From Protonemura montana (lineage: Eukaryota > Arthropoda > Insecta > Plecoptera > Nemouridae): 64,000 nucleotides of DNA. How positions within the stretch are numbered: the first letter of the stretch is position 1; every line of letters begins with the position of its first letter. A program made the translations under genes and the position numbers. Shown here piece after piece: positions 1 through 64,000 of the stretch. The stretch lies in contig OX387609.1 in the NCBI GenBank assembly GCA_947568835.1, positions 1,368,001-1,432,000 of the forward strand. Reading direction: 5' to 3'. The notes under the pieces were generated by a model, which saw only the letters and a list, made by a program, of their open reading frames with translations, searched no databases and was not told the origin of the DNA.

Positions 1-892
1 GACAACAACTGAAATGAACAAAGTAAATGTTTGGGCTGTGACCGGTTTATTTAACTGAGTCTTCGTCTTTGCACCCTCACTTCGAAGGGGGATGCAAACT
101 TGGAAGAGGCTGGATTTCCTCTCTGGAATGTAATTTAAATGACGAAGCCATTCCTGGTAACTCTGAGGGGACGAACAGGTAGTTCAGGGATGGGGGACAG
201 GAGCTGAAGGGATGACAGGAAGATTGGGGTGAGGAAGGGAGAGAAGTGAAAGGGTTGAATCATCAACACAACAACGATGAAGCTAAAAGATAAAGGGTAG
301 GTTGGTAGCTTTGCGCATTCAACTTATTTACAATCATGGATAAAGTTAGTTTGTGGTTTAAGGTTTGTGATAATTAGGAGAAAATATTTATGCTTATTAA
401 AATTGATTGAGGTTAGGGGTTGGTAAATAGGCATTGTATATTTATTAACTTGTCATTTTCAGGGGTGAATATTAAGTTAAATTTTCACACTGTTTTGTGT
501 TGGAGATAGAAATTGTAACGTGAAAATTTGTTGTGGTGAATTCTGTGCGTGGAATGCTGAATAAAGCGTTTTTGTTCAGAAATTTACTCTCTGACTGCAG
601 CAGGTTGAGTTAGAAAGCTTGATGTCGAATTTGGGCCGGCTAAACGGGTAATGAGAAGGAATGCGGGATTCAAAAGAGAAAGACAGCGTGTGATGCAAGC
701 GACACAAATTTCAGACTGGATCCGCTTGTTTTGTTTAAAGAAAAATGCTCACCTCAAAGAAAATCTTTTGATGTTTGCCAACTACTTCTTTGATGAAATA
801 TAATATTAGGTATGAAAATATTTCTGTCATGTTATGATAGTGTTTTATCTTTTTTGCTCATTTTCGAAGGAGGTAGATTTAACAGATTTCAA
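1..892. other. Single-copy stretch, no gene seen
   Basis: AT-rich sequence with no recognisable coding region, RNA gene or repeat shared with the rest of the window. Nothing specific can be supported here. Confidence 0.5.
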
Positions 893-957
893 GATATTTT
901 ATTATTAAGAACACTTATCACAAGCCGGGGATTCGAACCCCGATCGCCGACCGTGAC
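893..957 (-). repeat. tRNA-derived SINE 3' end (B-box half and tail)
   Basis: Read on the minus strand this has a GATCGGGGTTCGAATCCCC block, which is a TpsiC arm with a canonical B box (GGTTCGAATCC). It is followed by a short tail ending TGTTCTTAATAATAAAAT. The same arrangement of B box, about 45 bp and a TAATAATAAAA end closes the tRNA-like array at 36.8 kb. The A-box half is missing. At about position 957 it joins the body of a 5S-body element, replacing that element's normal tail, so this is a chimeric or nested junction. Confidence 0.6.
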
Positions 958-1440
958 AGGTGCCGGTACGTAGCCTACTCCTGTCGAAGACCAAGGGGAC
1001 CACCGGCTTAACATCCCTTCCGAAGGACGGTACAACGCGAACAACAGGATTCCTCCACAAATCCATGCTGTCGAGAGGTTGATAAGCAAGACGAGTGAAG
1101 TTGCTGTACTAACTTTCATCCCTCCAACCTCTCTCCCGAACAGAACTGGTCATGTGTATGATGGTCACCCATCCAATACCTGACCCAGCGCAGTGTTGCT
1201 TAACTTTCATCCCTCCAACCTCTCTCCCGAACAGAACTGGTCATGTGTATGATTGTCACCCAACCAATACCTGACCCAGCGCAGTGTTGCTTAACTTTCA
1301 TCCCTCCAACCTCTCTCCCGAACAGAACTGGTCATGTGTATGATTGTCACCCATCCAATACCTGACCCAGCGCAGTGTTGCTTAACTTTCGTGATCTCAC
1401 GAGGACCGGTATTTTCAACACGACAAACCGTTCGGTTTTT
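958..1440 (-). repeat. 5S-body element, copy 1
   Basis: On the minus strand the order is a 5S-like head (ACCGGTCCTCGTGAGATCAC, near 1395-1420), three units of about 91 bp carrying the 5S-type control region, and the unique body (about 958-1115). The usual tail is replaced by a tRNA-like SINE end. The body matches the copies at 32.8, 38.2 and 47.0 kb nearly base for base. A short open frame across the body is present in most copies but is not credible as a gene. No transposase or reverse transcriptase is encoded, so mobilisation must be in trans. Confidence 0.85.
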
Positions 1441-4400
1441 GTTGTATTTAAAAATGATAATTTATACGTCTGAACTTCTCAACAAATTTAATCAAGCTTT
1501 ATAAATATGTTGCCAATATGGCGGCTGCTATTTTCTGTGTCATAGTTGGGTATAAAATTCTTAACATTCTATTTTAATCGCTTAGTCAAGGAATGTCAAG
1601 TACTCTTGTGCTGAATTTGGACCACGATGCAACTAAATATTGATTCAAGATGCTTTTATGCATTCCTATGTTCAGGTATTTGCTATTTATGCTTACAAGC
1701 CACTCTTTTACAAACAAATATCGATGCTCTTTTTACTCTCCAATGCAACGCTTTCACAGAGCTATTTCAAATACCAGCTTCTAAACTGCACTGGAAGGTA
1801 TTTGCTAGCTAGGAAAACATCCAAATATGTCCAATTTCACTGCAAAAAATATCGATTTTAAGTCTTTTTTTTTTCTTCCAACATTCTTAAACGAGCAACG
1901 CGTAAATTTCAGTCGTGCGACGCATAAACTGTCAAAATCTTGTCCACAACAAATTTTTTTTTATATACACGTCGTTTCGTCGACCAGCTTTTCCATGTGA
2001 GCGAATTTCCTTAGCGGCATTATCTCGAATCGACGCTTTTATGGTTTTTCAGTTTCGTGTAAAGAAGTTTTTGACGTGAAACCCTTGGGCAATAGATCAT
2101 GCATATATTCGGCCATCTTTGCCGTATGCACCCATATCATGTCATCGCTTGTATATATAGACTCAGCCAGCCGTACGTCAAGCATGGTAAATAAACCGGA
2201 ACATGACATATACCTTTCATGATGCTTACCGTATACCATTGCTATAGGGATATAGGAGAAGTTTATTCCCAAAGGAAATTGCTTGCTGCTATGGGATTAT
2301 GACGACACCAAGGTTTAAAAGAAAAAGAGGGAGTTTATACAAATGTAGTAGTAATTTTTTTGCATATTTTTATAGCTGACTTAAAATACATGAAAATAAA
2401 GCGATTATTTTCCTGGACAATTTTCTGAACCTGTTTGTCCGTTTGAATGAAAATCGAAACCCCGTTCTCGCCCAAAATGGATTAAAGACTGATTTTCCTG
2501 TAAGCTCTACAACATTTCCTAGCATTTTGAACCCTTGCATGATATTGCTTCGTCAATCATTTATATTATTCAACAACGTCGTTACACATTGCTCACATAG
2601 TGCGTGAAACTCGTTCAACGGCGCACTGTAAATTTGCTCGTGTGTCCACACTTTAATTAGACGATAGGATTTAGTGACAGAATGTGGCAATTATTTAGTA
2701 ATTCCTGAAATTTTCATGACTTTTAATTATGTTTGTTAGATGATTTTGTGTGTTATTTTGTGAACTCATAGCCCGTTATATGGCATGGAAATATCACGAG
2801 CACCATTCGCGGAATACATTTCCCTTTACCATGAGTACTATAGTTTATTTGCCGTGGCATCATTTCAGTGGGAATTCACTCTGAAATCCTCTGCTAAAAA
2901 CATATTTTTGTCGCACACGTGGCTTTAGTCAAAACCGGCAAAACTAACTCTTGAATTTCATTACAACAAACGCGTTTTATTATGATGATACGTCGTAAAC
3001 ACGATATCATCTTAGACATGTATATATTCGCTTGCCGCCATTTTCTGTCTGGCGTTTTGAACAACCCTGCTTTTATTGTCTTCCCTTTTACATCTTGAAG
3101 AAACCCGTAGTCAGAATACTTGACCAAAACTACTGAACCAGCAAAGAACCATAACACTTTTTGACAGCATACTTGTGTATAACTTGATATAAAATGTATC
3201 CTATTTACATATATGTACCGTCGTTCAGTTTTATAATAGCTTCATGTTGCGTTTTCCCACGAACCGGCCTATGCCACGTTATTGGAACGTCGGTGACGTA
3301 TTGCTTGATCTATGGAAGTGCTATAATTTGATAAATTGCTCACGTTTTTTCTTTTCTTCGCTATCGAGAAGCCCGGTCAGGCCTATCGCCTCCCTGCAGC
3401 CTCTGGTTCGGCTCTTTCCAGTGGGAATCCGAGAGGGGACCTCCCTATGTCGCGCTATGCTGTCCAGACATATTATAGATACCAATATTGTGGGACAAAT
3501 GTTTTTCTGGATAGAGTCTATCGTATTTTCCACTGGACCATTAGTTTGAAAATATATTTATGACAGAATGGAGATCGAATTGGGAGCTTAAAATTATTTA
3601 TAGCGTTTAAATATTGTTTAAATGAAGCTTAAAGGTACTTAAAGACAATTTAAGCATAGCTCTAAACTGGTAAATATGAAACATTTTAACTGTATTTAAT
3701 TAATTTTTTACTATTAGCTAACTTCCAAAAAAACACAGTATTTTATGTCAGTTCCTCTCTTCTGGCATGTTTTATTTAATTACAGATATTTTCCTCTATA
3801 ATTAGCAATTATTAGACAACTAAACATCTTAAAAATCTTTAAAAAACCTCCAAAAAAGTCAATAAAAGCAGCCATATCTGTTGTACTCAGCTCCCTTACA
3901 TTTGTTATGTTACAAACCGACCATGGCACCTCTCTCTCCTTCCTTATACCTCTGAATCAACGCCTCCCAAATCTCGCCTGCATCCCACGAGGGGTTCCTT
4001 CACACTCAAGATGATCATCTCAGGTGTGTGCGAGCAAGACCACATCGTCGCCTCGTCCCCAGATCCTTGTCAACATAATAATCTGCGTGTTATTGAGTTC
4101 TCCGCCCACCCACTAGGGGGAAGACATCTTAAGAACGTTGTCAACGTCTTATAATCATTTCGTCCTGGCAATTTTCAGGTAGCGCTTCAGGGCACGAGAT
4201 TACTATTCCTGGTTTTGCCCGGAACTTTGCCGAGTTCCTTGGTTTGGGAGCGGAAAATCCGATTTGTAGAATCACATGCAAAGTGTGTCGTCTCATTTTC
4301 ACGTTAGAAACGTTGGGACGAGATTGGTGGGATCAGTGAACAGTGATTCTCATCTTATTGGTCGTTTGGTAATGGCTTTTATTTCGCCAAAACAAATTTA

Positions 4401-5006
4401 GGTTATCGTTTGTTTTTTTCTTTGCTAATTAGTAAACCAGTTTCCTCTTTTTTCTGAGAAGATTACAGGAAAAAGCCGGCTAAAATCCGAGAGATGCGGG
4501 AAATTCCAATTGCGCTAATGAGTGAAAAATTGTCTGGAATTTCCATATTAGTCGCGCGCACGTTCTCGGGAAACTTAATTACAAAATGGCCGTTTGCACA
4601 AAATTAAACACTGGTTGGCTGGACTTGACCGTGGTTCTAAATCGAGTTCAAATTGAAAGTATAAAGACTGGCGCAATGCACGCTCTAACTCGCTGACAAT
4701 GAGCTGCATAGTTGAGCCCAGACTTTAACCAGTTTGTTAACAAGTTAAGCCATTAATTACTGATTAAATTGTCCAGAGCGAACTCGCCGTCTCTGTCCCG
4801 TGCACGCGAGTGCAACGCCTTTATGTCTCGCTTACTCTTTGCGCCAATTTGCTCGCGCACTCGACGTGAAAGTGCATTCCGTTGCATTTTGCTCACGTCT
4901 CGATGCGTTTCGACAAAGTGCATTGCCTTGGAATGGACTGTTGGACGTAAGTGCGTTCTGCTAAACTCTTCAGTCGAGAGACCAACGTCCATATCGAACA
5001 CTTTGT
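1441..5006. other. Single-copy stretch, no gene identified
   Basis: Repeat-free within the window. Most of it is AT-rich. Two blocks are less AT-rich and more complex: about 3890-4330, and about 4540-5000, which is rich in CG dinucleotides. The first contains CCACTAGGGGGAAG at 4110-4123, close to the CTCF core consensus. Open frames in the second block (for example plus-strand 4769-5032) resemble no family I know, and both strands are open there. These blocks could be conserved regulatory DNA or first-exon DNA; neither is shown. Confidence 0.35.
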
Positions 5007-5454
5007 CGTGTTGGAAACACCGGTTCTCATAAGATCACCGAAGTTAAACAACACTGCGCTGAGTCAGGTATTAGATGAGTGACCATCTTACACATGACCA
5101 GTTCTGTTCGGGAGAGAGGTTGGAGGGATGAAAGTTAAGCAACACTGCGCTGGGTCAGGTATTGGATGGGTGACCATCATACACATGACCAGTTCTGTTC
5201 GGGAGAGAGGTTGGAGGGATGAAAGTTAAACAACACTGCGCTGAGTCAGGTATTGGATGGGTGACCATCATACACATGACCAATTCTGTTCGGGAGAGAG
5301 GTTGGAGGGATAAAAGTTAAGCAACACTGCGCTGAGTCAGGTATTGGATGGGTGACCATCATACACATGATCAGTTCTGTTCGGGAGATAGGTTGGAGGG
5401 ATGAAAGTTAAGCAACACTGCATTGGGTCCGGTATTAGATGGATGACCATCATA
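5007..5454 (+). repeat. 5S-body element, copy 2 (5' part only)
   Basis: It begins with the 5S-like head (GTGTTGGAAACACCGG, then GATCACCGAAGTTAAACAAC) and continues through five units of about 91 bp. Each has box-A-like AAGTTAAGCAACACTG and box-C-like ATTGGATGGGTGACC. It stops inside the fifth unit at ACCATCAT and runs into an ATAAACAAATAAACAAATA stretch, so the body and tail are absent. Confidence 0.85.
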
Positions 5455-6226
5455 TAAACAAATAAACAAATACACCTCCAAATGTATACCAGCTATGTTT
5501 CTACTCTACTTTGTAAATCCGGGTCCAGACCTTCAAAGAAACGGATGGTCACTGATACCTACATTTTGATATTATTATTTGCATAATTTCCAACTCTGTC
5601 AACAGTTAGTTAGGCAGAAAAAAAATATTTTTCATGAATCAACATTGACCTGAGACAGCAGGAAAAAAAAAATATGAAATATCTTTTCAAGAGTAATAAT
5701 TCAATGTGAGCCTGAGTGCTGGTTTTAAAGTGAGCCGTTAAGTAATTAACAGACAGGTAACAAACAGAAGACATCTTCTGATTGGCTGTAGCTATGCAAA
5801 TAAACAATTAACGGACAGATTTCTACAGAAATTAACAAATTTTTAACGAATTAGTGATAAACCGGTCCTTGGTCTACCTTGTTGGTATTACCAATAATAG
5901 ATTATTGATTGGTAACTAAAGTCGATGTTAACTCTGATGGTCATTTCATTAAAGCAAGCCTAGAGCAGTTTCCTGGGAACAGTTCAACGGACCAAACCGG
6001 GCATGTATTGCCAATCTCTGTGTTCTCTGCAAAGACAACAGAACTATCATGCCCACTTCCTGTTCCGGTGGTGACGTCGTGGTGAGCAGCGCCGCGTGGT
6101 GGCCGTCCAGTGAACCGTGCTCGGCGAACTAAACGTATTATCTGGTGTTTGCTGTTGTATGCCTTGGGGCTGGCGATTGGCTGATGCTGAGTTTATTGTC
6201 TTTGTTGAAGAAGACTCTGCTGCTAG
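5455..6226. other. Single-copy stretch with possible MITE relic
   Basis: No gene seen. Around 5700-5880 there is a diverged segment with CTTCTGATTGGCTGTAGC, similar to short GATTGGCTG-containing relics at about 8.46, 21.96, 41.1 and 56.5 kb. These may be decayed copies of a palindromic MITE-like family. The DNA just before the 9 bp array (about 6050-6130) is locally GC-rich. Confidence 0.35.
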
Positions 6227-6836
6227 TCAGGCTAGACAGGCTAGACAGGCTAGACAGGCTAGACAGGCTAGACATGCTAGACAGGCTAGACAGGCCAGAC
6301 ATGCTAGACAGGCTAGACAGGCTAGACAGGCTAGACAGGCTAGACAGGCTAGACAGGCTAGACAGGCTAGACAGGCTAGACAGGCTAGACAGGCTAGACA
6401 GGCTAGACAGGCTAGACAGGCTAGACAGGCTAGACAGGCTAGACAGGCTCGACAGGCTCGACAGGCTAGACAGGCTAGACAGGCTAGACAGGCTAGACAG
6501 GCTAGACAGGCTAGAAAGGCTAGACAGGCTAGACAGGCTAGACAGGCCAGACATGCTAGACAGGCTAGACATGCTAGACAGGCTAGACAGGCTGGACAGG
6601 CTGGACAGGCTAGACAGGCTAGACAGGCTAGACAGGCTAGACAGGCTAGACAGGCTGGACAGGCTAGACAGGCTAGACAGGCTAGACAGGCTAGACAGGC
6701 TAGACAGGCTCGACAGGCTAGACAGGCTAGACAGGCTAGACAGGCTAGACAGGCTAGACAGGCTAGACAGGCTAGACAGGCTAGACAGGCTAGACAGGCT
6801 AGACAGGCTAGACAGGCTAGACAGGCTAGACAGGCT
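6227..6836. repeat. 9 bp minisatellite (GGCTAGACA)n, about 67 copies
   Basis: An almost uninterrupted array of the 9 bp unit GGCTAGACA, with scattered variants (CATGCTAGA, CAGGCCAGA, CAGGCTCGA, CAGGCTGGA). Because 9 is divisible by 3 and the unit lacks stops in several frames, long frames run through it: Ala-Arg-Gln and Leu-Asp-Arg repeats on plus, Ser-Leu-Ser repeats on minus. These frames end within tens of bases of the array edges and two strands are open at once, so coding is unlikely. Variants are clustered, as expected from unequal exchange or slippage. Confidence 0.95.
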
Positions 6837-7639
6837 GCCTAACGGCCACTTAAGATTTTGAGGGAGTCGGCATTTTGGTTTAAATGGGACCACAACAAAA
6901 AGTACCATGCAATACCATACAGTACCCACATTTATTTTATTTCAAATTTGCCACTTATGTCACTCGGGGTCACTGCATTGTGGAAACTCTGTGAATTTCA
7001 AAGTGACCACGATGACAATTTCGACAATACTTCTAATCATTCAAAAATTTTTACAAATTTTTTAATTGCAAATAATTGCATCAATTTTTTTGAGAGGTTG
7101 GTAATAATAAAGCAGCGTTCCTATTTTCCTGTCAGTGAAAATATTCGACTGCTTCTTTACTTTTTATTTTATAATTGGCGTAATAAACATTCCTGTCGTA
7201 AGATGCTTCGCATAAAATGCTTGCAATTTATGCTTGTGTTGGAAAAGTGTTTTACAGCCACTAGCAGAGTTTTACTGCTTTATAGTTTTCACCTAAATCT
7301 GTCTCTAGCGTGGTTATGTAACTACTTTCTAGCGTAGCTCGATTTTACGTTCGCACAACCCAATGCAGTACTTGCAGCATAATGAAAAGTACAGCTCGGT
7401 GCATAAAATAGATCGTTAGACAACAATTGATAGCGAAAACATAAAAAAATAAATGTTTTAACACATTTTCTTCCCCTTGACATTACGATGTAAAATATAT
7501 TTCTAGTAAAGTTGAATTTGACTTGCAAAAATCCGAAAAATGGTTATAATTCTAGTTTCACGTTCAGCATTCATAGCCCATTATTGTAAGTGGTGCTAGG
7601 CTCTTATTTTAATACTAGAATGTAAAACGGGAGTTAAAA
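6837..7639. other. Single-copy AT-rich stretch
   Basis: A plus-strand open frame at 6858-7337 (159 residues) is the longest non-repeat frame here. It shows no motif I recognise and has AT-rich, low-quality codon content. I see no reliable gene. Confidence 0.35.
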
Positions 7640-8280
7640 TATTGTCATAACGACTTCCCATGACATGCAGTGAAATTAAGATGTTTCTGTGAGCTAGAGA
7701 TCCAACTTATAGTTGAAAAATTTTGTTAAAACTGTTGCCATGACGACTTCCAATCACATGCAGTGAAATTCAGATGTTTCTGTGAGCTAGAGATCCAACT
7801 TTTAGTTGAACATTTTGTTAAAACTGTTGCCATGACGACCTCCAATCACATGCAGTGAAATTCAGATGTTTCTGTGAGCTAGAGATCCAACTTATAGTTG
7901 AACATTTTGTTGAAACTGTTGCCATGACGACTTCCAATCACATGCAGTGAGATTCAGATGTTTCTGTGAGCTAGAGATCCAACTTATAGTTGAACATTTT
8001 GTTAAAACTGTTGCCATGACGACTTCCAATCACATGCAGTGAAATTCAGATGTTTCTGTGAGCTAGAGATCCAACTTTTAGTTGAACATTTTGTTAAAAC
8101 TGTTGCCATGACGACCTCCAATCACATGCAGTGAAATTCAGATGTTTCTGTGAGCTAGAGATCCAACTTATAGTTGAACATTTTGTTAAAACTGTTGCCA
8201 TGACGACCTCCAATCACATGCAGTGAAATTCAGATGTTTCTGTGAGCTAGAGATCCAACTTATAGTTCAACATTTTGGTA
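7640..8280. repeat. 92 bp tandem array, 7 copies, from one arm of a palindromic MITE-like element
   Basis: Seven units with 92 bp spacing (for example GTTGCCATGACGAC at 7734 and 7826). Each contains CAATCACATGCAGTGAAATT, then TTTCTGTGAGCTAGAGATCC. The same words occur inverted just downstream (8316-8400) and as single diverged copies at about 10.45, 20.82, 54.9 and 63.1 kb. The array therefore appears to have grown from one arm of a dispersed fold-back element. Confidence 0.9.
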
Positions 8281-8315
8281 AAGCCTGACATAAAAAGCCG
8301 ATATTACAAAAATGT

Positions 8316-8400
8316 TTAACTATTAGTTAATCTTCTAGCTCACAGAAACAGCCGACTTTCACTGCGTGCGATTGGAAGTCGTCATAGCAATTAATTAAAA
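8316..8400 (-). repeat. Inverted arm matching the 92 bp array unit
   Basis: The reverse complement reads GCTATGACGACTTCCAATCG, then a CGCAGTGAAAGTC segment and TTTCTGTGAGCTAGAAG, matching the neighbouring 92 bp unit with moderate divergence. The last array unit and this arm form a hairpin centred near 8295. Confidence 0.8.
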
Positions 8401-9610
8401 TTCCAATTTATCCAGGAGCTAAGAATTGAACTGAACCGAAGGTTAACATAAAAATCGAAGCATCTGATTGGCTGTAACCATGACGACGAGACTTTAACGA
8501 GCAGTTATCTTTTGAACCGGTTATGCAAAGTCTAAAAGCAATTAGACGTAGGTTTCATGCAACAAAGAAGGAGCCATTGTGCACCTTTATCTAAACACTA
8601 GAGAAACCAGAAAACTGCCAAGCTTAGAGAAAACACAACATGCAACTCAAGTTACCATTAAATTGACACAATTCCCAGCTATTCTGTGCCAACGGCGTGA
8701 GTAAAATCCGAAGGTGTGGTAATTGTTACTCTAGCTCGGGCCTCCATCCCGTTTGACGAGCTGAGATTAGTTCGAGACGGGAAGTAGCGCATAGAATCCC
8801 AAGTAACGAGGCTACCTCCTTGATATTACTTAATAATGTATGGATGACGAGGAGAGAACGACGCTGCAGATCGACGCCCGTCGATTCCTTGTTATCCCGA
8901 CGGGAACGAGATTGGGAAGAGGGGAAGAGATGGAGTCTTCGCGTTGGCTAAAAGAGATGTGATCAGAGCTTGGTAACGATGCACGATGGCACATACTTAA
9001 TATGAGCGTCAAATGTTTGCTGGTTTTAATTGATGACTCAAACGTGGATCATTCAGAAATATTTTCGAGCTTGTATTTTCTTTTCGCTGATGGTTTATTT
9101 AACAAATACAGTGTCGTTTAATCTTGAAGAGTTTCTTAAGGCATTTTTCTTCTAGGATATTAAATCGAGATGTCGGCGTGTTATGCTGATATTTTGCGGT
9201 GGGCGGAGTTGATTTTAGATTGAAAATTATCTTCGTCCCTCGTTGGATGAATGCATTCTGTCGTGACAATTTCGCCATGCTGCATGGAGTCACGTTTTAC
9301 AACAAGTTTTAGACTTTTTGTTATCAAGTTGAAGTTTATTGTTCTGATTCTGATTCTTATTTCTTTGTTACACCTGAAGAGGAACTTCACAATTGATTGA
9401 AGTTTATAAGTAGAGTTTTATTGCATTTTTTAAGTTCCCAGTAACGGCAGGTAGTTAACAAAAACAGGTTAATCTAATAATTTTAAAAATAATTTTCTAA
9501 AATATCTTTAATTTTTAGCTAGTATCAAAATATATCATGTTTCATGACGATCATTGGGTTTATAAGCAGTGAAAGTCACAATGCAAATGTTAATAATTCT
9601 GCTGAGAAAA
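8401..9610. other. Single-copy stretch
   Basis: No gene identified. A short GATTGGCTGTAACCATGACG relic at about 8466 resembles the fold-back family. The block at about 8690-8960 is less AT-rich and repeat-free; I cannot assign it. Confidence 0.35.
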
Positions 9611-9832
9611 CGAGGCCGGCAGCACGTGGTTAAGTTAGGTGCCATCCGATGGCGCTTGCGGTCGTTATTTTTAACAAACCTCGAAAACAAAATTATTATG
9701 ACTTAAAATATCGACACATGTTTATCAATCGTTGAGGTAAGCATTATCAAAGATTAATTGAGCGTAAACCAGTCTCAAATGCGAGGAATCTGTGCTAAAT
9801 AACAAAATGAAATTTCTGCACACTCAAAACTC
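9611..9832 (+). repeat. Dispersed repeat family B, copy 1
   Basis: About 220 bp that aligns in the same orientation with 41556-41762. Shared words are GAG(G)CCGGCA near the start, CGATGGCG followed by TTGCG, then ATCGTTGAG(G/A)TAAGCAT, the exact word CGTAAACCAGTCTCAAATGC, and CACTCAAAAC at the end. Divergence is substantial, so it is an old family. No terminal repeats or coding capacity are visible. Confidence 0.75.
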
Positions 9833-10436
9833 TGGTTGTTCTCTATTGATGTCGGTCGCCATTTCAAGCGAAGAAAGTTGAACATTAGATACATTATTAT
9901 CAATAAGTCAGGTGGCGAATGCCATACTGCAATATTTCGTTACTTTCTTCATCGAAGCGGAAACCACTCTTCTCACATCTAAAATTTTGCAGGTGGGCCA
10001 ACCCTCACAAATTCTCGAATCACCTGCAAACCTAATTAACCATCCCGTCCATCAAGCAAGACAATAGGTAAAAGTTTGCATAGAGTTTTATCACTAGAAA
10101 TGTGGCACAAATTAAAGCAACGAGGCTTCGGGGAGGTAGTTGTATTATTCGAAGCCATACTGCAGCGTAGGGGATGAACAAGTTTTTATTTAGCTAAACT
10201 GTTCGATAATGGAGCACGACTAACGATCAAGGTATGTTTATGTTCGAAAAGTTAAGCGATTTAGGTTATAGCAAATGTACAAACGACCCCCTGGTTGATC
10301 CTGAGGTAGTTTGCTAAATAAATACAAAGAAAATCGCACATTTATTTACTGAAAACGAATGCCGATTACCACATACCATCGTACTTGTGTCTCGACGTTG
10401 AGGTTAAGTACACTTACGTCTGCTATCACACTGTGT
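9833..10436. other. Single-copy stretch
   Basis: Nothing recognisable. It is AT-rich with no gene and no repeat shared elsewhere in the window. Confidence 0.35.
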
Positions 10437-10556
10437 TTTAACTCTGAGTTAAGTTTCTAGCTCTCAGAAACAGCTGAATTTCACTGCATATGATTGATTG
10501 TTGTCATAACAATTGATTGAACTACCACTTTTTCTCGGTGTTAGGACAATTGTAAT
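10437..10556 (-). repeat. MITE-like fold-back family, single diverged copy
   Basis: It contains AACTCTGAGTTAAG, TCTAGCTCTCAGAAACAGCT, ATTTCACTGCATATGATTG and GTTGTCATAACAATTGA. It is related to the 92 bp array unit in reverse orientation and to 20815-20915. It ends directly against the 5S-like array. Confidence 0.65.
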
Positions 10557-10566
10557 ACTGGGCCTA

Positions 10567-10856
10567 AGTTAAGCAACACTGCGTTGGATCAAGTGCTGAA
10601 TGGGTGACCAGTATACGGTTTGGCGTATTAGAAAGACCGGTCCTCGTGAGATCACCGAAGTTAAGCAACACTGCGTTGGATCAAGTGCTGAATGGGTGAC
10701 CATCATACGGTTTGGCGTATTGGAAAGACCGGTCCTCGTGAGATCACCGAAGTTAAGCAACACTGCGTTGGATCAAGTGCTGAATGGGTGACCATCATAC
10801 GGTTTGGCGTATTCGAAAGACCGGTCCTCGTGAGATCACCGAAGTTAAGCAACAAT
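10567..10856 (+). repeat. 5S-body element, copy 3: three 92 bp 5S-like units plus a partial
   Basis: Units start at 10567, 10659 and 10751, with a truncated fourth at 10843. Each holds GAAGTTAAGCAACACTG and CTGAATGGGTGACC. Unlike the other copies, the spacer here is ACGGTTTGGCGTATTGGAAA, then GACCGGTCCTCGTGAGATCA. That is, each unit includes the 5' part of the 5S-like sequence instead of the TCTGTTCGGGAGAGAGG spacer. This copy is therefore closer to a tandem of whole 5S-like heads. The body and tail are absent. Confidence 0.85.
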
Positions 10857-11542
10857 ATCAATTAACGTTACTTTACCGATGACAATGCTATGCTAATAAC
10901 GTAGACGCAAGGGTACAAATTCTTCGCGACATTTTATTTTTCTTGCATTGACAAAACCGAATTGACTTAAGTTGTCACGTACTTAGCTCTAAGACCTGTA
11001 GTCGGGTCTCTTCTACGCCACCTTTAATACTCGGAATATAGGCTGTAGATGTTTTCAGTTCACGATTGCTAAGAAACGTGGAAGGAGTTTTCTAGATTCT
11101 CGGCTTATCCGCTCATCAGCTTATTTTTTTTATATTTATAAAAAGTTGCTTTCTTCACTGCGGGTGTGAAATTCTCTTTTTTAAATATTTTTTAGACAAT
11201 TCTCGCTTGGAAGCGTCAGACGAAACGGAAGGAAAAAGTGAATTTACTGCAAGGAGCGCAAAACAAAATGCAATTGTATGTCTAGCGTTTTTTGTTTTGT
11301 TTTTAAGGTTAGACGAGAAGGCTTTTTTAAAACGAGTCCATCACAAACAGAATTTTACGCTCAAAACAAGAAAATTATAACTTGAACACTGGTAAGCCTA
11401 ATATAAAGTGCTGATAAATGGGCATTATTTCACCAAATATGTATCTCATTCTCGTTCATTTTATACCAAATGTGTTTACAAAAAAAAAAAAAAAAATTCC
11501 CGAGCTGCCAACTGGCACAAAAAAGAAAAACAAATTGGGCGT
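10857..11542. other. Single-copy stretch with an A homopolymer
   Basis: No gene seen. A long A run near 11481-11495 precedes the 53 bp array. Confidence 0.4.
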
Positions 11543-12618
11543 TCGACCGCCATTTTGTCAATCTCCCGCCAATATCATCATTGCATGTCGATTGCCCGAC
11601 CTCCATCTTGTCAATCTCCCACCAATATCATCATTGCATGTCGATTGCCCGACCACCATCTTGTCCATCTCCCGCCAATATCATCATTGCATGTCGATTG
11701 CCCGACCTCCATCTTGTCAATCTCCCGCCAATATCATCATTGCATGTCGATTGCCCGACCTCCATCTTGTCAATCTCCCACCAATATCATCATTGCATGT
11801 CGATTGCCCGACCTCCATCTTGTCAATCTCCCGCCAATATCATCATTGCATGTCGATTGCCCGACCTCCATCTTGTCAATCTCCCACCAATATCATCATT
11901 GCATGTCGATTGCCCGACCTCGCATCTTGTCAATCTCCCACCAATATCATCATTGCATGTCGATTGCCCGACCTCCATCTTGTCAATCTCCCGCCAATAT
12001 CATCATTGCATGTCGATTGCCCGACCTCCATCTTGTCAATCTCCCACCAATATCATCATTGCATGTCGATTGCCCGACCTCCATCTTGTCCATCTCCCAC
12101 CAATATCATCATTGCATGTCGATTGCCCGACCTCCATCTTGTCAATCTCCCACCAATATCATCATTGCATGTCGATTGCCCGACCTCCATCTTGTCAATC
12201 TCCCACCAATATCATCATTGCATGTCGATTGCCCGACCTCCATCTTGTCAATCTCCCACCAATATCATCATTGCATGTCGATTGCCCGACCTCCATCTTG
12301 TACATCTCCCACCAATATCATCATTGCATGTCGATTGCCCGACCTCCATCTTGTCCATCTCCCACCAATATCATCATTGCATGTCGATTGCCCGACCTCC
12401 ATCTTGTCCATCTCCCACCAATATCATCATTGCATGTCGATTGCCCGACCTCCATCTTGTCCATCTCCCACCAATATCATCATTGCATGTCGATTGCCCG
12501 ACCTCCATCTTGTCAATCTCCCACCAATATCATCATTGCATGTCGATTGCCCGACCTCCATCTTGTCAATCTCCCGCCAATATCATCATTGCATGTCGAT
12601 TGCCCGACCTCCATCTCG
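11543..12618. repeat. 53 bp tandem array, about 20 copies
   Basis: The unit starts CGATTGCCCGACCTCCATCT and ends TCATCATTGCATGT, with 53 bp spacing (for example 11589, 11642). Variation is mainly CCCACC/CCCGCC and TCAAT/TCCAT, plus one 1 bp insertion near 11921. Since 53 is not a multiple of 3 and the unit has no stops, all three plus frames stay open for over 1 kb, giving three overlapping pseudo-proteins. Copies are highly similar, indicating recent amplification or homogenisation. Confidence 0.95.
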
Positions 12619-13919
12619 AAGCAAGTGTCACCTGTCTATAACGCGATACCATCCGAGTAATTCGACACCCGATACGTGATCGCCAACCAAGACATTACTA
12701 TTCCAGTTCTCTACGGCGCGAACGCACGTTAGAAATTGTCAAGTTGACAACGCCACCGCTAGGAGAGCTCGTGTCGACGTCGTCAAAGACTCTCTTGGGA
12801 TTAGTTTGACGGGTTTTGTCTCTATTTTTTTTTTTGGCGAGTCGACAGTTTGGCGGCTATGTCCTACTTGCTTACTCTTGAGGAAAGCGTTGTTTGGGTC
12901 TATGTGTTTTTTTTTTTAGATGCTGTTGTCGTTTGTTCTCAACTTTTTGGTATGTTCAGAGTCTTAGTGCAAGGTGGGTTAACATGGTACTTGATCGATT
13001 GTTTATGTAATGTTTGTGAACAATTGAAACTTTGTGGAAACAAAGACGTGATCTTCGAAACAAAGTATGATCGGCTTGGCTTGTGCTTGAAATTCAACTG
13101 CGGCCTTCAGCTCTAATAGAAATCAAAGTTTTGCATTTATCAATTTAGTTTTAAGCAAATTTTATATGTTTTATTTCATAAATTAAGCAAAGAAGGCCTC
13201 TGAAATAACGCTGATCAAATTCTGCTTTCTCTTAAGCGGAACTTCCGGAACTTCGTTTTTGCTTTCTCCAGTTTTTACTCCAAGGGCACACAAATAATTA
13301 AAACTCTAAAACCACTACAATCCATTTCAACCATTAGACTTCAAGAATAATATCTTGGTCTTGTGCTTTGGAGATCCGTCAACGGGGTGCGTTAGCATCG
13401 CTATGAATGATACCCGATTATGACATCGCCTTTATTCTCTGGCATTACAATACACAGCACGAGTTGTCACAAGTAAATAGCTAACAACGCAATCTCTTGG
13501 GCCGGATCGGAACTAATTTAGCTTGCATTTGCGAGTATTTCACAGAATCAACTTACACCGTGGTTACATTCATTGCTATCTGTGCTCATTATGAAGAAAG
13601 CAATTAATTAAAGATAAGATACATTAATTAAAATACTAAATTATATAATAAATTACACGATCTGTTTTGATTGAATTAAAAAAAAAAATATATAGATTTA
13701 CTAAAATTAACAGATAACGTATGTATGTAAATTATGTATCGGCGATTACTTGCTGAAAGTGGAGCTCAGACCTAAATTCTAGAACATTTGCCAGCGTTTG
13801 ACTGTTGTCCCAATTTCATGTCCCAATAAAGCGCTACAAACAATGACCCAAATTCACAGAATGAATCATTTCAAATCGCTGGCGTTTACATATTAGAATC
13901 AATGCGTTACATTTGCACC
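12619..13919. other. Single-copy stretch with one small unassigned open frame
   Basis: A plus-strand frame from ATG at 12859 to 13116 (about 85 residues, hydrophobic N-terminal half, several cysteines) has somewhat more coding-like composition than its surroundings. It matches nothing I recognise. It lies just 3' of a T homopolymer in a less AT-rich block (about 12640-12790). It could be an exon or chance. Confidence 0.25.
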
Positions 13920-14174
13920 ACAGTGACTTGAAGGTAGACCAAGCAGTGGCGTACACAGTGAACTGAAGGTAGACCAAGCAGTGGCGTACACAGTGAACTG
14001 AAGGGAAACCAAGCAGTGGCGTACACAGTGAACTGAAGGGAAACCAAGCAGTGGCGTACACAGTGAACTGAAGGGAAACCAAGCAGTGGCGTACACAATG
14101 AACTGAAGGTAGACCAAGCAGTGGCGTACACAATGAACTGAAGGTAGACCAAGCAGTGGCGTACACGGTGAACA
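13920..14174. repeat. 35 bp tandem array, 7 copies
   Basis: The unit reads GAAGGTAGACCAAGCAGTGG, then CGTACACAGTGAACT, with 35 bp spacing (for example 13930 and 13965). GGTAGACC and GGGAAACC variants are grouped in runs (outer versus central copies), which indicates block duplication. Open frames on the minus strand across it are repeat artefacts. Confidence 0.92.
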
Positions 14175-14663
14175 CTATGCGCCGCGATTGCATGTGAAAC
14201 TTTCCCTATAAAGAATGTGTCGTTCCCACACGCATCGACCTTTTGTTGGGACCCAGTGAATGGCTGAATGTTGTTTGACAACAATGTATTGTCTGGGCAA
14301 ACAATGCAAAGAGAAAACAAAAACAGTAACTCATTTTTAGGCCGGTTATTAATAGTCGATTTTCAATGTGATTTTATGTGCGTGATTTTGTTTTGGATAT
14401 GTGTAAACAACAACTGTCGGGCAATCACGTTTGATTGATACATGGTTTCTAGAAGTATTTTATTGTAAAGAACTTGAATATTTAGAATTTCTAGAAATAT
14501 ACTTATCACTTGAGAGAAATAATTAAATACAATGTTTTTTTCCCTATGTATTTTGACTGACAGAACATAAAAAAAAAATCATGTGGGTTGCAAAGTTGGG
14601 TTAAAAACTAAATTTAGACTTCATATACGTAAATCAGATGCGCTCAGAGGTATTTTGTTGACC
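14175..14663. other. Single-copy stretch
   Basis: AT-rich; no gene or shared repeat seen. Confidence 0.4.
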
Positions 14664-14904
14664 TGTTGTGATTAACGACGCACTGTTTTGACAACTGGCC
14701 CTGCGGCACTGGTCTAATGGCGTCGGTGAATGAGTGGATGAAGATGAGGATGATGATGAACCTAACCTAGCCTAGAAGGGAGGAGGTGAAACCCGGTGCC
14801 GGCACGTAGCCTACTCCTGTCGAAGACCAAGGGGACCACCGGCTTAACGTCCCTTCCGAAGGACGGTACAACTCGAACAACAGGATTCCTCCACAAATCC
14901 ATGC
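14664..14904 (-). repeat. 5S-body element, copy 4: tail and body
   Basis: On the minus strand this is the end of the element: the unique body (GGAAGGGACGTTAAGCCGGT, GGTCCCCTTGGTCTTCGACA, GGAGTAGGCTACGTGCCGGC), a CTAGGCTAGGTTAGG stretch, CATCATCCTCATC, then CACTCATTCACCGACGCCAT, and a terminal CGTCGTTAAT. The 5' side continues into the 36 bp array instead of 5S-like units. Confidence 0.85.
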
Positions 14905-16045
14905 TGTCGAGAGGTTGATAAGCAAGGCGAGTGAAGTTGCTGTCGAGAGGTTGATAAGCAAGGCGAGTGAAGTTGGTGTCGAGAGGTTGATAAGCAAGGC
15001 GAGTGAAGTTGGTGTCGAGAGGTTGATAAGCAAGGCGAGTGAAGTTGCTGTCAAGAGGTTGATAAGCAAGGCGAGTGAAGTTTCTGTCGAGAGGTTGATA
15101 AGCAAGGCGAGTGAAGTTGCTGTCTAGAGGTTGATAAGCAAGGCGAGTGAAGTTGGTGTCAAGAGGTTGATAAGCAAGGCGAGTAAATTTGCTGCCGAGA
15201 GGTTGATAAGCAAGGCAAGTGAAGTTGCTGTCGAGAGGTTGATAAGCAAGGCGAGTGAAGTTGTTGTCGAGAGGTTGATAAGCAAGGCGAGTGAAGTTGG
15301 TGTCGAGAGGTTGATAAGCAAGGCGAGTGAAGTTGCTGTCGAGAGGTTGATAAGCAAGGCGAGTGAAGTTGGTGTCGAGAGGTTGATAAGCAAGGCGAGT
15401 GAAGTTGCTGTCGAGAGGTTGATAAGCTTGGCGAGTGAAGTTGGTGTCGAGAGGTTGATAAGCAAGGCGAGTGAAGTTGCTGTCGAGAGGTTGATAAGCT
15501 TGGCGAGTGAAGTTGCTGTCAAGAGGTTGATAAGCAAGGCGAGTGAAGTTGCTGTCGAGAGGTTGATAAGCAAGGCGAGTGAAGTTGGTGTCGAGAGGTT
15601 GATAAGCAAGGCGAGTGAAGTTGCTGTCGAGAGGTTGATAAGCAAGGCGAGTGAAGTTGCTGTCGAGAGGTTGATAAGCAAGGCGAGTGAAGTTGCTGTC
15701 GAGAGGTTGATAAGCAAGGCGAGTGAAGTTGCTGTCAAGAGGTTGATAAGTAAGGCGAGTGAAGTTGCTGTCGAGAGGTTGATAAGCAAGGCGAGTGAAG
15801 TTGCTGTCGAGAGGTTGATAAGCAAGGCGAGTGAAGTTGCTGTCTAGAGGTTGATAAGCAAGGCGAGTGAAGTTGCTGTCGAGAGGTTGATAAGCAAGGC
15901 GAGTGAAGTTGATGTCGAGAGGTTGATAAGCAAGGCGAGTGAAGTTGCTGTCGAGAGGTTGATAAGCAAGGCGAGTGAAGTTGCTGTCGAGAGGTTGATA
16001 AGCAAGGCGAGTGAAGTTGCTGTCGAGAGGTTGATAAGCAAGGCG
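14905..16045 (-). repeat. 36 bp tandem array, about 31 copies, amplified from the element body
   Basis: The unit as read on plus is GTCGAGAGGTTGATAAGCAA, then GGCGAGTGAAGTTGCT, in 36 bp steps. Normal copies of the element contain this segment once, flanked on both sides by TGCTGT; the array is that segment multiplied. The 36 bp period gives a 12-residue repeat on both strands, including a minus-strand frame of over 400 residues (LAYQPLDSNFTR-type repeat); this is a consequence of the period, not evidence of a protein. The array stops abruptly at GCAAGGCG and the 5S-like part is absent. Confidence 0.93.
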
Positions 16046-16711
16046 ATAATCTTTTATGTAAACTACCAAAGATTAAAAGAAAATGATGAAACGTTGAAGA
16101 AATATTAATGTATACTCTGTTCTTTATAAAGATGTTCTTGATGGCAGTTCTTGAGTTCTAACTTTGGCTCACTTGATCTAAACCGTCTCTTGCCCGACTA
16201 GATTCTGTGCGGTGTTGAAAATCAAACAATCAGCTGATTTTGAAGCTAACACTTGCTGATTCCAAAGCACACTGAACGAGCTCAACGTTCAACTTAATTA
16301 AAAACATCAAGTTCACGTTTATTAAAAGAAAGATTAATATGACGTCATTTGTAATTAGCTGCTCGGAGAGGGTTGGGAAAAATTAAACTCGACTTGGCCA
16401 AGTTTTCAATTGACTTTAAGAGTAAAATGGTACGCTTTCTCCGAGTGAATTACGTGGGGCAGGACTGGGAAATGGGTCGGTTTCATTTTTGAGTGCGATT
16501 TAAATGGAGAGGTTGAAACGGTTGGAGTTTGGAAGTCGATTTATTTATAGATTTTTTCTGACCGACTTCCTATTGAAGTTGATTCTTGAAATAATATTGA
16601 TGCATTTACAAGTGTTTTTGCTGTTCAAATATCAAACGTGCGATAATAAATGAAATTCACCGAATTTGAAAGGAAATGTCAAGAATTTGTCTACAAAAAG
16701 CATGCCAAATT
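16046..16711. other. Single-copy stretch
   Basis: No gene or repeat recognised. Confidence 0.4.
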
Positions 16712-16855
16712 TTTTTTATTATTAAAAACACTATAACCGTCTCAAAAATTGATGCCCAAACGCGGACATCGTTTGGGCATCAATTTTTGAGACGGTTATA
16801 GTGTTTTTAATAATAAAAAACCCCGCGCATTGCAAGCGTTTGAAATTTAAATAAG
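16712..16855. repeat. Fold-back element with perfect 51 bp inverted arms (copy 1)
   Basis: Arms at 16712-16762 and 16770-16820 are perfect reverse complements, separated by 7 bp. Each arm is the 3' end of the tRNA-derived SINE (GTTTGGGCATCAATTTTTGA, GACGGTTATAGTG, TTTTTAATAATAAAA). The flank CCCCGCGCATTGCAAGCG, then TTTG and AATTTAAATAAGA, is shared with the second copy at 29.4 kb, which is in opposite orientation. The palindrome plus flank therefore looks like a family in its own right. Confidence 0.92.
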
Positions 16856-19417
16856 AGTTCATCCAAATAAAAGCATGCCAAATTTCCAAAATTTTCAGTT
16901 TTGATAATGATTCAGCGAAATGGAACCGATGGATTTCATTTTGCCCAATATCTGGTTGGTGGTTTTTGTCAAAAATACCACAACTTTTATTGCCTATAAT
17001 TACGAATTCACCTTTGAAGCGAATGATTTCCAGCATTACTCTTGCGAATCCGTTTCATCCGACTGTTTGAAAACAATTAAATCTAATTAATTAAAATCAA
17101 CATAATTAGTAATTAGCAGGGGCTGGGTAACAAGCACGCGACCTGAACTGTAAATCAACAAGCAGAACTGCGATCCAGCAATGTTTGTCATGTACTATTA
17201 GTGAAACGTACAGAGGAAATAATTAAACACAAATGTTTATTATTTCGCTTGTAGTAAATTACGGAATTCTTCAAAACCGAGGCGTGCATCAATCGTAGCG
17301 TGAATTTTCGAATGTGCAAAAAAAAATACTGTACTATTTTGAATGCATTTCCCGGATACTTTGAAATATTCAGATAATAAATCATTTTGGCTGGAACTAT
17401 TACATACGAATAATGAGTTGGTATCAATGTTGTGTTTATTGTGTGTTGGCAGCCCTGTTTTTGGTTGGATATTAGTCGATTTGAGTTATATTATGATAGC
17501 TATGGTTTTGGGGAGAAGGGCAGAGGTCCAAAGGTGCTAAAAAAAGGCGTTTGAGGGGCTTTTTTCAGATGTAAGCAAATTTATAGCTACATTTTTATTT
17601 AGTTTAATACTTGAGAATTGCTAGAAAAACCAAGACTTAATATTGTTTCTCCAACAATGACTGTGCCTAGACTGCTTGCTGTTTAACTCATTGGTTAGTC
17701 AACTCTCGGCCCTAAGCTTCATGGGGCACCCTATGCCCTGGTACACACACACTTTACAAAATTTACATTTTTCAAAAACTTCTCAAATCTGCATATTCAG
17801 AGTATTTTTCTATCCAAGGTAAAAATGGTTAACCGCTTTGTCAGCCTCTAAGTACTTCGTTGGAAATACGTTCTAAGCAAACACTTTACTTGCCACAAGG
17901 CATAACATATACTTAAGTTGTCACCGACTTCAAGGAAGGTGTCTAGCCACCGTCACCTCATCCGGGCAAATAGTTGAACGACCACAACAAGGCCCCGAGA
18001 CTCAAGCAAGGAGAATGTTGTTCACTCACGAAACCAGATAGTTAGAAACCAGAACTGCACTCAGATCGTCTCGGTGCATCTCAGAAGTTTGAAAACTATG
18101 ACAATCTCACTTTGGGAAACCAGTTTTGACACATTGTTTAAAGTTGTACTGGTTGAAAACGAAGCCGAGATTGAAAACTTCTTATAAACTCTAAAAATAC
18201 AATTGATTTTACATTTTAAAATACGGTTTTTAAAGAGGGATACATAAGCATTATTATTGGTTGTAGAGACTTGCAAATTTCAACTGTATTCTTCTCGTCT
18301 AAAAGCTAAAACAGTTTGGAACTCATCTGACAGGTGGCGTTATTTGCAATTTAGTCTTGTCTAGGTCTTACTGCAGTTTTATCTGTCACGACCTTTTCTT
18401 TATCTCTCTTTAAACTGTGTGCTAGCTCGATCAACGGAAGATTTATAATCTAATTCTAGAACGATTTCCATTGCGTTGGTGATTTAATTGAACGGAATAT
18501 CGGTGGTAAAATATACCTGCAATCCATTTAATCACTTCGTCAAATCTATAAACCTTTGTGTATTTTCTTCTGTCTTGGTTTTAAATCAAAGACATTTGAT
18601 ATCCGAACAAAATGTCCGTATTTTTTACAATTGGAAACAAAATGTTCCTTCGTCTATTTAAATCTTAAAGTACAATATTTTTATTTGTTTATGAAAATGA
18701 TTTAAATGCATTTGGTAATGAATGGTTAAAATTCACGTGATCCGGCAAATAAGGGCAATTTAAAGTCAACTTTCAGCAAATGTATGTAGCAACATTTTGT
18801 AGTACAAGCAATTTACTATTGTAATTTGACGTGGGAGAAATCACCCATGAACTTATCTTACACGATTGTTGTTGTTTTTCTTTGATAACTTTCCTCTCGA
18901 AGAATTGCGCTCGGGAAAAGCTCATTTTCTTTATGATGCAGAAAGTGTTTGGTCGCGGAGACATCGTCAGTGCGTCTTGCTTTTCTTTTCGCCCAACATT
19001 ATATAAAAGTTTGAGTTTTATTCGCGAGTCGTAACTTTGTTTAGAGTTGCGTTTCAAAACCTAATCAAGGAGCTAGCAACATGAAATACAACATCATTAC
19101 CATGACTCCGGCTACCGGCTCCACCTCTTAGACCATTTCAAATGTACTCGTAGCACCAAACTAGGGCTTAGCAAACACAATTTAAGTTGCGTTGTAGGAT
19201 GAGTGTAGCAATATTTTGAGATGATAAAGTGTGAAGCTGATTCATTGTGGAGATCAAAGCAAAGCAGCCAAAGTTGACAAAATTAAGCCTGTGATTTGTG
19301 AATTAGAAGAGGAATAAAACATGAACGGGCACAAAGACTGCAAATCTAAATAATTTTGATGAAAAAAATATCAAACTTTTTTATAACGGTTTTTAGACTC
19401 TTTTCTATAAGGTTTTT
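16856..19417. other. Single-copy stretch with a weak promoter-like spot
   Basis: No gene identified. TATATAAAAG at about 19000 lies in a block (about 18870-19030) less AT-rich than its surroundings and open on both strands. The block at about 17880-18010 is moderately GC-rich. None of the frames here resembles a known protein. Confidence 0.3.
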
Positions 19418-19642
19418 AGAAAATACAAAATGTGTTAGTTTTTGTATTATTTATCCTGACTATTTTAGTTAAAAGAATTTAGGAAGCTTAAACTAGGCAA
19501 TTTTGTGGTTCTTTTGTTATTGGAAAATTGTCAGGACTGCTCTAACCCTTGATAAAGTAACAGGTACAAGTTACAAAACGTTGGGAAATTTAGTTGTTCT
19601 TCACTTAGCATTCAAAACCCAGTTGAAATAGTTTTTGTCAAA
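19418..19642 (+). repeat. Dispersed repeat family C, copy 1
   Basis: About 225 bp that aligns in reverse orientation with 60668-60905 and partly with 58436-58630. Shared words include TTATTGGAAAATTGTCAGGA, CAGGTACAAGTTACAAAACG, TTTAGTTGTTCTT and AATAGTTTTTGT. No coding capacity is visible; it may be a non-autonomous DNA element or a LINE/SINE 3' fragment. Confidence 0.75.
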
Positions 19643-19944
19643 CACTTTTGGTGGTACACTAACAAAATCGGAAAAGTTTCATAAATTTTGAATAGTGTTA
19701 AAACTATTTGGCCTGTTTTTTCTAAAAAATATAAGGTATCTAAGTTGAGTAGGTTCACAAGAACGTGCTGTGCAAATTTTGTTTCTGTCGAATTAGACGT
19801 TTGGTAGCAAGAGTGCAAACAAAAACACGAACAAAACACACAAGTGATTTTTTTGGGTAATTGAAATTGAAGATGTGGCTTCTCTCGCTAAGCTCATTCA
19901 TGATAAACTTTACCTTTATCATGACTGTAGCTCTACTGGCTAAC
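19643..19944. other. Single-copy stretch
   Basis: AT-rich; nothing recognised. Confidence 0.4.
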
Positions 19945-20030
19945 TTTATCCAATACCTTCATTCAATACCTTCATCCAATACCTTCATCCAATACCTTTC
20001 TCCAATACCGCTATCCAATACCTTTAGCCA
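19945..20030. repeat. Short 13 bp tandem repeat (ATCCAATACCTTC)n
   Basis: About six imperfect copies of a 13 bp unit, CCAATACCTTCAT and variants. Confidence 0.8.
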
Positions 20031-20814
20031 TCGCTAATCTACCCTAAAGCCAACAAAACAGCATTACTTTTGTGGTAGGGATGAAAACAGCGTTCTCCTT
20101 TCTATAAATAATTAATATTATTAAAACTGCATTAGCTCCATCCCTAGTGCTTCAGATTTTCACTAGCCTCGGTGAAAATTACCGGACATATTACTGCATA
20201 ACTTAAAAACTATGAAAAATTAAAGCATAGCAAAGCTTAAAAAGTTGCATGTCCAATGCAGTTAGTGGCTTTTCGCTCTGTAATGCATGTTATTATTATT
20301 TTCTTTTTATAATTCATAGAATATATAATAGCAGTACCTGTGCTGTTTTGTGCCCCAAGGAATCGACCTAGAGCTGTTGGTTTGGTGGTAAGATTGGTTA
20401 ATAAGTTACACCGTGGTTTAAAACGTTGGCCCAGTTTGCTTTGCCTGCGTTGCCCCACATTTTTCAAAGCTTCAAAGCTCAGATGCGGATTAACAATGTT
20501 CATTGAATTAAAATACAACTGCAAGTCGTTGCAAAGCTGCAGTTATTTTTTTAAAGAAATATTATTTTTAATTAGATATATATGTAGATAATATAATATA
20601 ATAAATAAAGAAGTTGTTTTTATGTAAAATAATCAAAATAAACACATTTTTAAATCATTTTCTAACAGCCAATTTGTAAATATTAACAAAAACCCTTGAA
20701 ATGCTTTGTGTTTTTCTAAAGCGACTCGTTTTTTTAAATAATACTATAATTAACTATTTGCAAAAAAAAAGTTTTAAACTTTCTTTTGAATGCTTAGGCT
20801 TGGTTTTACAGTTC
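20031..20814. other. Single-copy AT-rich stretch
   Basis: Contains open frames on both strands at 20237-20591, none resembling a known family. The segment from about 20560 onward is very AT-rich. Confidence 0.35.
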
Positions 20815-20915
20815 TTTTAAACTCAGAGTTAAGCTGTTGGTTGTTGCCATGGCAATTAAATTAACTCTAACTTTATCTAGGGGTTAAGAAAATTGTTATA
20901 CTGTACAGCAGTAAA
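20815..20915 (-). repeat. MITE-like fold-back family, diverged copy
   Basis: AAACTCAGAGTTAAGC, GTTGTTGCCATGGCAATT and GGGGTTAAGAAAATTGTTAT match the copy at 10437-10556 in order and spacing. Confidence 0.55.
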
Positions 20916-22424
20916 ACAACTTTTATTTTTCTAAAGTTTTCCAACTTAAAACTGTCACATTTTTCTCATAAATTACTGCTAATTTCAAATGTTATGGACG
21001 TGAAGGTTGAATGAAAAGCATTCATTAGCTAAGCAGGAATTAATTCGCTTTATAAACCAAGAAACCAGGCGCCTCCACTTCTTTGCGAGTTGAAAAACAG
21101 ATCGAAATCGTTCTAAATCTTTGGTCATTAGCCAAGAATAATATAAATATCTTATCAAGGATTGTGTTAGCAAAAAGGCAGCATGAGGCCGGGTGTGGTT
21201 TTGCATAGAAGCAATTTATCAGCCAACTCCGTCGCCGATTGGGCCCCATCGATCGCACGCAACGCCGTGCTGCGTCGGGGAGACAAATTAGACAAAATCC
21301 ATCTTCTGCTAAAGCAGGGAAAAAAACACTAAGCCGAGGGTAAAAAATGTTCCCATCATCCGCAATGATCAGTCAAATTTTATGTGCTAATTTACAGTTT
21401 CAATTTGCTGGCAATTCTGTTTCGCTAAAATTACAATACGTTCTTTTCGTGTCGGCAGATAGCAAATCTTGGATGTCATGCTTTGAAAAATGACGGCTCT
21501 CAACATAGAGTGTGGCATTCACTTATTTCTTTGCAACGGTGATTTCATCTTTTATAGGCACTGGCTTGAATTGAAATAATAGATTGTCTAGACAATTTTA
21601 CTCTATGTAAGTTTTTTCGTACTAATTTTCATAATCATGCTTCTGATATTTTTCAACAGACTTATTTTGAGGTTAAATCTGAGTGTAATGTCACAGAATG
21701 TTTATTGCTGAAGAATCCTCAAAAATAGCCATAAAAATAACATTAACTTGGCATAAAAGGTACAAATTTGCAACTCGGATTTCGTAAAAAACATAAGGAA
21801 ATAACATAAATCAAACCTAAACTTTGACAATCACAACTGTTTTGTTTACGACTCCGTTTTTTCCATAAGTCAGAGCCAATTGGGTTCAACGATTTCAAAA
21901 ACGATCCAAAATAGGTTTAGAGTTCAACGGGTTTCCCACCTTCAAGAAGTTACCAACGTATTTGATTGGCTGCTAGAAGTTATGTTCTCAACAGAAGAAT
22001 CTAAAGTACACATAATGTATTTGATGTTTACATGTCTATGTTGATTGTTAATGAGCCGTTAGTCTTGAAATTACAGGTTAAAAGAGTTCTCTGAACTTAA
22101 CATTCTAAAACAATTTACCTTCTCCCAAAGATGTAATGCGTTTATCGCACAACTTACAAAAATTTAATACAGTTTCGCAAAAAAAAAAAACTGATGTCCA
22201 AAAAGCAAAAAAAAAATACCAAAAATGTTTCGCGGAAAATCCCTTAGGAAAAGTAGAAAAATACACACACTTTCTGCATGTTTGTCGGGAAACTTTTCCT
22301 TTACACGCGTCGCTCTGTGTAATTTCCCAGAGGTGGGCGGCGCACGGCCGCTAGTTTTAGAGGAAATCATCATAAAAAAGGACAAGTTATTTTTGCGTGG
22401 TTCGCACCGCGTTTACCAGTTGCA
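20916..22424. other. Single-copy stretch
   Basis: No gene identified. A repeat-free, less AT-rich block at about 21175-21310 (containing GATTGGGCCCCATCGATCG) stands out and could be conserved regulatory DNA. A GATTGGCTGCTAG relic lies at about 21964. Confidence 0.35.
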
Positions 22425-22738
22425 AGAAATGATCATCATTGCCAAGATCCCAACCATCAAGAAATGAGCATCATTGCCAAGTTCCCAACCATCAAGAAAT
22501 GAGCATCATTGCCAAGGTCCCAACCATCAAGAAATGAGCATCATTGCCAAGATCCCAACCATCAAGAAATGAGCATCATTGCCAAGGTCCCAACCATCAA
22601 GAAATGAGCATCATTGCCAAGATCCCAACCATCAAGAAATGAGCATCATTGCCAAGATCCCAACCATCAAGAAATGAGCATCATTGCCAAGTTCCCAACC
22701 ATCAAGAAATGAGCATCATTGCCAAGGTCCCAACCCCA
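22425..22738. repeat. 35 bp tandem array, 9 copies
   Basis: The unit is GCATCATTGCCAAGGTCCCA, then ACCATCAAGAAATGA, with 35 bp spacing (22435, 22470). Variation sits mainly at one position (AAGATCC, AAGGTCC, AAGTTCC). It is unrelated in sequence to the 35 bp array at 13.9 kb. Confidence 0.92.
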
Positions 22739-24207
22739 TTATTACTTTTAGAATACTTTTAGCTTTCTGCAGAATGATATCCAAGTGTTAACAAGTTCAG
22801 CATGTTCACCTGACTTGTTCAGTTTTACGTTATTAAATTGATAGATTCGATGATTTCTGAAGTTTAACGACGCACTGTTTTAACGACGGCTCATATATTA
22901 TGTAAGTTTTAGCTATTCTAATGGAAAACCAAGCGGCTATAGCATTTTTTTCCATATAATTTCAGAGCTTGGTTAAATTTTTACTTGTTTGGGTCGCTTC
23001 CTATTCTGTCTCTTGTGCTCTCAGAAAAATCGCAGAGGTTAATGACAAGAGAGATTTAAGTTGTAAGCTCAAAGTAAGCTTCGAAGGTTTTTGTTCATCA
23101 AAAGTGTCTCTCGACTTACGCCTTGTAATTACAAATACAAACGATTAATGATTGGTTGCTTGCCAAAGCTTCCTGATTTGAAAATCCACTTCCATCCTCG
23201 TTGAAATTCTAATCTGCGATTATCATAAAGCGAGGCGAGTTGAGATCGGATGTGTGGTTTATGAAATTGTAAGAAACTCGGGCAACTTTCAAGCTAAGAC
23301 CGAGGTTATTAATGCAGAAAAGTTGCCAGGTTTTAATACGACTTGGCTGCGAACATTGCGAATCTGAAATGCATTTTCATTTATTTTCCATTTACTTTCA
23401 AGCTCGTTACAGGATTGACCCACGAGACTGTGATGTTTTTTTTGTTGCTCACGAAATCATTCAACGGTTGAGACCAAAATATATTAGTTTTAAATTAAAA
23501 GCAAAATATGGAAAATTTAATTAAACATCTATATTTTTTTCATTTAAGACCCAGTTTTACCATAACAAATAAAATAACAAAAAAACTGAAGTATTTTAAA
23601 AGTATTTCTGTTGATATGAAAATTGTACAGAGCTGACTTTTAATTGAGCATTGATATTTGCAATTCCTGGACGTAGAATGCGTACAAATGAGTTTATTCT
23701 CTTTTAATTACTGCACTTTAAAGTATTTTTTATTCCAAAAGCTAAATCTTGCCATTGAAACAAACAACAATAGAGAGAGATTCAGTGACATCATTTATAA
23801 TTCCTTTAGAACATAATTGTCTCTTTCTTTTCGTACAGTAAGTACACACTTGAAAAACTCTGTACTCGTTCGTGCGCATTTTGCATTCTCTGTCAAGTTT
23901 CAACAGGTGAACAAAATACTGTCGCCCGCACAGACTTCATCTGGTGCTCAAGAGATGGCGCAGTGAACATAAGATGTCGGCCATTAATACAAGAAATACA
24001 TCCAACAGACAGATAATATTAACACGAGAAACTCCAACCTTTCCCTCAAAAAAATAAAAGGGCAGGCATATGAAATCCTGAGCTCGTGACTTTTTAAAGG
24101 TTGCAATTTCTTAGTTCAGTCAGACAAGACAATTCTTCTCCACAAAAATATGTTTTGTTGTAGCCTGGTTTTATTTTTTAGGTTATGAAATTTAATTGAA
24201 AACTCAC
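22739..24207. other. Single-copy stretch with a tail remnant of the 5S-body element
   Basis: At about 22858-22888, AAGTTTAACGACGCACTGTT, then TTAACGAC, matches the terminal tail of the 5S-body element (minus orientation) without any body. The rest is AT-rich without a recognised gene. Confidence 0.45.
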
Positions 24208-24290
24208 CGAAGTGGATTGCTTGGCACACTGAATCGGCTTGATAGACTTACCTGAAACAGAAAGTACAAGCAATTAGCACAAAGTAGATA
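24208..24290 (-). promoter_or_regulatory. Candidate recursive splice site with short RS-exon
   Basis: Minus strand: a branch-point-like CTAAT (24273-24277) and a pyrimidine-rich ACTTTCTGTTTCAG acceptor are followed immediately by GTAAGT, a full-strength donor. After exactly 44 bases comes a second donor, GTGAGT (24202-24207). An acceptor fused to a donor (CAG|GTAAGT) is the signature of recursive splice sites known from long arthropod and vertebrate introns. A nearby downstream donor would define the transient exon. The 44-base exon is open in two frames (one gives KSIKPIQCAKQSTS) and has an immediate TAA in the third. It may instead be an ordinary micro-exon, or chance. If real, the host gene runs on the minus strand. 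Confidence 0.4.
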
Positions 24291-25904
24291 GAAAATTACC
24301 GTTTTAATTTTTTACATTTGTATTTAAGGTCATATTCACAATCCTTTTCGAGGTTCAAATAGAAAAAATTTGCTGTTATCGTTGAATTTTTTTTTTTTTT
24401 TGATTGAGTACAAGTCAAAACAAGTCTGACAAAAAAAAAGCTTTGCGCGGTCAATTTTATCTTCTAGCTCTGCAACTTTCTCTCAATCCACCGCAATAAA
24501 TTTCACTTATATTTTCCTCTTCTTTATGCCATAAAACACAGCTAGCTCTAGTTTGTAAATTGATACTTCTGACCGTAGTAGTAATTCCCGAAACCTGTGC
24601 GCTCCGTAGCAATCGATAGACCAACATAACCCCAAAATACCCACGAAATATAAGCCTAGTGATACAATATATTTCATCAGGTCCGTTACTTTTCAAACGC
24701 TACATTTTTTTCTTTTTCTTTGGAGTGTTATGAATGATTTTGGCAACAAACCAGCGCCGATTCTTTAGCAATACCAGCTCGGTCTCACCCCCGTCCTTGC
24801 CACCAATATCAAACAACCACCCAACCCCTTGTATACGTCACAGCCACACGCAACTCTGGGCAAACACACAGAAAGAGAGAATACAACGTAGATGATGCGT
24901 AGCGAAAGTGGAAAAAATAAATAAAATTTAGAAACTTTGTCGGATCGACTTTTTGTGCTGGCAATAGTTTTGAAAAGGGTCATGGAATGGTGGTCACTAA
25001 CGACTGATTTTTTTGAAGCGTAGATATTTTTATAAGTGTTATAAAAAGATTATAAACTCGATTGTTTAGATGTTTTAATCTGCTTATAAATACAAATGGT
25101 AAATGTTTTTCACGGAGTAGTTCATCTGTTTTTAATTTGATTATTTGAACATTTGAAATTGAGAACATTGAAACTATGCTTTAATAACTGCGACTGGGAA
25201 AATATTGATTTGTAAAAGAGCTTTGGAGTTTTGAGCTATATGGGACCGGTGACCTATAGCATTGACATTTGCCCATGTCGAGAGAAACGTAGACTTAGAG
25301 TTAGAATATAATCAGGTACAAAGGAAAAGTAAAGCTTCCATAAAAGCCTGTTCGTTACTGATGTCGGTACTGAAAAATGCCCCTCAAAGCGCGGAAAATG
25401 TAACACAAAATGCAGCAGTAAGTACCTACCATTCTGCTCGAACTAAAATGTATTTGAAAACCGTGTTGGGACAGGAAATTATAGTTATACAAATCTGATT
25501 ATTAAAGATAACCAGAAATAGATTTATATTTGCTGAAAATCCTATTTAAAAAAGTGCTCACTTTACTCCAAGGCAGTAAAATAGTAAGAAAAAGAAGCTG
25601 GTATCGAATGAGATTTAGATTTTACATTCAAACTGTCATCTTCAGCGTGTAAAGTGTTATTTCTGTGCAGAAAAACAAAACTATAAGCGACGATATTTGG
25701 AAAACTCCTTCAAAATATCACCGTTTTAGAAAGAATAATAGTTTGTTTGTTTGTTTTTTATTTGAATATATTTAGAACAAAAAACAAGATGTCAGACTTT
25801 CAAACTTGCCTGAAATTCGGGATGTTATTTCCATTCCACATCTTGTACCGTGCCAAATAAAGTTATGACGAGGAACAGTGACGTCATCGCGTGGAACTTA
25901 AACT
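24291..25904. other. Single-copy stretch
   Basis: No recognisable gene. Small frames on both strands (for example 24457-24696 minus, 25262-25498 plus) match nothing I know. Confidence 0.35.
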
Positions 25905-26852
25905 GGCGTGTTGGAAACTCCGGTCCTCGTGAGATCACCGAAGTTAAGCAACACTGCGCTGAGTCAGGTATTGGATGGGTGACCATCATACACATGACCA
26001 GTTCTGTTCGGGAGAGAGGTTGGAGGGATGAAAGTTAAGCAACACTGAGCTGGGTCAGGTATTGGATGGGTGACCATCATACACATGACCAGTTCTGTTC
26101 GGGAGAGAGGTTGGAGGGATGAAAGTTAAGCAACACTGCGCTGGGTCAGGTATTGGATGGGTGACCATCATACACATGACCAGTTCTGTTCGGGAGAGAG
26201 GTTGGAGGGATGAAAGTTAAGCAACACTGTGCTGGGTCAGGTATTGGATGGGTGACCACCATACACATGACCAGTTCTGTTCGGGAGAGAGGTTGGAGGG
26301 ATGAAAGTTAAGCAACACTGAGCTGGGTCAGGTATTGGATGGCTGACCATCAAACACATGACCAGTTCTGTTCGGTAGAGAGGTTGGAGGGATGAAAGTT
26401 AAGCAACACTGCGCTGGGTCAGGTATTGGATGCGTGACCATCATACACATGACCAGTTCTGTTCGGGAGAGAGGTTGGAGGGATGAAAGTTAAGCAACAC
26501 TGCGCTGGGTCAGGTATTGGATGGGTGACCATCATACACATGACCAGTTCTGTTCGGGAGAGAGGTTGGAGGGATGAAATTTAGTACAGCAACTTCAGTC
26601 GCCTTGCTTATCAACCTCTCGCCAGCATGGATTTGTGGAGGAATCCTGCTGTTCGAGTTGTACCGTCCTTCGGAAGGGACGTTAAGCCGGTGGTCCCCTT
26701 GGTGCTCTTCGACAGGTGTAGGCTACGTGCCGGCACCGGGCTTCCTTTACTCCCTTATAGGCTACGTTTGGTTCATGATCATCCACTCATTCACCGACGC
26801 CATTGCACTAGTGTCACATGGCCAGATTCGAAACAATGCGTCGTTAAACACC
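25905..26852 (+). repeat. 5S-body element, copy 5 (most complete, reference copy)
   Basis: It starts with the 5S-like head (GGCGTGTTGGAAACTCCGGT, CCTCGTGAGATCACCGAAG). Seven units of about 91 bp follow, from 25941 to about 26570. Next come the body (about 26573-26760: GTACAGCAACTTCAGTCGCC, CTTCGGAAGGGACGTTAAGC, GGCTACGTGCCGGCACCGGG), then ACTCATTCACCGACGCCATT, and the tail TGCGTCGTTAAACACCACAA. The distance between box-A-like GAAGTTAAGC and box-C-like TTGGATGGGTGACC is the same as in ordinary 5S rRNA genes. This layout fits a SINE3-type (5S-headed) element whose head has been multiplied. Confidence 0.88.
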
Positions 26853-27828
26853 ACAAATCAAGTGTGTTTTTGCCAGAATGTGTCATTCTTGCAAGTAAAG
26901 ATTCGAGTTGTTTTTCCTGATTCAGCAAATCTTTTTTTTATTTGGGATATTTCTTTGTTTACCCAGTTCTCACCAAGACATTTCTAGAGAAATATTTGTT
27001 CTATCTCTTGATAGCTGCCTCTTGATTCGCACGATCGCTGTTTGCTTGAAGCTCGCGACGGAAATGCCTCGGCGTTAAATCGAACCTAGGCGGTGAAATT
27101 AGATCAAGTAGGGCTCTGTAATTGAATCGAGGGCACTTACGTGTCGTCTACATTTACTTTCGTACAAAACCTAATTACTGTCATACATTTTTATATTGGT
27201 GATAAAAAATGTGAATCTAATTTAGATTTGAGCGTGCCATCAGGCGTGAAATCGATTGCTTTGATATAAAAGTTGAAATCGAGTTAAATTCAAACTTAAT
27301 GCTTGCCGACCAGTGTGAAAAATTATGACCCAAATTCTAAAATCAAACCCATTTCTAATTGTAAATTATGTTCAGAAGGATTTTTATAAATTTTTTATAG
27401 TTTTTTTTAAACGTCCCCTCTAAAAAATATGTACCCGTTCGGGAAATTGTAAACAATACCGGATTGGAATGAACTCTGTTTGAGTGAAACTTTCTAGCAA
27501 TAAACCGAAATGGAAAGAGCCCGAATGGGAACACATTTTTTAAGAATAGTCTAGTGTCCATTATACCAAAAAATTCAGTGCGTTGATTTCCTATAAAATT
27601 CAGAAATAAATTTGCCAAAACTATAACTTTAATAGCCGCTATCTGATTGGTAGTTACCGACAGGGGCAAGTCTTTAATTGGTTGTCATCTTTTGAACCAG
27701 ACACTCGCAAACAGACCCCAAGCATTTTAACAACAGTAATTAGAATTCGTTCATGTAATTAATATATTGTTACTTTTGTGTTAGCATTGAACCTCGTGGT
27801 CATTGTATGACTCAGATTCTGTCATATG
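26853..27828. other. Single-copy stretch
   Basis: No gene identified. About 27000-27140 is repeat-free and less AT-rich than its surroundings, a possible conserved element. The rest is AT-rich. Confidence 0.35.
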
Positions 27829-27872
27829 ACCGACGCCATTACTTCAGTACCGCAGGGCGCGTTGTCAAAACA
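27829..27872 (+). repeat. Tail fragment of the 5S-body element
   Basis: CCGACGCCATTACTTCAGTA, then CCGCAGGGC and TTGTCAAAACA, matches the tail region seen at 14680-14735 (reverse complement) with a few changes. No body is attached; the 87 bp array follows about 100 bp later. Confidence 0.65.
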
Positions 27873-27969
27873 TTACATCGCTGATCCCCAGGCACATCCA
27901 CAATTCAATATTTACAGTTGCTGTTTGGTAGGAGACCACAAACCTTGACCAGCATTGCTTGTCCTGTTT

Positions 27970-28550
27970 AGATTGCCATGACAACCCTTGTTTCACCCAC
28001 CCATTACTATTACATTGTGATGAACTGCCCGATGCCGGGCACGGGTTACTTGTTTTAGATTGCCATGACAACCCTTGTTTCACCCACCCATTACTATTAC
28101 ATTGTGATGAACTGCCCGATGCCGGGCACGGGTTACTTGTTTTAGATTGCCATGACAACCCTTGTTTCACCCACCCATTACTATTACATTGTGATGAACT
28201 GCCCGATGCCGGGCACGGGTTACTTGTTTTAGATTGCCATGACAAACCTTGTTTCGCCCACCCATTACTATTAAATTGTGATGAACTGCCCGATGCCGGG
28301 CACGGGTTACTTGTTTTAGATTGCCATGACAACCCTTGTTTCACCCACCCATTACTATTACATTGTGATGAACTGCCCGATGCCGGGCACGGGTTACTTG
28401 TTTCAGATTACCATGACAACCCTTGTTTCACCCACCCATTACTATTACATTGTGATGAACTGCCCGATGCCGGGCACGGGTTACTTGTTTTAGATTGCCA
28501 TGACAACCCTTGTTTCACCCACCCATTACTATTACATTGTGATGAACTGA
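27970..28550. repeat. 87 bp tandem array, 7 copies
   Basis: Copies start at 27976, 28063, 28150, 28237, 28324, 28411 and 28498. Each contains CCATGACAACCCTTGTTTCA, CCCACCCATTACTATTACAT and a GC-rich hairpin, TGCCCGATGCCGGGCA (6 bp stem, 4 base loop). The period is divisible by 3, so one plus and one minus frame stay open throughout; there is no other sign of coding. Confidence 0.94.
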
Positions 28551-29417
28551 AAAAAAAATATCTTTGACGCTTTGCTCGCTCTACTATAACTTAAAAATAT
28601 TATTATTATTATGAGCTCATTGTGGTGCTTGTAAAAATTTGCTATTCATTTAATTTTTCCTGGTCTGAGAAACACATTTGGTAATATTTTGCACCTACTT
28701 CAGAGCTAAATGACTTGAAGTGCTCAAAGCCGCATCTAATTATGCTTAAAAAAACATTAACAGCAACATAAAAAAAACTTTAAACGTTTTTTTTTGTCAT
28801 ATACTTCCATATACTCTATGTTTTAGTTCTGATTTACTCGAAATTTCATGAAAGTTAACGGACAAAATTTAACCTCCGGCTCCACATAACCAACGAAGAT
28901 GGTTCACACGTCAAACCGAACCCCCTTTGCGAAACCACCCACCGCCGTCATTCCCTATCAGTACATTTCTAATTCGCTGCTCCGAACAAAACCGTGAAAA
29001 CCCCATCCATCAAGTTTGACCTTTATTATTCGTGGAGATTCTCCCAGCGCTGGCCATGCTTGCCCATGAATAACCCAGCTTGGCCCGTGTTGCATCTACC
29101 CAACTACCGAGCTATAGCGCCATGTCCCGAACCCTGACCGACTTCACTCCATGGTTTATTCACCATCGAGTCCCAACAAGCATCTCTCGTTTCCCTGTTC
29201 CCGTTTACCCGCATAGAGCGGTCTGTTCTTGCTCCTGAGGGATGTTGTTATGAGCCAACGCTTCTAGGGATGTAGGGATGTATACTACATACCAAGCTAA
29301 GACTTGTCGAATTCAACTCTAGCTTATGTTGATAGAACATCGATTAAAATATATAAGTCTAGGGTATTAGGTTACATTGCTTAGCTTCGGTTTAGAATTG
29401 ATCTTTAGATGAAATCT
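28551..29417. other. Single-copy stretch with a less AT-rich block
   Basis: About 28865-29250 is repeat-free and more GC-rich than anything around it. It includes TTTGACCTTTATTATTCG, with a nuclear-receptor-like TGACCTTT half-site. I find no convincing reading frame, so regulatory DNA or an untranslated exon are the likeliest guesses. Confidence 0.3.
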
Positions 29418-29585
29418 TATTTAAATTGCAAACGCTTGCAATGCGCGGGGTATTTTATTATTATCAACACTATAACCGTCTCAAAAATTGATGCCCAAAC
29501 GGGGACTCGAGATCGGTGGGCATCGGCGTTCGAGTCCCCGTTTGGGCATCAATTTTTGAGACGATTATAGTTTTCATAATAATAC
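29418..29585. repeat. Fold-back element, copy 2 (41 bp arms)
   Basis: Arms at 29470-29510 and 29530-29570 are reverse complements with one mismatch, around a 19 bp centre. Here the arms extend further into the tRNA-like SINE than in copy 1, including GGGGACTCGA / TCGAGTCCCC, part of a B-box arm. The left flank ATTTAAATTGCAAACGCTTG, then CAATGCGCGGGG, is the reverse complement of the right flank of copy 1. Confidence 0.9.
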
Positions 29586-30653
29586 AATCTTCTTTGTTGG
29601 TTGAATTAATTTAAAAGTTAATCCAGGGTCTACTTTGTTGAGTTAAGAGATTAAGGGAATTTTGATTGGTTAGGTTAACATATTCCTAATATCGAAAGGT
29701 ACGTTCTGAAAGACTTTAGATTGCAAGGTGTATGCTAATTTTGTGTAATTTAAAATCATGCAATTTGTTATTACCTGTTCAAATAAAACACTTAATTAAC
29801 TAAGAATAATTTAATCTAATTATGAGATCTAAACAGGATGAACTACAATTTTAATCAAAGCGATCTCAATTTTACGCCAGCTTAAATTTTAACGCGCCGT
29901 TTAAAGATAACGCGTGATTATACGAACTGTTAATAACATTTAACGCGGCGAAAAACAATCGGTATTTTCATGACTTTAGGCGGAACGTTAACGATGCAGT
30001 GTAATTAAGTTATGAATTTAATTATAGTTGAATTTAAAATCGTACTTCATGGATATATGTACAGAGCTTGTGTTAGCATGAAATGCAATCAGCATATGCA
30101 ATAAAAGACCTTGTGTTAATCTCGCCGTTAATGGGGGGGTAGCTACAATTGAAGCGGGGGTGAATAAGTTAGGGGGTGATTTTGAAAAGGGTCACTCGAA
30201 AATATTGGACAAGTTACGCTGCAACTTTTTTGTTTCGCGCTAATTGCTTGACATTCGGTGGACGAGGCATCTTTGCTAATTTTTACAATGCTTTTATCCG
30301 TAATGAAGCTGTGAATAATTGAAAAAGTAATCATAAAATGTAGTCAGATACTTGATGGTATCAGATCTGCACCAACTACATTAGATACACGTGGTACTTC
30401 TATGCTGCTATAAAATGCAACCACAACTCTAGCGCATGTGAGGTTATATGATATTTTCTATGCTCGCATATTTGAGTGAGCTTTTTTTTTATGATATTTT
30501 TCATCGGTTCTCAACATTTTTTACGACCAGACCAATAAAACGAAGTCGCGCACGTTTTGCGCTAGTTTAAGAGAAGGTAGTTTTTTACGCGAAGATATTT
30601 GCGTGGATTTTGATATTATTACTCGAAGTAAGTACTCGGTTTTATGATCGATT
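29586..30653. other. Single-copy stretch
   Basis: No gene or repeat recognised. Confidence 0.4.
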
Positions 30654-30705
30654 TGTGTGCGTGTGTGCGTGTGTGCGTGTGTGCGTGTGTGCGTGTGTGC
30701 GTGTG
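30654..30705. repeat. 8 bp microsatellite (GTGTGCGT)n
   Basis: About six copies of an alternating purine-pyrimidine 8 bp unit, a sequence type prone to Z-DNA. Confidence 0.9.
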
Positions 30706-31303
30706 GATGTTTCTGTGGTAGTTTGAGGGTCGTCTGGAATGAGCCAAGCTCACGCATGATCTTACACGAATAGACATTGCTTAGCAAAGTTTTGGCTTAT
30801 TCTTGTAATCACAGAAACATCTGCGGCAAAGATTCACTCGATCATTGTATCGTGCTATCGTTTCAAAATTTGGCGTTGTAAACATGTACTTCCCAGCAAC
30901 ACTGAATAATTGAAATACAATTATTTTGACTTTGCTCTGGCTTAGAATCATTTCACCCTCGTTTGCTTGCTAGGTCCGGTCTTGCTATATGTCAACTTTA
31001 ACAGCATACAAGAAGATCTCTGCAAAAATAAGTCTGAACTTATCTGGAGACCACAGATGTTTCTGTCAATATGTTAATAAATTAACGTACTGTTAACTTT
31101 GGACTGGATTTACAAAAGATAGTAGTTTCGTATTGGACTAACGTCTGGAGTCAACTGTTCTGTTTGGTCGTGACGAGCTCTGTTCATGAACCTTGAAGCC
31201 ACAACGACGGAAGATTCTGTCGACTTGTTTTATTTGAGACCTCCAGGGCGTCATGTTCTACCATGGGAATAACACCCCGTGCTGATGGAAGGTTTCTACC
31301 CCC
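30706..31303. other. Single-copy stretch
   Basis: Nothing recognised. Confidence 0.4.
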
Positions 31304-31344
31304 GGGGGGTGGAGGGGGTGTTGGGGGTGGAGGGTGTCGGGGGG
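31304..31344 (+). other. G-quadruplex-forming tract
   Basis: Five runs of three to six G (G6, G5, G5, G3, G6) are separated by spacers of about four bases such as TGGA, TGTT and TGTC. This exceeds the usual four-run definition of a G-quadruplex motif. It sits in a locally GC-rich block (about 31190-31380) with no recognised gene. Confidence 0.75.
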
Positions 31345-32782
31345 CAGCACAGTCGTCCCCATGGGCAGGATAGTGTTTCCACGGTGTTGACAAACTTTAG
31401 GGACAATTCGACTCATTTTCGACGGCTGCTAGCGAAGCGGCAAAATTGAGGTCGTTTCTTTTCTAAGAGAATGACGTAAGAGATGAAAGTTTTTTGAGTT
31501 TTCAAGATTGATACACAGTTTCGAATGGGAAAGTTGAAAGAGCGCTTTTCTAGCCGAATTGAGAAAAGTGACAATGTTTGGAAGTTTGTTTCTGTGATTG
31601 AAACCTCGTTATTCATCCGGTTAATAATAAAAAAAAAAGCATAAATTTGTTTTACCTTGCACCGAACTTTGCCATTTCTTCAAAGTGACAGTCAAACTAT
31701 TTACTAAGAATACTGATCACAACAGATTGTGTTTTGTCTTCAATTCGATTTCATTCCAAACATTTGAAAGTAAATGCAAGTTGTGTTTTGAAAGTCACGG
31801 AAGAGACGTTATCAGAAAATGATGTTCAGATGTTCTCGATAAAGAATAATTGTAAAGACAATGAGTCAATTGTAGTTGCATCTGGTTTATTTTTAACTCC
31901 AGGAATCAGATCTAAGAGCCGAACAAATGACGTTCAGAGATGAATTATCTTGAGGTGTTTCTGACTCCAGATCGACCTAGTTTCTGTGGGATTCCTCGAC
32001 TTCTTGGTCATTTGATTTGCTTCTTAGCGTCTCACTTTTAGATTGGTAGAAGTCCTGCGGGCTCAAGTTCGGCTAGATGTTCAATTTGATTAAAAAAATT
32101 TCACTTATTTTCTTCACCAAGATAGATTTTAAAACCCTATATCCTCGATTGCTATTGGAAACCAAATAGTACTCAACTATATCGCTTTTAACGCTTAATA
32201 CTTGCCGTGAATTAAAAAAAAAAATCTTTTAAACCGAACGTGAAGATTTTTTAATAATCTGCAACTGAGTTCCCGCTTCAGCGCGCCCCCCCCCATCCCC
32301 CCCCCCCCACCACCCGACGAAATGGTCCCTACACAAATCCTCAGGGCGTGTCGTGATTTATTGCAGAATGGCAAGTCTATAGGACGCAATCTCCAGTTCT
32401 AAGTTGATTCAAATGGAAATTTACATTCAAAATGCTTAACATATGCATTGTTTCCGCTTCGCTAGATGGCAGAAATTGTAACGTGGAAAACGGTAGGCGA
32501 GCTGGTACCCGTGTGCTTCGAAATGCTCATATTTGGTACACTCCCAGTCAAAAGTCCGCAGGCAGAAAAAGTCACAGCCGGGAAGATTGAAGGCTGCATT
32601 GAGTTGTTTAGCCATTTTGCCTGAGCTTGGCATGGAACGCTACTTTGACGATTTTATGTTGTAAGAATTGGCCTATTCTGACTTTCTTAACAGATAATTG
32701 AACCTGGAAACTGAATGCAGGTAAAGTTCAGTGCAACATTTAAAAAAAAATCAAAACTACCGAAGACAGGAGGAGGGTACAC
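31345..32782. other. Single-copy stretch with a C-rich tract
   Basis: No gene identified. A C-rich homopolymer-like tract lies at 32286-32311. Confidence 0.4.
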
Positions 32783-33425
32783 ACGGTGCCGGCACGTAGC
32801 CTACTCCTGTCGAAGACCAAGGGGACCAACGGCTTAACGTCCCTTCCGAAGGACGGTACAACGCGAACAACAGGATTCCTTCACAAATCCATGCTGTCGA
32901 GAGGTTGATAAGCAAGGCGAGTGAAGTTGCTGTACTAACTTTCATCCCTCCAACCTCTCTCCCGAACAGAACTGATCATGTGTATGATGGTCACCCATCC
33001 AATACCTGACTCAGCGTAGTGTTGCTTAACTTTTATCCCTCCAACCTCTCTCCCGAACAGAACTGGTCATGTGTATGATGGTCATCCATCCAATACCTGA
33101 CTCAGCGCAGTGTTGCTTAACTTTCATCCCTTCAACCTCTCTCCCAAACAGAACTGGTCATGTGTATGATGGTCATCCATCCAATACCTGACCCAGCGCA
33201 GTGTTGCTTAACTTTCATCCCTCCAACCTCTCTCCCGAACAGAACCGGTCATGTGTATGATGGTCATCCATCCAATACCTGACTCAGCGCAGTGTTGCTT
33301 AACTTTCATCCCTCCAACCTCTCTCCCGAACAGAACTGGTCATGTGTATGATGGTCACCCATCCAATACCTGACCCAGTGTAGTGTTGTTTAACTTCGGT
33401 GATCTTACTAATACAGCAAACCGTT
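32783..33425 (-). repeat. 5S-body element, copy 6
   Basis: Minus strand: a diverged 5S-like head (AACGGTTTGCTGTATTAGTA, then AGATCACCGAAG), five 91 bp units and the full body. It stops near the CCGGCACCG of the body, so the CATCATC stretch and tail are missing. Units differ at scattered positions (CTGAGTC versus CTGGGTC; GGATGACC versus GGGTGACC). Confidence 0.87.
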
Positions 33426-33757
33426 CAGTTAAAGAATTTGTTTTACTGTTTGAGGTTGACTCTGGTGCTTCAAACTCGATAAGTTCAGAGGAATTGTATG
33501 TCAAATGTTTAGGGCATGTACACTGCAAGTCAACCAAAGTGAAATTAAAGTCTGTCCTAGGGGAAAAATGAGACATTGTAGGTGAAATCGTTGTTCACGT
33601 AGAGGAAAAAAAGCGATCACATGAATTGCTGCTCATTGTGTGAAAGCAGGTTTCATCCTTGCTGTGAAGAGAAGGGGGAGAAGTGTTATGTATGTCAAGA
33701 ACTATTAGCTGTAAGGTCGTCCAGGCTGGATCTATCAGGTATATAAATACCATCACA
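33426..33757. other. Single-copy stretch
   Basis: Nothing recognised. Confidence 0.4.
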
Positions 33758-33999
33758 GGCCATGATGATTCCACTGGTAATATCCGACTGTACTGAGGTA
33801 AGTCTGTGAGACTGCCAGGCCATGATGATTCCACTGGTAATATCAGACTGTACTGAGGTAAGTCTGTGAGACTGCCAGGCCATGATGATTCCACTGGTAA
33901 TATCAGACTGTACTGAGGTAAGTCTGTGAGACTGCCAGGCCATGATGATTCCACTGATAATATCAGACTGTACTGAGGTATGTCTGTGAGACTGCCAGA
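33758..33999. repeat. 60 bp tandem array, 4 copies
   Basis: The unit is CCATGATGATTCCACTGGTA, ATATCAGACTGTACTGAGGT, AAGTCTGTGAGACTGCCAGG. Copies are almost identical. The unit contains GAGGTAAGT, which looks like a splice donor, so any transcript through it would carry several potential donors. Open minus frames follow from the 60 bp period. Confidence 0.93.
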
Positions 34000-36286
34000 A
34001 GAAAATAGATAGTGATAAACATAACAATATTGAAGAGTTGTTTTGTTGAAAGAATTCAAAATTCACCGAATGCGTCCTTGATATGTCAATAGAATCGTTA
34101 GCTTTTCAATAGTTTGGTGAATCACATAGCAATATCTGTCGTCTGAGAATGCCAGTGAGTACCAACATAATAGAACCAACGATATCAGAGGTTTGCGCGT
34201 TTTCTTCGCATTTCCGCGAATATTTTACAACTATTTTAGTGTTTTTAAATTTATTGCAATTCAGCCATTGAAAGATATCGCAACTCTCAAGAAAGAAGTA
34301 CACACGTGTCAAATTCAAGCAGCAGAATATAAATAACATAACAAACCCTGCCATATTTCTCGACGAGTCATTTCAACTTTCTGAAATTACCTATCAAATT
34401 GTCAAAGTTTTCGCAATTTTCTTGTAAACAAAATTAATGTTTTTTAATCATGTAAATATAGCGGTTGAAATAGTTTGCATGATAGTGTTGACTGGGTCGG
34501 TTTTTGTTCGATTTGAAAATGAAATGTCGTGCTCGTGGTTTTTGGATTAAAACAAAACTGTAAAGTTTTTGATGACAATCGAAAACATGTCAAGAATTTT
34601 AATACGGGACAGAACCAATCCGTCATAGAAGCAATTCTCTCAAAAACTTTCCCATTTTTTAAGATTCTAAAAATTTTTTTTGCAAATTTAAGCCATTAAT
34701 TTTGTGAAAACCAACTCTAGAGCCAAGCAAACAACTTTGACTGTCTATTTCAATAGCAAAGCAATAACTAAAAGCGGCTGAATATTTTTTTTCTAATTTC
34801 TTGCGTTGCCGTGTAGAAAAAAGAGGTTCAATTTGAAACGTATTACTATTTCTACCTCCTGGCACTTTGGTAATCGAAATCTAGACCGGCACGGGACGGG
34901 AGGCGATTCGTTGGTTGCGTCAGATGATGAATCTGAAGACAGAGCTCCGGTCCCTTGAGGCGTTTCTCTCCTTGAGATCGATTTGATATTACAGTGAAAG
35001 AAGCTTGCAGTACATAAGGAATCACATATAGGCCCCCAGTCGTACACGGGTTTTCTTTCAAAACTTCATATGACAAAATATACATTTTGGGGAATAAGCT
35101 TCGGTTTTATAATTCATTTCTGAGTTTTCATTATGCTTTTCTTTTGCTGAGCGATCGAATCATCTTGTTCTCTGCGTTTTTCTTTCAAAGACACGCAATA
35201 CAATGTCATTTCTTTGTATAAACTGAGATTTGATTTCTTCGACATTTTCTACAGTTTTTACACTACTTTAGCTGCTGAAAATACGTGGTGTTCTTTGCTT
35301 CCCAAGATTGAAGTTAAGTTTATTATTTGTGTGTTTTACCTCGTTTTGAAAAACTGTTATAAAACCAAAGCAGGTTATGTTAATAGGACAGCTCTACTTT
35401 TATAAAAATATATCTCATTTCATTTGGAAGCCGTATACGATGCTGACAAGCAATTCAGTGTTCACTTCGTGGTACTTACAATTTTCAACAGTTTTGATTA
35501 CTAAATTTCATTCTGCCTAATCTGGCTAAACTGTCTTAACTTAAAACTTACCAGGCAGGTTTCACTTCCTCCAAAGTCTGTTCTCCTTTACAGTTGAAAA
35601 AACTTTGTTAACCCCAGGCTAAGTTTACTAACTTGTCAATATCTAATTCACACAGCATGAAAACCAGAGTTAATACTGTGAACAAAGTCTTCACCTAATC
35701 TTCGACATCATTCGCCGCCATATTATATCACTGTTCCCCCCCCCCCCCCCCCAACCCGACCCAACCCCTTGCGGTGACAGGGTTATGCGATGACATCGAT
35801 CATTCCCCGGGAAGACATAAGAGCTCCTCGATCCCGCTCCTCGGCAGGAGGGCGCCAGTAATGGATTTTCAGGTTTTATGGCGTTTCGGAAGGATATGAA
35901 ATTACTTGGGGAAATGTTTTTGATTGAAATTTTGTGTAATACAGGTGTTTGATGGCTGGTGATGGGACAGCGCTGGCTATGTTTGGGTAATCGTATAAAT
36001 GCGTTTTGGTAGCTAGAGCTTTCTTGTGCTGGAGCTTTCTTGTGGTGGAGTTTTCTTGTGGTAAAATTACTTCACACATTACAGGTAAATATTTAACAAG
36101 TGCTTGTGGAGATGAATCGGCTTTGCACAAGGTGAACTTGATGTTTATTCTCATTACATCGAAGTGGTCACCCGGGAAGAAGTTGGTTCAATGATTTGTT
36201 TTCATGGTATATTATGAACATATTATCTTTCAATTCCGTGAAAACTGCTAGTCAAATACACTAAAATCTTCTGAAAAAAGGCCAGT
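34000..36286. other. Single-copy stretch with poly-C
   Basis: No gene identified. A C homopolymer of about 16 bases sits at 35737-35752, at the start of a less AT-rich block (about 35700-35870). The rest is AT-rich with scattered small frames. Confidence 0.38.
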
Positions 36287-36828
36287 GTCAAAGTAGCTCA
36301 ATGTGTTAGAGCAACACCCGCGACAGGTGGAGATCGGGGTCCAAGTAGCTCAATTGGTTAGAGCAACACCCGCGACAGGTGGAGATCGGGGTCCAAGTAG
36401 CTCAATTGGTTAGAGCAACACCCGCGATAGGTGGAGATCGGGGTCCAAGTAGCTCAATTGGTTAGAGCAACACCCGCGACAGGTGGAGATCGGGGTCCAA
36501 GTAGCTCAGTTGGTTAGAGCAACACCCGCGACAGGTGGAGATTGGGGTCCAAGTAGCTCAATTAGTTAGAGCAACACCCGCGACAGGTAGAGATCGGGGT
36601 TCAAGTAGCACAATTGGCTAGAGCAACACCCGCGACAAGTGAAGATCGGGGTCCAAGTAGCTCAATTAGTTAGAGCAACACCCGTGACAGGTGGAGATCG
36701 GGGTTCAAGTAGCTCAATTGGTTAGAGCAACACCCGCGACAGGTGGAGATCGGGGTTCGAGTCCTCGTTTGGGCATCAAAGTGTGAAACGGTTACAGTGT
36801 TCATAATAATAAAATCTTTTGAGACTTT
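36287..36828 (+). repeat. tRNA-derived SINE with nine-fold amplified A-box half
   Basis: Nine units of 52 bp start at 36287 and repeat to 36703. Each holds TAGCTCAATTGGTTAGAGCA (D-arm and A-box-like), ACACCCGCGACAGGTGGAGA and TCGGG. Only after the ninth does the B-box half follow (GGGGTTCGAGTCCTC, 36752-36766), then GTTTGGGCATCA and a tail ending ATAATAATAAAATC. The first seven bases of a unit (GTCCAAG) can pair with GTTTGGGC, so a tRNA-like acceptor stem is possible. The anticodon arm is degenerate; it vaguely resembles tRNA-Asp, but the isotype is uncertain. This is a SINE, not a working tRNA gene. Confidence 0.88.
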
Positions 36829-38099
36829 TCGGGTGTTTTGAAGAAAGATACGTTTGACTGCGCGGATTTAAAGAAGTGTTTTTTTGTACTTGTTTTGCAC
36901 AATAAAAAACAGTTTAATTTAGCATCGAGATGGTTTCAAGACTGAAATTGTCGTGAAATATTGAAGCTGTCGATGAACTGATTCTGACAGTTGTTGAAAC
37001 TGTTTTTAAATCCATGTATTCATGTGAAAATGTTGTTCCTTTCGAACAAAACAAGAACGAGACATCAAAAGAACTGATTTTTTTTGTCCTCGCCCAGTAA
37101 GAAATCCAATAGAAACTACGACACTCGTTGCACGCGCGAACTCGATGCCACATTTTTATATTATCATTTTCATACATTTTCTCCTCTTTATTTCTGGAAA
37201 TCGCACAATATATACTTCTCTGAAATATATGATTTTTCTAGCTACTTTAAATGTAGATTTCATAGAAAACATAGAGAACGCCTTTCTTTTTGCTCGGCGG
37301 GGAAACTCTTGTGATTCGCTACCTCGAGCAAGGGAACTTATTGTCAAAGACTTACTACTATCGGAAAAGTCTGCTGTCTTGACGTCATTCTCTACTGGAA
37401 AACTCGTGCGACTTTTCCTTACCGTCTTTCAAATTGTTCGGGTCTCTGTCATTTGCCAGAACAATGTGTAGTTTATATTTTCACGGCGATACAACAATGT
37501 GCAGTGGATTATTATCTTCGACAAAAGAAAGAACTGTTATTTTTAACTTTCTAATTTCAGAATTTAGATTTTTGCTAATGACATAAAAAGTTCATTTCTG
37601 TTTGATTCAGGTTTAAAATCTATTTGCCATGAAATGCATCTAACTGTAAAAAATATGATTATTAAATTACATTTCTTTATTTGATAAGGAGAGAAATAAT
37701 GATTTCCGCAAAATAAACATCATCCATTTCAAGGACTTCTACTAAAAATTCTACAACTCCCAGAATATTTCTGAGGCCACCAGAAAGAAGGTTTCTCCTG
37801 GCATATTTTTGAAACATCTTTTATGTGCCACTCCCGCAAGATGCCACCGCAATATCCATTTCCTATTCCAATTCCCTGCAAAATGTCCCAACAAAGTGTT
37901 CATCTTTTTCTCGACGTCCCACGTAAATGCTTTTCACACAGAGAACGAGCCAGACCTCGTGCTGGTGGCACGCACGATTCAAAAGCTTCCTCAAAGATGG
38001 CTTCAGCAAATATTTATTAAAGTGTTACACCATTTTCAAAAAATATAAATCTTAAAATCGTGGTTCTTATCTGTTTGTAATATTTAGAGCTTAGTATTA
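36829..38099. other. Single-copy stretch
   Basis: No recognised gene. Open frames at 37084-37471 and 37809-38048 match nothing known to me. Confidence 0.35.
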
Positions 38100-38966
38100 G
38101 TTGAGTTATGAAGTTGGTGATTGAGTGGATGATGATGAACCTAACCTAGTCTAGAAGGGAGGAGGGGAAACCCGGTGCCGGCACGTAGCCTACTCCTGTC
38201 GAAGACCAAGGCGACCGCCGGCTTAACGTCCCTTCCGAAGGACGGTACAACGCGAACAACAGGATTCCTCCACAAATCCATGCTGTCGAGAGGTTGATAA
38301 GCAAGGCGAGTGAAGTTGCTGTACTAACTTTCATCCCTCCAACCTCTCTCCCGAACAGAACTGGTCATGTGTATGATGGTCACTCATCCAATACCTGACC
38401 CAGCGCAGTGTTGCTTAACTTTCATCTCTCCAACCTCTCTCCCGAACAGAACTGGTCATGTGTATGATGGTCACCCATCTAATACCTGACTCAGCGCAGT
38501 GTTGCTTTACTTTCATCCCTCCAACCTCTCTCCTGAACAGAACTGGTCATGTGTATGATGGTCACCCATCCAATACCTGACCCAGCGCAGTGTTGCTTAA
38601 CTTTCATCCCTCCAAACTCTCTCCCGAACAGAACTGGTCATGTGTATGATTGTCACCCATCCAATACTTGACCCAGCGCAGTGTTGCTTAACTTTCATCC
38701 CTCCAACCTCTCTCCCAAACAGAACCAGTCATGTGTATGATGATCACCCATCCAGTACCTGACCCAGCGCAGTGTTGCTTAACTTTCATCCCTCCAACCT
38801 CTCTCCCGAACAGAACTGGTCATGTGTATGATGGTCACCCATCTAATACCTGACCCAGCGCAGTGTTGCTTAACTTTCATCCCTCCAACCTCTCTCCCGA
38901 ACATAACTGGTCATGTGTATGATGGTCACCCATCCAATACCTGACTCAGCGCAGTGTTGCTTAACG
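38100..38966 (-). repeat. 5S-body element, copy 7
   Basis: Minus strand: seven 91 bp 5S-like units (about 38340-38966), the full body (about 38170-38335), then CTAGACTAGGTTAGG, CATCATCATCC and a diverged CACTCAATCACC tail. The 5' end stops at GTTAAGCAAC of the first unit, so the head itself is missing. Confidence 0.88.
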
Positions 38967-41555
38967 AGGCGTTGAAGATTAAAAAAGAGGGAGTGAAATT
39001 ATAGCCTACACTGTGGAAAACTTGACGCGATAGGAATTAAAAATATATATAATAACAATAAAACGGGTATTGTAGAAAAGCCTTTGTAATATTTTTTTTT
39101 TGTGTGTTAACATCTTGTTATTTAGAATAATAAATGGTAACATACTCATCATTTTGAGGCCCCTTGTGTGCCCTTGCAATTGCAACAATAACACCAACCA
39201 TTAAGCCAACGTTGTTAAAAAGTACCGAACCGAAATCAATCCAATTCCCCGGCCCCGGCACATAACGGGCAGATAATTTTCATTTGATATCAATTACACG
39301 ATGACTACCCGTGGAGATAAATTCCACACAATAACCGATATGAATTAGCATAGTTAATAGTATATATCCATGTAGCCACGGTGCAGGAGCTTTGAAGTCG
39401 ACTGGTCGTACCACCGCGACTATGCGCCTGCTGTCAAAGGAACCGATCTCCATTACAATATCGATTAATCTGCCTGTTACATTTCATTTGAAATCAGCTT
39501 CCCGTTAAGATAATCGACGATCGTGCTCGACGTCTTTGATGTCGCCGCTTTGGAGATGAATTACGAAATCCCCATTTATTCGCGAGGATTCTTTTGTCTT
39601 TCAAACGCGCGTGGCTCGCTTTTGGTTAAAATTTTGGATTCTAGGGAACTGGTGAGGGGTGTAATTTTGTGCAGAAGTTGAGCGCTGATAAAAGCTTGTG
39701 ACTGAAGTTGTTCAGATCAGCGGCTCGTTTCAAAGAGATTGGCGCCTTTAGATGGCGTCGATGTGCGTGACGTCGCATGGAAGCCGTCGTAGAGATTTCA
39801 GATACCTTGCGATGGAAGGCGTTAAGAACGACCTGACTTTCTGGCACGATTAGAATATTTAACCATCATTAAAGTTGCAAATATTTCTTACCTTGCGGAT
39901 CAAAGTAAAAATTTAGTGGTTAATACGCAAAATAATTTTCGTAATACCTTTTATCACAGTGTTTGTTTAATTGTAAATACAAAACAAACACTTTTGCAAG
40001 AACAATTTTTTGTTTTTGAATGTATTTTCACTTTCAGAATGACATTTGCAGATGACTTTTGCGCTAAAATGGATGAAAATTGCAAGGCTATGCTGTGTTT
40101 TCGGCCATTTTAACATGCGATGCCAGTCAGATACTATAAGGGTAACTGTTAAAGTGTGCTCTGTGGTTTCGCTTTTGTTGAGCTATCTCATTCCCCGCAC
40201 TCTTCTTCTATTATCACTACACAAAGTCTCTGTCGGTATTTCGAAATGTCGCAATTGTTTCGAAACGAGCGCAACCTTTCAGGTCACTCATTGACAGTTA
40301 CTTCCAAAAGCGCACGACACAAAAAGTGCGAATAGACGCGTATAATTTTAGAAGCTCGGAAATGCACGACACGTTTCGTGCCGGATGCCAGCTGATCGTG
40401 TCATTAGACAATACCGATGTGTATGGCCTATAATTGCGATCGGCAATTGTGACTATAGACACGTTGGTTGTTTGCGAGAATTAGAGATAATATAGAATGT
40501 GCTGTCAGCATCGTCTAATTGCACGATGTTGCCAAAACCTTAGTGAAGGAAATTAAGCTAGCATAGACTCTTCTCCTTTTTTTTGTGAGTGTGGTTGTGG
40601 TTGATTGGAACAGGGGTGAAAAGAAAATGAATCAATCGTTGGGGGTTGAAGATAGATTGAGAATCCAAAACTAGAGTGAGTTGTACCTACGTTAACGCGA
40701 AGACAAGCGGGTATTGGGAATGGTTCTGGTTTTGGGCTAGAAGATTTGGAGTTGAACTATTCGTGGACACATCTTCAAAGGGGAGTCCGAATTATTGTAA
40801 TTAGTTTAATTATGTTTTCACTAAGCCATTTTTGTGTTTTTTGTTGTAGGGCGCTGAATTTGCGGCCGTTGACGCAGCGTAATGCAACAGTTAGAACGGT
40901 AAGAGTTTTCAAGTTTTTATCACATAGCAAATTTGGCCGCCATTAGAATAGAAGTGAAGTTCTGATCTTTTTATTTAATCTAGATTTTAGTCATTTTCAA
41001 ACTATCAGTCGAGGCTATACTATATTTTCCTCCAATGTTAAAATTCAAGATCGAACATACGGCAAAGTTCAAGTTTGTACACTCCTGGAAATACAATTTC
41101 TTTCACTTCTGATTGGCTTTACGATAAGACATGTCGGTGCCTGATTGCTCCAAAGATCCGCTAATAGCGCTACGTCTCCAAGTCATTAATTACTGGTCTT
41201 TTTTTTTACCCACCGATGTAATTATAAAGACATTCATCCAGTTAAAGTATTTCGGAGACAGGTTTCCCGAAGAATAAGAAACACCCGATCTGAGAGACGT
41301 TAAGATCTCTAAAGGGGATTGTAGGATGTGGACAAATGAAAATAGAAGAAGCAATGAAAAGGACGGATATTTTTTTTTATCAAAAAGATATTTTTCTTAG
41401 CTGTTGACTTAGCGGCTGTGAAGTGCAATTACGTGTCATTTTCATCGGCAGTTAATACCACCAGCGATTTTTGTTTAGTAAGTAATTTTTTGCACAGTTT
41501 TGTCATTAAGTTTAAAATATGTCAGAGTTTTAGCGGTAAATTAGCGGTGAGCAAA
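38967..41555. other. Single-copy stretch with a candidate regulatory block
   Basis: About 39230-39560 is repeat-free, less AT-rich, and carries several homeodomain-type words (ATCGATTAATC, CTGTCAA, GATATCAATTA). It resembles conserved non-coding DNA more than coding sequence. No gene is recognised elsewhere in the stretch. Confidence 0.3.
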
Positions 41556-41762
41556 CGAGCCGGCAAACCGTGGTTTCGGTACTGACCACTCGATGGCGTT
41601 TGCGATCGTCCTTTATTACAAAACTTTCCAATTTAACAACTTTTACTGAAAATATCGATTAATCGTTGAGATAAGCATAAAATAATAATGTATTTAACGT
41701 AAACCAGTCTCAAATGCAATTATTCTGCGAGAAATACCAAATGATATTTAACACTCAAAACG
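41556..41762 (+). repeat. Dispersed repeat family B, copy 2
   Basis: Aligns with 9611-9832 over its full length: CGAGCCGGCA, CGATGGCGTTTGCGATCGTC, AATCGTTGAGATAAGCAT, CGTAAACCAGTCTCAAATGC and ACACTCAAAAC. The alignment stops at the same place in both copies. Confidence 0.75.
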
Positions 41763-42337
41763 ACGGTGACTCAATCTCTGAACTATATAAATTTTTTTGG
41801 TATGAACAGTTCTAAAATAATCAGCGCTGTGATTCTGGGGTTTTTGTGTTTGGTAACGAATTTGCGTAGGTTTGATGTCTAGATCGAGGTAATTAAAATG
41901 AACACTCATGCATGTATGTATTCGGTTACCCAACCAGTTCTCAGTGCCAGTCCCTACATACCTATGAGCTGCCAATTAGGAACGTGCAAGCAACTAATTC
42001 ACACAGGTCAATAGACCAGGGTAATAACTGAATTGTCTCGCATTCTTAGTTGAGTTTGTGACCCGAACGAAATTATTGCGTTAGAATTATATAAGTGTGG
42101 GCGGAATATCATCGTTAAGATCTCAATTCAATTACTGCAGAAATTAAACCAATCTGTCGAGAGTGAAACGTATTTTGTGGAGGTGTTACTTCTTGGAAAC
42201 TATCTGATTTCACTTTACACTTAATCAAAATTATTTTACTAAACAATATTTTGGGTCCAAAGGTATAAAAACTTTGTCGTGGTAATCAGCTGAGAGTGAT
42301 GACCTTCATTTTTGTAGGAAGGAGCCAATTTATAATA
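41763..42337. other. Single-copy stretch
   Basis: Nothing recognised. Confidence 0.4.
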
Positions 42338-42925
42338 GTGACCATCATACACATGACCAGTTCTGTTCGGGAGAGAGGTTGGAGGGATGAAAGTTAAGCA
42401 ACACTGCGCTGGGTCAGGTATTGGATGAGTGACCATCATACACATGACCAGTTCTGTTCGGCAGAGAGGTTGGAGGGATGAAAGTTAAGCAACACTGCGC
42501 TTGGTCAGGTATTAGATGTGTGACCATCATACACATGACCAGTTCTGTTCGGGAGAGAGGTTTGAGGGATGAAAGTTAAGCAACACTGCGCTGGGTCAGG
42601 TATTGGATGAGTGACCATCATACACATGACCAGTTCTGTTCTGGAGAGAGTTTGGAGGGATGAAAGTTATCACAGCAACTTCACTCGCCTTGCTTATCAA
42701 CCTCTCGACAGCATGGATTTGTGGAGGAATCCTGTTGTTCGCGTTGTACCGTCCTTCGAAAGGGACGTTAAGTCGGTGGTCCCCTTAGTCTTCGACAGGA
42801 GTAGGCTACGTGCCGGCGCCGGGTTTCCTCTCCTCCCTTCTAGACTAGGTTAGGTTCATCATCATCCTCATCATCATCCACTCATTCACCGACGCCATTA
42901 GACCAGTGCCGCATGGCATCACAGA
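42338..42925 (+). repeat. 5S-body element, copy 8
   Basis: It starts inside a unit (GTGACCATCATACACATGAC), followed by three complete 91 bp units, the body (about 42661-42800), a CATCATCATCC stretch, CACTCATTCACCGACGCCAT, and the tail as far as GCATGGC. The 5S-like head and the TTAAACAAC end are missing. Confidence 0.87.
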
Positions 42926-45233
42926 AAGCAATAATCATGATTGATGTGACCTTCCTTACCCTGGTATGGATACCATTGATCTCCACCATCAAAGCTGGAG
43001 TTAGTAAACCATGCCATCGCTTGAAGTATGTTTCATAATATTGTTATTAACGCTAACGGTCCGTTACCAATAGAGCGGTGAATATATAGACAAAGGTAAT
43101 CACTGAGTTTCTACACCTGAATATGCAAATTATTTCAGGTGTGGAATGTTCAGTTCACTTGACTGGTTACCGCACATGAATATCCTTCAATCTGTTCTAT
43201 TATGATTGATTGCATTGATCTCTACAATTGTGTGATGTAATTACTAATAGGTATTGCACAATTATTGGGGGGTGGGGACTGGGGAGTGGTTACAGATCAT
43301 GATTATGGAGTATCTGTAAAGGTCAGAAAGCGTTAGGAGATGACTAATTTCTGCAATATTTGTGCAGTTATCTCAAAATTCCGGCTATTTTAAGAATTTA
43401 ATGGCCATCTTTCTAAGAATTTTGCTGTTTTCTAGTTGAAAACATGTGTTTTTTTGGTTTGGTTCTAGCCGAAAAAGATAAACATATTTTTTCAGCTCTC
43501 GCAAAGAAAAGAAGTGCATCAAACTGAGATTGAAGATCTTAACTGTAATTTTCTTGGACTATCTTTTATAATTATGTGTCACTTTTATTTATTTAAAGAG
43601 AGTTGATTCCAGGAAAGAGGACAATGCAACCGTTTCTGTGAAGAAGCCATGATTTATCATCGCGGTTTGAGAAAAACAAACCCATTTTCTATTTGTCAAA
43701 CGCGAATGAGAAAATCATGAGCATTTTCTTCAGGTTCCACTTGCTTTATCTTCGAGCGCAAGAGAAATGAATGGAAAACGCGCAAGATTTTCCTCGAGAA
43801 TATTTAGCCGGTAAATTTCTGCAGCACATTTGCGAGCGACTTTCTTGGCGTGATCGAAGCAATATCTCATTTTTATTGGTTCCCCTTTGACAGGCCGCGC
43901 GAGTTGGGAACGAAGCGAGGGGAGAGGGTATTTTAGTCACCTTAAGAAGGACTTGATTTTGTCGGCCACCTTCTTGAGATTTGCCTGCAATTAAGTCAAA
44001 TGAATCTGTTTGAGAAGAACATTTCAGTTGGTTTATGATCGTTAAATTCTTTAACGTGACCGGGCAAGTTGATGCTGGGTGTTTTTTTAATTTCTCTGGT
44101 ATTAAAGAAAGAATAGTTCAGGATGAAAAGGGAAAAATTATTGATATTTTAAGATCTGGTAGATCAAAAGAAATTACAGTGATTTTTTAATCAATTTAAC
44201 AACTCAAGACATTGTTATGGAATTTTGCTTGGATTAAAACAGAACAAATTACAAACCTTCTCAGGTAATTTTAGAATGATTCATGTTCAATTTGATTGAT
44301 TTGCGATACATTATTTGATTGATTGATTTTTGATACAATTGTGTGACAGTATTTATTTTGCTACTTTCTGTAACAATATGCAGAAGACGGGTATTGAACG
44401 TTTGAAACTTTGTTGGGAAAATGAAGCTCATCTGGTTGGCAAAGTGAAATCTCGAGCAATAAATATTTTAGAGGTAATTTGGGATGCAATTCTGTTTTTT
44501 TACGCTCTTGCAAATTGATTGGTCGCTCAATTAACTTTCGGTTTATCACCGTCGTTAATTCGCCAAGCATTTAAAAGTGATTTCCATCGATTGAGTTCCA
44601 GTCAATGTTTGACAAAACATGGCACACGTTTTCTTGGCAGTTTTCGGTTTGAAAATTGACGATCATAAAATTTCCCCAGAGATGGAAGGTTTATAGACTT
44701 GGACCACATTTCCTGCCACGCACGCAAGCAATGAAAAGTCTTCGCAGATTTTCTCCGGATTTTCTTTATTGCTCAATGAAAGATGACTTATTTATCGACT
44801 GATGCCGGGAGTTATCAGTCAATTCTTGGCAAAACTGCAGCTCCACTAGAAGAGACTAAACTCAGACTCTTAGTAGATCCTTTTTTAAATATGCGAACAA
44901 CTTTGAAGATAAGGATGAGAATAAGGACAAAAAAATACTTTGTTCTGGTTATTAAATAATAAAAATAAAAACCGTACTTGTTCAAGAAAGAATCAACTTA
45001 CTGGCTTTAAGGACTTCAAAGACTTCAAGGACTTGACTTCAAGCAGTCGTTTTTGTAGTCAATAATCAGTATTTACTCTGATGATCTAGCATAAAAAAGA
45101 TTATTTTTGCTCAATCCAACTTTCAATTCCAGAATCTGCAAGAAATAACGAAACTAAATTTCTTATCTCTCAAAAAGACTGTAATGCCGCTGGTAAAGTG
45201 ATAAGTTGATATTTTCTACAAAAAGAGTTAAAT
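42926..45233. other. Single-copy stretch
   Basis: No gene identified. AT-rich, with small frames on both strands (for example 43746-43940, 44330-44570) that match nothing known. Short slippage-type GGACTTCAA repeats lie near 45010-45040. Confidence 0.38.
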
Positions 45234-45962
45234 ATTAGCGCTGTGACTCTGACTAAACCTGTAAACCTAATGACAGGACGTTTAACATTAGCGCTGTGAC
45301 TCTGACTAAACCTGTAAACCCAATGACAGGACGTTTTACATTAGCGCTGTGACTCTGACTTAACCTGTAAACCCAACGACAGGACGTTTAACATTAGCGC
45401 TGTGACTCTGACTAAACCTGTAAACCCAATGACAGGACGTTTAACATTAGCGCTGTGACTCTGACTTAACCTGTAAACCCAATGACAGGACGTTTAACAT
45501 TAGCGCTGTGACTCTGACTAAACCTGTAAACCCAATGACAGGACGTTTTACATTAGCGCTATGACTCTGACTTAACCTGTAAACCCAACGACAGGACGTT
45601 TAACATTAGCGCTGTGACTCTGACTTAACCTGTAAACCCAAAGACAGGACGTTTAACATTAGCGCTGTGACTCTGACTAAACCTGTCAACCCAACGACAG
45701 GACGTTTAACATTAGCGCTGTGACTCTGACTAAACCTGTTAACCCAATAACTAGACGTTTAATATTAGCGCTGTGACACTGACTAAACCTGTAAACCCAA
45801 TAGCAGGACGTTTAACATTAGCGCTATGACTCTGACTAAACCTGTAAACCCAATGACAGGACGTTTAACATTAGCTCTGTGACTCTGACTAAACCTGTAA
45901 ACCCAATGACAGGACGTTTAACATTAGCTCTGTGACTCTAACCTAACCTATAAACTCAATGG
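45234..45962. repeat. 53 bp tandem array (second family), about 14 copies
   Basis: The unit is ATTAGCGCTGTGACTCTGAC, TAAACCTGTAAACCCAATGA, CAGGACGTTTAAC, with spacing 45234, 45287 and so on. Each unit has an imperfect hairpin: TAAAC-CTGT pairs with ACAG-(GAC)-GTTTA. Copies at the 3' end are the most diverged, as expected at an array edge. There is no sequence relation to the 53 bp array at 11.5 kb. Confidence 0.94.
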
Positions 45963-46805
45963 TGTACCCCTCCAGCATATTGGTCTGCAGGTATATGATT
46001 GACTGTTAGTATATCTCAGAAATAAGACCAAGATTCAGAGTGGACAGCACTTTTAACAAGATTACATTGTTCTTGTGGAGAATGATCTTGGTAACCTTTC
46101 ATACTTGAGCCAAGAGTTTCAAGTACAGGAAGAAAGATGAACTTTTACACCTGAACTCATATATATTGTGTTGTTCTTTAAACTTTTAGAGGACGAGTTA
46201 GTTTTTCCAGCACGCGTTTCATATCCGCACTCTTTCCATCGACTAATTAAAAAGCGAGCACGATTTTCACAAAAAATAGCTTTCTTTTCCCCAGCTGAAA
46301 AAATAAGATTTCCCACAAACCATTTGAATTTTCAATTTGAATTTCCCCCAACAACGGATTATTCGCGACGCCATAAAAAAACTGTGTTAAAAAAGACGAT
46401 TAAAGTCAACCACAGATTCGCTTATCGAAAAGCAAAGTAAATGCAGATATTTTGTAAATAAATTTCACCCTTAAAGAGTGTGCGTAGGTGCGTGCAGTTA
46501 GGCCGAGAGTCGTCTGGATCGGGTTCAATCCATTCTTTATCATGGCAGTAATGAAAGAAAATAGAATGGGGAAAACGGTTTCTGATGATTTTCTTCGCTC
46601 CCCCACATTTTCTCATAACAGCACGCACCATTGATTGAATATCGATGGATATCTACGCTTCTATGAACACGAATTTTCTTTTTGAATATTTAAGTTTTTT
46701 CGGGAAGTCACCTGTATTTGATAGCTTCGGAAAAAAAACCCAATGCAGGACATTTTGCCCCAACTGATTGTTCCTGAAGGGCACTTATTGGTTTTATTAT
46801 TATCA
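45963..46805. other. Single-copy stretch
   Basis: No gene identified. Overlapping frames on both strands at 46119-46631 are not recognisable. Confidence 0.38.
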
Positions 46806-47562
46806 TGATTGATTGATTTGTGAAGTTTCACAATTGGTTATGTGGCTTTGGTTTTATGGCGGCGGACGATAGTGAAAATGATTATGAACCTAGTCTAGCT
46901 TAGAAGGGAGAAAAAGAAACCCGATTGCAGCACCGATCTTCCTCCTGTCGAAGAGGACTGATGGGACCACCGGCTTAACGTCCCTTCCAAAGGACGGTAC
47001 AACGCGAACAACAGGATTCCTCCACAAATCCATGCTGTCGAGAGGTTGATAAGCGAGGCGAGTGAAGTTGCTGTACTAACTTTCATCCCTCCAACCTCTC
47101 TCCCGAACAGAACTGGTCATGTGTATGATAGTCACCCATCCAATACCTGACTCAGCGCAGTGTTGCTTAACTTTCATCCCTCCAACCTCTCTCCCGAACA
47201 GAACTGGTCATGTGTATGATGGTCACCCATCAAATACCTGACCCAGCGCAGTGTTGCTTAACTTCCATCCCTCCAACCTCTCTCCCGAACAGAACTGGTC
47301 ATGTGTATGATGGTCACCCATCCAATACCTGACCCAGCGCAGTGTTGCTTAACTTTCATCCCTCCAACCTCTCTCCCGAACAGAACTGGTCATGTGTATA
47401 ATGGTCACCCATCCAATACCTGACCTAGCGCAGTGTTGCTTAACTTTCATCCCTCCAACCTCTCTCCCGAACAGAACTGGTCATGTGTATGATGGTCACC
47501 CATCCAATACCTGACCCAGCGCAGTGTTGCTTAACTTTCATCCCTCCAAACTCTCTCCCGAA
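46806..47562 (-). repeat. 5S-body element, copy 9
   Basis: Minus strand: five 91 bp units ending abruptly at GAGAGAGTTTGGAGG (plus strand CTCTCTCCCGAATGAAC), then the full body, CTAAGCTAGACTAGG, and a diverged tail ending in ACAAATCAATCA. The body has small length differences (GTCCTCTTCGACAGGAGGAA region). Confidence 0.86.
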
Positions 47563-49340
47563 TGAACTGAAGAATGAAATTACAAATGGAGGAATATTCA
47601 CTTTTATTCTGCTTCAAAGTAATACGGTTCTCTCTAAGAAAAAAAAAGCAATGCTTGTAAATACAACCCTTACAAGTGGCGACTTAAAAGGAGCCAACAT
47701 TCTTATTCTTTTTTTGAAATCATCGAGACACATTCTTAAGAATTTGTGAAATTCTTCGAATCCTCTAGAGCGTCTTACGTTGACGGCATTATTTGCAAGC
47801 TTCATTATAATAAATTTCAATGGGAAAGCCGGCTCCACAAATGCCAGGTGCGGTAGCGACAAATAGGTATTGGAAAATCGGAAAAATTGGAAAAATGTCT
47901 CCGGCATTGTCTGTCTGGGAAATAAATGCGTTGACAAAATTGGGCTCGGATAGCACGTACGCACTTTTTGTCACCGCACCGGAAATGAACGTGCTTGATA
48001 ATCTTTTGTCGAAATCACTTGTGTTTTTTGACTTTATAGGTTTTTTTATATATACCTACTTCTACGACAATGCCACATATGCTTGCAAATACTGATTTTC
48101 TATCCTCAGAAATATACACTTTTCCCAAAGTTTTTCTCTGTGAAAATCCGAGATTTATTTAAAGCTTCCAATAGTTTCAAATAAAAAAGGATTGCTAGTA
48201 AATTTTAACTCAAATATATCACAGAAACTGAATTGAAACAAAAGTTTCTGCGATTCTTTTTTTCTGAGAATAACGGTCTCTGAAATTCTTTCAAAACGAA
48301 CCAGTGTTTTCGGCCGCTCGAATCGAGAAGCCCAGGAAAATTAAATGCTCATGAATTATTTAATTGAATTGCTTCAGAATGAATCCCATATTTATGATTC
48401 GAGGTGGAGAGGTGAGCGTTGAGGAGATATGAAAGTGACCACAAGTTTCTTGCCAAAGTGTGGGATCAAGTCCATATAAATAATTCATTAACTTTTCTTA
48501 AAACAGAATTTCATTACATATCTCTAATTCATATCATTTTGAAAAAGGCATTAGTTCTATATTGAAATTTCCGAAAGCTTTTTTCTGTCGTGCTTGTGGT
48601 ATTAATCAATAATTAGTTAAAGCTATTTTGGTGTGAATTGATGAAAATGATCCCGTGAAAAGGTAAAAAGAAAGGGAACGAACTCCAGGTCATTGTTTTC
48701 CTCCAGAATATTGAGAAAGTGAATTCATTTAAAATCTACAATTCCAGGAATGTCAAGAAAATCTAGTGAATGGTGCGCTCCATGCAGATTGGTGGCAAGA
48801 AATGGAGATTGCAAAGCTTTAAATGAATTGCAATAGAAAGACTAAGAAAAGTTACTCTTCAGATTGGCAAAGAAAAAATAAAAACCTCTTATCAAAATAG
48901 CTTAATGGTTTTAAAAAATTTAATTTATCTATATTTATAATATTTTTCGTTAATCTTCGTCGGTACCAACGCGACGGTTTTGTAGTTTTCTTTGCTGGAA
49001 GCATGTTGGCAGACAATTCTGTCAAGAATATTAATTTGTTTCCATCTCCCTTAGCAAAAAAGAGGAATTAGTCGACAAAATGTATGACTTTCCAGTTAAA
49101 AAATGACCAGTTTACCCCCATTACAGTGTCGACTTGTGACCCTTGCCAACCACCGCACCAAACTCTACCCCAAACATGTTCCTCGCTACCATCAAAGTTC
49201 AAGTAGATTAGCAAAAGGTGAAGTAATAAAATCAATAGCCCATGTCCCAGTAATCACCATTCCCAAAAAAAAAAAACGAGCCATCCACTAAATGAAGACA
49301 GACTGACTTTTAACGAAGCGTCCCCCAGAAAAATATCACA
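47563..49340. other. Single-copy stretch with an unusual doubly open segment
   Basis: 47614-48095 is open on both strands: minus 47614-47964 (116 residues) and plus 47820-48095 (91 residues, beginning MGKPAPQMPGAV). Residue composition in both is less biased than in chance frames elsewhere here. I cannot name either product. An exapted or transferred fragment is possible. The rest of the stretch is AT-rich without a recognised gene. Confidence 0.3.
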
Positions 49341-50378
49341 ACCATGAGCCCCTACCCCCGCGAACCATGACCCCCTACCCCGGCGAACCACGACCCCCTA
49401 CCCCCGCAAACCATGAGCCCCTACCCCCGCGAACCATGACCCCCTACCCCGGCGAACCACGACCCCCTACCCCCGCAAACCATGAGCCCCTACCCCCGCG
49501 AACCATGAGCCCCTACCCCCGCAAACCATGACCCCCTACCCCCGCAAACCATGAGCCCATACCCCCGCAAACCATGACCCCCTACCCCCGCAAACCATGA
49601 CCCCCTACCCCCGCAAACCATGACCCCCTACCCCCGCGAACCATGACCCCCTACCCCCGCGAACCATGAGCCCCTACCCCCGCGAACCACGACCCCCTAC
49701 CCCCGCGAACCATGACCCCCTACCCCCGCAAACCATGACCCCCTACCCCCGCGAACCATGACCCCCTACCCCCGCGAACCATGAGCCCCTACCCCCGCGA
49801 ACCATGACCCCCTACCCCCGCGAACCATGACCCCCTACCCCGGCGAACCACGACCCCCTACCCCCGCAAACCATGAGCCCCTACCCCCGCGAACCATGAG
49901 CCCCTACCCCCGCAAACCATGACCCCCTACCCCCGCAAACCATGAGCCCATACCCCCGCAAACCATGACCCCCTACCCCCGCAAACCATGACCCCCTACC
50001 CCCGCAAACCATGACCCCCTACCCCCGCGAACCATGACCCCCTACCCCCGCGAACCATGAGCCCCTACCCCCGCGAACCATGACCCCCTACCCCCGCAAA
50101 CCATGACCCCCTACCCCCGCGAACCATGACCCCCTACCCCCGCGAACCATGAGCCCCTACCCCCGCGAACCACGACCCCCTACCCCCGCAAACCATGACC
50201 CCCTACCCCCGCGAACCATGACCCCCTACCCCCGCAAACCATGACCCCCTACCCCCGCGAACCACGACCCCCTACCCCCGCAAACCATGACCCCCTACCC
50301 CCGCAAACCACGACCCCCTACCCCCGCAAACCATGACCCCCTACCCCCGCAAACCATGACCCTCCACCACCACTAACC
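49341..50378. repeat. 23 bp C-rich minisatellite, about 44 copies, with 391 bp higher-order repeat
   Basis: The unit is ACCATGACCCCCTACCCCCG followed by CGA or CAA. Variants (ATGAGCCCC, CCCCGGCGA, CCACGACC, AGCCCAT) recur in the same order 17 units later: AGCCCAT at 49553 and 49944, and GGCGAACCACG at 49451 and 49842, both 391 bp apart. The C-rich strand has two C-runs of four to five per unit, so i-motif formation, and G-quadruplexes on the other strand, are plausible. Confidence 0.95.
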
Positions 50379-50676
50379 ATGACCGACGAGCGCTAGTTTA
50401 TCAGCGCCATTAATTGGGTCGACCAACCCTTTCGACGTCCTCGTTAGGGGAAATCGAATTAGGGGAGCGCCGGGGTTCGACTCAAAACTCTCCGGGGACT
50501 CGAAAAAAAAACAGCAGCCAACGCATTTTCTCAATCGCGTTGTTGGGCCCGCAGGGCCATGGCCAGAGATTTCCTTGCCTTGTTTTTGTTTACTACCCCG
50601 CACGCAACACGCATCCTGTTTTAATGCGTTACGCATTTGACATGTACTACCGGGGTGAACAGATGACAGAATCATG
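50379..50676. other. Less AT-rich single-copy block
   Basis: GC-richer than its surroundings and repeat-free. It includes CCGGGGTTCGACTC (50471-50484), which resembles a lone B box, but no A box is visible upstream. No gene is recognised. Confidence 0.35.
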
Positions 50677-51112
50677 ATTGATTTGTGTTGTTTAACGACG
50701 CACTGTTGTTGACAATGTGTTTTGTGTGACTAGTCTGTTAAAATTGTGAGACGGACGAAGAGGGTGGTGATGGATCTAGCCTAGAAGCGAAGAGAACCAG
50801 AGGGACCAGAGCCTTAATAGCCCTTTCGAAGGACGGTACAACGCGAACAACAGGATTCCTTCACAAATCCATGCTGTCGAGAGGTTGATAAGCAAGGCGA
50901 GTGAAGTTGCTGTCGAGAGGTTGATAAGCAAGGCGAGTGAAGTTGCTGTCGAAAGGTTGATAAGCAAGGCGAGTGAAGCTGCTGTCGAGAGGTTGATAAG
51001 CAAGGCGAGTGAAGTTGCTGTCAAGAGGTTGATAAGCAAGGCGAGTGAAGTTGGTGTCGAGAGGTTGATAAGCAAGGCGAGTGAAGTTGCTGTCTAGAGG
51101 TTGATAAGCACA
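50677..51112 (-). repeat. 5S-body element, copy 10, with a 36 bp array of 6-7 units
   Basis: Minus strand: tail ending CGTCGTTAAACAACACAAAT (complete 3' end, 50678-50710) and a shortened body lacking part of the ACGTGCCGGCACC segment. Then the same 36 bp segment as in copy 4 is amplified six to seven times (50878-51112). No 5S-like units are attached; a decayed unit-like trace (GACGGTCACCAACCAAACAC) lies at about 51183. Confidence 0.87.
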
Positions 51113-52039
51113 GAGCGAACAGATTTTGTATTATCATTAAATATTAAAGGACACTTCCTCAATTAGAAACGGTAATGAGTATGACGGTCACCAACCAAAC
51201 ACCTGACTCAAACCTTGGAGCCTGATCTAGTTTTTGAGAGATTTTGCACCGCACAAAATATTTTATCAGCTCAAAATTGCTTTGAAATAACACAAAGAGG
51301 GGTCAAAAATGTATTTAAATCAATTGACTGTTTAGCTTTGCAAGGGAAGCAACACTTTTAAATTACTAGTGAAAAATTAATCGTTAATTACACTGGACTT
51401 CATGTCAGTCCAGTGCCTTGTCTCGCAAGTTTAACGGTGTGTTAACATTTAAACAACCTGTTAATCAAATGACCTGGACATTTTACTATTTAACCTTCTA
51501 TAAGAAAGCAAAACACACTGAATGTTCAGCTTTTATGAGTTGTTTATGCTTATTTTTGGTCATTTTAAACGGTTGACTCAGCTTTTAGCGTTTTAACGCA
51601 ATTTTCTCTGCATCATAATGATTATGTTTTTGTTGATAAATGTGGACAGCACGCGCTTTTCCAAGCACTGTGCCGGCTCACGCATACGCACTTAAAACGC
51701 GTTCCAAACACACACACACTTGCATATGCACACACATGCGTGAGCTCGGCTGTTTGGTGCCTTGCAGGAATTATTATACGTGAAAGCACTGGAGGACAAT
51801 GCGGTGTACGTTATAAAAGTAAAAGCCATTAAACCAATGTTGTTTGCAAATAACACGGGCTTTTGGCTTCGTATCTGAGGTTGCGTTTTAACAGCGAAAC
51901 AGATGTCGTTCCCCAAATTTGTAGGTTATGTGGAATTTAAACACTTGAATTTCACATATCTTTTAAAAGTAACGTATCATTACGGTCGTGATACTGGTGA
52001 GTGATTGGGAAAAATGTTGGTATTGATGTTGGTATTAGT
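51113..52039. other. Single-copy stretch
   Basis: No gene identified. An exact 8 bp inverted repeat with a 9 base loop (CACTGGAC/GTCCAGTG) is at 51391-51415, and CA-rich sequence at about 51710-51745. Confidence 0.4.
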
Positions 52040-52955
52040 GTTTCCAACACGCCAAACCGTTCAGTGGTAACCTATCCTATACCTGACTCAGCGTAGTGTT
52101 GCTTAACTTTCATCCCTCCAACCTCTCTCCCGAACAGAACTGGTCATGAGTATGGTGGTCACCCATCCAATACCTGACTCAGCACAGTGTTGCTTAACTT
52201 TCATCCCTCCAAACTCTCTCCCGAACAGAACTGGTCATGTGTATGATGGTCACCCATCCAATACCTGACCCAGCACAGTGTTGCTTAACTTTCATCCCTC
52301 CAAACTCTCTCCCGAACAGAACTGGTCATGTGTATGATGGTCACCCATCCAATACCTGACCCAGTGCAGTGTTGCTTAACTTTCATCCCTCCAACCTCTC
52401 TCCCGAACAGAACTGGTCATGTGTATGATAGTCACCTATCCAATACCTGACTCAGCGCAGTGTTGCTTAACTTTCATCCCTCCAACCTCTCTCCCGAACA
52501 GAACTGGTCATGTGTATGATTGTCAACCATCCAATACCTGACCCAGCGCAGTGTTGCTTAACTTTCATCCCTCCAACCTCTCTCCCGAACAGAACTGGTC
52601 ATGTGTATGATGGTCACCCATCCAATACCTGACCCAGCGCAGTGTTGCTTAACTTTCATCCCTCCAACCTCTCTCCCGAACAGAACTGGTCATGTGTATG
52701 ATGGTCAGCCATCCAATACCTGACCCAGCACAGTGTTGCTTAACTTTCATCCCTCCAACCTCTCTCCCGAACAGAACTGGTCATGTGTATGATGGTCACC
52801 CATCCAATACCCGACTCGGCGCAGTGTTGCTTAACTTTCATCCCTCCAACCTCTCTCCCGAACAGAACTGGTCATGTGTATGATGGTCACCCATCCAATA
52901 CCCGACTCGGCGCAGTGTTGCTTAACGTCGGTGATCTCACGAGGACCGGTGTTTG
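52040..52955 (-). repeat. 5S-body element, copy 11: ten 5S-like units without body
   Basis: Minus strand: it begins with a 5S-like head (ACCGGTCCTCGTGAGATCAC, then CGACGTTAAGC, at about 52920-52955), followed by ten units of about 91 bp. At the far end (52040-52070) the last unit switches to the GAACGGTTTGGCGTGTTGGA spacer, the form seen in copy 3. The body and tail are missing. This is the longest 5S-like array in the window. Two adjacent units share the rare ACCCGACTCGGC variant, indicating recent local duplication. Confidence 0.88.
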
Positions 52956-55900
52956 GTTCATAACATAGTTTGTCTCATTGAGAAAGGTTTAAATGAAGTT
53001 TAATTAAGTTGTCACTGCAAGTTTGGCGTACATATTATAATTACAGTGTACAGAGCTTCGTCACATTATAATAAGTACCAAGCAAGTGTTGATAGACTTG
53101 ATCTTAGCTCAGCATAGCGAGAATTTCTACACATTCTCTGTTTTATTATGATTGTATATCGCTGTTCCGGCGGTTGCCTGAAGTTGACTTAACAACAGAT
53201 TTAATTTCAGATCTTGTTCTCTATGTTAACACTACATTTCGGCGCTTGGTTCTCTCTGTGGGTGTTTTTTGTTTGCAACTCCGTTCTAATAAAATGAAAC
53301 ACGAAGAAGTTTAATTCATTAACAAGCTCAAAAAGCATAAAAACATGCGGAAAACGAAATGAAATGGACGATTTTAATTCGTTTGCTGGCTGGAAAATAT
53401 GTTTATTAAAGAAGAGGTGCTCACTCTCCATTTCATGGTAAAGTTTTAAACTTTTTGATTTTAGAAACTTTTTTTTTATGAAACAACATAAATGCTCTGT
53501 TTATGTAATGAAAAAATCAGTAATTCTCAGGCAACAGTTATTTTATACTTTAAATTATTTTTATTTGAATCAAAACATTGTAATTATTCACGATAAAAAA
53601 GTATTTTGCCTCATTATTAATGTTTGTTTGTTTGAAATTGAGTTGAATTGGGGAAATGATTGCGTTTCCTCGTTATTTTCCTCAGGAAATTGAGTTATTT
53701 CACTCACCCTTATTTCAGGAATGTTAATTAGTAAGTCATGTCAGGTAAACAATATAATTGTGCACATATCTGATGAAAAATAATTGTTCTTGACCTAATT
53801 GACGCTTCCATAAGAAACCCTTGGACCAGAAGCTTCTTCAATGACCACAACATGAATTGTGAATTGCAAAAATTAAGTTTTTAAGTCTTTGAAAGTGTCA
53901 TTTAAGATTTCTTGATTTTTTTTGTTGAACTAATTATGTGCCAGATTACGATCTTAACACAATTTTCTTACCTTGTATTAAAATATGTTAGCTTTTGATG
54001 CTTGTATCTCTAATTTTGATAAGTACAGAGAAATATATCACTTAAATCAGCTTAAAGTGGGCTTCGGATATCAGTTAGCTGGCTTCTTCCAATCAAGATC
54101 AATCAAGGTAGTGAACATGAAACAAGGCGAGAATTTTACAAGCAAATTAATCGTGAAACTGACTTCTATCTTCTTGTATTAACGCATGAAAACTAAAGCT
54201 CCGTTTTAATTAGACCCAAAGAATTCAACATTCATTGCTTGAGAATTATGATTGAAAATAGATTAAAGTCACCTGCATTTCCTTGACTTTATGTCATTTA
54301 ATTTGCAGGTAAAAGCTTGAGTCGTTGCGTCATGGAGTTTTTAACCAACCAACACGTAGACAGCCAACATCATGATCCCATAATCTGGCAACAGTAACAT
54401 ACAATGCTACTTGTGTCTGTTTTGTACCAACCGTGTACTCCAAACGCATGGAGCTCTAGCGACGACGTGGGTGCAATAACAGGCTAAGTGGCAAAGTTCA
54501 ATGGGCTTACGGCTTGAAGACTGGGGCTAAAAATGTAGAAAAGCTGTGAAGCTACAATGAAACAGAAAGAGATGGCGCTTTTTATCCGTAAAGCTGATTC
54601 AGAATGACGTTATTTTGATCTTTTTATCTCTTTATCTTTTTTGCTGACTTTGTTCAGTGTGTAGGCGATAAAATGAACGACCGAAATGTCATTAAACGCA
54701 TTTGAGTACATGTTTTTAAGCAATGAGGTTCGAGTACTCATTGCATAATTACACAGGTAATAGTTTCTAGTGTATTTTTTGGTCAACGACCATTTAAACC
54801 GCAAATTGTTCATTCAGATGAAATTTAACAAATAAAATATTTATGCCGAGCATTTCAATTTTTTTAGCTGAAGTTCAATAATTTTTCAGGGCAAAATCCA
54901 ATCACACGCTGTAAAAGTCAGCTGTTTTTGACAGTTGGGAGCTGAACTAAGATTTGAAATAACCGATAGCCAATAGAATTAATTTGCCTTAAAACTGTTA
55001 ATGATTTTCGAAACTGGTCGACCATTAAACAAGACAAAAATTAACTGGCAACAATAGGATTTAACAGTAAATTGCATTCACTTTTTCTCTGATAAACACA
55101 CAGCAAATGCTCAAAGTATTTTTTTTCTTGTTTGCCAACTGATTAGGGAATTCTCTCGGATTTCGCCCAACTATAGAGCCAATGTTAAACTGGTTTGCCC
55201 GACCGAGTTGCTTCTTTATAGTTAAACTTCCCTTCCAAGTATTGGCTTGGAATAATGACCCCGGACAGAATGGAACGCCCTACACCCTCGTCACTAGAAC
55301 GGTTCACTCTGGCGAGACATCCGTTCGGCGGCGCATTAACGTTGACAAACGCACGTCTCAGAGCGAGAAAGATACGTGCGGTTACAATTCGAGCTACGGA
55401 TCTTGGATTCGAATGGAAGAAAAAAAGAAGATTTTCCTCCTTTATCAGGCTTCAGTTCGCGCGTGACGTTCGCGTAGTCTCCTTATAAAATATATGCCGC
55501 TGTGAATATGGCTTCCGAGAGGGAAACATTTCCTTTTTTTTTAGGATTTGAAATAAATTTAATGGCTCCCGTGCTACTAGCTTGGGAATTTAGAATTTAA
55601 TTGAAATATGTGTAACCTTTTATTTATTCTATGAAGCACACTCGTCGGAATATTCTGTGTCAAACAAAAAGATAATTTACTCCTTGGTGGTGGTGCCAAG
55701 TTTCGAAGTCAAAATGCATGATTTTATCAAAATTTCTTGCTTGGCGTAATTTACTACTCAGAAATCTTAACCTAGAAATCTTCTTCCAAAACCATGTGTT
55801 CCGTGTTCAAATGAGGACTTAAATGTATACAAAATAACAGGCTATTTGAAAACACTTTGGAAGTCAAATAACATAACCTCTTTTAATGTAAAAATTCCTT

Positions 55901-56284
55901 ATGTTGTTTATTCTTCAAGTATAGGTACTCAAAATCTGTTTCATATCCTAAACCAACATATCTATAACGCCATACTTCCAAATACCTTAAGTAGAAAAAT
56001 TCTGCAAAGTATCGCATTATCCGCAGTAGGTACTTTTACATTGCAAAGATAGCACTCAATGCAAGTTCCACAGAGAAAGAAACCGTCGCCCTATGTGTAC
56101 TCATACCATAGCCAGGCAAGGGTAACGTCTCTTCTCCCACAGAGCGCCTACATGGCGCAAGACTTGGCCAGGGGATGAAAGGATTGCCAACGATGTCAAT
56201 TTGTGACGGGGTTTCAACTTTTCCACGGCAAAGAATTTCCTCCGTTTTTCCACTCGAGTAGGTTCGACGTGTCACAGTCGCATG
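52956..56284. other. Single-copy stretch with one MITE-like relic
   Basis: No gene identified. At about 54890-54950, CCAATCACACGCTGTAAAAG, then TCAGCTGTTTTTGACAG, belongs to the fold-back family of the 92 bp array. A less AT-rich block at about 55140-55480 has two overlapping plus frames, neither recognisable. Confidence 0.38.
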
Positions 56285-56338
56285 CTCTCTCTTCTCTCTT
56301 CTCTCTTCTCTCTTCTCTCTTCTCTCTTCTCTCTTCTC
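56285..56338. repeat. 7 bp microsatellite (CTCTTCT)n
   Basis: About seven uninterrupted copies of a pyrimidine-only 7 bp unit; the opposite strand is purine-only. Confidence 0.93.
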
Positions 56339-58435
56339 TTTCGGGCGACGCTTGTCGCAAATCAGGCGACAGTCGTGACTTTGAGCTTGGAAAGTGCGTG
56401 GGAAAAGTAACGACTTAAAGCCGCATCTTGCGTGAACGAGTTGCGTGTGACAGGCGTTGATATGCAGCTAAGTTAACGAGAGGTTAAATAATAAACAGTT
56501 TGTTAGCAATTAATATTAATAAAAGCGTTTGATTGGCTGTTGCCTCGGTGACGAGTTAAGCAGTGGTTGAGAAACTTGACAGAGAACACTTGATTTTTGT
56601 ACTGCGTTGAAAAAATAATCGAACAATATCAAGAGATTGTTTCTTTTATAGCATCTTGTCGAAGAAGTTAGAAAGTAAAAATATTATTACAATGTTTCCC
56701 GAAATAATAGCTTTCTTCCGTCAAAAAAAAATACATATCAGTTCCTTCGAATCTGTTCATTAACAAATTTACAAGAGTACAAAGTGCACAGAGTGGAGGA
56801 GCCGAGTCTGCTCTGCGGGTTGCGTTCAGGGGCACGAGGTGGAGGAGCCGAGTCTGATCTGCGGGTTGCGTGTAGGAAATGAAAATAATTTGATTAAGAT
56901 TCGATTTTTTTTTGTTCCTGTTAAGGTTGCTTGTATTTGAAGCAAAGAATAGCGATGTGTTCATATTTTGAGGCTAAAGATTTACATTTTTTGGCTGTGA
57001 AAAAATAAATTATAAAATAATAATACTTTAAAGAGAAACCAAAAAATATTCAACCGTAATTTATCATAAAAAGAAAAAAAATTTGGTTCTGCGTTGCTTT
57101 ATTCGATGGACTTTGTATTGACTGACAGCCTGGCAGAACTGACCGGTCTTAACTCATCCGAAACGAGGCTGGGAAACTGGAGTTGGAAAAAACGCATCCC
57201 TATTTTGCAGCCCCGAAGCTTGACTGCGGACCCCGGCGCGTTTCTTCTTGGCTAAATGCCGCTTTCATCGAACATAAAGTTTTGCTGGGGCGGGAAAAAA
57301 TGGGCCTCGCGGGATTAATGGCTTCGAGGTAGAATAGTCTTGAGATGGGATTTAAAAAAGTCTCCGAATTAAGTTAGTGTTAAAGTTGTCCTAGACGAGT
57401 CATGTGACTTAACAAACATTTTCCTATGGAGATTAAGTTCGGCGCTGTGATCACATTTTCTTTGCGTTTAAGCGAAGTTTAAGTCATTTTTATGTCGGTG
57501 GAAAAAGAGTGTTTTAATTTAGAATGAATATAAATTATAGAAAGGTTGACTAAATTTCAAGTTTAAATAATTCTCGGTTAAGTTTAGATAAATTACCTAT
57601 AATTCTATTTATCATGGTATATGTGTTTTTTTTTTCATAAAATGATGCCGTTTTTTACCTCATTTCCTATCAATTTAGCCTAAATCTTATATCAATCCGA
57701 TGGTGATGGAAAGTAATTTAAAATAAAGTGATTGGACAGACTCCCAATAATGAAACGTGTAAGTCTGATTTAAAGAGGTAAAGAAATCAGTATGGTCACC
57801 AATCCCATCCCACAACAACAACAATACCTCTAAAAAATATGAAACAAACCGATGAGGTTTTCTCCAAGAAAGACAATATCAATGTCACCGTCTCCATTGC
57901 ACCTAAATCTTTATTCATATGATACTTGGATGTCTTTCAGGAGGAAGCCGAGCACATTTTTGCACCCACTTTCATGATCCCCTATTTCACCTGGCTTTCA
58001 TTTCCAAGTGACTTCCGAAAGTCAACATCATTTTTATATTCGGCCGGGGTTTTTTTTTGGGGGGGGGGGATCGCTTCGAGCCCCGAAAGCCGCGAGATCC
58101 ACCGCGCGAAATGCTCCCTCGAGGAGGCTTAGCCATGCAAACAAAAAGAATCCACGGCAAATAGATTCATCCTGCTCGTCTTGTTTCTCTGCTGTATATA
58201 CCTAAGAAGTATACAATCTGACTCCGAAAGCTTTCAGATTTTCAACTGTCGACTTTGTGTTTTGAATCTACAGGCGGTAAAATTGATGTTCTGACGATCA
58301 AAGAGTCTCTGAACGTAATTATGGATGTAATTTATCTTTTAAACATAATCTTACAATTTTTTCAGCTGTTTCATAAAATCAAAGTTGAAAAAAATGCCAT
58401 AGCAACTTCAGTCAGAAATAAGATGTTTCTGACAA
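56339..58435. other. Single-copy stretch with a two-copy tandem duplication
   Basis: At about 56790-56870 a 46 bp unit occurs twice (GTGGAGGAGCCGAGTCTG, then (C/A)TCTGCGGGTTGCG). A G-run is at about 58050-58069. No gene is identified; the open frame at 57926-58132 follows a good acceptor-like TTGGATGTCTTTCAG but resembles no known protein. Confidence 0.38.
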
Positions 58436-58630
58436 AAACTATTTCAACTGAGTTTTGAATGCTAAGTTAAGGACAACTAAATTTCTTAACGTTTCGTAAC
58501 TTGTACCTGTTACTTTATCAAGGGTTAGATGATTTAGTTGTCCTTTAAGCATTCAAAACCCATATCAAATAGTTTTTGTTAAAACTAGTGCTAAGGATAA
58601 TTCAAGTAGACATGAGTCTAGAAACCAGCA
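58436..58630. repeat. Dispersed repeat family C, fold-back copy
   Basis: AAAACTATTTCAACTGAGTT, then TTGAATGCTAAG and GGACAACTAAA (58436 onward), is matched by an inverted TTTAGTTGTCC, AAGCATTCAAAACCC and AATAGTTTTTGTT (58526 onward), making a hairpin. The central part (CGTTTCGTAACTTGTACCTG) and the outer part (TAAAACTAGTG, AGACATGAGTCTA) also match 60635-60905, and the centre matches 19418-19642. Confidence 0.75.
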
Positions 58631-60634
58631 AAAATATGTTTCTGATTTGGTAAATCTACTATTCTAGTGGCAGTTAAATTTTTTACGATTAATTTTATTA
58701 TTTTGTGATATTATTTTTTATTAAAATCTTTAAAACTATTTCCTAGATGTAAATCGAGTCTAGTTTCCATTGAGTAAAAAGCTGCATCAAGTTAATTCCA
58801 TCAAGATGAGTTGTAAGAAACTCATCCAGGCTAAAAAATTGTTTCCCTGTAAGGAATATTGCAGGCCTATTTTTGAAGTCAGACAAATCTGTGGCGTCGG
58901 TAATTTCTACTGATAGCTTTATGTCAATTTACCTGCCCTCGTTGAGGTTGAAGAATAATGCAAAACAAATTGTACATTGACTTGATAAATGAGGCAGCTA
59001 TCGATAGCAATCAAGTAATTACTTCCAGATATAGTTTAAAAAGCCGGACAAAGTGAAAGAAAAGATGCATTACTCGCAATCGTCTTAAGAGATATTATCT
59101 TTGAAAATGGCTCACCCTTCGCGTGTTGCGAACCGAAAAACCACTTTATCACTATCATCCTTTTCAAGAAATTAAGCTGAAGCAAACTCTATTCTTGCAG
59201 AAACTGGAAAGCTCATAATACCTTACTTTATCTCTCTTTGCTTCTCTTGTACTATATATATATATCACTGGCCAAAAAATAATTAAAAACACAAAACACA
59301 GAAAAGGATTCCAGAGTTTTTTTTTTTTTACAAAAAGTACTACGATATATCTCATTCGTATTGAACTACTAGTAATATAACATAAAAAAAATTGGCGGTC
59401 CATCTTTTTCTTTTTGCAGTGCGATGGTATTGCTTATGGGTTTCCAGTTTTCAGTTCCTTGGAAGATGAGTTTGTAGCATGTATTGATATTAACGGTACT
59501 TCTGGTGCTATGCTTGAAGTGTAATCTAGGAGATCTAAGTACCGTGCAAAGTGCTTCATCATATTTTAAGTGCTTGCTAAGTACGGAGTCATACGTGGCA
59601 CTGAACCGCACCGTGCAAAGATACCTCGAGAGAAGATTTCCAATATCGAGATCGTGGGTTTAGCTGATTCCAGACGAGCGAGGCATGCCGCGCTTTTCTA
59701 AAGTGAAATACAGGAACGGGGGTAAAAGACGGAAGTTAAATATTTTCAATACTGGAAACATTTTCCTGACAGTTGGGATAAGAGTTTCAAACGTTTTTTT
59801 CTGGAATTATTTTTTCGAGCTTTGTGTATCAATTTCAAATGCTGTTGTGAGTTTTAAAAGTATACTCAAATGTTCTTTCCGTAAGCCTGATTACAATTGA
59901 GTGAAGTTACGTTCTATTTGGGACTTTTTTTTCAGAACGAATTAGGAACGCTGAACACGGAAAACTGTATCAATTCCAATTATAGGGATTTTATCTTTAT
60001 TTTCCACTAAAAAAAATAACCTAATAACGCAGATTATTGAATTTCCTATAAACTCGAATTTATTTTAAAAAGTATCTCGTTAAGCCAAGCCACACGTGTA
60101 TTTTTCGGTATAAAAGTTGTCTCCTCAGCTCATCTTTCTTTAAAATCATTCATTACGTTCATAACACTTGCTTCTGCTGTTTATTCAATAAATAGTAATA
60201 ATAATAATAAATCAGAAAAAACTATACTTTTCTAAGAATACAGAGAAAGATTCTATAATATCCTAACGACATCTATTTTTTTTGGAAAGTTTCTCACATA
60301 AAACTTCAAAATCCACACATTGTCTTGCGTCCCATTAAAATTAAATTAACCGCAGGTAAAACGCATAAATTAAATAATCTTAATTTCCATTCACCGATCC
60401 TGCTTTATTGAAAATCCTCTCTCCTGCTCCAAGTCTTGCCTCTGTTCAGGATTAAGATCTTCCCTCCTTGAGCACGCACGCGCCTTTAAGCGTGCAACGA
60501 CCCAAATTAATTACAAATCGTTAAACGCGTTTTAATAATTACTAACAACCAAGCCAATCACGTGACCACCCTATGATTACGATCACTCAAAGATTCATTT
60601 TTACTTTGCTAGCATTTTACATTATGATTGTTTT
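58631..60634. other. Single-copy stretch with a weak core-promoter-like site
   Basis: No gene identified. CACACGTG (60091-60098) is followed by TATAAAAG (60109-60116) and a TCAGCTCATCTTTC stretch at initiator distance, but no coding sequence follows. The short plus frame 59685-59900 is not recognisable. Confidence 0.3.
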
Positions 60635-60905
60635 TAGACTCATGTCTTCTTTATCTAAACTTATCACTAGTTTTAACAAAAACTATTTCAATTGGGTTTT
60701 CAATGCTAAGTAAAGAACAACTAAATTTCCCGACGTTTCGTAACTTGTACCTGTTAAACCTTCAAGGGTTAAAGCAGTCCTGACAATTTTCCAATAACAA
60801 AAATAACCACATAAAATTATGAAAATTAGTTCAAGCTTCCTAAATGCATCGAAATAAAATAATCAGGGTCAATAACTAAAAAACTAACGTATTTTATATT
60901 TTCTG
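60635..60905 (-). repeat. Dispersed repeat family C, copy 3
   Basis: The reverse complement matches 19418-19642 across most of its length (TTGTCAGGACTGCTTTAACC, AACAGGTACAAGTTACGAAA, AGTTGTTCTTTACTTAGCAT) and matches the outer part of 58526-58630. This is the longest copy and best shows the family's extent. Confidence 0.75.
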
Positions 60906-61570
60906 AAATAAAATCTCAAACAAATTGGCGTTTTTTTATCAACTAATCAATTATGTGTACAGCATTTTCCATTTTCCTTTTCACCATTTTTCCAACTCTC
61001 TAGCCTCTGTTGGCACTAAAATCAGTCACGTACCTGTACCTACAGCCAGTGGTATTAACATAATATTTCTGTCTACCAAACAGCGTATATAAAAACGGTC
61101 CAGCTATTGGAGTTAAAATTAACGCGAGACATTGCAAGATAATTGCACAAAATGTTGACGACTTTGCTCGGATATCTGTGATAAAGCGACTGCAGTTGGT
61201 TGCATCGACTGCATCTAAGTGACGTCCAAGTTCATCCAATTTAACGTCGTGTCAGATACAATCCAGATGTTCGAGGCGCTCGAGAGTCGCGAGCAAAAAA
61301 ACACGACGCCGTGCTCGACGCCGGTTTCTGAGACAACGACGTCGTCAAGACTGTCGTTCGAAGGAAATCGGAGAGAATTCAGTGGTGATAGTTATCTATG
61401 GGTCGTATTTAAGAAGAAATCCCGACAATGTGTATCGGAATTTCCAGTTATTTCCAGTACTGTGAGTTAGCGTGATTTTATTTTAGTTTCATGTTCTTAT
61501 TTTAGCTCACAATTTTAGCAATATAGCTTCAGCAAAATTGGCTTTAAGAGAAATTGAACACACATAGGAA
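60906..61570. other. Single-copy stretch
   Basis: No gene identified. About 61190-61400 is less AT-rich and carries a plus frame (61219-61470) of unknown nature. Confidence 0.35.
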
Positions 61571-61774
61571 CCTGCAGGTGGGGGTGACCCTATTCTGTAT
61601 CAACATTTATTCTGATTCTTCGGACACCCTGAAGTGTATATTTTAATTTTACCAGGATTCGGGCTTATTTCACATATCATTAGCCAAGAAAGAGGTAAAA
61701 AGGAAGCTTTTGGATCTTTGGGGATAATTTATGCTATACTATCTATTGGATTATTAGGATGTGTAGTCTGAGCG
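61571..61774 (+). pseudogene. NUMT: fragment of mitochondrial cox1
   Basis: Read with the invertebrate mitochondrial code from 61571, the sequence gives [40 protein letters not shown], then [20 protein letters not shown] and LLGCVVWA. This is the central region of cytochrome c oxidase subunit I, including the HPEVY motif whose His and Tyr form the copper B cross-linked pair. Two TGA codons (Trp) and one AGA (Ser) show mitochondrial coding. In the nuclear code the frame is broken by the TGAs. Homology starts and ends sharply; the codon after 61774 is TAT where His is usual. It is a short, nearly undamaged nuclear insertion, probably young, or an assembly join. It is not a functional gene. Confidence 0.88.
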
Positions 61775-64000
61775 TATTAGTTTGAGCTTTTTTTCTGGGA
61801 TTTCTACACCTGCTTTTCGACTGCTTTTAGCTCTTTGCCTTGCAAATAGGAACATTTCAGGATTCTTTTAAACAGACTGCCAGCGAGTTTTCAAGCTGTC
61901 TCTTATTAGTCAATTTGATTGTAATTCAAATCTGATAGCAGCTCATAATGGAAATACGCTATTTAACTATCCATAACTTGATGATATTTGTGCGAGTCTT
62001 CTATTGTTTCTTGCACAGAAACTACAAAAATAAAGCTTAATTCTCTTTAACCTCATCACTGGTTTTTGAGTAACATTTGCACGATGGCTGGCATAACAGA
62101 CCTCCTGTTGCACGAAACGATTCTATTTAAATTAAACGTCAAACTCATGACTATTTCAGAGTTGATTATGAGAAGCCAGGTTTTAAGATTTTTAATAACA
62201 GCAAATATAGTTCGTTTAGCCAAGACGAGAATGTCTTAATATTGTTTTCTAGCACGATAGACGAAGAATAAAGATAATCTTGTCTATTAACTTAACAATT
62301 TACTTTTGCAGAGACCATGTCACAAACTGAAGCAAGCTCGTTGACTTGCGGTGATACAGTTTTCAATTAAATTATTCTTATTGAACGGCTTGACATGGCG
62401 TCCATCAACTTCATCATGCTGCCACAACACAATAGAACATTAAATAAACTAGGAAATCATAATTTATTCCATCATCGTTCTCTAATTATTCAAACAATCC
62501 GCAGCAGCTGCATCAACTGCACTTGCATTATACACTGATCTGTTTCATTCCTACTTGAATACAGAATTCAAATATCAAATCCATCTTAAATTATTCAAAC
62601 CTGAATTCTGTGACACAAATACAGAAACGCACGCTGCTTTGCTTGTGTGAATTTACATCAATTACATCACGAATCCATTTTAAGACTCTTAGTTTGTCTG
62701 AAATGCCGCACACTAGCGAATGTTGCTTTGGTGAATAGACTGGGGCACGCCTTGTTTTGCTGGGATACGTTATCGTCATTGGTGGAGCTAGTAAAGCAGA
62801 CAATAACAAGAAAATAACACTTTGAACAAATTCTGAGAGACTGGATTAGCATAGGAATGACTATCTCGGCTGGATGCTACGTCGGGATACGAACTGGGAG
62901 CGCCAAGGAAGTGTGTGATAATATAGACTAGCGTAATGTTGATGTAAATCTTCACGGAGAGATACTTTGGATGGAGGAGTTGATGAAGTTGAAATGGAAT
63001 CGGTTGTTGATTTATTTAGGAACCAAAATTGTGTTTTTTTTCTTCTAGTTATATTAGGTCTTGTATTACAATTTTCTTAACTTTAAGACAAAGTAAGAGT
63101 TCAATAAATTGCCATAGTAACAACCAATCATATGCAGTGAAAGTCAGCTGTTTATAAGAGTTAATCGCTTAACTCGTCTAATACCGTCTTTAGCTAAGTT
63201 CTAGCAAAGCGTATCTTTGTAAATCTTCTTCATATAACTTTCTTATTTCGCTGATTCCTCTGGTTTCTTTGTGATCTTACTATATTTAAACGTTTCAGAA
63301 AAAAGAAGACCTATTGGGTCCTACTTAACCTACTAGACTTTCGTTGCCCTATCTTGACCTACCTTGATCAACCAGTGCAAGTTTAGATAGAAAGGCGAGA
63401 GGGGTTTTTGGGGGGAAGTTTTAGAGGAAAGTTATCTTTTAGTGTAATTAGAATGATTATAAAACAAATAACAATAAATCTAACATCTGTTACAATTTGT
63501 TATGTAGGGGATTCTTCAAGATTAGTCAATGTAGCAAATTATCAGAAAGCATCTCTAAAATAACTTCATTCTCAATTTTATCCTTCATTTGTATTCTTAA
63601 ATATATTGCTAAACTTATTCTAAAATATTCTTTTATAAACCATAAACATAAAACAAATTTGAAATTCAAATCAATAAATTTACCATTTAAAAATGTGCAT
63701 AATCATTTCTTTGAAGTTTTGAAAGCCATTGGTATGTAAATATTGTGGTTTTTCGGTCTTAAACCGAGAAACTTTTTTGGTTTTAGTCTTAAAAATTACT
63801 TCAAGCATGTAAAGGATTTAAAAAGACTAAAAACCCATCGCAAACCAACATGAACCCAAAAACACAAAATTAAAAGTGCATTATGTTGATTCTATATTGG
63901 CCAGCAAACAAGAAGAAGTGGAAATATTTATTTGCCCAATACATTTGTTGATGTCGATGCATTCAACTAGAAATGTTTCATTGGCCCAAGATATTTTGAA
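61775..64000. other. Single-copy stretch with one MITE-like relic
   Basis: No gene identified. At about 63095-63180, ATTGCCATAGTAACAACCAA, then TCATATGCAGTGAAAGTCAG, is a single diverged copy of the fold-back family seen at 7.6-8.4 kb. The final kilobase is AT-rich with no recognisable frame. Confidence 0.4.

Follow-up and report, generated by a model that had tools for sequence, protein, structure and literature searches.

The window analysed here is a stretch of 64,000 nucleotides of Protonemura montana contig OX387609.1. It contains nine tandem arrays of 91- or 92-bp units related to 5S rRNA, all of which were located by TRF at the places given in the first-pass annotation. The C-box core TTGGATGGGTGACC was found 48 times with at most two mismatches, and 47 of these matches lie within the nine arrays (3, 5, 3, 7, 5, 7, 3, 5 and 9 cores per array). 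Shuffled controls gave a mean of 0.24 matches and a maximum of 1. The motif GAAGTTAAGC was found 59 times with at most one mismatch, against 5.1 expected. The start-to-start spacing of the boxes is 31 nt (25940 to 25971) and equals that of the 5S genes in this genome, and Rfam 5S rRNA calls are located at the head ends of three of the arrays. These results confirm the 5S-like arrays at nine places and the 5S-type box spacing described in the annotation. The total of about 48 units given there corresponds to 47 scored cores, running from the A box to the C box and spread over the nine arrays; the 48th core match is a stray at 57794, outside the arrays.

The features are listed in Table 1. Eight arrays have a 91-bp register, and six of these are joined to a SINE body. 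The nine places had been regarded as copies of one family, which does not hold for all of them: the ninth array (10566-10854) is a distinct 92-bp head array in another register and has no body, and the arrays at 4995-5454 and 52065-52954 also lack the body. Two more body copies (14668-16046 and about 50788-51210) have 36-bp body arrays instead. A tenth 92-bp array detected by TRF (7633-8282) is unrelated to 5S, and the window region holds many unrelated minisatellites.

Table 1. Copies and relatives of the 5S-headed element in the window
Position	Strand	Feature	Remarks
959..1436	-	5S-headed SINE with complete head and three 91-bp units	Body interrupted near position 159, after which a tRNA-like 3′ end (judged by eye) follows
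4995..5454	+	SINE head, 5 units (last partial), without body	Rfam 5S match 4993-5113; a AAATAAAC-like repeat then adjoins (by eye)
10566..10854	+	92-bp head array, about 3 units, other register, without body	Unit: 5S-like head from near the 5′ end to the C box
14668..16046	-	SINE body, 5S head not found	36-bp body segment repeated in tandem about 32 times
25904..26858	+	Reference copy, 7 units, head present from about position 11 on	Full body and 3′ end
32769..33405	-	SINE copy, 5 units, head truncated or diverged	Body to about position 175
38116..38965	-	SINE copy of 7 units that starts at a unit boundary	Body to about position 217
42338..42917	+	SINE copy, truncated within array (unit position 40), 3 full units plus a partial one	Body to about position 244
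46878..47569	-	SINE copy, truncated within array (about unit position 61-68), 5 full units plus a partial one	Body to about position 204
50788..51210	-	More diverged SINE copy, incomplete body with a 36-bp body array (6.6 copies)	Remnant of a unit at 51165-51210 (78% identity)
52065..52954	-	Head starting at about position 22 or before it, 9 complete units and part of a tenth	Second head fragment in place of body

The one-unit form of the element is a SINE of about 418 nt, and such copies exist (L044, L045, L055 and L069). Its 5′ end coincides with 5S position +1, and the head is 5S-like as far as GTGACC, where the body follows. The unit consists of the A box, the IE and the core of the C box and a linker of about 45 bp. 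The C box is altered in its 3′ part. The 3′ end, ...GTCGTTAAACACCACAAAT, is followed by an (AAT)n/(AATC)n tail. According to the alignment of the head and the C-box part with the genome's 5S gene, 72 of 89 aligned positions are identical. The unit scores 28 against this gene, and the highest score among 1,000 single-base shuffles is 16; the kinship of the units with 5S is thus far above chance. The body is called unrelated to 5S, the linker being the part that was compared, with no similarity there. The element is judged to be non-coding from its length and origin.

Among 54 copies whose 3′ end is complete, 18 have target-site duplication (TSD)-like repeats with a score of at least 8, against 1.0 expected on re-pairing. 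With a score of at least 10, they were detected in 12 of 54, against 0.05 expected. The copies bearing them span 1 to 15 units. The only window copy with a complete 3′ end, 25904-26858, shows no clear TSD (score 5); relatives of the window copies carry TSDs, in agreement with independent insertion. The 5′ ends of 79 usable arrays are located within 3 nt of the head start in 36 cases, truncated in the head in 16, at a unit boundary in 9 and inside the array in 18. An apparent excess of unit-boundary starts (phases 90 to 4, 10 of 32 array-truncated rows) was left unused, because by eye it seems to be due partly to diverged heads missed by the aligner.

Counting over the 258 Mb of the genome, with at most one mismatch, gave 20,676 unit-unit junctions, 5,201 unit-body junctions and 1,693 head matches, heads of 92-bp arrays included. 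At least two units are present in 20 of 28 copies selected by the body. The range of 3 to 10 units per copy in the first-pass annotation is valid within the window; elsewhere it extends from 1 to at least 20, the longest array observed having 20 units. These results support the annotation in its view of a 5S-headed SINE-like family with an amplified promoter region and a variable number of units. A derived head subfamily with more units was also considered and rejected: the median is 2.5 for the T-type (18 rows) and 1.5 for the C-type (22 rows, some of them one-unit rows of 92-bp arrays), which is no difference (p = 0.41). A giant oriented block on C1 at 30.0-32.2 Mb, suggested by plus-strand-only junctions among the matches listed, was rejected as an effect of the list, because the exact minus-strand match L073:226-256 is absent from it. 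The nearness of 60 of 61 places to chromosome ends, also taken from listed matches, has little weight for this reason.

The hexamer AAGTTA occurs twice in the one-unit element, 91 bp apart, and the array junctions are located there. The junction homology is 6 bp in each of the 91-, 36- and 15-bp registers, and homology of at least 6 bp is found in only 86 of 39,294 possible duplications of 10-120 bp. The 92-bp register has a junction homology of 1 bp only. Two further 6-bp repeats appear to have seeded the 36-bp and 15-bp arrays. Three 6-bp direct repeats in one SINE thus match three array periods, which suggests a simple birth route for minisatellites.

The units differ by 4.3% within arrays and by 5.0% between arrays. 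The variant at unit site 24 is present in 33% of units; among 53 arrays of at least four units, it is mixed with the consensus in 44 and fixed in none. For the other four common variants, the number of mixed arrays is below that predicted by random draws (25 vs 28.9, 12 vs 20.7, 10 vs 20.7 and 25 vs 33.8 expected), and 59 of 269 rare variants are common to units of one array, against 6.2 in permutations. Some of each array must therefore be of local origin or come from its source copy. Uniform arrays were also found (L047, 0.6%; L014, 1.4%; L065, 2.2%). L018 and L028 are one insertion on two chromosomes, with 9 and 10 units and with private variants over several units each. L016 and L022 are identical in the body, in 1 kb of 3′ flank and in six units, beyond which the units, heads and 5′ flanks are different. 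Such pairs clearly show that arrays alter after insertion.

From the sequence comparisons, we consider the following joint reading probable. The element would be a 5S-headed SINE of the SINE3 kind, whose internal Pol III control region has turned into a variable tandem array. The 6-bp direct repeat AAGTTA would have seeded the 91-bp array. Transcription of multi-unit copies would begin at the head, and their mixed arrays would be inserted already assembled, with units then gained and lost by unequal exchange. The element appears to jump with its whole row of units. Pol III would start at the head and may transcribe through all the units, because the consensus, like the one-unit element, has no run of four T. 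The multi-unit RNA would be inserted by LINE-type target-primed reverse transcription, at times 5′-truncated within the array. The 3′ end of the SINE had no match in the 3′ parts of three LINE copies, which were chosen from 150 scored RT matches. Units may be added or removed by slippage or unequal exchange, also between neighbouring copies. The extra units would mainly be a by-product of the repeat structure, and at most they may add factor binding sites to the promoter of the head.

The arrays might instead be minisatellites formed after one-unit insertions, growing in place by slippage, unequal exchange or conversion, so that the SINE would supply only a repeat-prone sequence. The changes seen in L018/L028 and L016/L022, the rare variants common within arrays, the abundance of unrelated minisatellites in the region and the 36-bp and 15-bp arrays of the same element are all in line with growth in place. 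In 13 multi-unit copies with a TSD score of at least 9, moreover, the TSD pairs differ at 7 of 165 sites (4.2%) and the units by 3.8%; by a crude clock, units identical at insertion would now differ about as observed. In all copies, units are 2.4% (at non-CpG sites) and bodies 2.7% off consensus, and such similar values would also follow from independent decay since insertion. However, seven multi-unit copies with perfect TSDs, a subset chosen after the fact, have bodies only 0.94% off consensus (9 of 958 sites) and units 3.5% apart. The wide mixing at site 24 also argues against growth in place, as does the unit number, which shows no correlation with body divergence (Spearman 0.07, 65 copies). 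We therefore regard arrays made only after insertion as rather unlikely. A point counted against transposition of whole arrays is that gene conversion between copies could mix units without a multi-unit RNA.

The units could also have been multiplied by selection, if additional control regions bring in more Pol III factors or preserve a complete control region in 5′-truncated copies, and multi-unit copies thereby out-transpose one-unit copies. The high share of multi-unit copies among those selected by the body agrees with this, and 17 of the 18 arrays that start within the array retain at least two units. Arrays occur in a tRNA-like repeat of this genome as well, with 11,760 junctions, and mouse L1 monomers are described, in the available part of the source, as additive and as preserving the promoter through truncation (PMC6454616). 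However, the boxes show no special conservation: at non-CpG sites, with site 24 excluded, the A box is 1.8%, the IE 1.9%, the C core 3.6% and the linker 1.7% off consensus. The 5′ ends do not clearly gather at the place where RNA started by an internal unit would begin: 2 of 16 lie within 3 nt of it (p = 0.38), or 4 of 18 (p = 0.055) when two starts inside 15-bp arrays are added. As unit number is also not linked to body divergence, selection is an improbable explanation. The promoter cluster, decoy or boundary role proposed in the first-pass annotation finds no backing in these values, and decoy and boundary roles for the extra units are unsupported. If a satellite derived from 5S had acquired a SINE tail without itself retrotransposing, this would account for the three body-less arrays of the window, and for the concentration of body matches near chromosome ends. 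Of 40 such matches, which scored best among 1,201 candidates and form a better sample than the 61 listed places, 35 lie within 5 Mb of an end, where 44% are expected. However, 72 of 97 array rows lead directly into the SINE body and 25 do not, so that the long arrays are tied to one mobile element, which is not the case in satellite DNA. The TSDs, the one-unit copies with complete ends and the thousands of unit-body junctions make such a capture extremely unlikely.

A more far-reaching possibility is that the SINE has evolved an open-ended multi-unit Pol III promoter, with a 5S-type control region in every unit. Its arrays would be inherited via retrotransposition, and unit number would set transcription or guard against 5′ truncation, with the tRNA-like repeat doing likewise in parallel. 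We hold this to be doubtful, also counting the case in which the array-transposition reading is correct and unit number matters in addition. If true, the promoter would be a Pol III counterpart of the mouse L1 monomers. The thousands of elements form a natural series differing in the number of 5S-type control regions. This series makes it testable whether repetition strengthens, buffers or saturates a type 1 Pol III promoter, and it bears on how a retrotransposon inherits a repeat array.

The element has a 5S-derived head with A, IE and C boxes, a body with a defined 3′ tail, TSDs and a dispersed high copy number, as SINE3 elements have. To our knowledge, all other 5S-headed SINEs have one head. 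The insect SINE3-type SINEs HaSE3, PxSE4/PxSE5 and SINE3-1_TC likewise combine such a head with an unrelated body, and a LINE partner is reported for them (PMC3272025, PMC8010984, in the portions available). In those portions a single head is described, and neither main text uses the word 'tandem', in contrast to the arrays of 1 to at least 20 control regions described here. The literature search found no case of a 5S-headed SINE with a multiplied head. The SINE3 kind itself is already known, and the tandem control-region array in a 5S-headed SINE appears to be new. Twin SINE is a tRNA-derived dimer, and we know of no open-ended array in dimeric-head SINEs such as Twin. These SINEs resemble the present element in having more than one promoter-bearing head.

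The closest working parallel is the 5′ UTR monomers of mouse L1Md, by analogy and not by membership. These are tandem promoter units whose number varies between copies, with subtypes mixed in one array and with 5′ truncation, and very long arrays are attributed to unequal crossing-over (PMC6454616, in the part available). L1Md is an autonomous LINE whose Pol II promoter has units of about 200 bp, whereas the present element is a short SINE with a predicted Pol III-type internal promoter and 91-bp units. Its units do not lie 5′ of an autonomous LINE, because the one-unit element is too short for a LINE. Cassandra and Ajax TRIMs are, in the part of the source available, also mobile elements reusing a 5S control region (PMC10886601); they differ as LTR elements in which the 5S region lies within the LTRs.

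According to the copies chosen by the body alone (the non-5S part of the element), the repeat has a classical SINE layout: a 5S-like head, one 91-bp unit in some copies, the body and a tailed 3' end. Exactly one unit is present, for example, in L044, L045, L055 and L069, loci fetched elsewhere in the genome. The 5' end, ACCGAACGGTTTGGCGTG..., is aligned with 5S position +1, and the 3' end, ...GTCGTTAAACACCACAAAT, is followed by AAT or AATC repeats. Target-site duplications (TSDs), which the first-pass annotation had proposed looking for, were detected in 18 of 54 copies, against 1.0 on a re-pairing control. In the window, the one copy with a complete 3' end, the sole one testable, scored 5, which counts as no TSD. 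The 5S-headed SINE-like family with a multiplied head, as originally described, is real: it is a SINE3 variant carrying a variable-number promoter array. A body segment with GGAAGGGACGTTAAGCCGGTGGTCCC lies at window 26577-26750; it may resemble a conserved central domain known from SINEs of other animals.

All nine 5S-related arrays of 91- or 92-bp units claimed for the window are present, and they hold 47 scored C-box cores, against at most 1 in shuffled sequence. The unit was said to keep normal 5S spacing and to derive from 5S; its A-to-C box distance is indeed 31 nt, equal to that of the 5S gene, and it aligns with the genome's own 5S gene at a score of 28 (at most 16 in single-base shuffles). 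The A box occupies unit positions 4-18 and IE 21-26, and positions 34-46 match the C box over its initial 13 nt; the limits of the three boxes in the 5S gene were taken as 50-64, 67-72 and 80-97, respectively. The linker showed no 5S similarity (score 7; 95th percentile of linker shuffles, 9). Six of the eight 91-bp arrays in the window continue into the SINE body, and two have no body. The genome's 5S genes proper gave 47 scored Rfam matches (best E 2.6e-25). They bunch near contig ends (C11:1-106 kb, C15:8.7-67 kb and C23); those on C11 are of mixed orientation with a spacing recurring at about 9.5 kb, and LINE RT matches are numerous in C11:54-932 kb.

Tandem features in the window and related loci
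Feature	Position	Unit
92-bp arrays	window 10566-10854; L055:660-1148	SINE head 5' end (or near) to C box
tRNA-like array	window 36287-36775	nine tandem 52-bp units, each with an A-box-like segment
Minisatellites	window 6222-6836, 7633-8282, 11544-12616, 22423-22735, 27967-28549, 45227-45961, 49340-50384	9 to 92 bp, up to 68 copies

The 29 body-selected loci (L044-L072) gave 28 copies in which unit number was measured. One unit was found in eight copies, two in five, three in four and four in five; single copies had 5, 6, 7, 14, 14 and at least 16 units, the last array running off the end of its locus. The array of another locus, L012, has 20 units. Genome-wide counts covered 258 Mb in 34 contigs, of which the window is C12:1368001-1432000; the mitochondrial contig has 15,885 bp, and its COI looks insect-like by eye. 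Allowing up to 1 mismatch, and so passing over more diverged copies, we counted 20,676 unit-unit junctions, 5,201 unit-body junctions (a ratio of about 4:1) and 1,693 heads, those of 92-bp arrays included. Among the best-scoring 40 of 1,201 candidate body matches, 35 lie within 5 Mb of a chromosome end (44% expected) and 29 within 3 Mb (27% expected).

Three direct repeats in the one-unit element correspond to array registers. The AAGTTA of the head (5S A-box region) recurs 91 bp further downstream, ahead of the body; ACAGCA likewise recurs after 36 bp, and TGACCA after 15 bp. In a TRF survey of 60 sequences (the window and 59 loci), SINE-like rows had periods of 91 (72 rows), 36 (4), 15 (4), 92 (2) and 180 (2), and a single row was found for each of the periods 13, 42, 49, 121 and 181. 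These proportions are biased, since half the loci were chosen for likeness to a 91-bp array. Junction homology of at least 6 bp is found in 86 of the 39,294 possible 10-120 bp duplications of the element, and the 91, 36 and 15 registers each have it. The 92 register has 1 bp; the 92-bp arrays show almost no junction homology and are of another origin than the 91-bp arrays. The element holds twelve such direct repeats, and therefore most gave no array in the sampled sequences.

The promoter array appears to move as a whole array, and we think that arrays were both inherited through insertion and changed locally. If arrays had instead been uniform at insertion, their units would have diverged later. 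The TSD clock would allow this: TSD pairs of the 13 multi-unit copies with a TSD score of at least 9 mismatch at 7 of 165 sites (4.2%). Over all copies, units (2.4%) and bodies (2.7%) are alike in distance from consensus, which also fits decay after insertion. However, a post hoc set of seven multi-unit copies whose TSDs are perfect has bodies only 0.94% off consensus. Had their units been identical at insertion, a difference of about 1.9% would be expected; the observed average is 3.5% (0.6 to 6.6%). The 13 copies together point the same way, with bodies 1.2% off consensus and a unit difference of 3.8%. We give most weight to the site-24 variant, because this non-CpG variant is carried by a third of units (33%) and is fixed in none of the arrays. 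It is mixed in 44 of the 53 arrays having 4 or more units, close to the 49.2 given by random draws.

None of the five common unit variants is fixed in any of these 53 arrays. The other four are mixed in 25, 12, 10 and 25 arrays, against 28.9, 20.7, 20.7 and 33.8 expected, and therefore some clustering by array exists. Units differ by 4.3% within arrays (1,965 pairs) and by 5.0% between arrays, which favours inheritance. Three results count toward local change. Rare unit variants are shared inside an array in 59 of 269 cases, against 6.2 in permutations. L018 (C1) and L028 (C16) represent a single insertion, carried by a segment that was duplicated (divergence: 5' flank 3.6%, body 3.5%, 3' flank 6.0%); they have 9 and 10 units, and their private variants differ and are spread within each array. 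L016 and L022 (C15:10.963 and 10.971 Mb), 7.5 kb apart, have identical bodies, 3' flanks identical over at least 1 kb and six identical units, beyond which units, heads and 5' flanks are unlike. From the fetched flanks, we read this pair as a candidate unequal exchange inside SINE arrays.

Internal starts and conserved boxes were sought as signs that extra units function, and no clear one was found. In 36 of the 79 usable arrays, the start lies no more than 3 nt from that of the head. For 16 arrays, the start falls cleanly inside the array; 2 of these starts are 3 nt or less from the predicted internal-promoter start (p = 0.38). With two starts in 15-bp arrays counted as well, the figure becomes 4 of 18 (p = 0.055). 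At non-CpG sites, site 24 excluded, the boxes are not more conserved than the linker (A box 1.8%, IE 1.9%, C core 3.6%, linker 1.7% divergence). This comparison of sequences argues against selection on units following insertion; help to transcription of the source element would be a separate matter. The decoy or boundary role initially suggested is unsupported. The finding would be of greater interest should unit number prove to affect transcription. Searches of the open-access literature, mostly for 5S heads, found no tandem or multi-unit SINE head, with subscription papers and Repbase outside the search. The word 'tandem' is absent from the main texts of PMC3272025, PMC8010984 and PMC5063351 and occurs twice in that of PMC10886601. 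The closest working parallel is the mouse L1 monomer promoters, which, according to PMC6454616, vary in number, act additively and are kept through truncation; very long monomer arrays are ascribed there to unequal crossing-over.

Unrelated minisatellites are plentiful in the window and loci, and tRNA-like 52-bp junctions number 11,760 genome-wide (up to 1 mismatch); therefore, tandem amplification is not peculiar to the 5S head here. The last unit of the tRNA-like array is complete (Rfam tRNA at 36703-36775). The 52-bp junction also adjoins a true 5S gene in L001, and the 87-bp minisatellite of window 27967 was found again at L014:2933-3878. A COX1-like fragment at window 61388-61777 (C12:1429388-1429777) contains 3 TGA and 2 TAG codons and is probably mitochondrial DNA inserted into the nuclear genome. 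On C4, longer matches to COX1 lie at 5.76-5.78 Mb.
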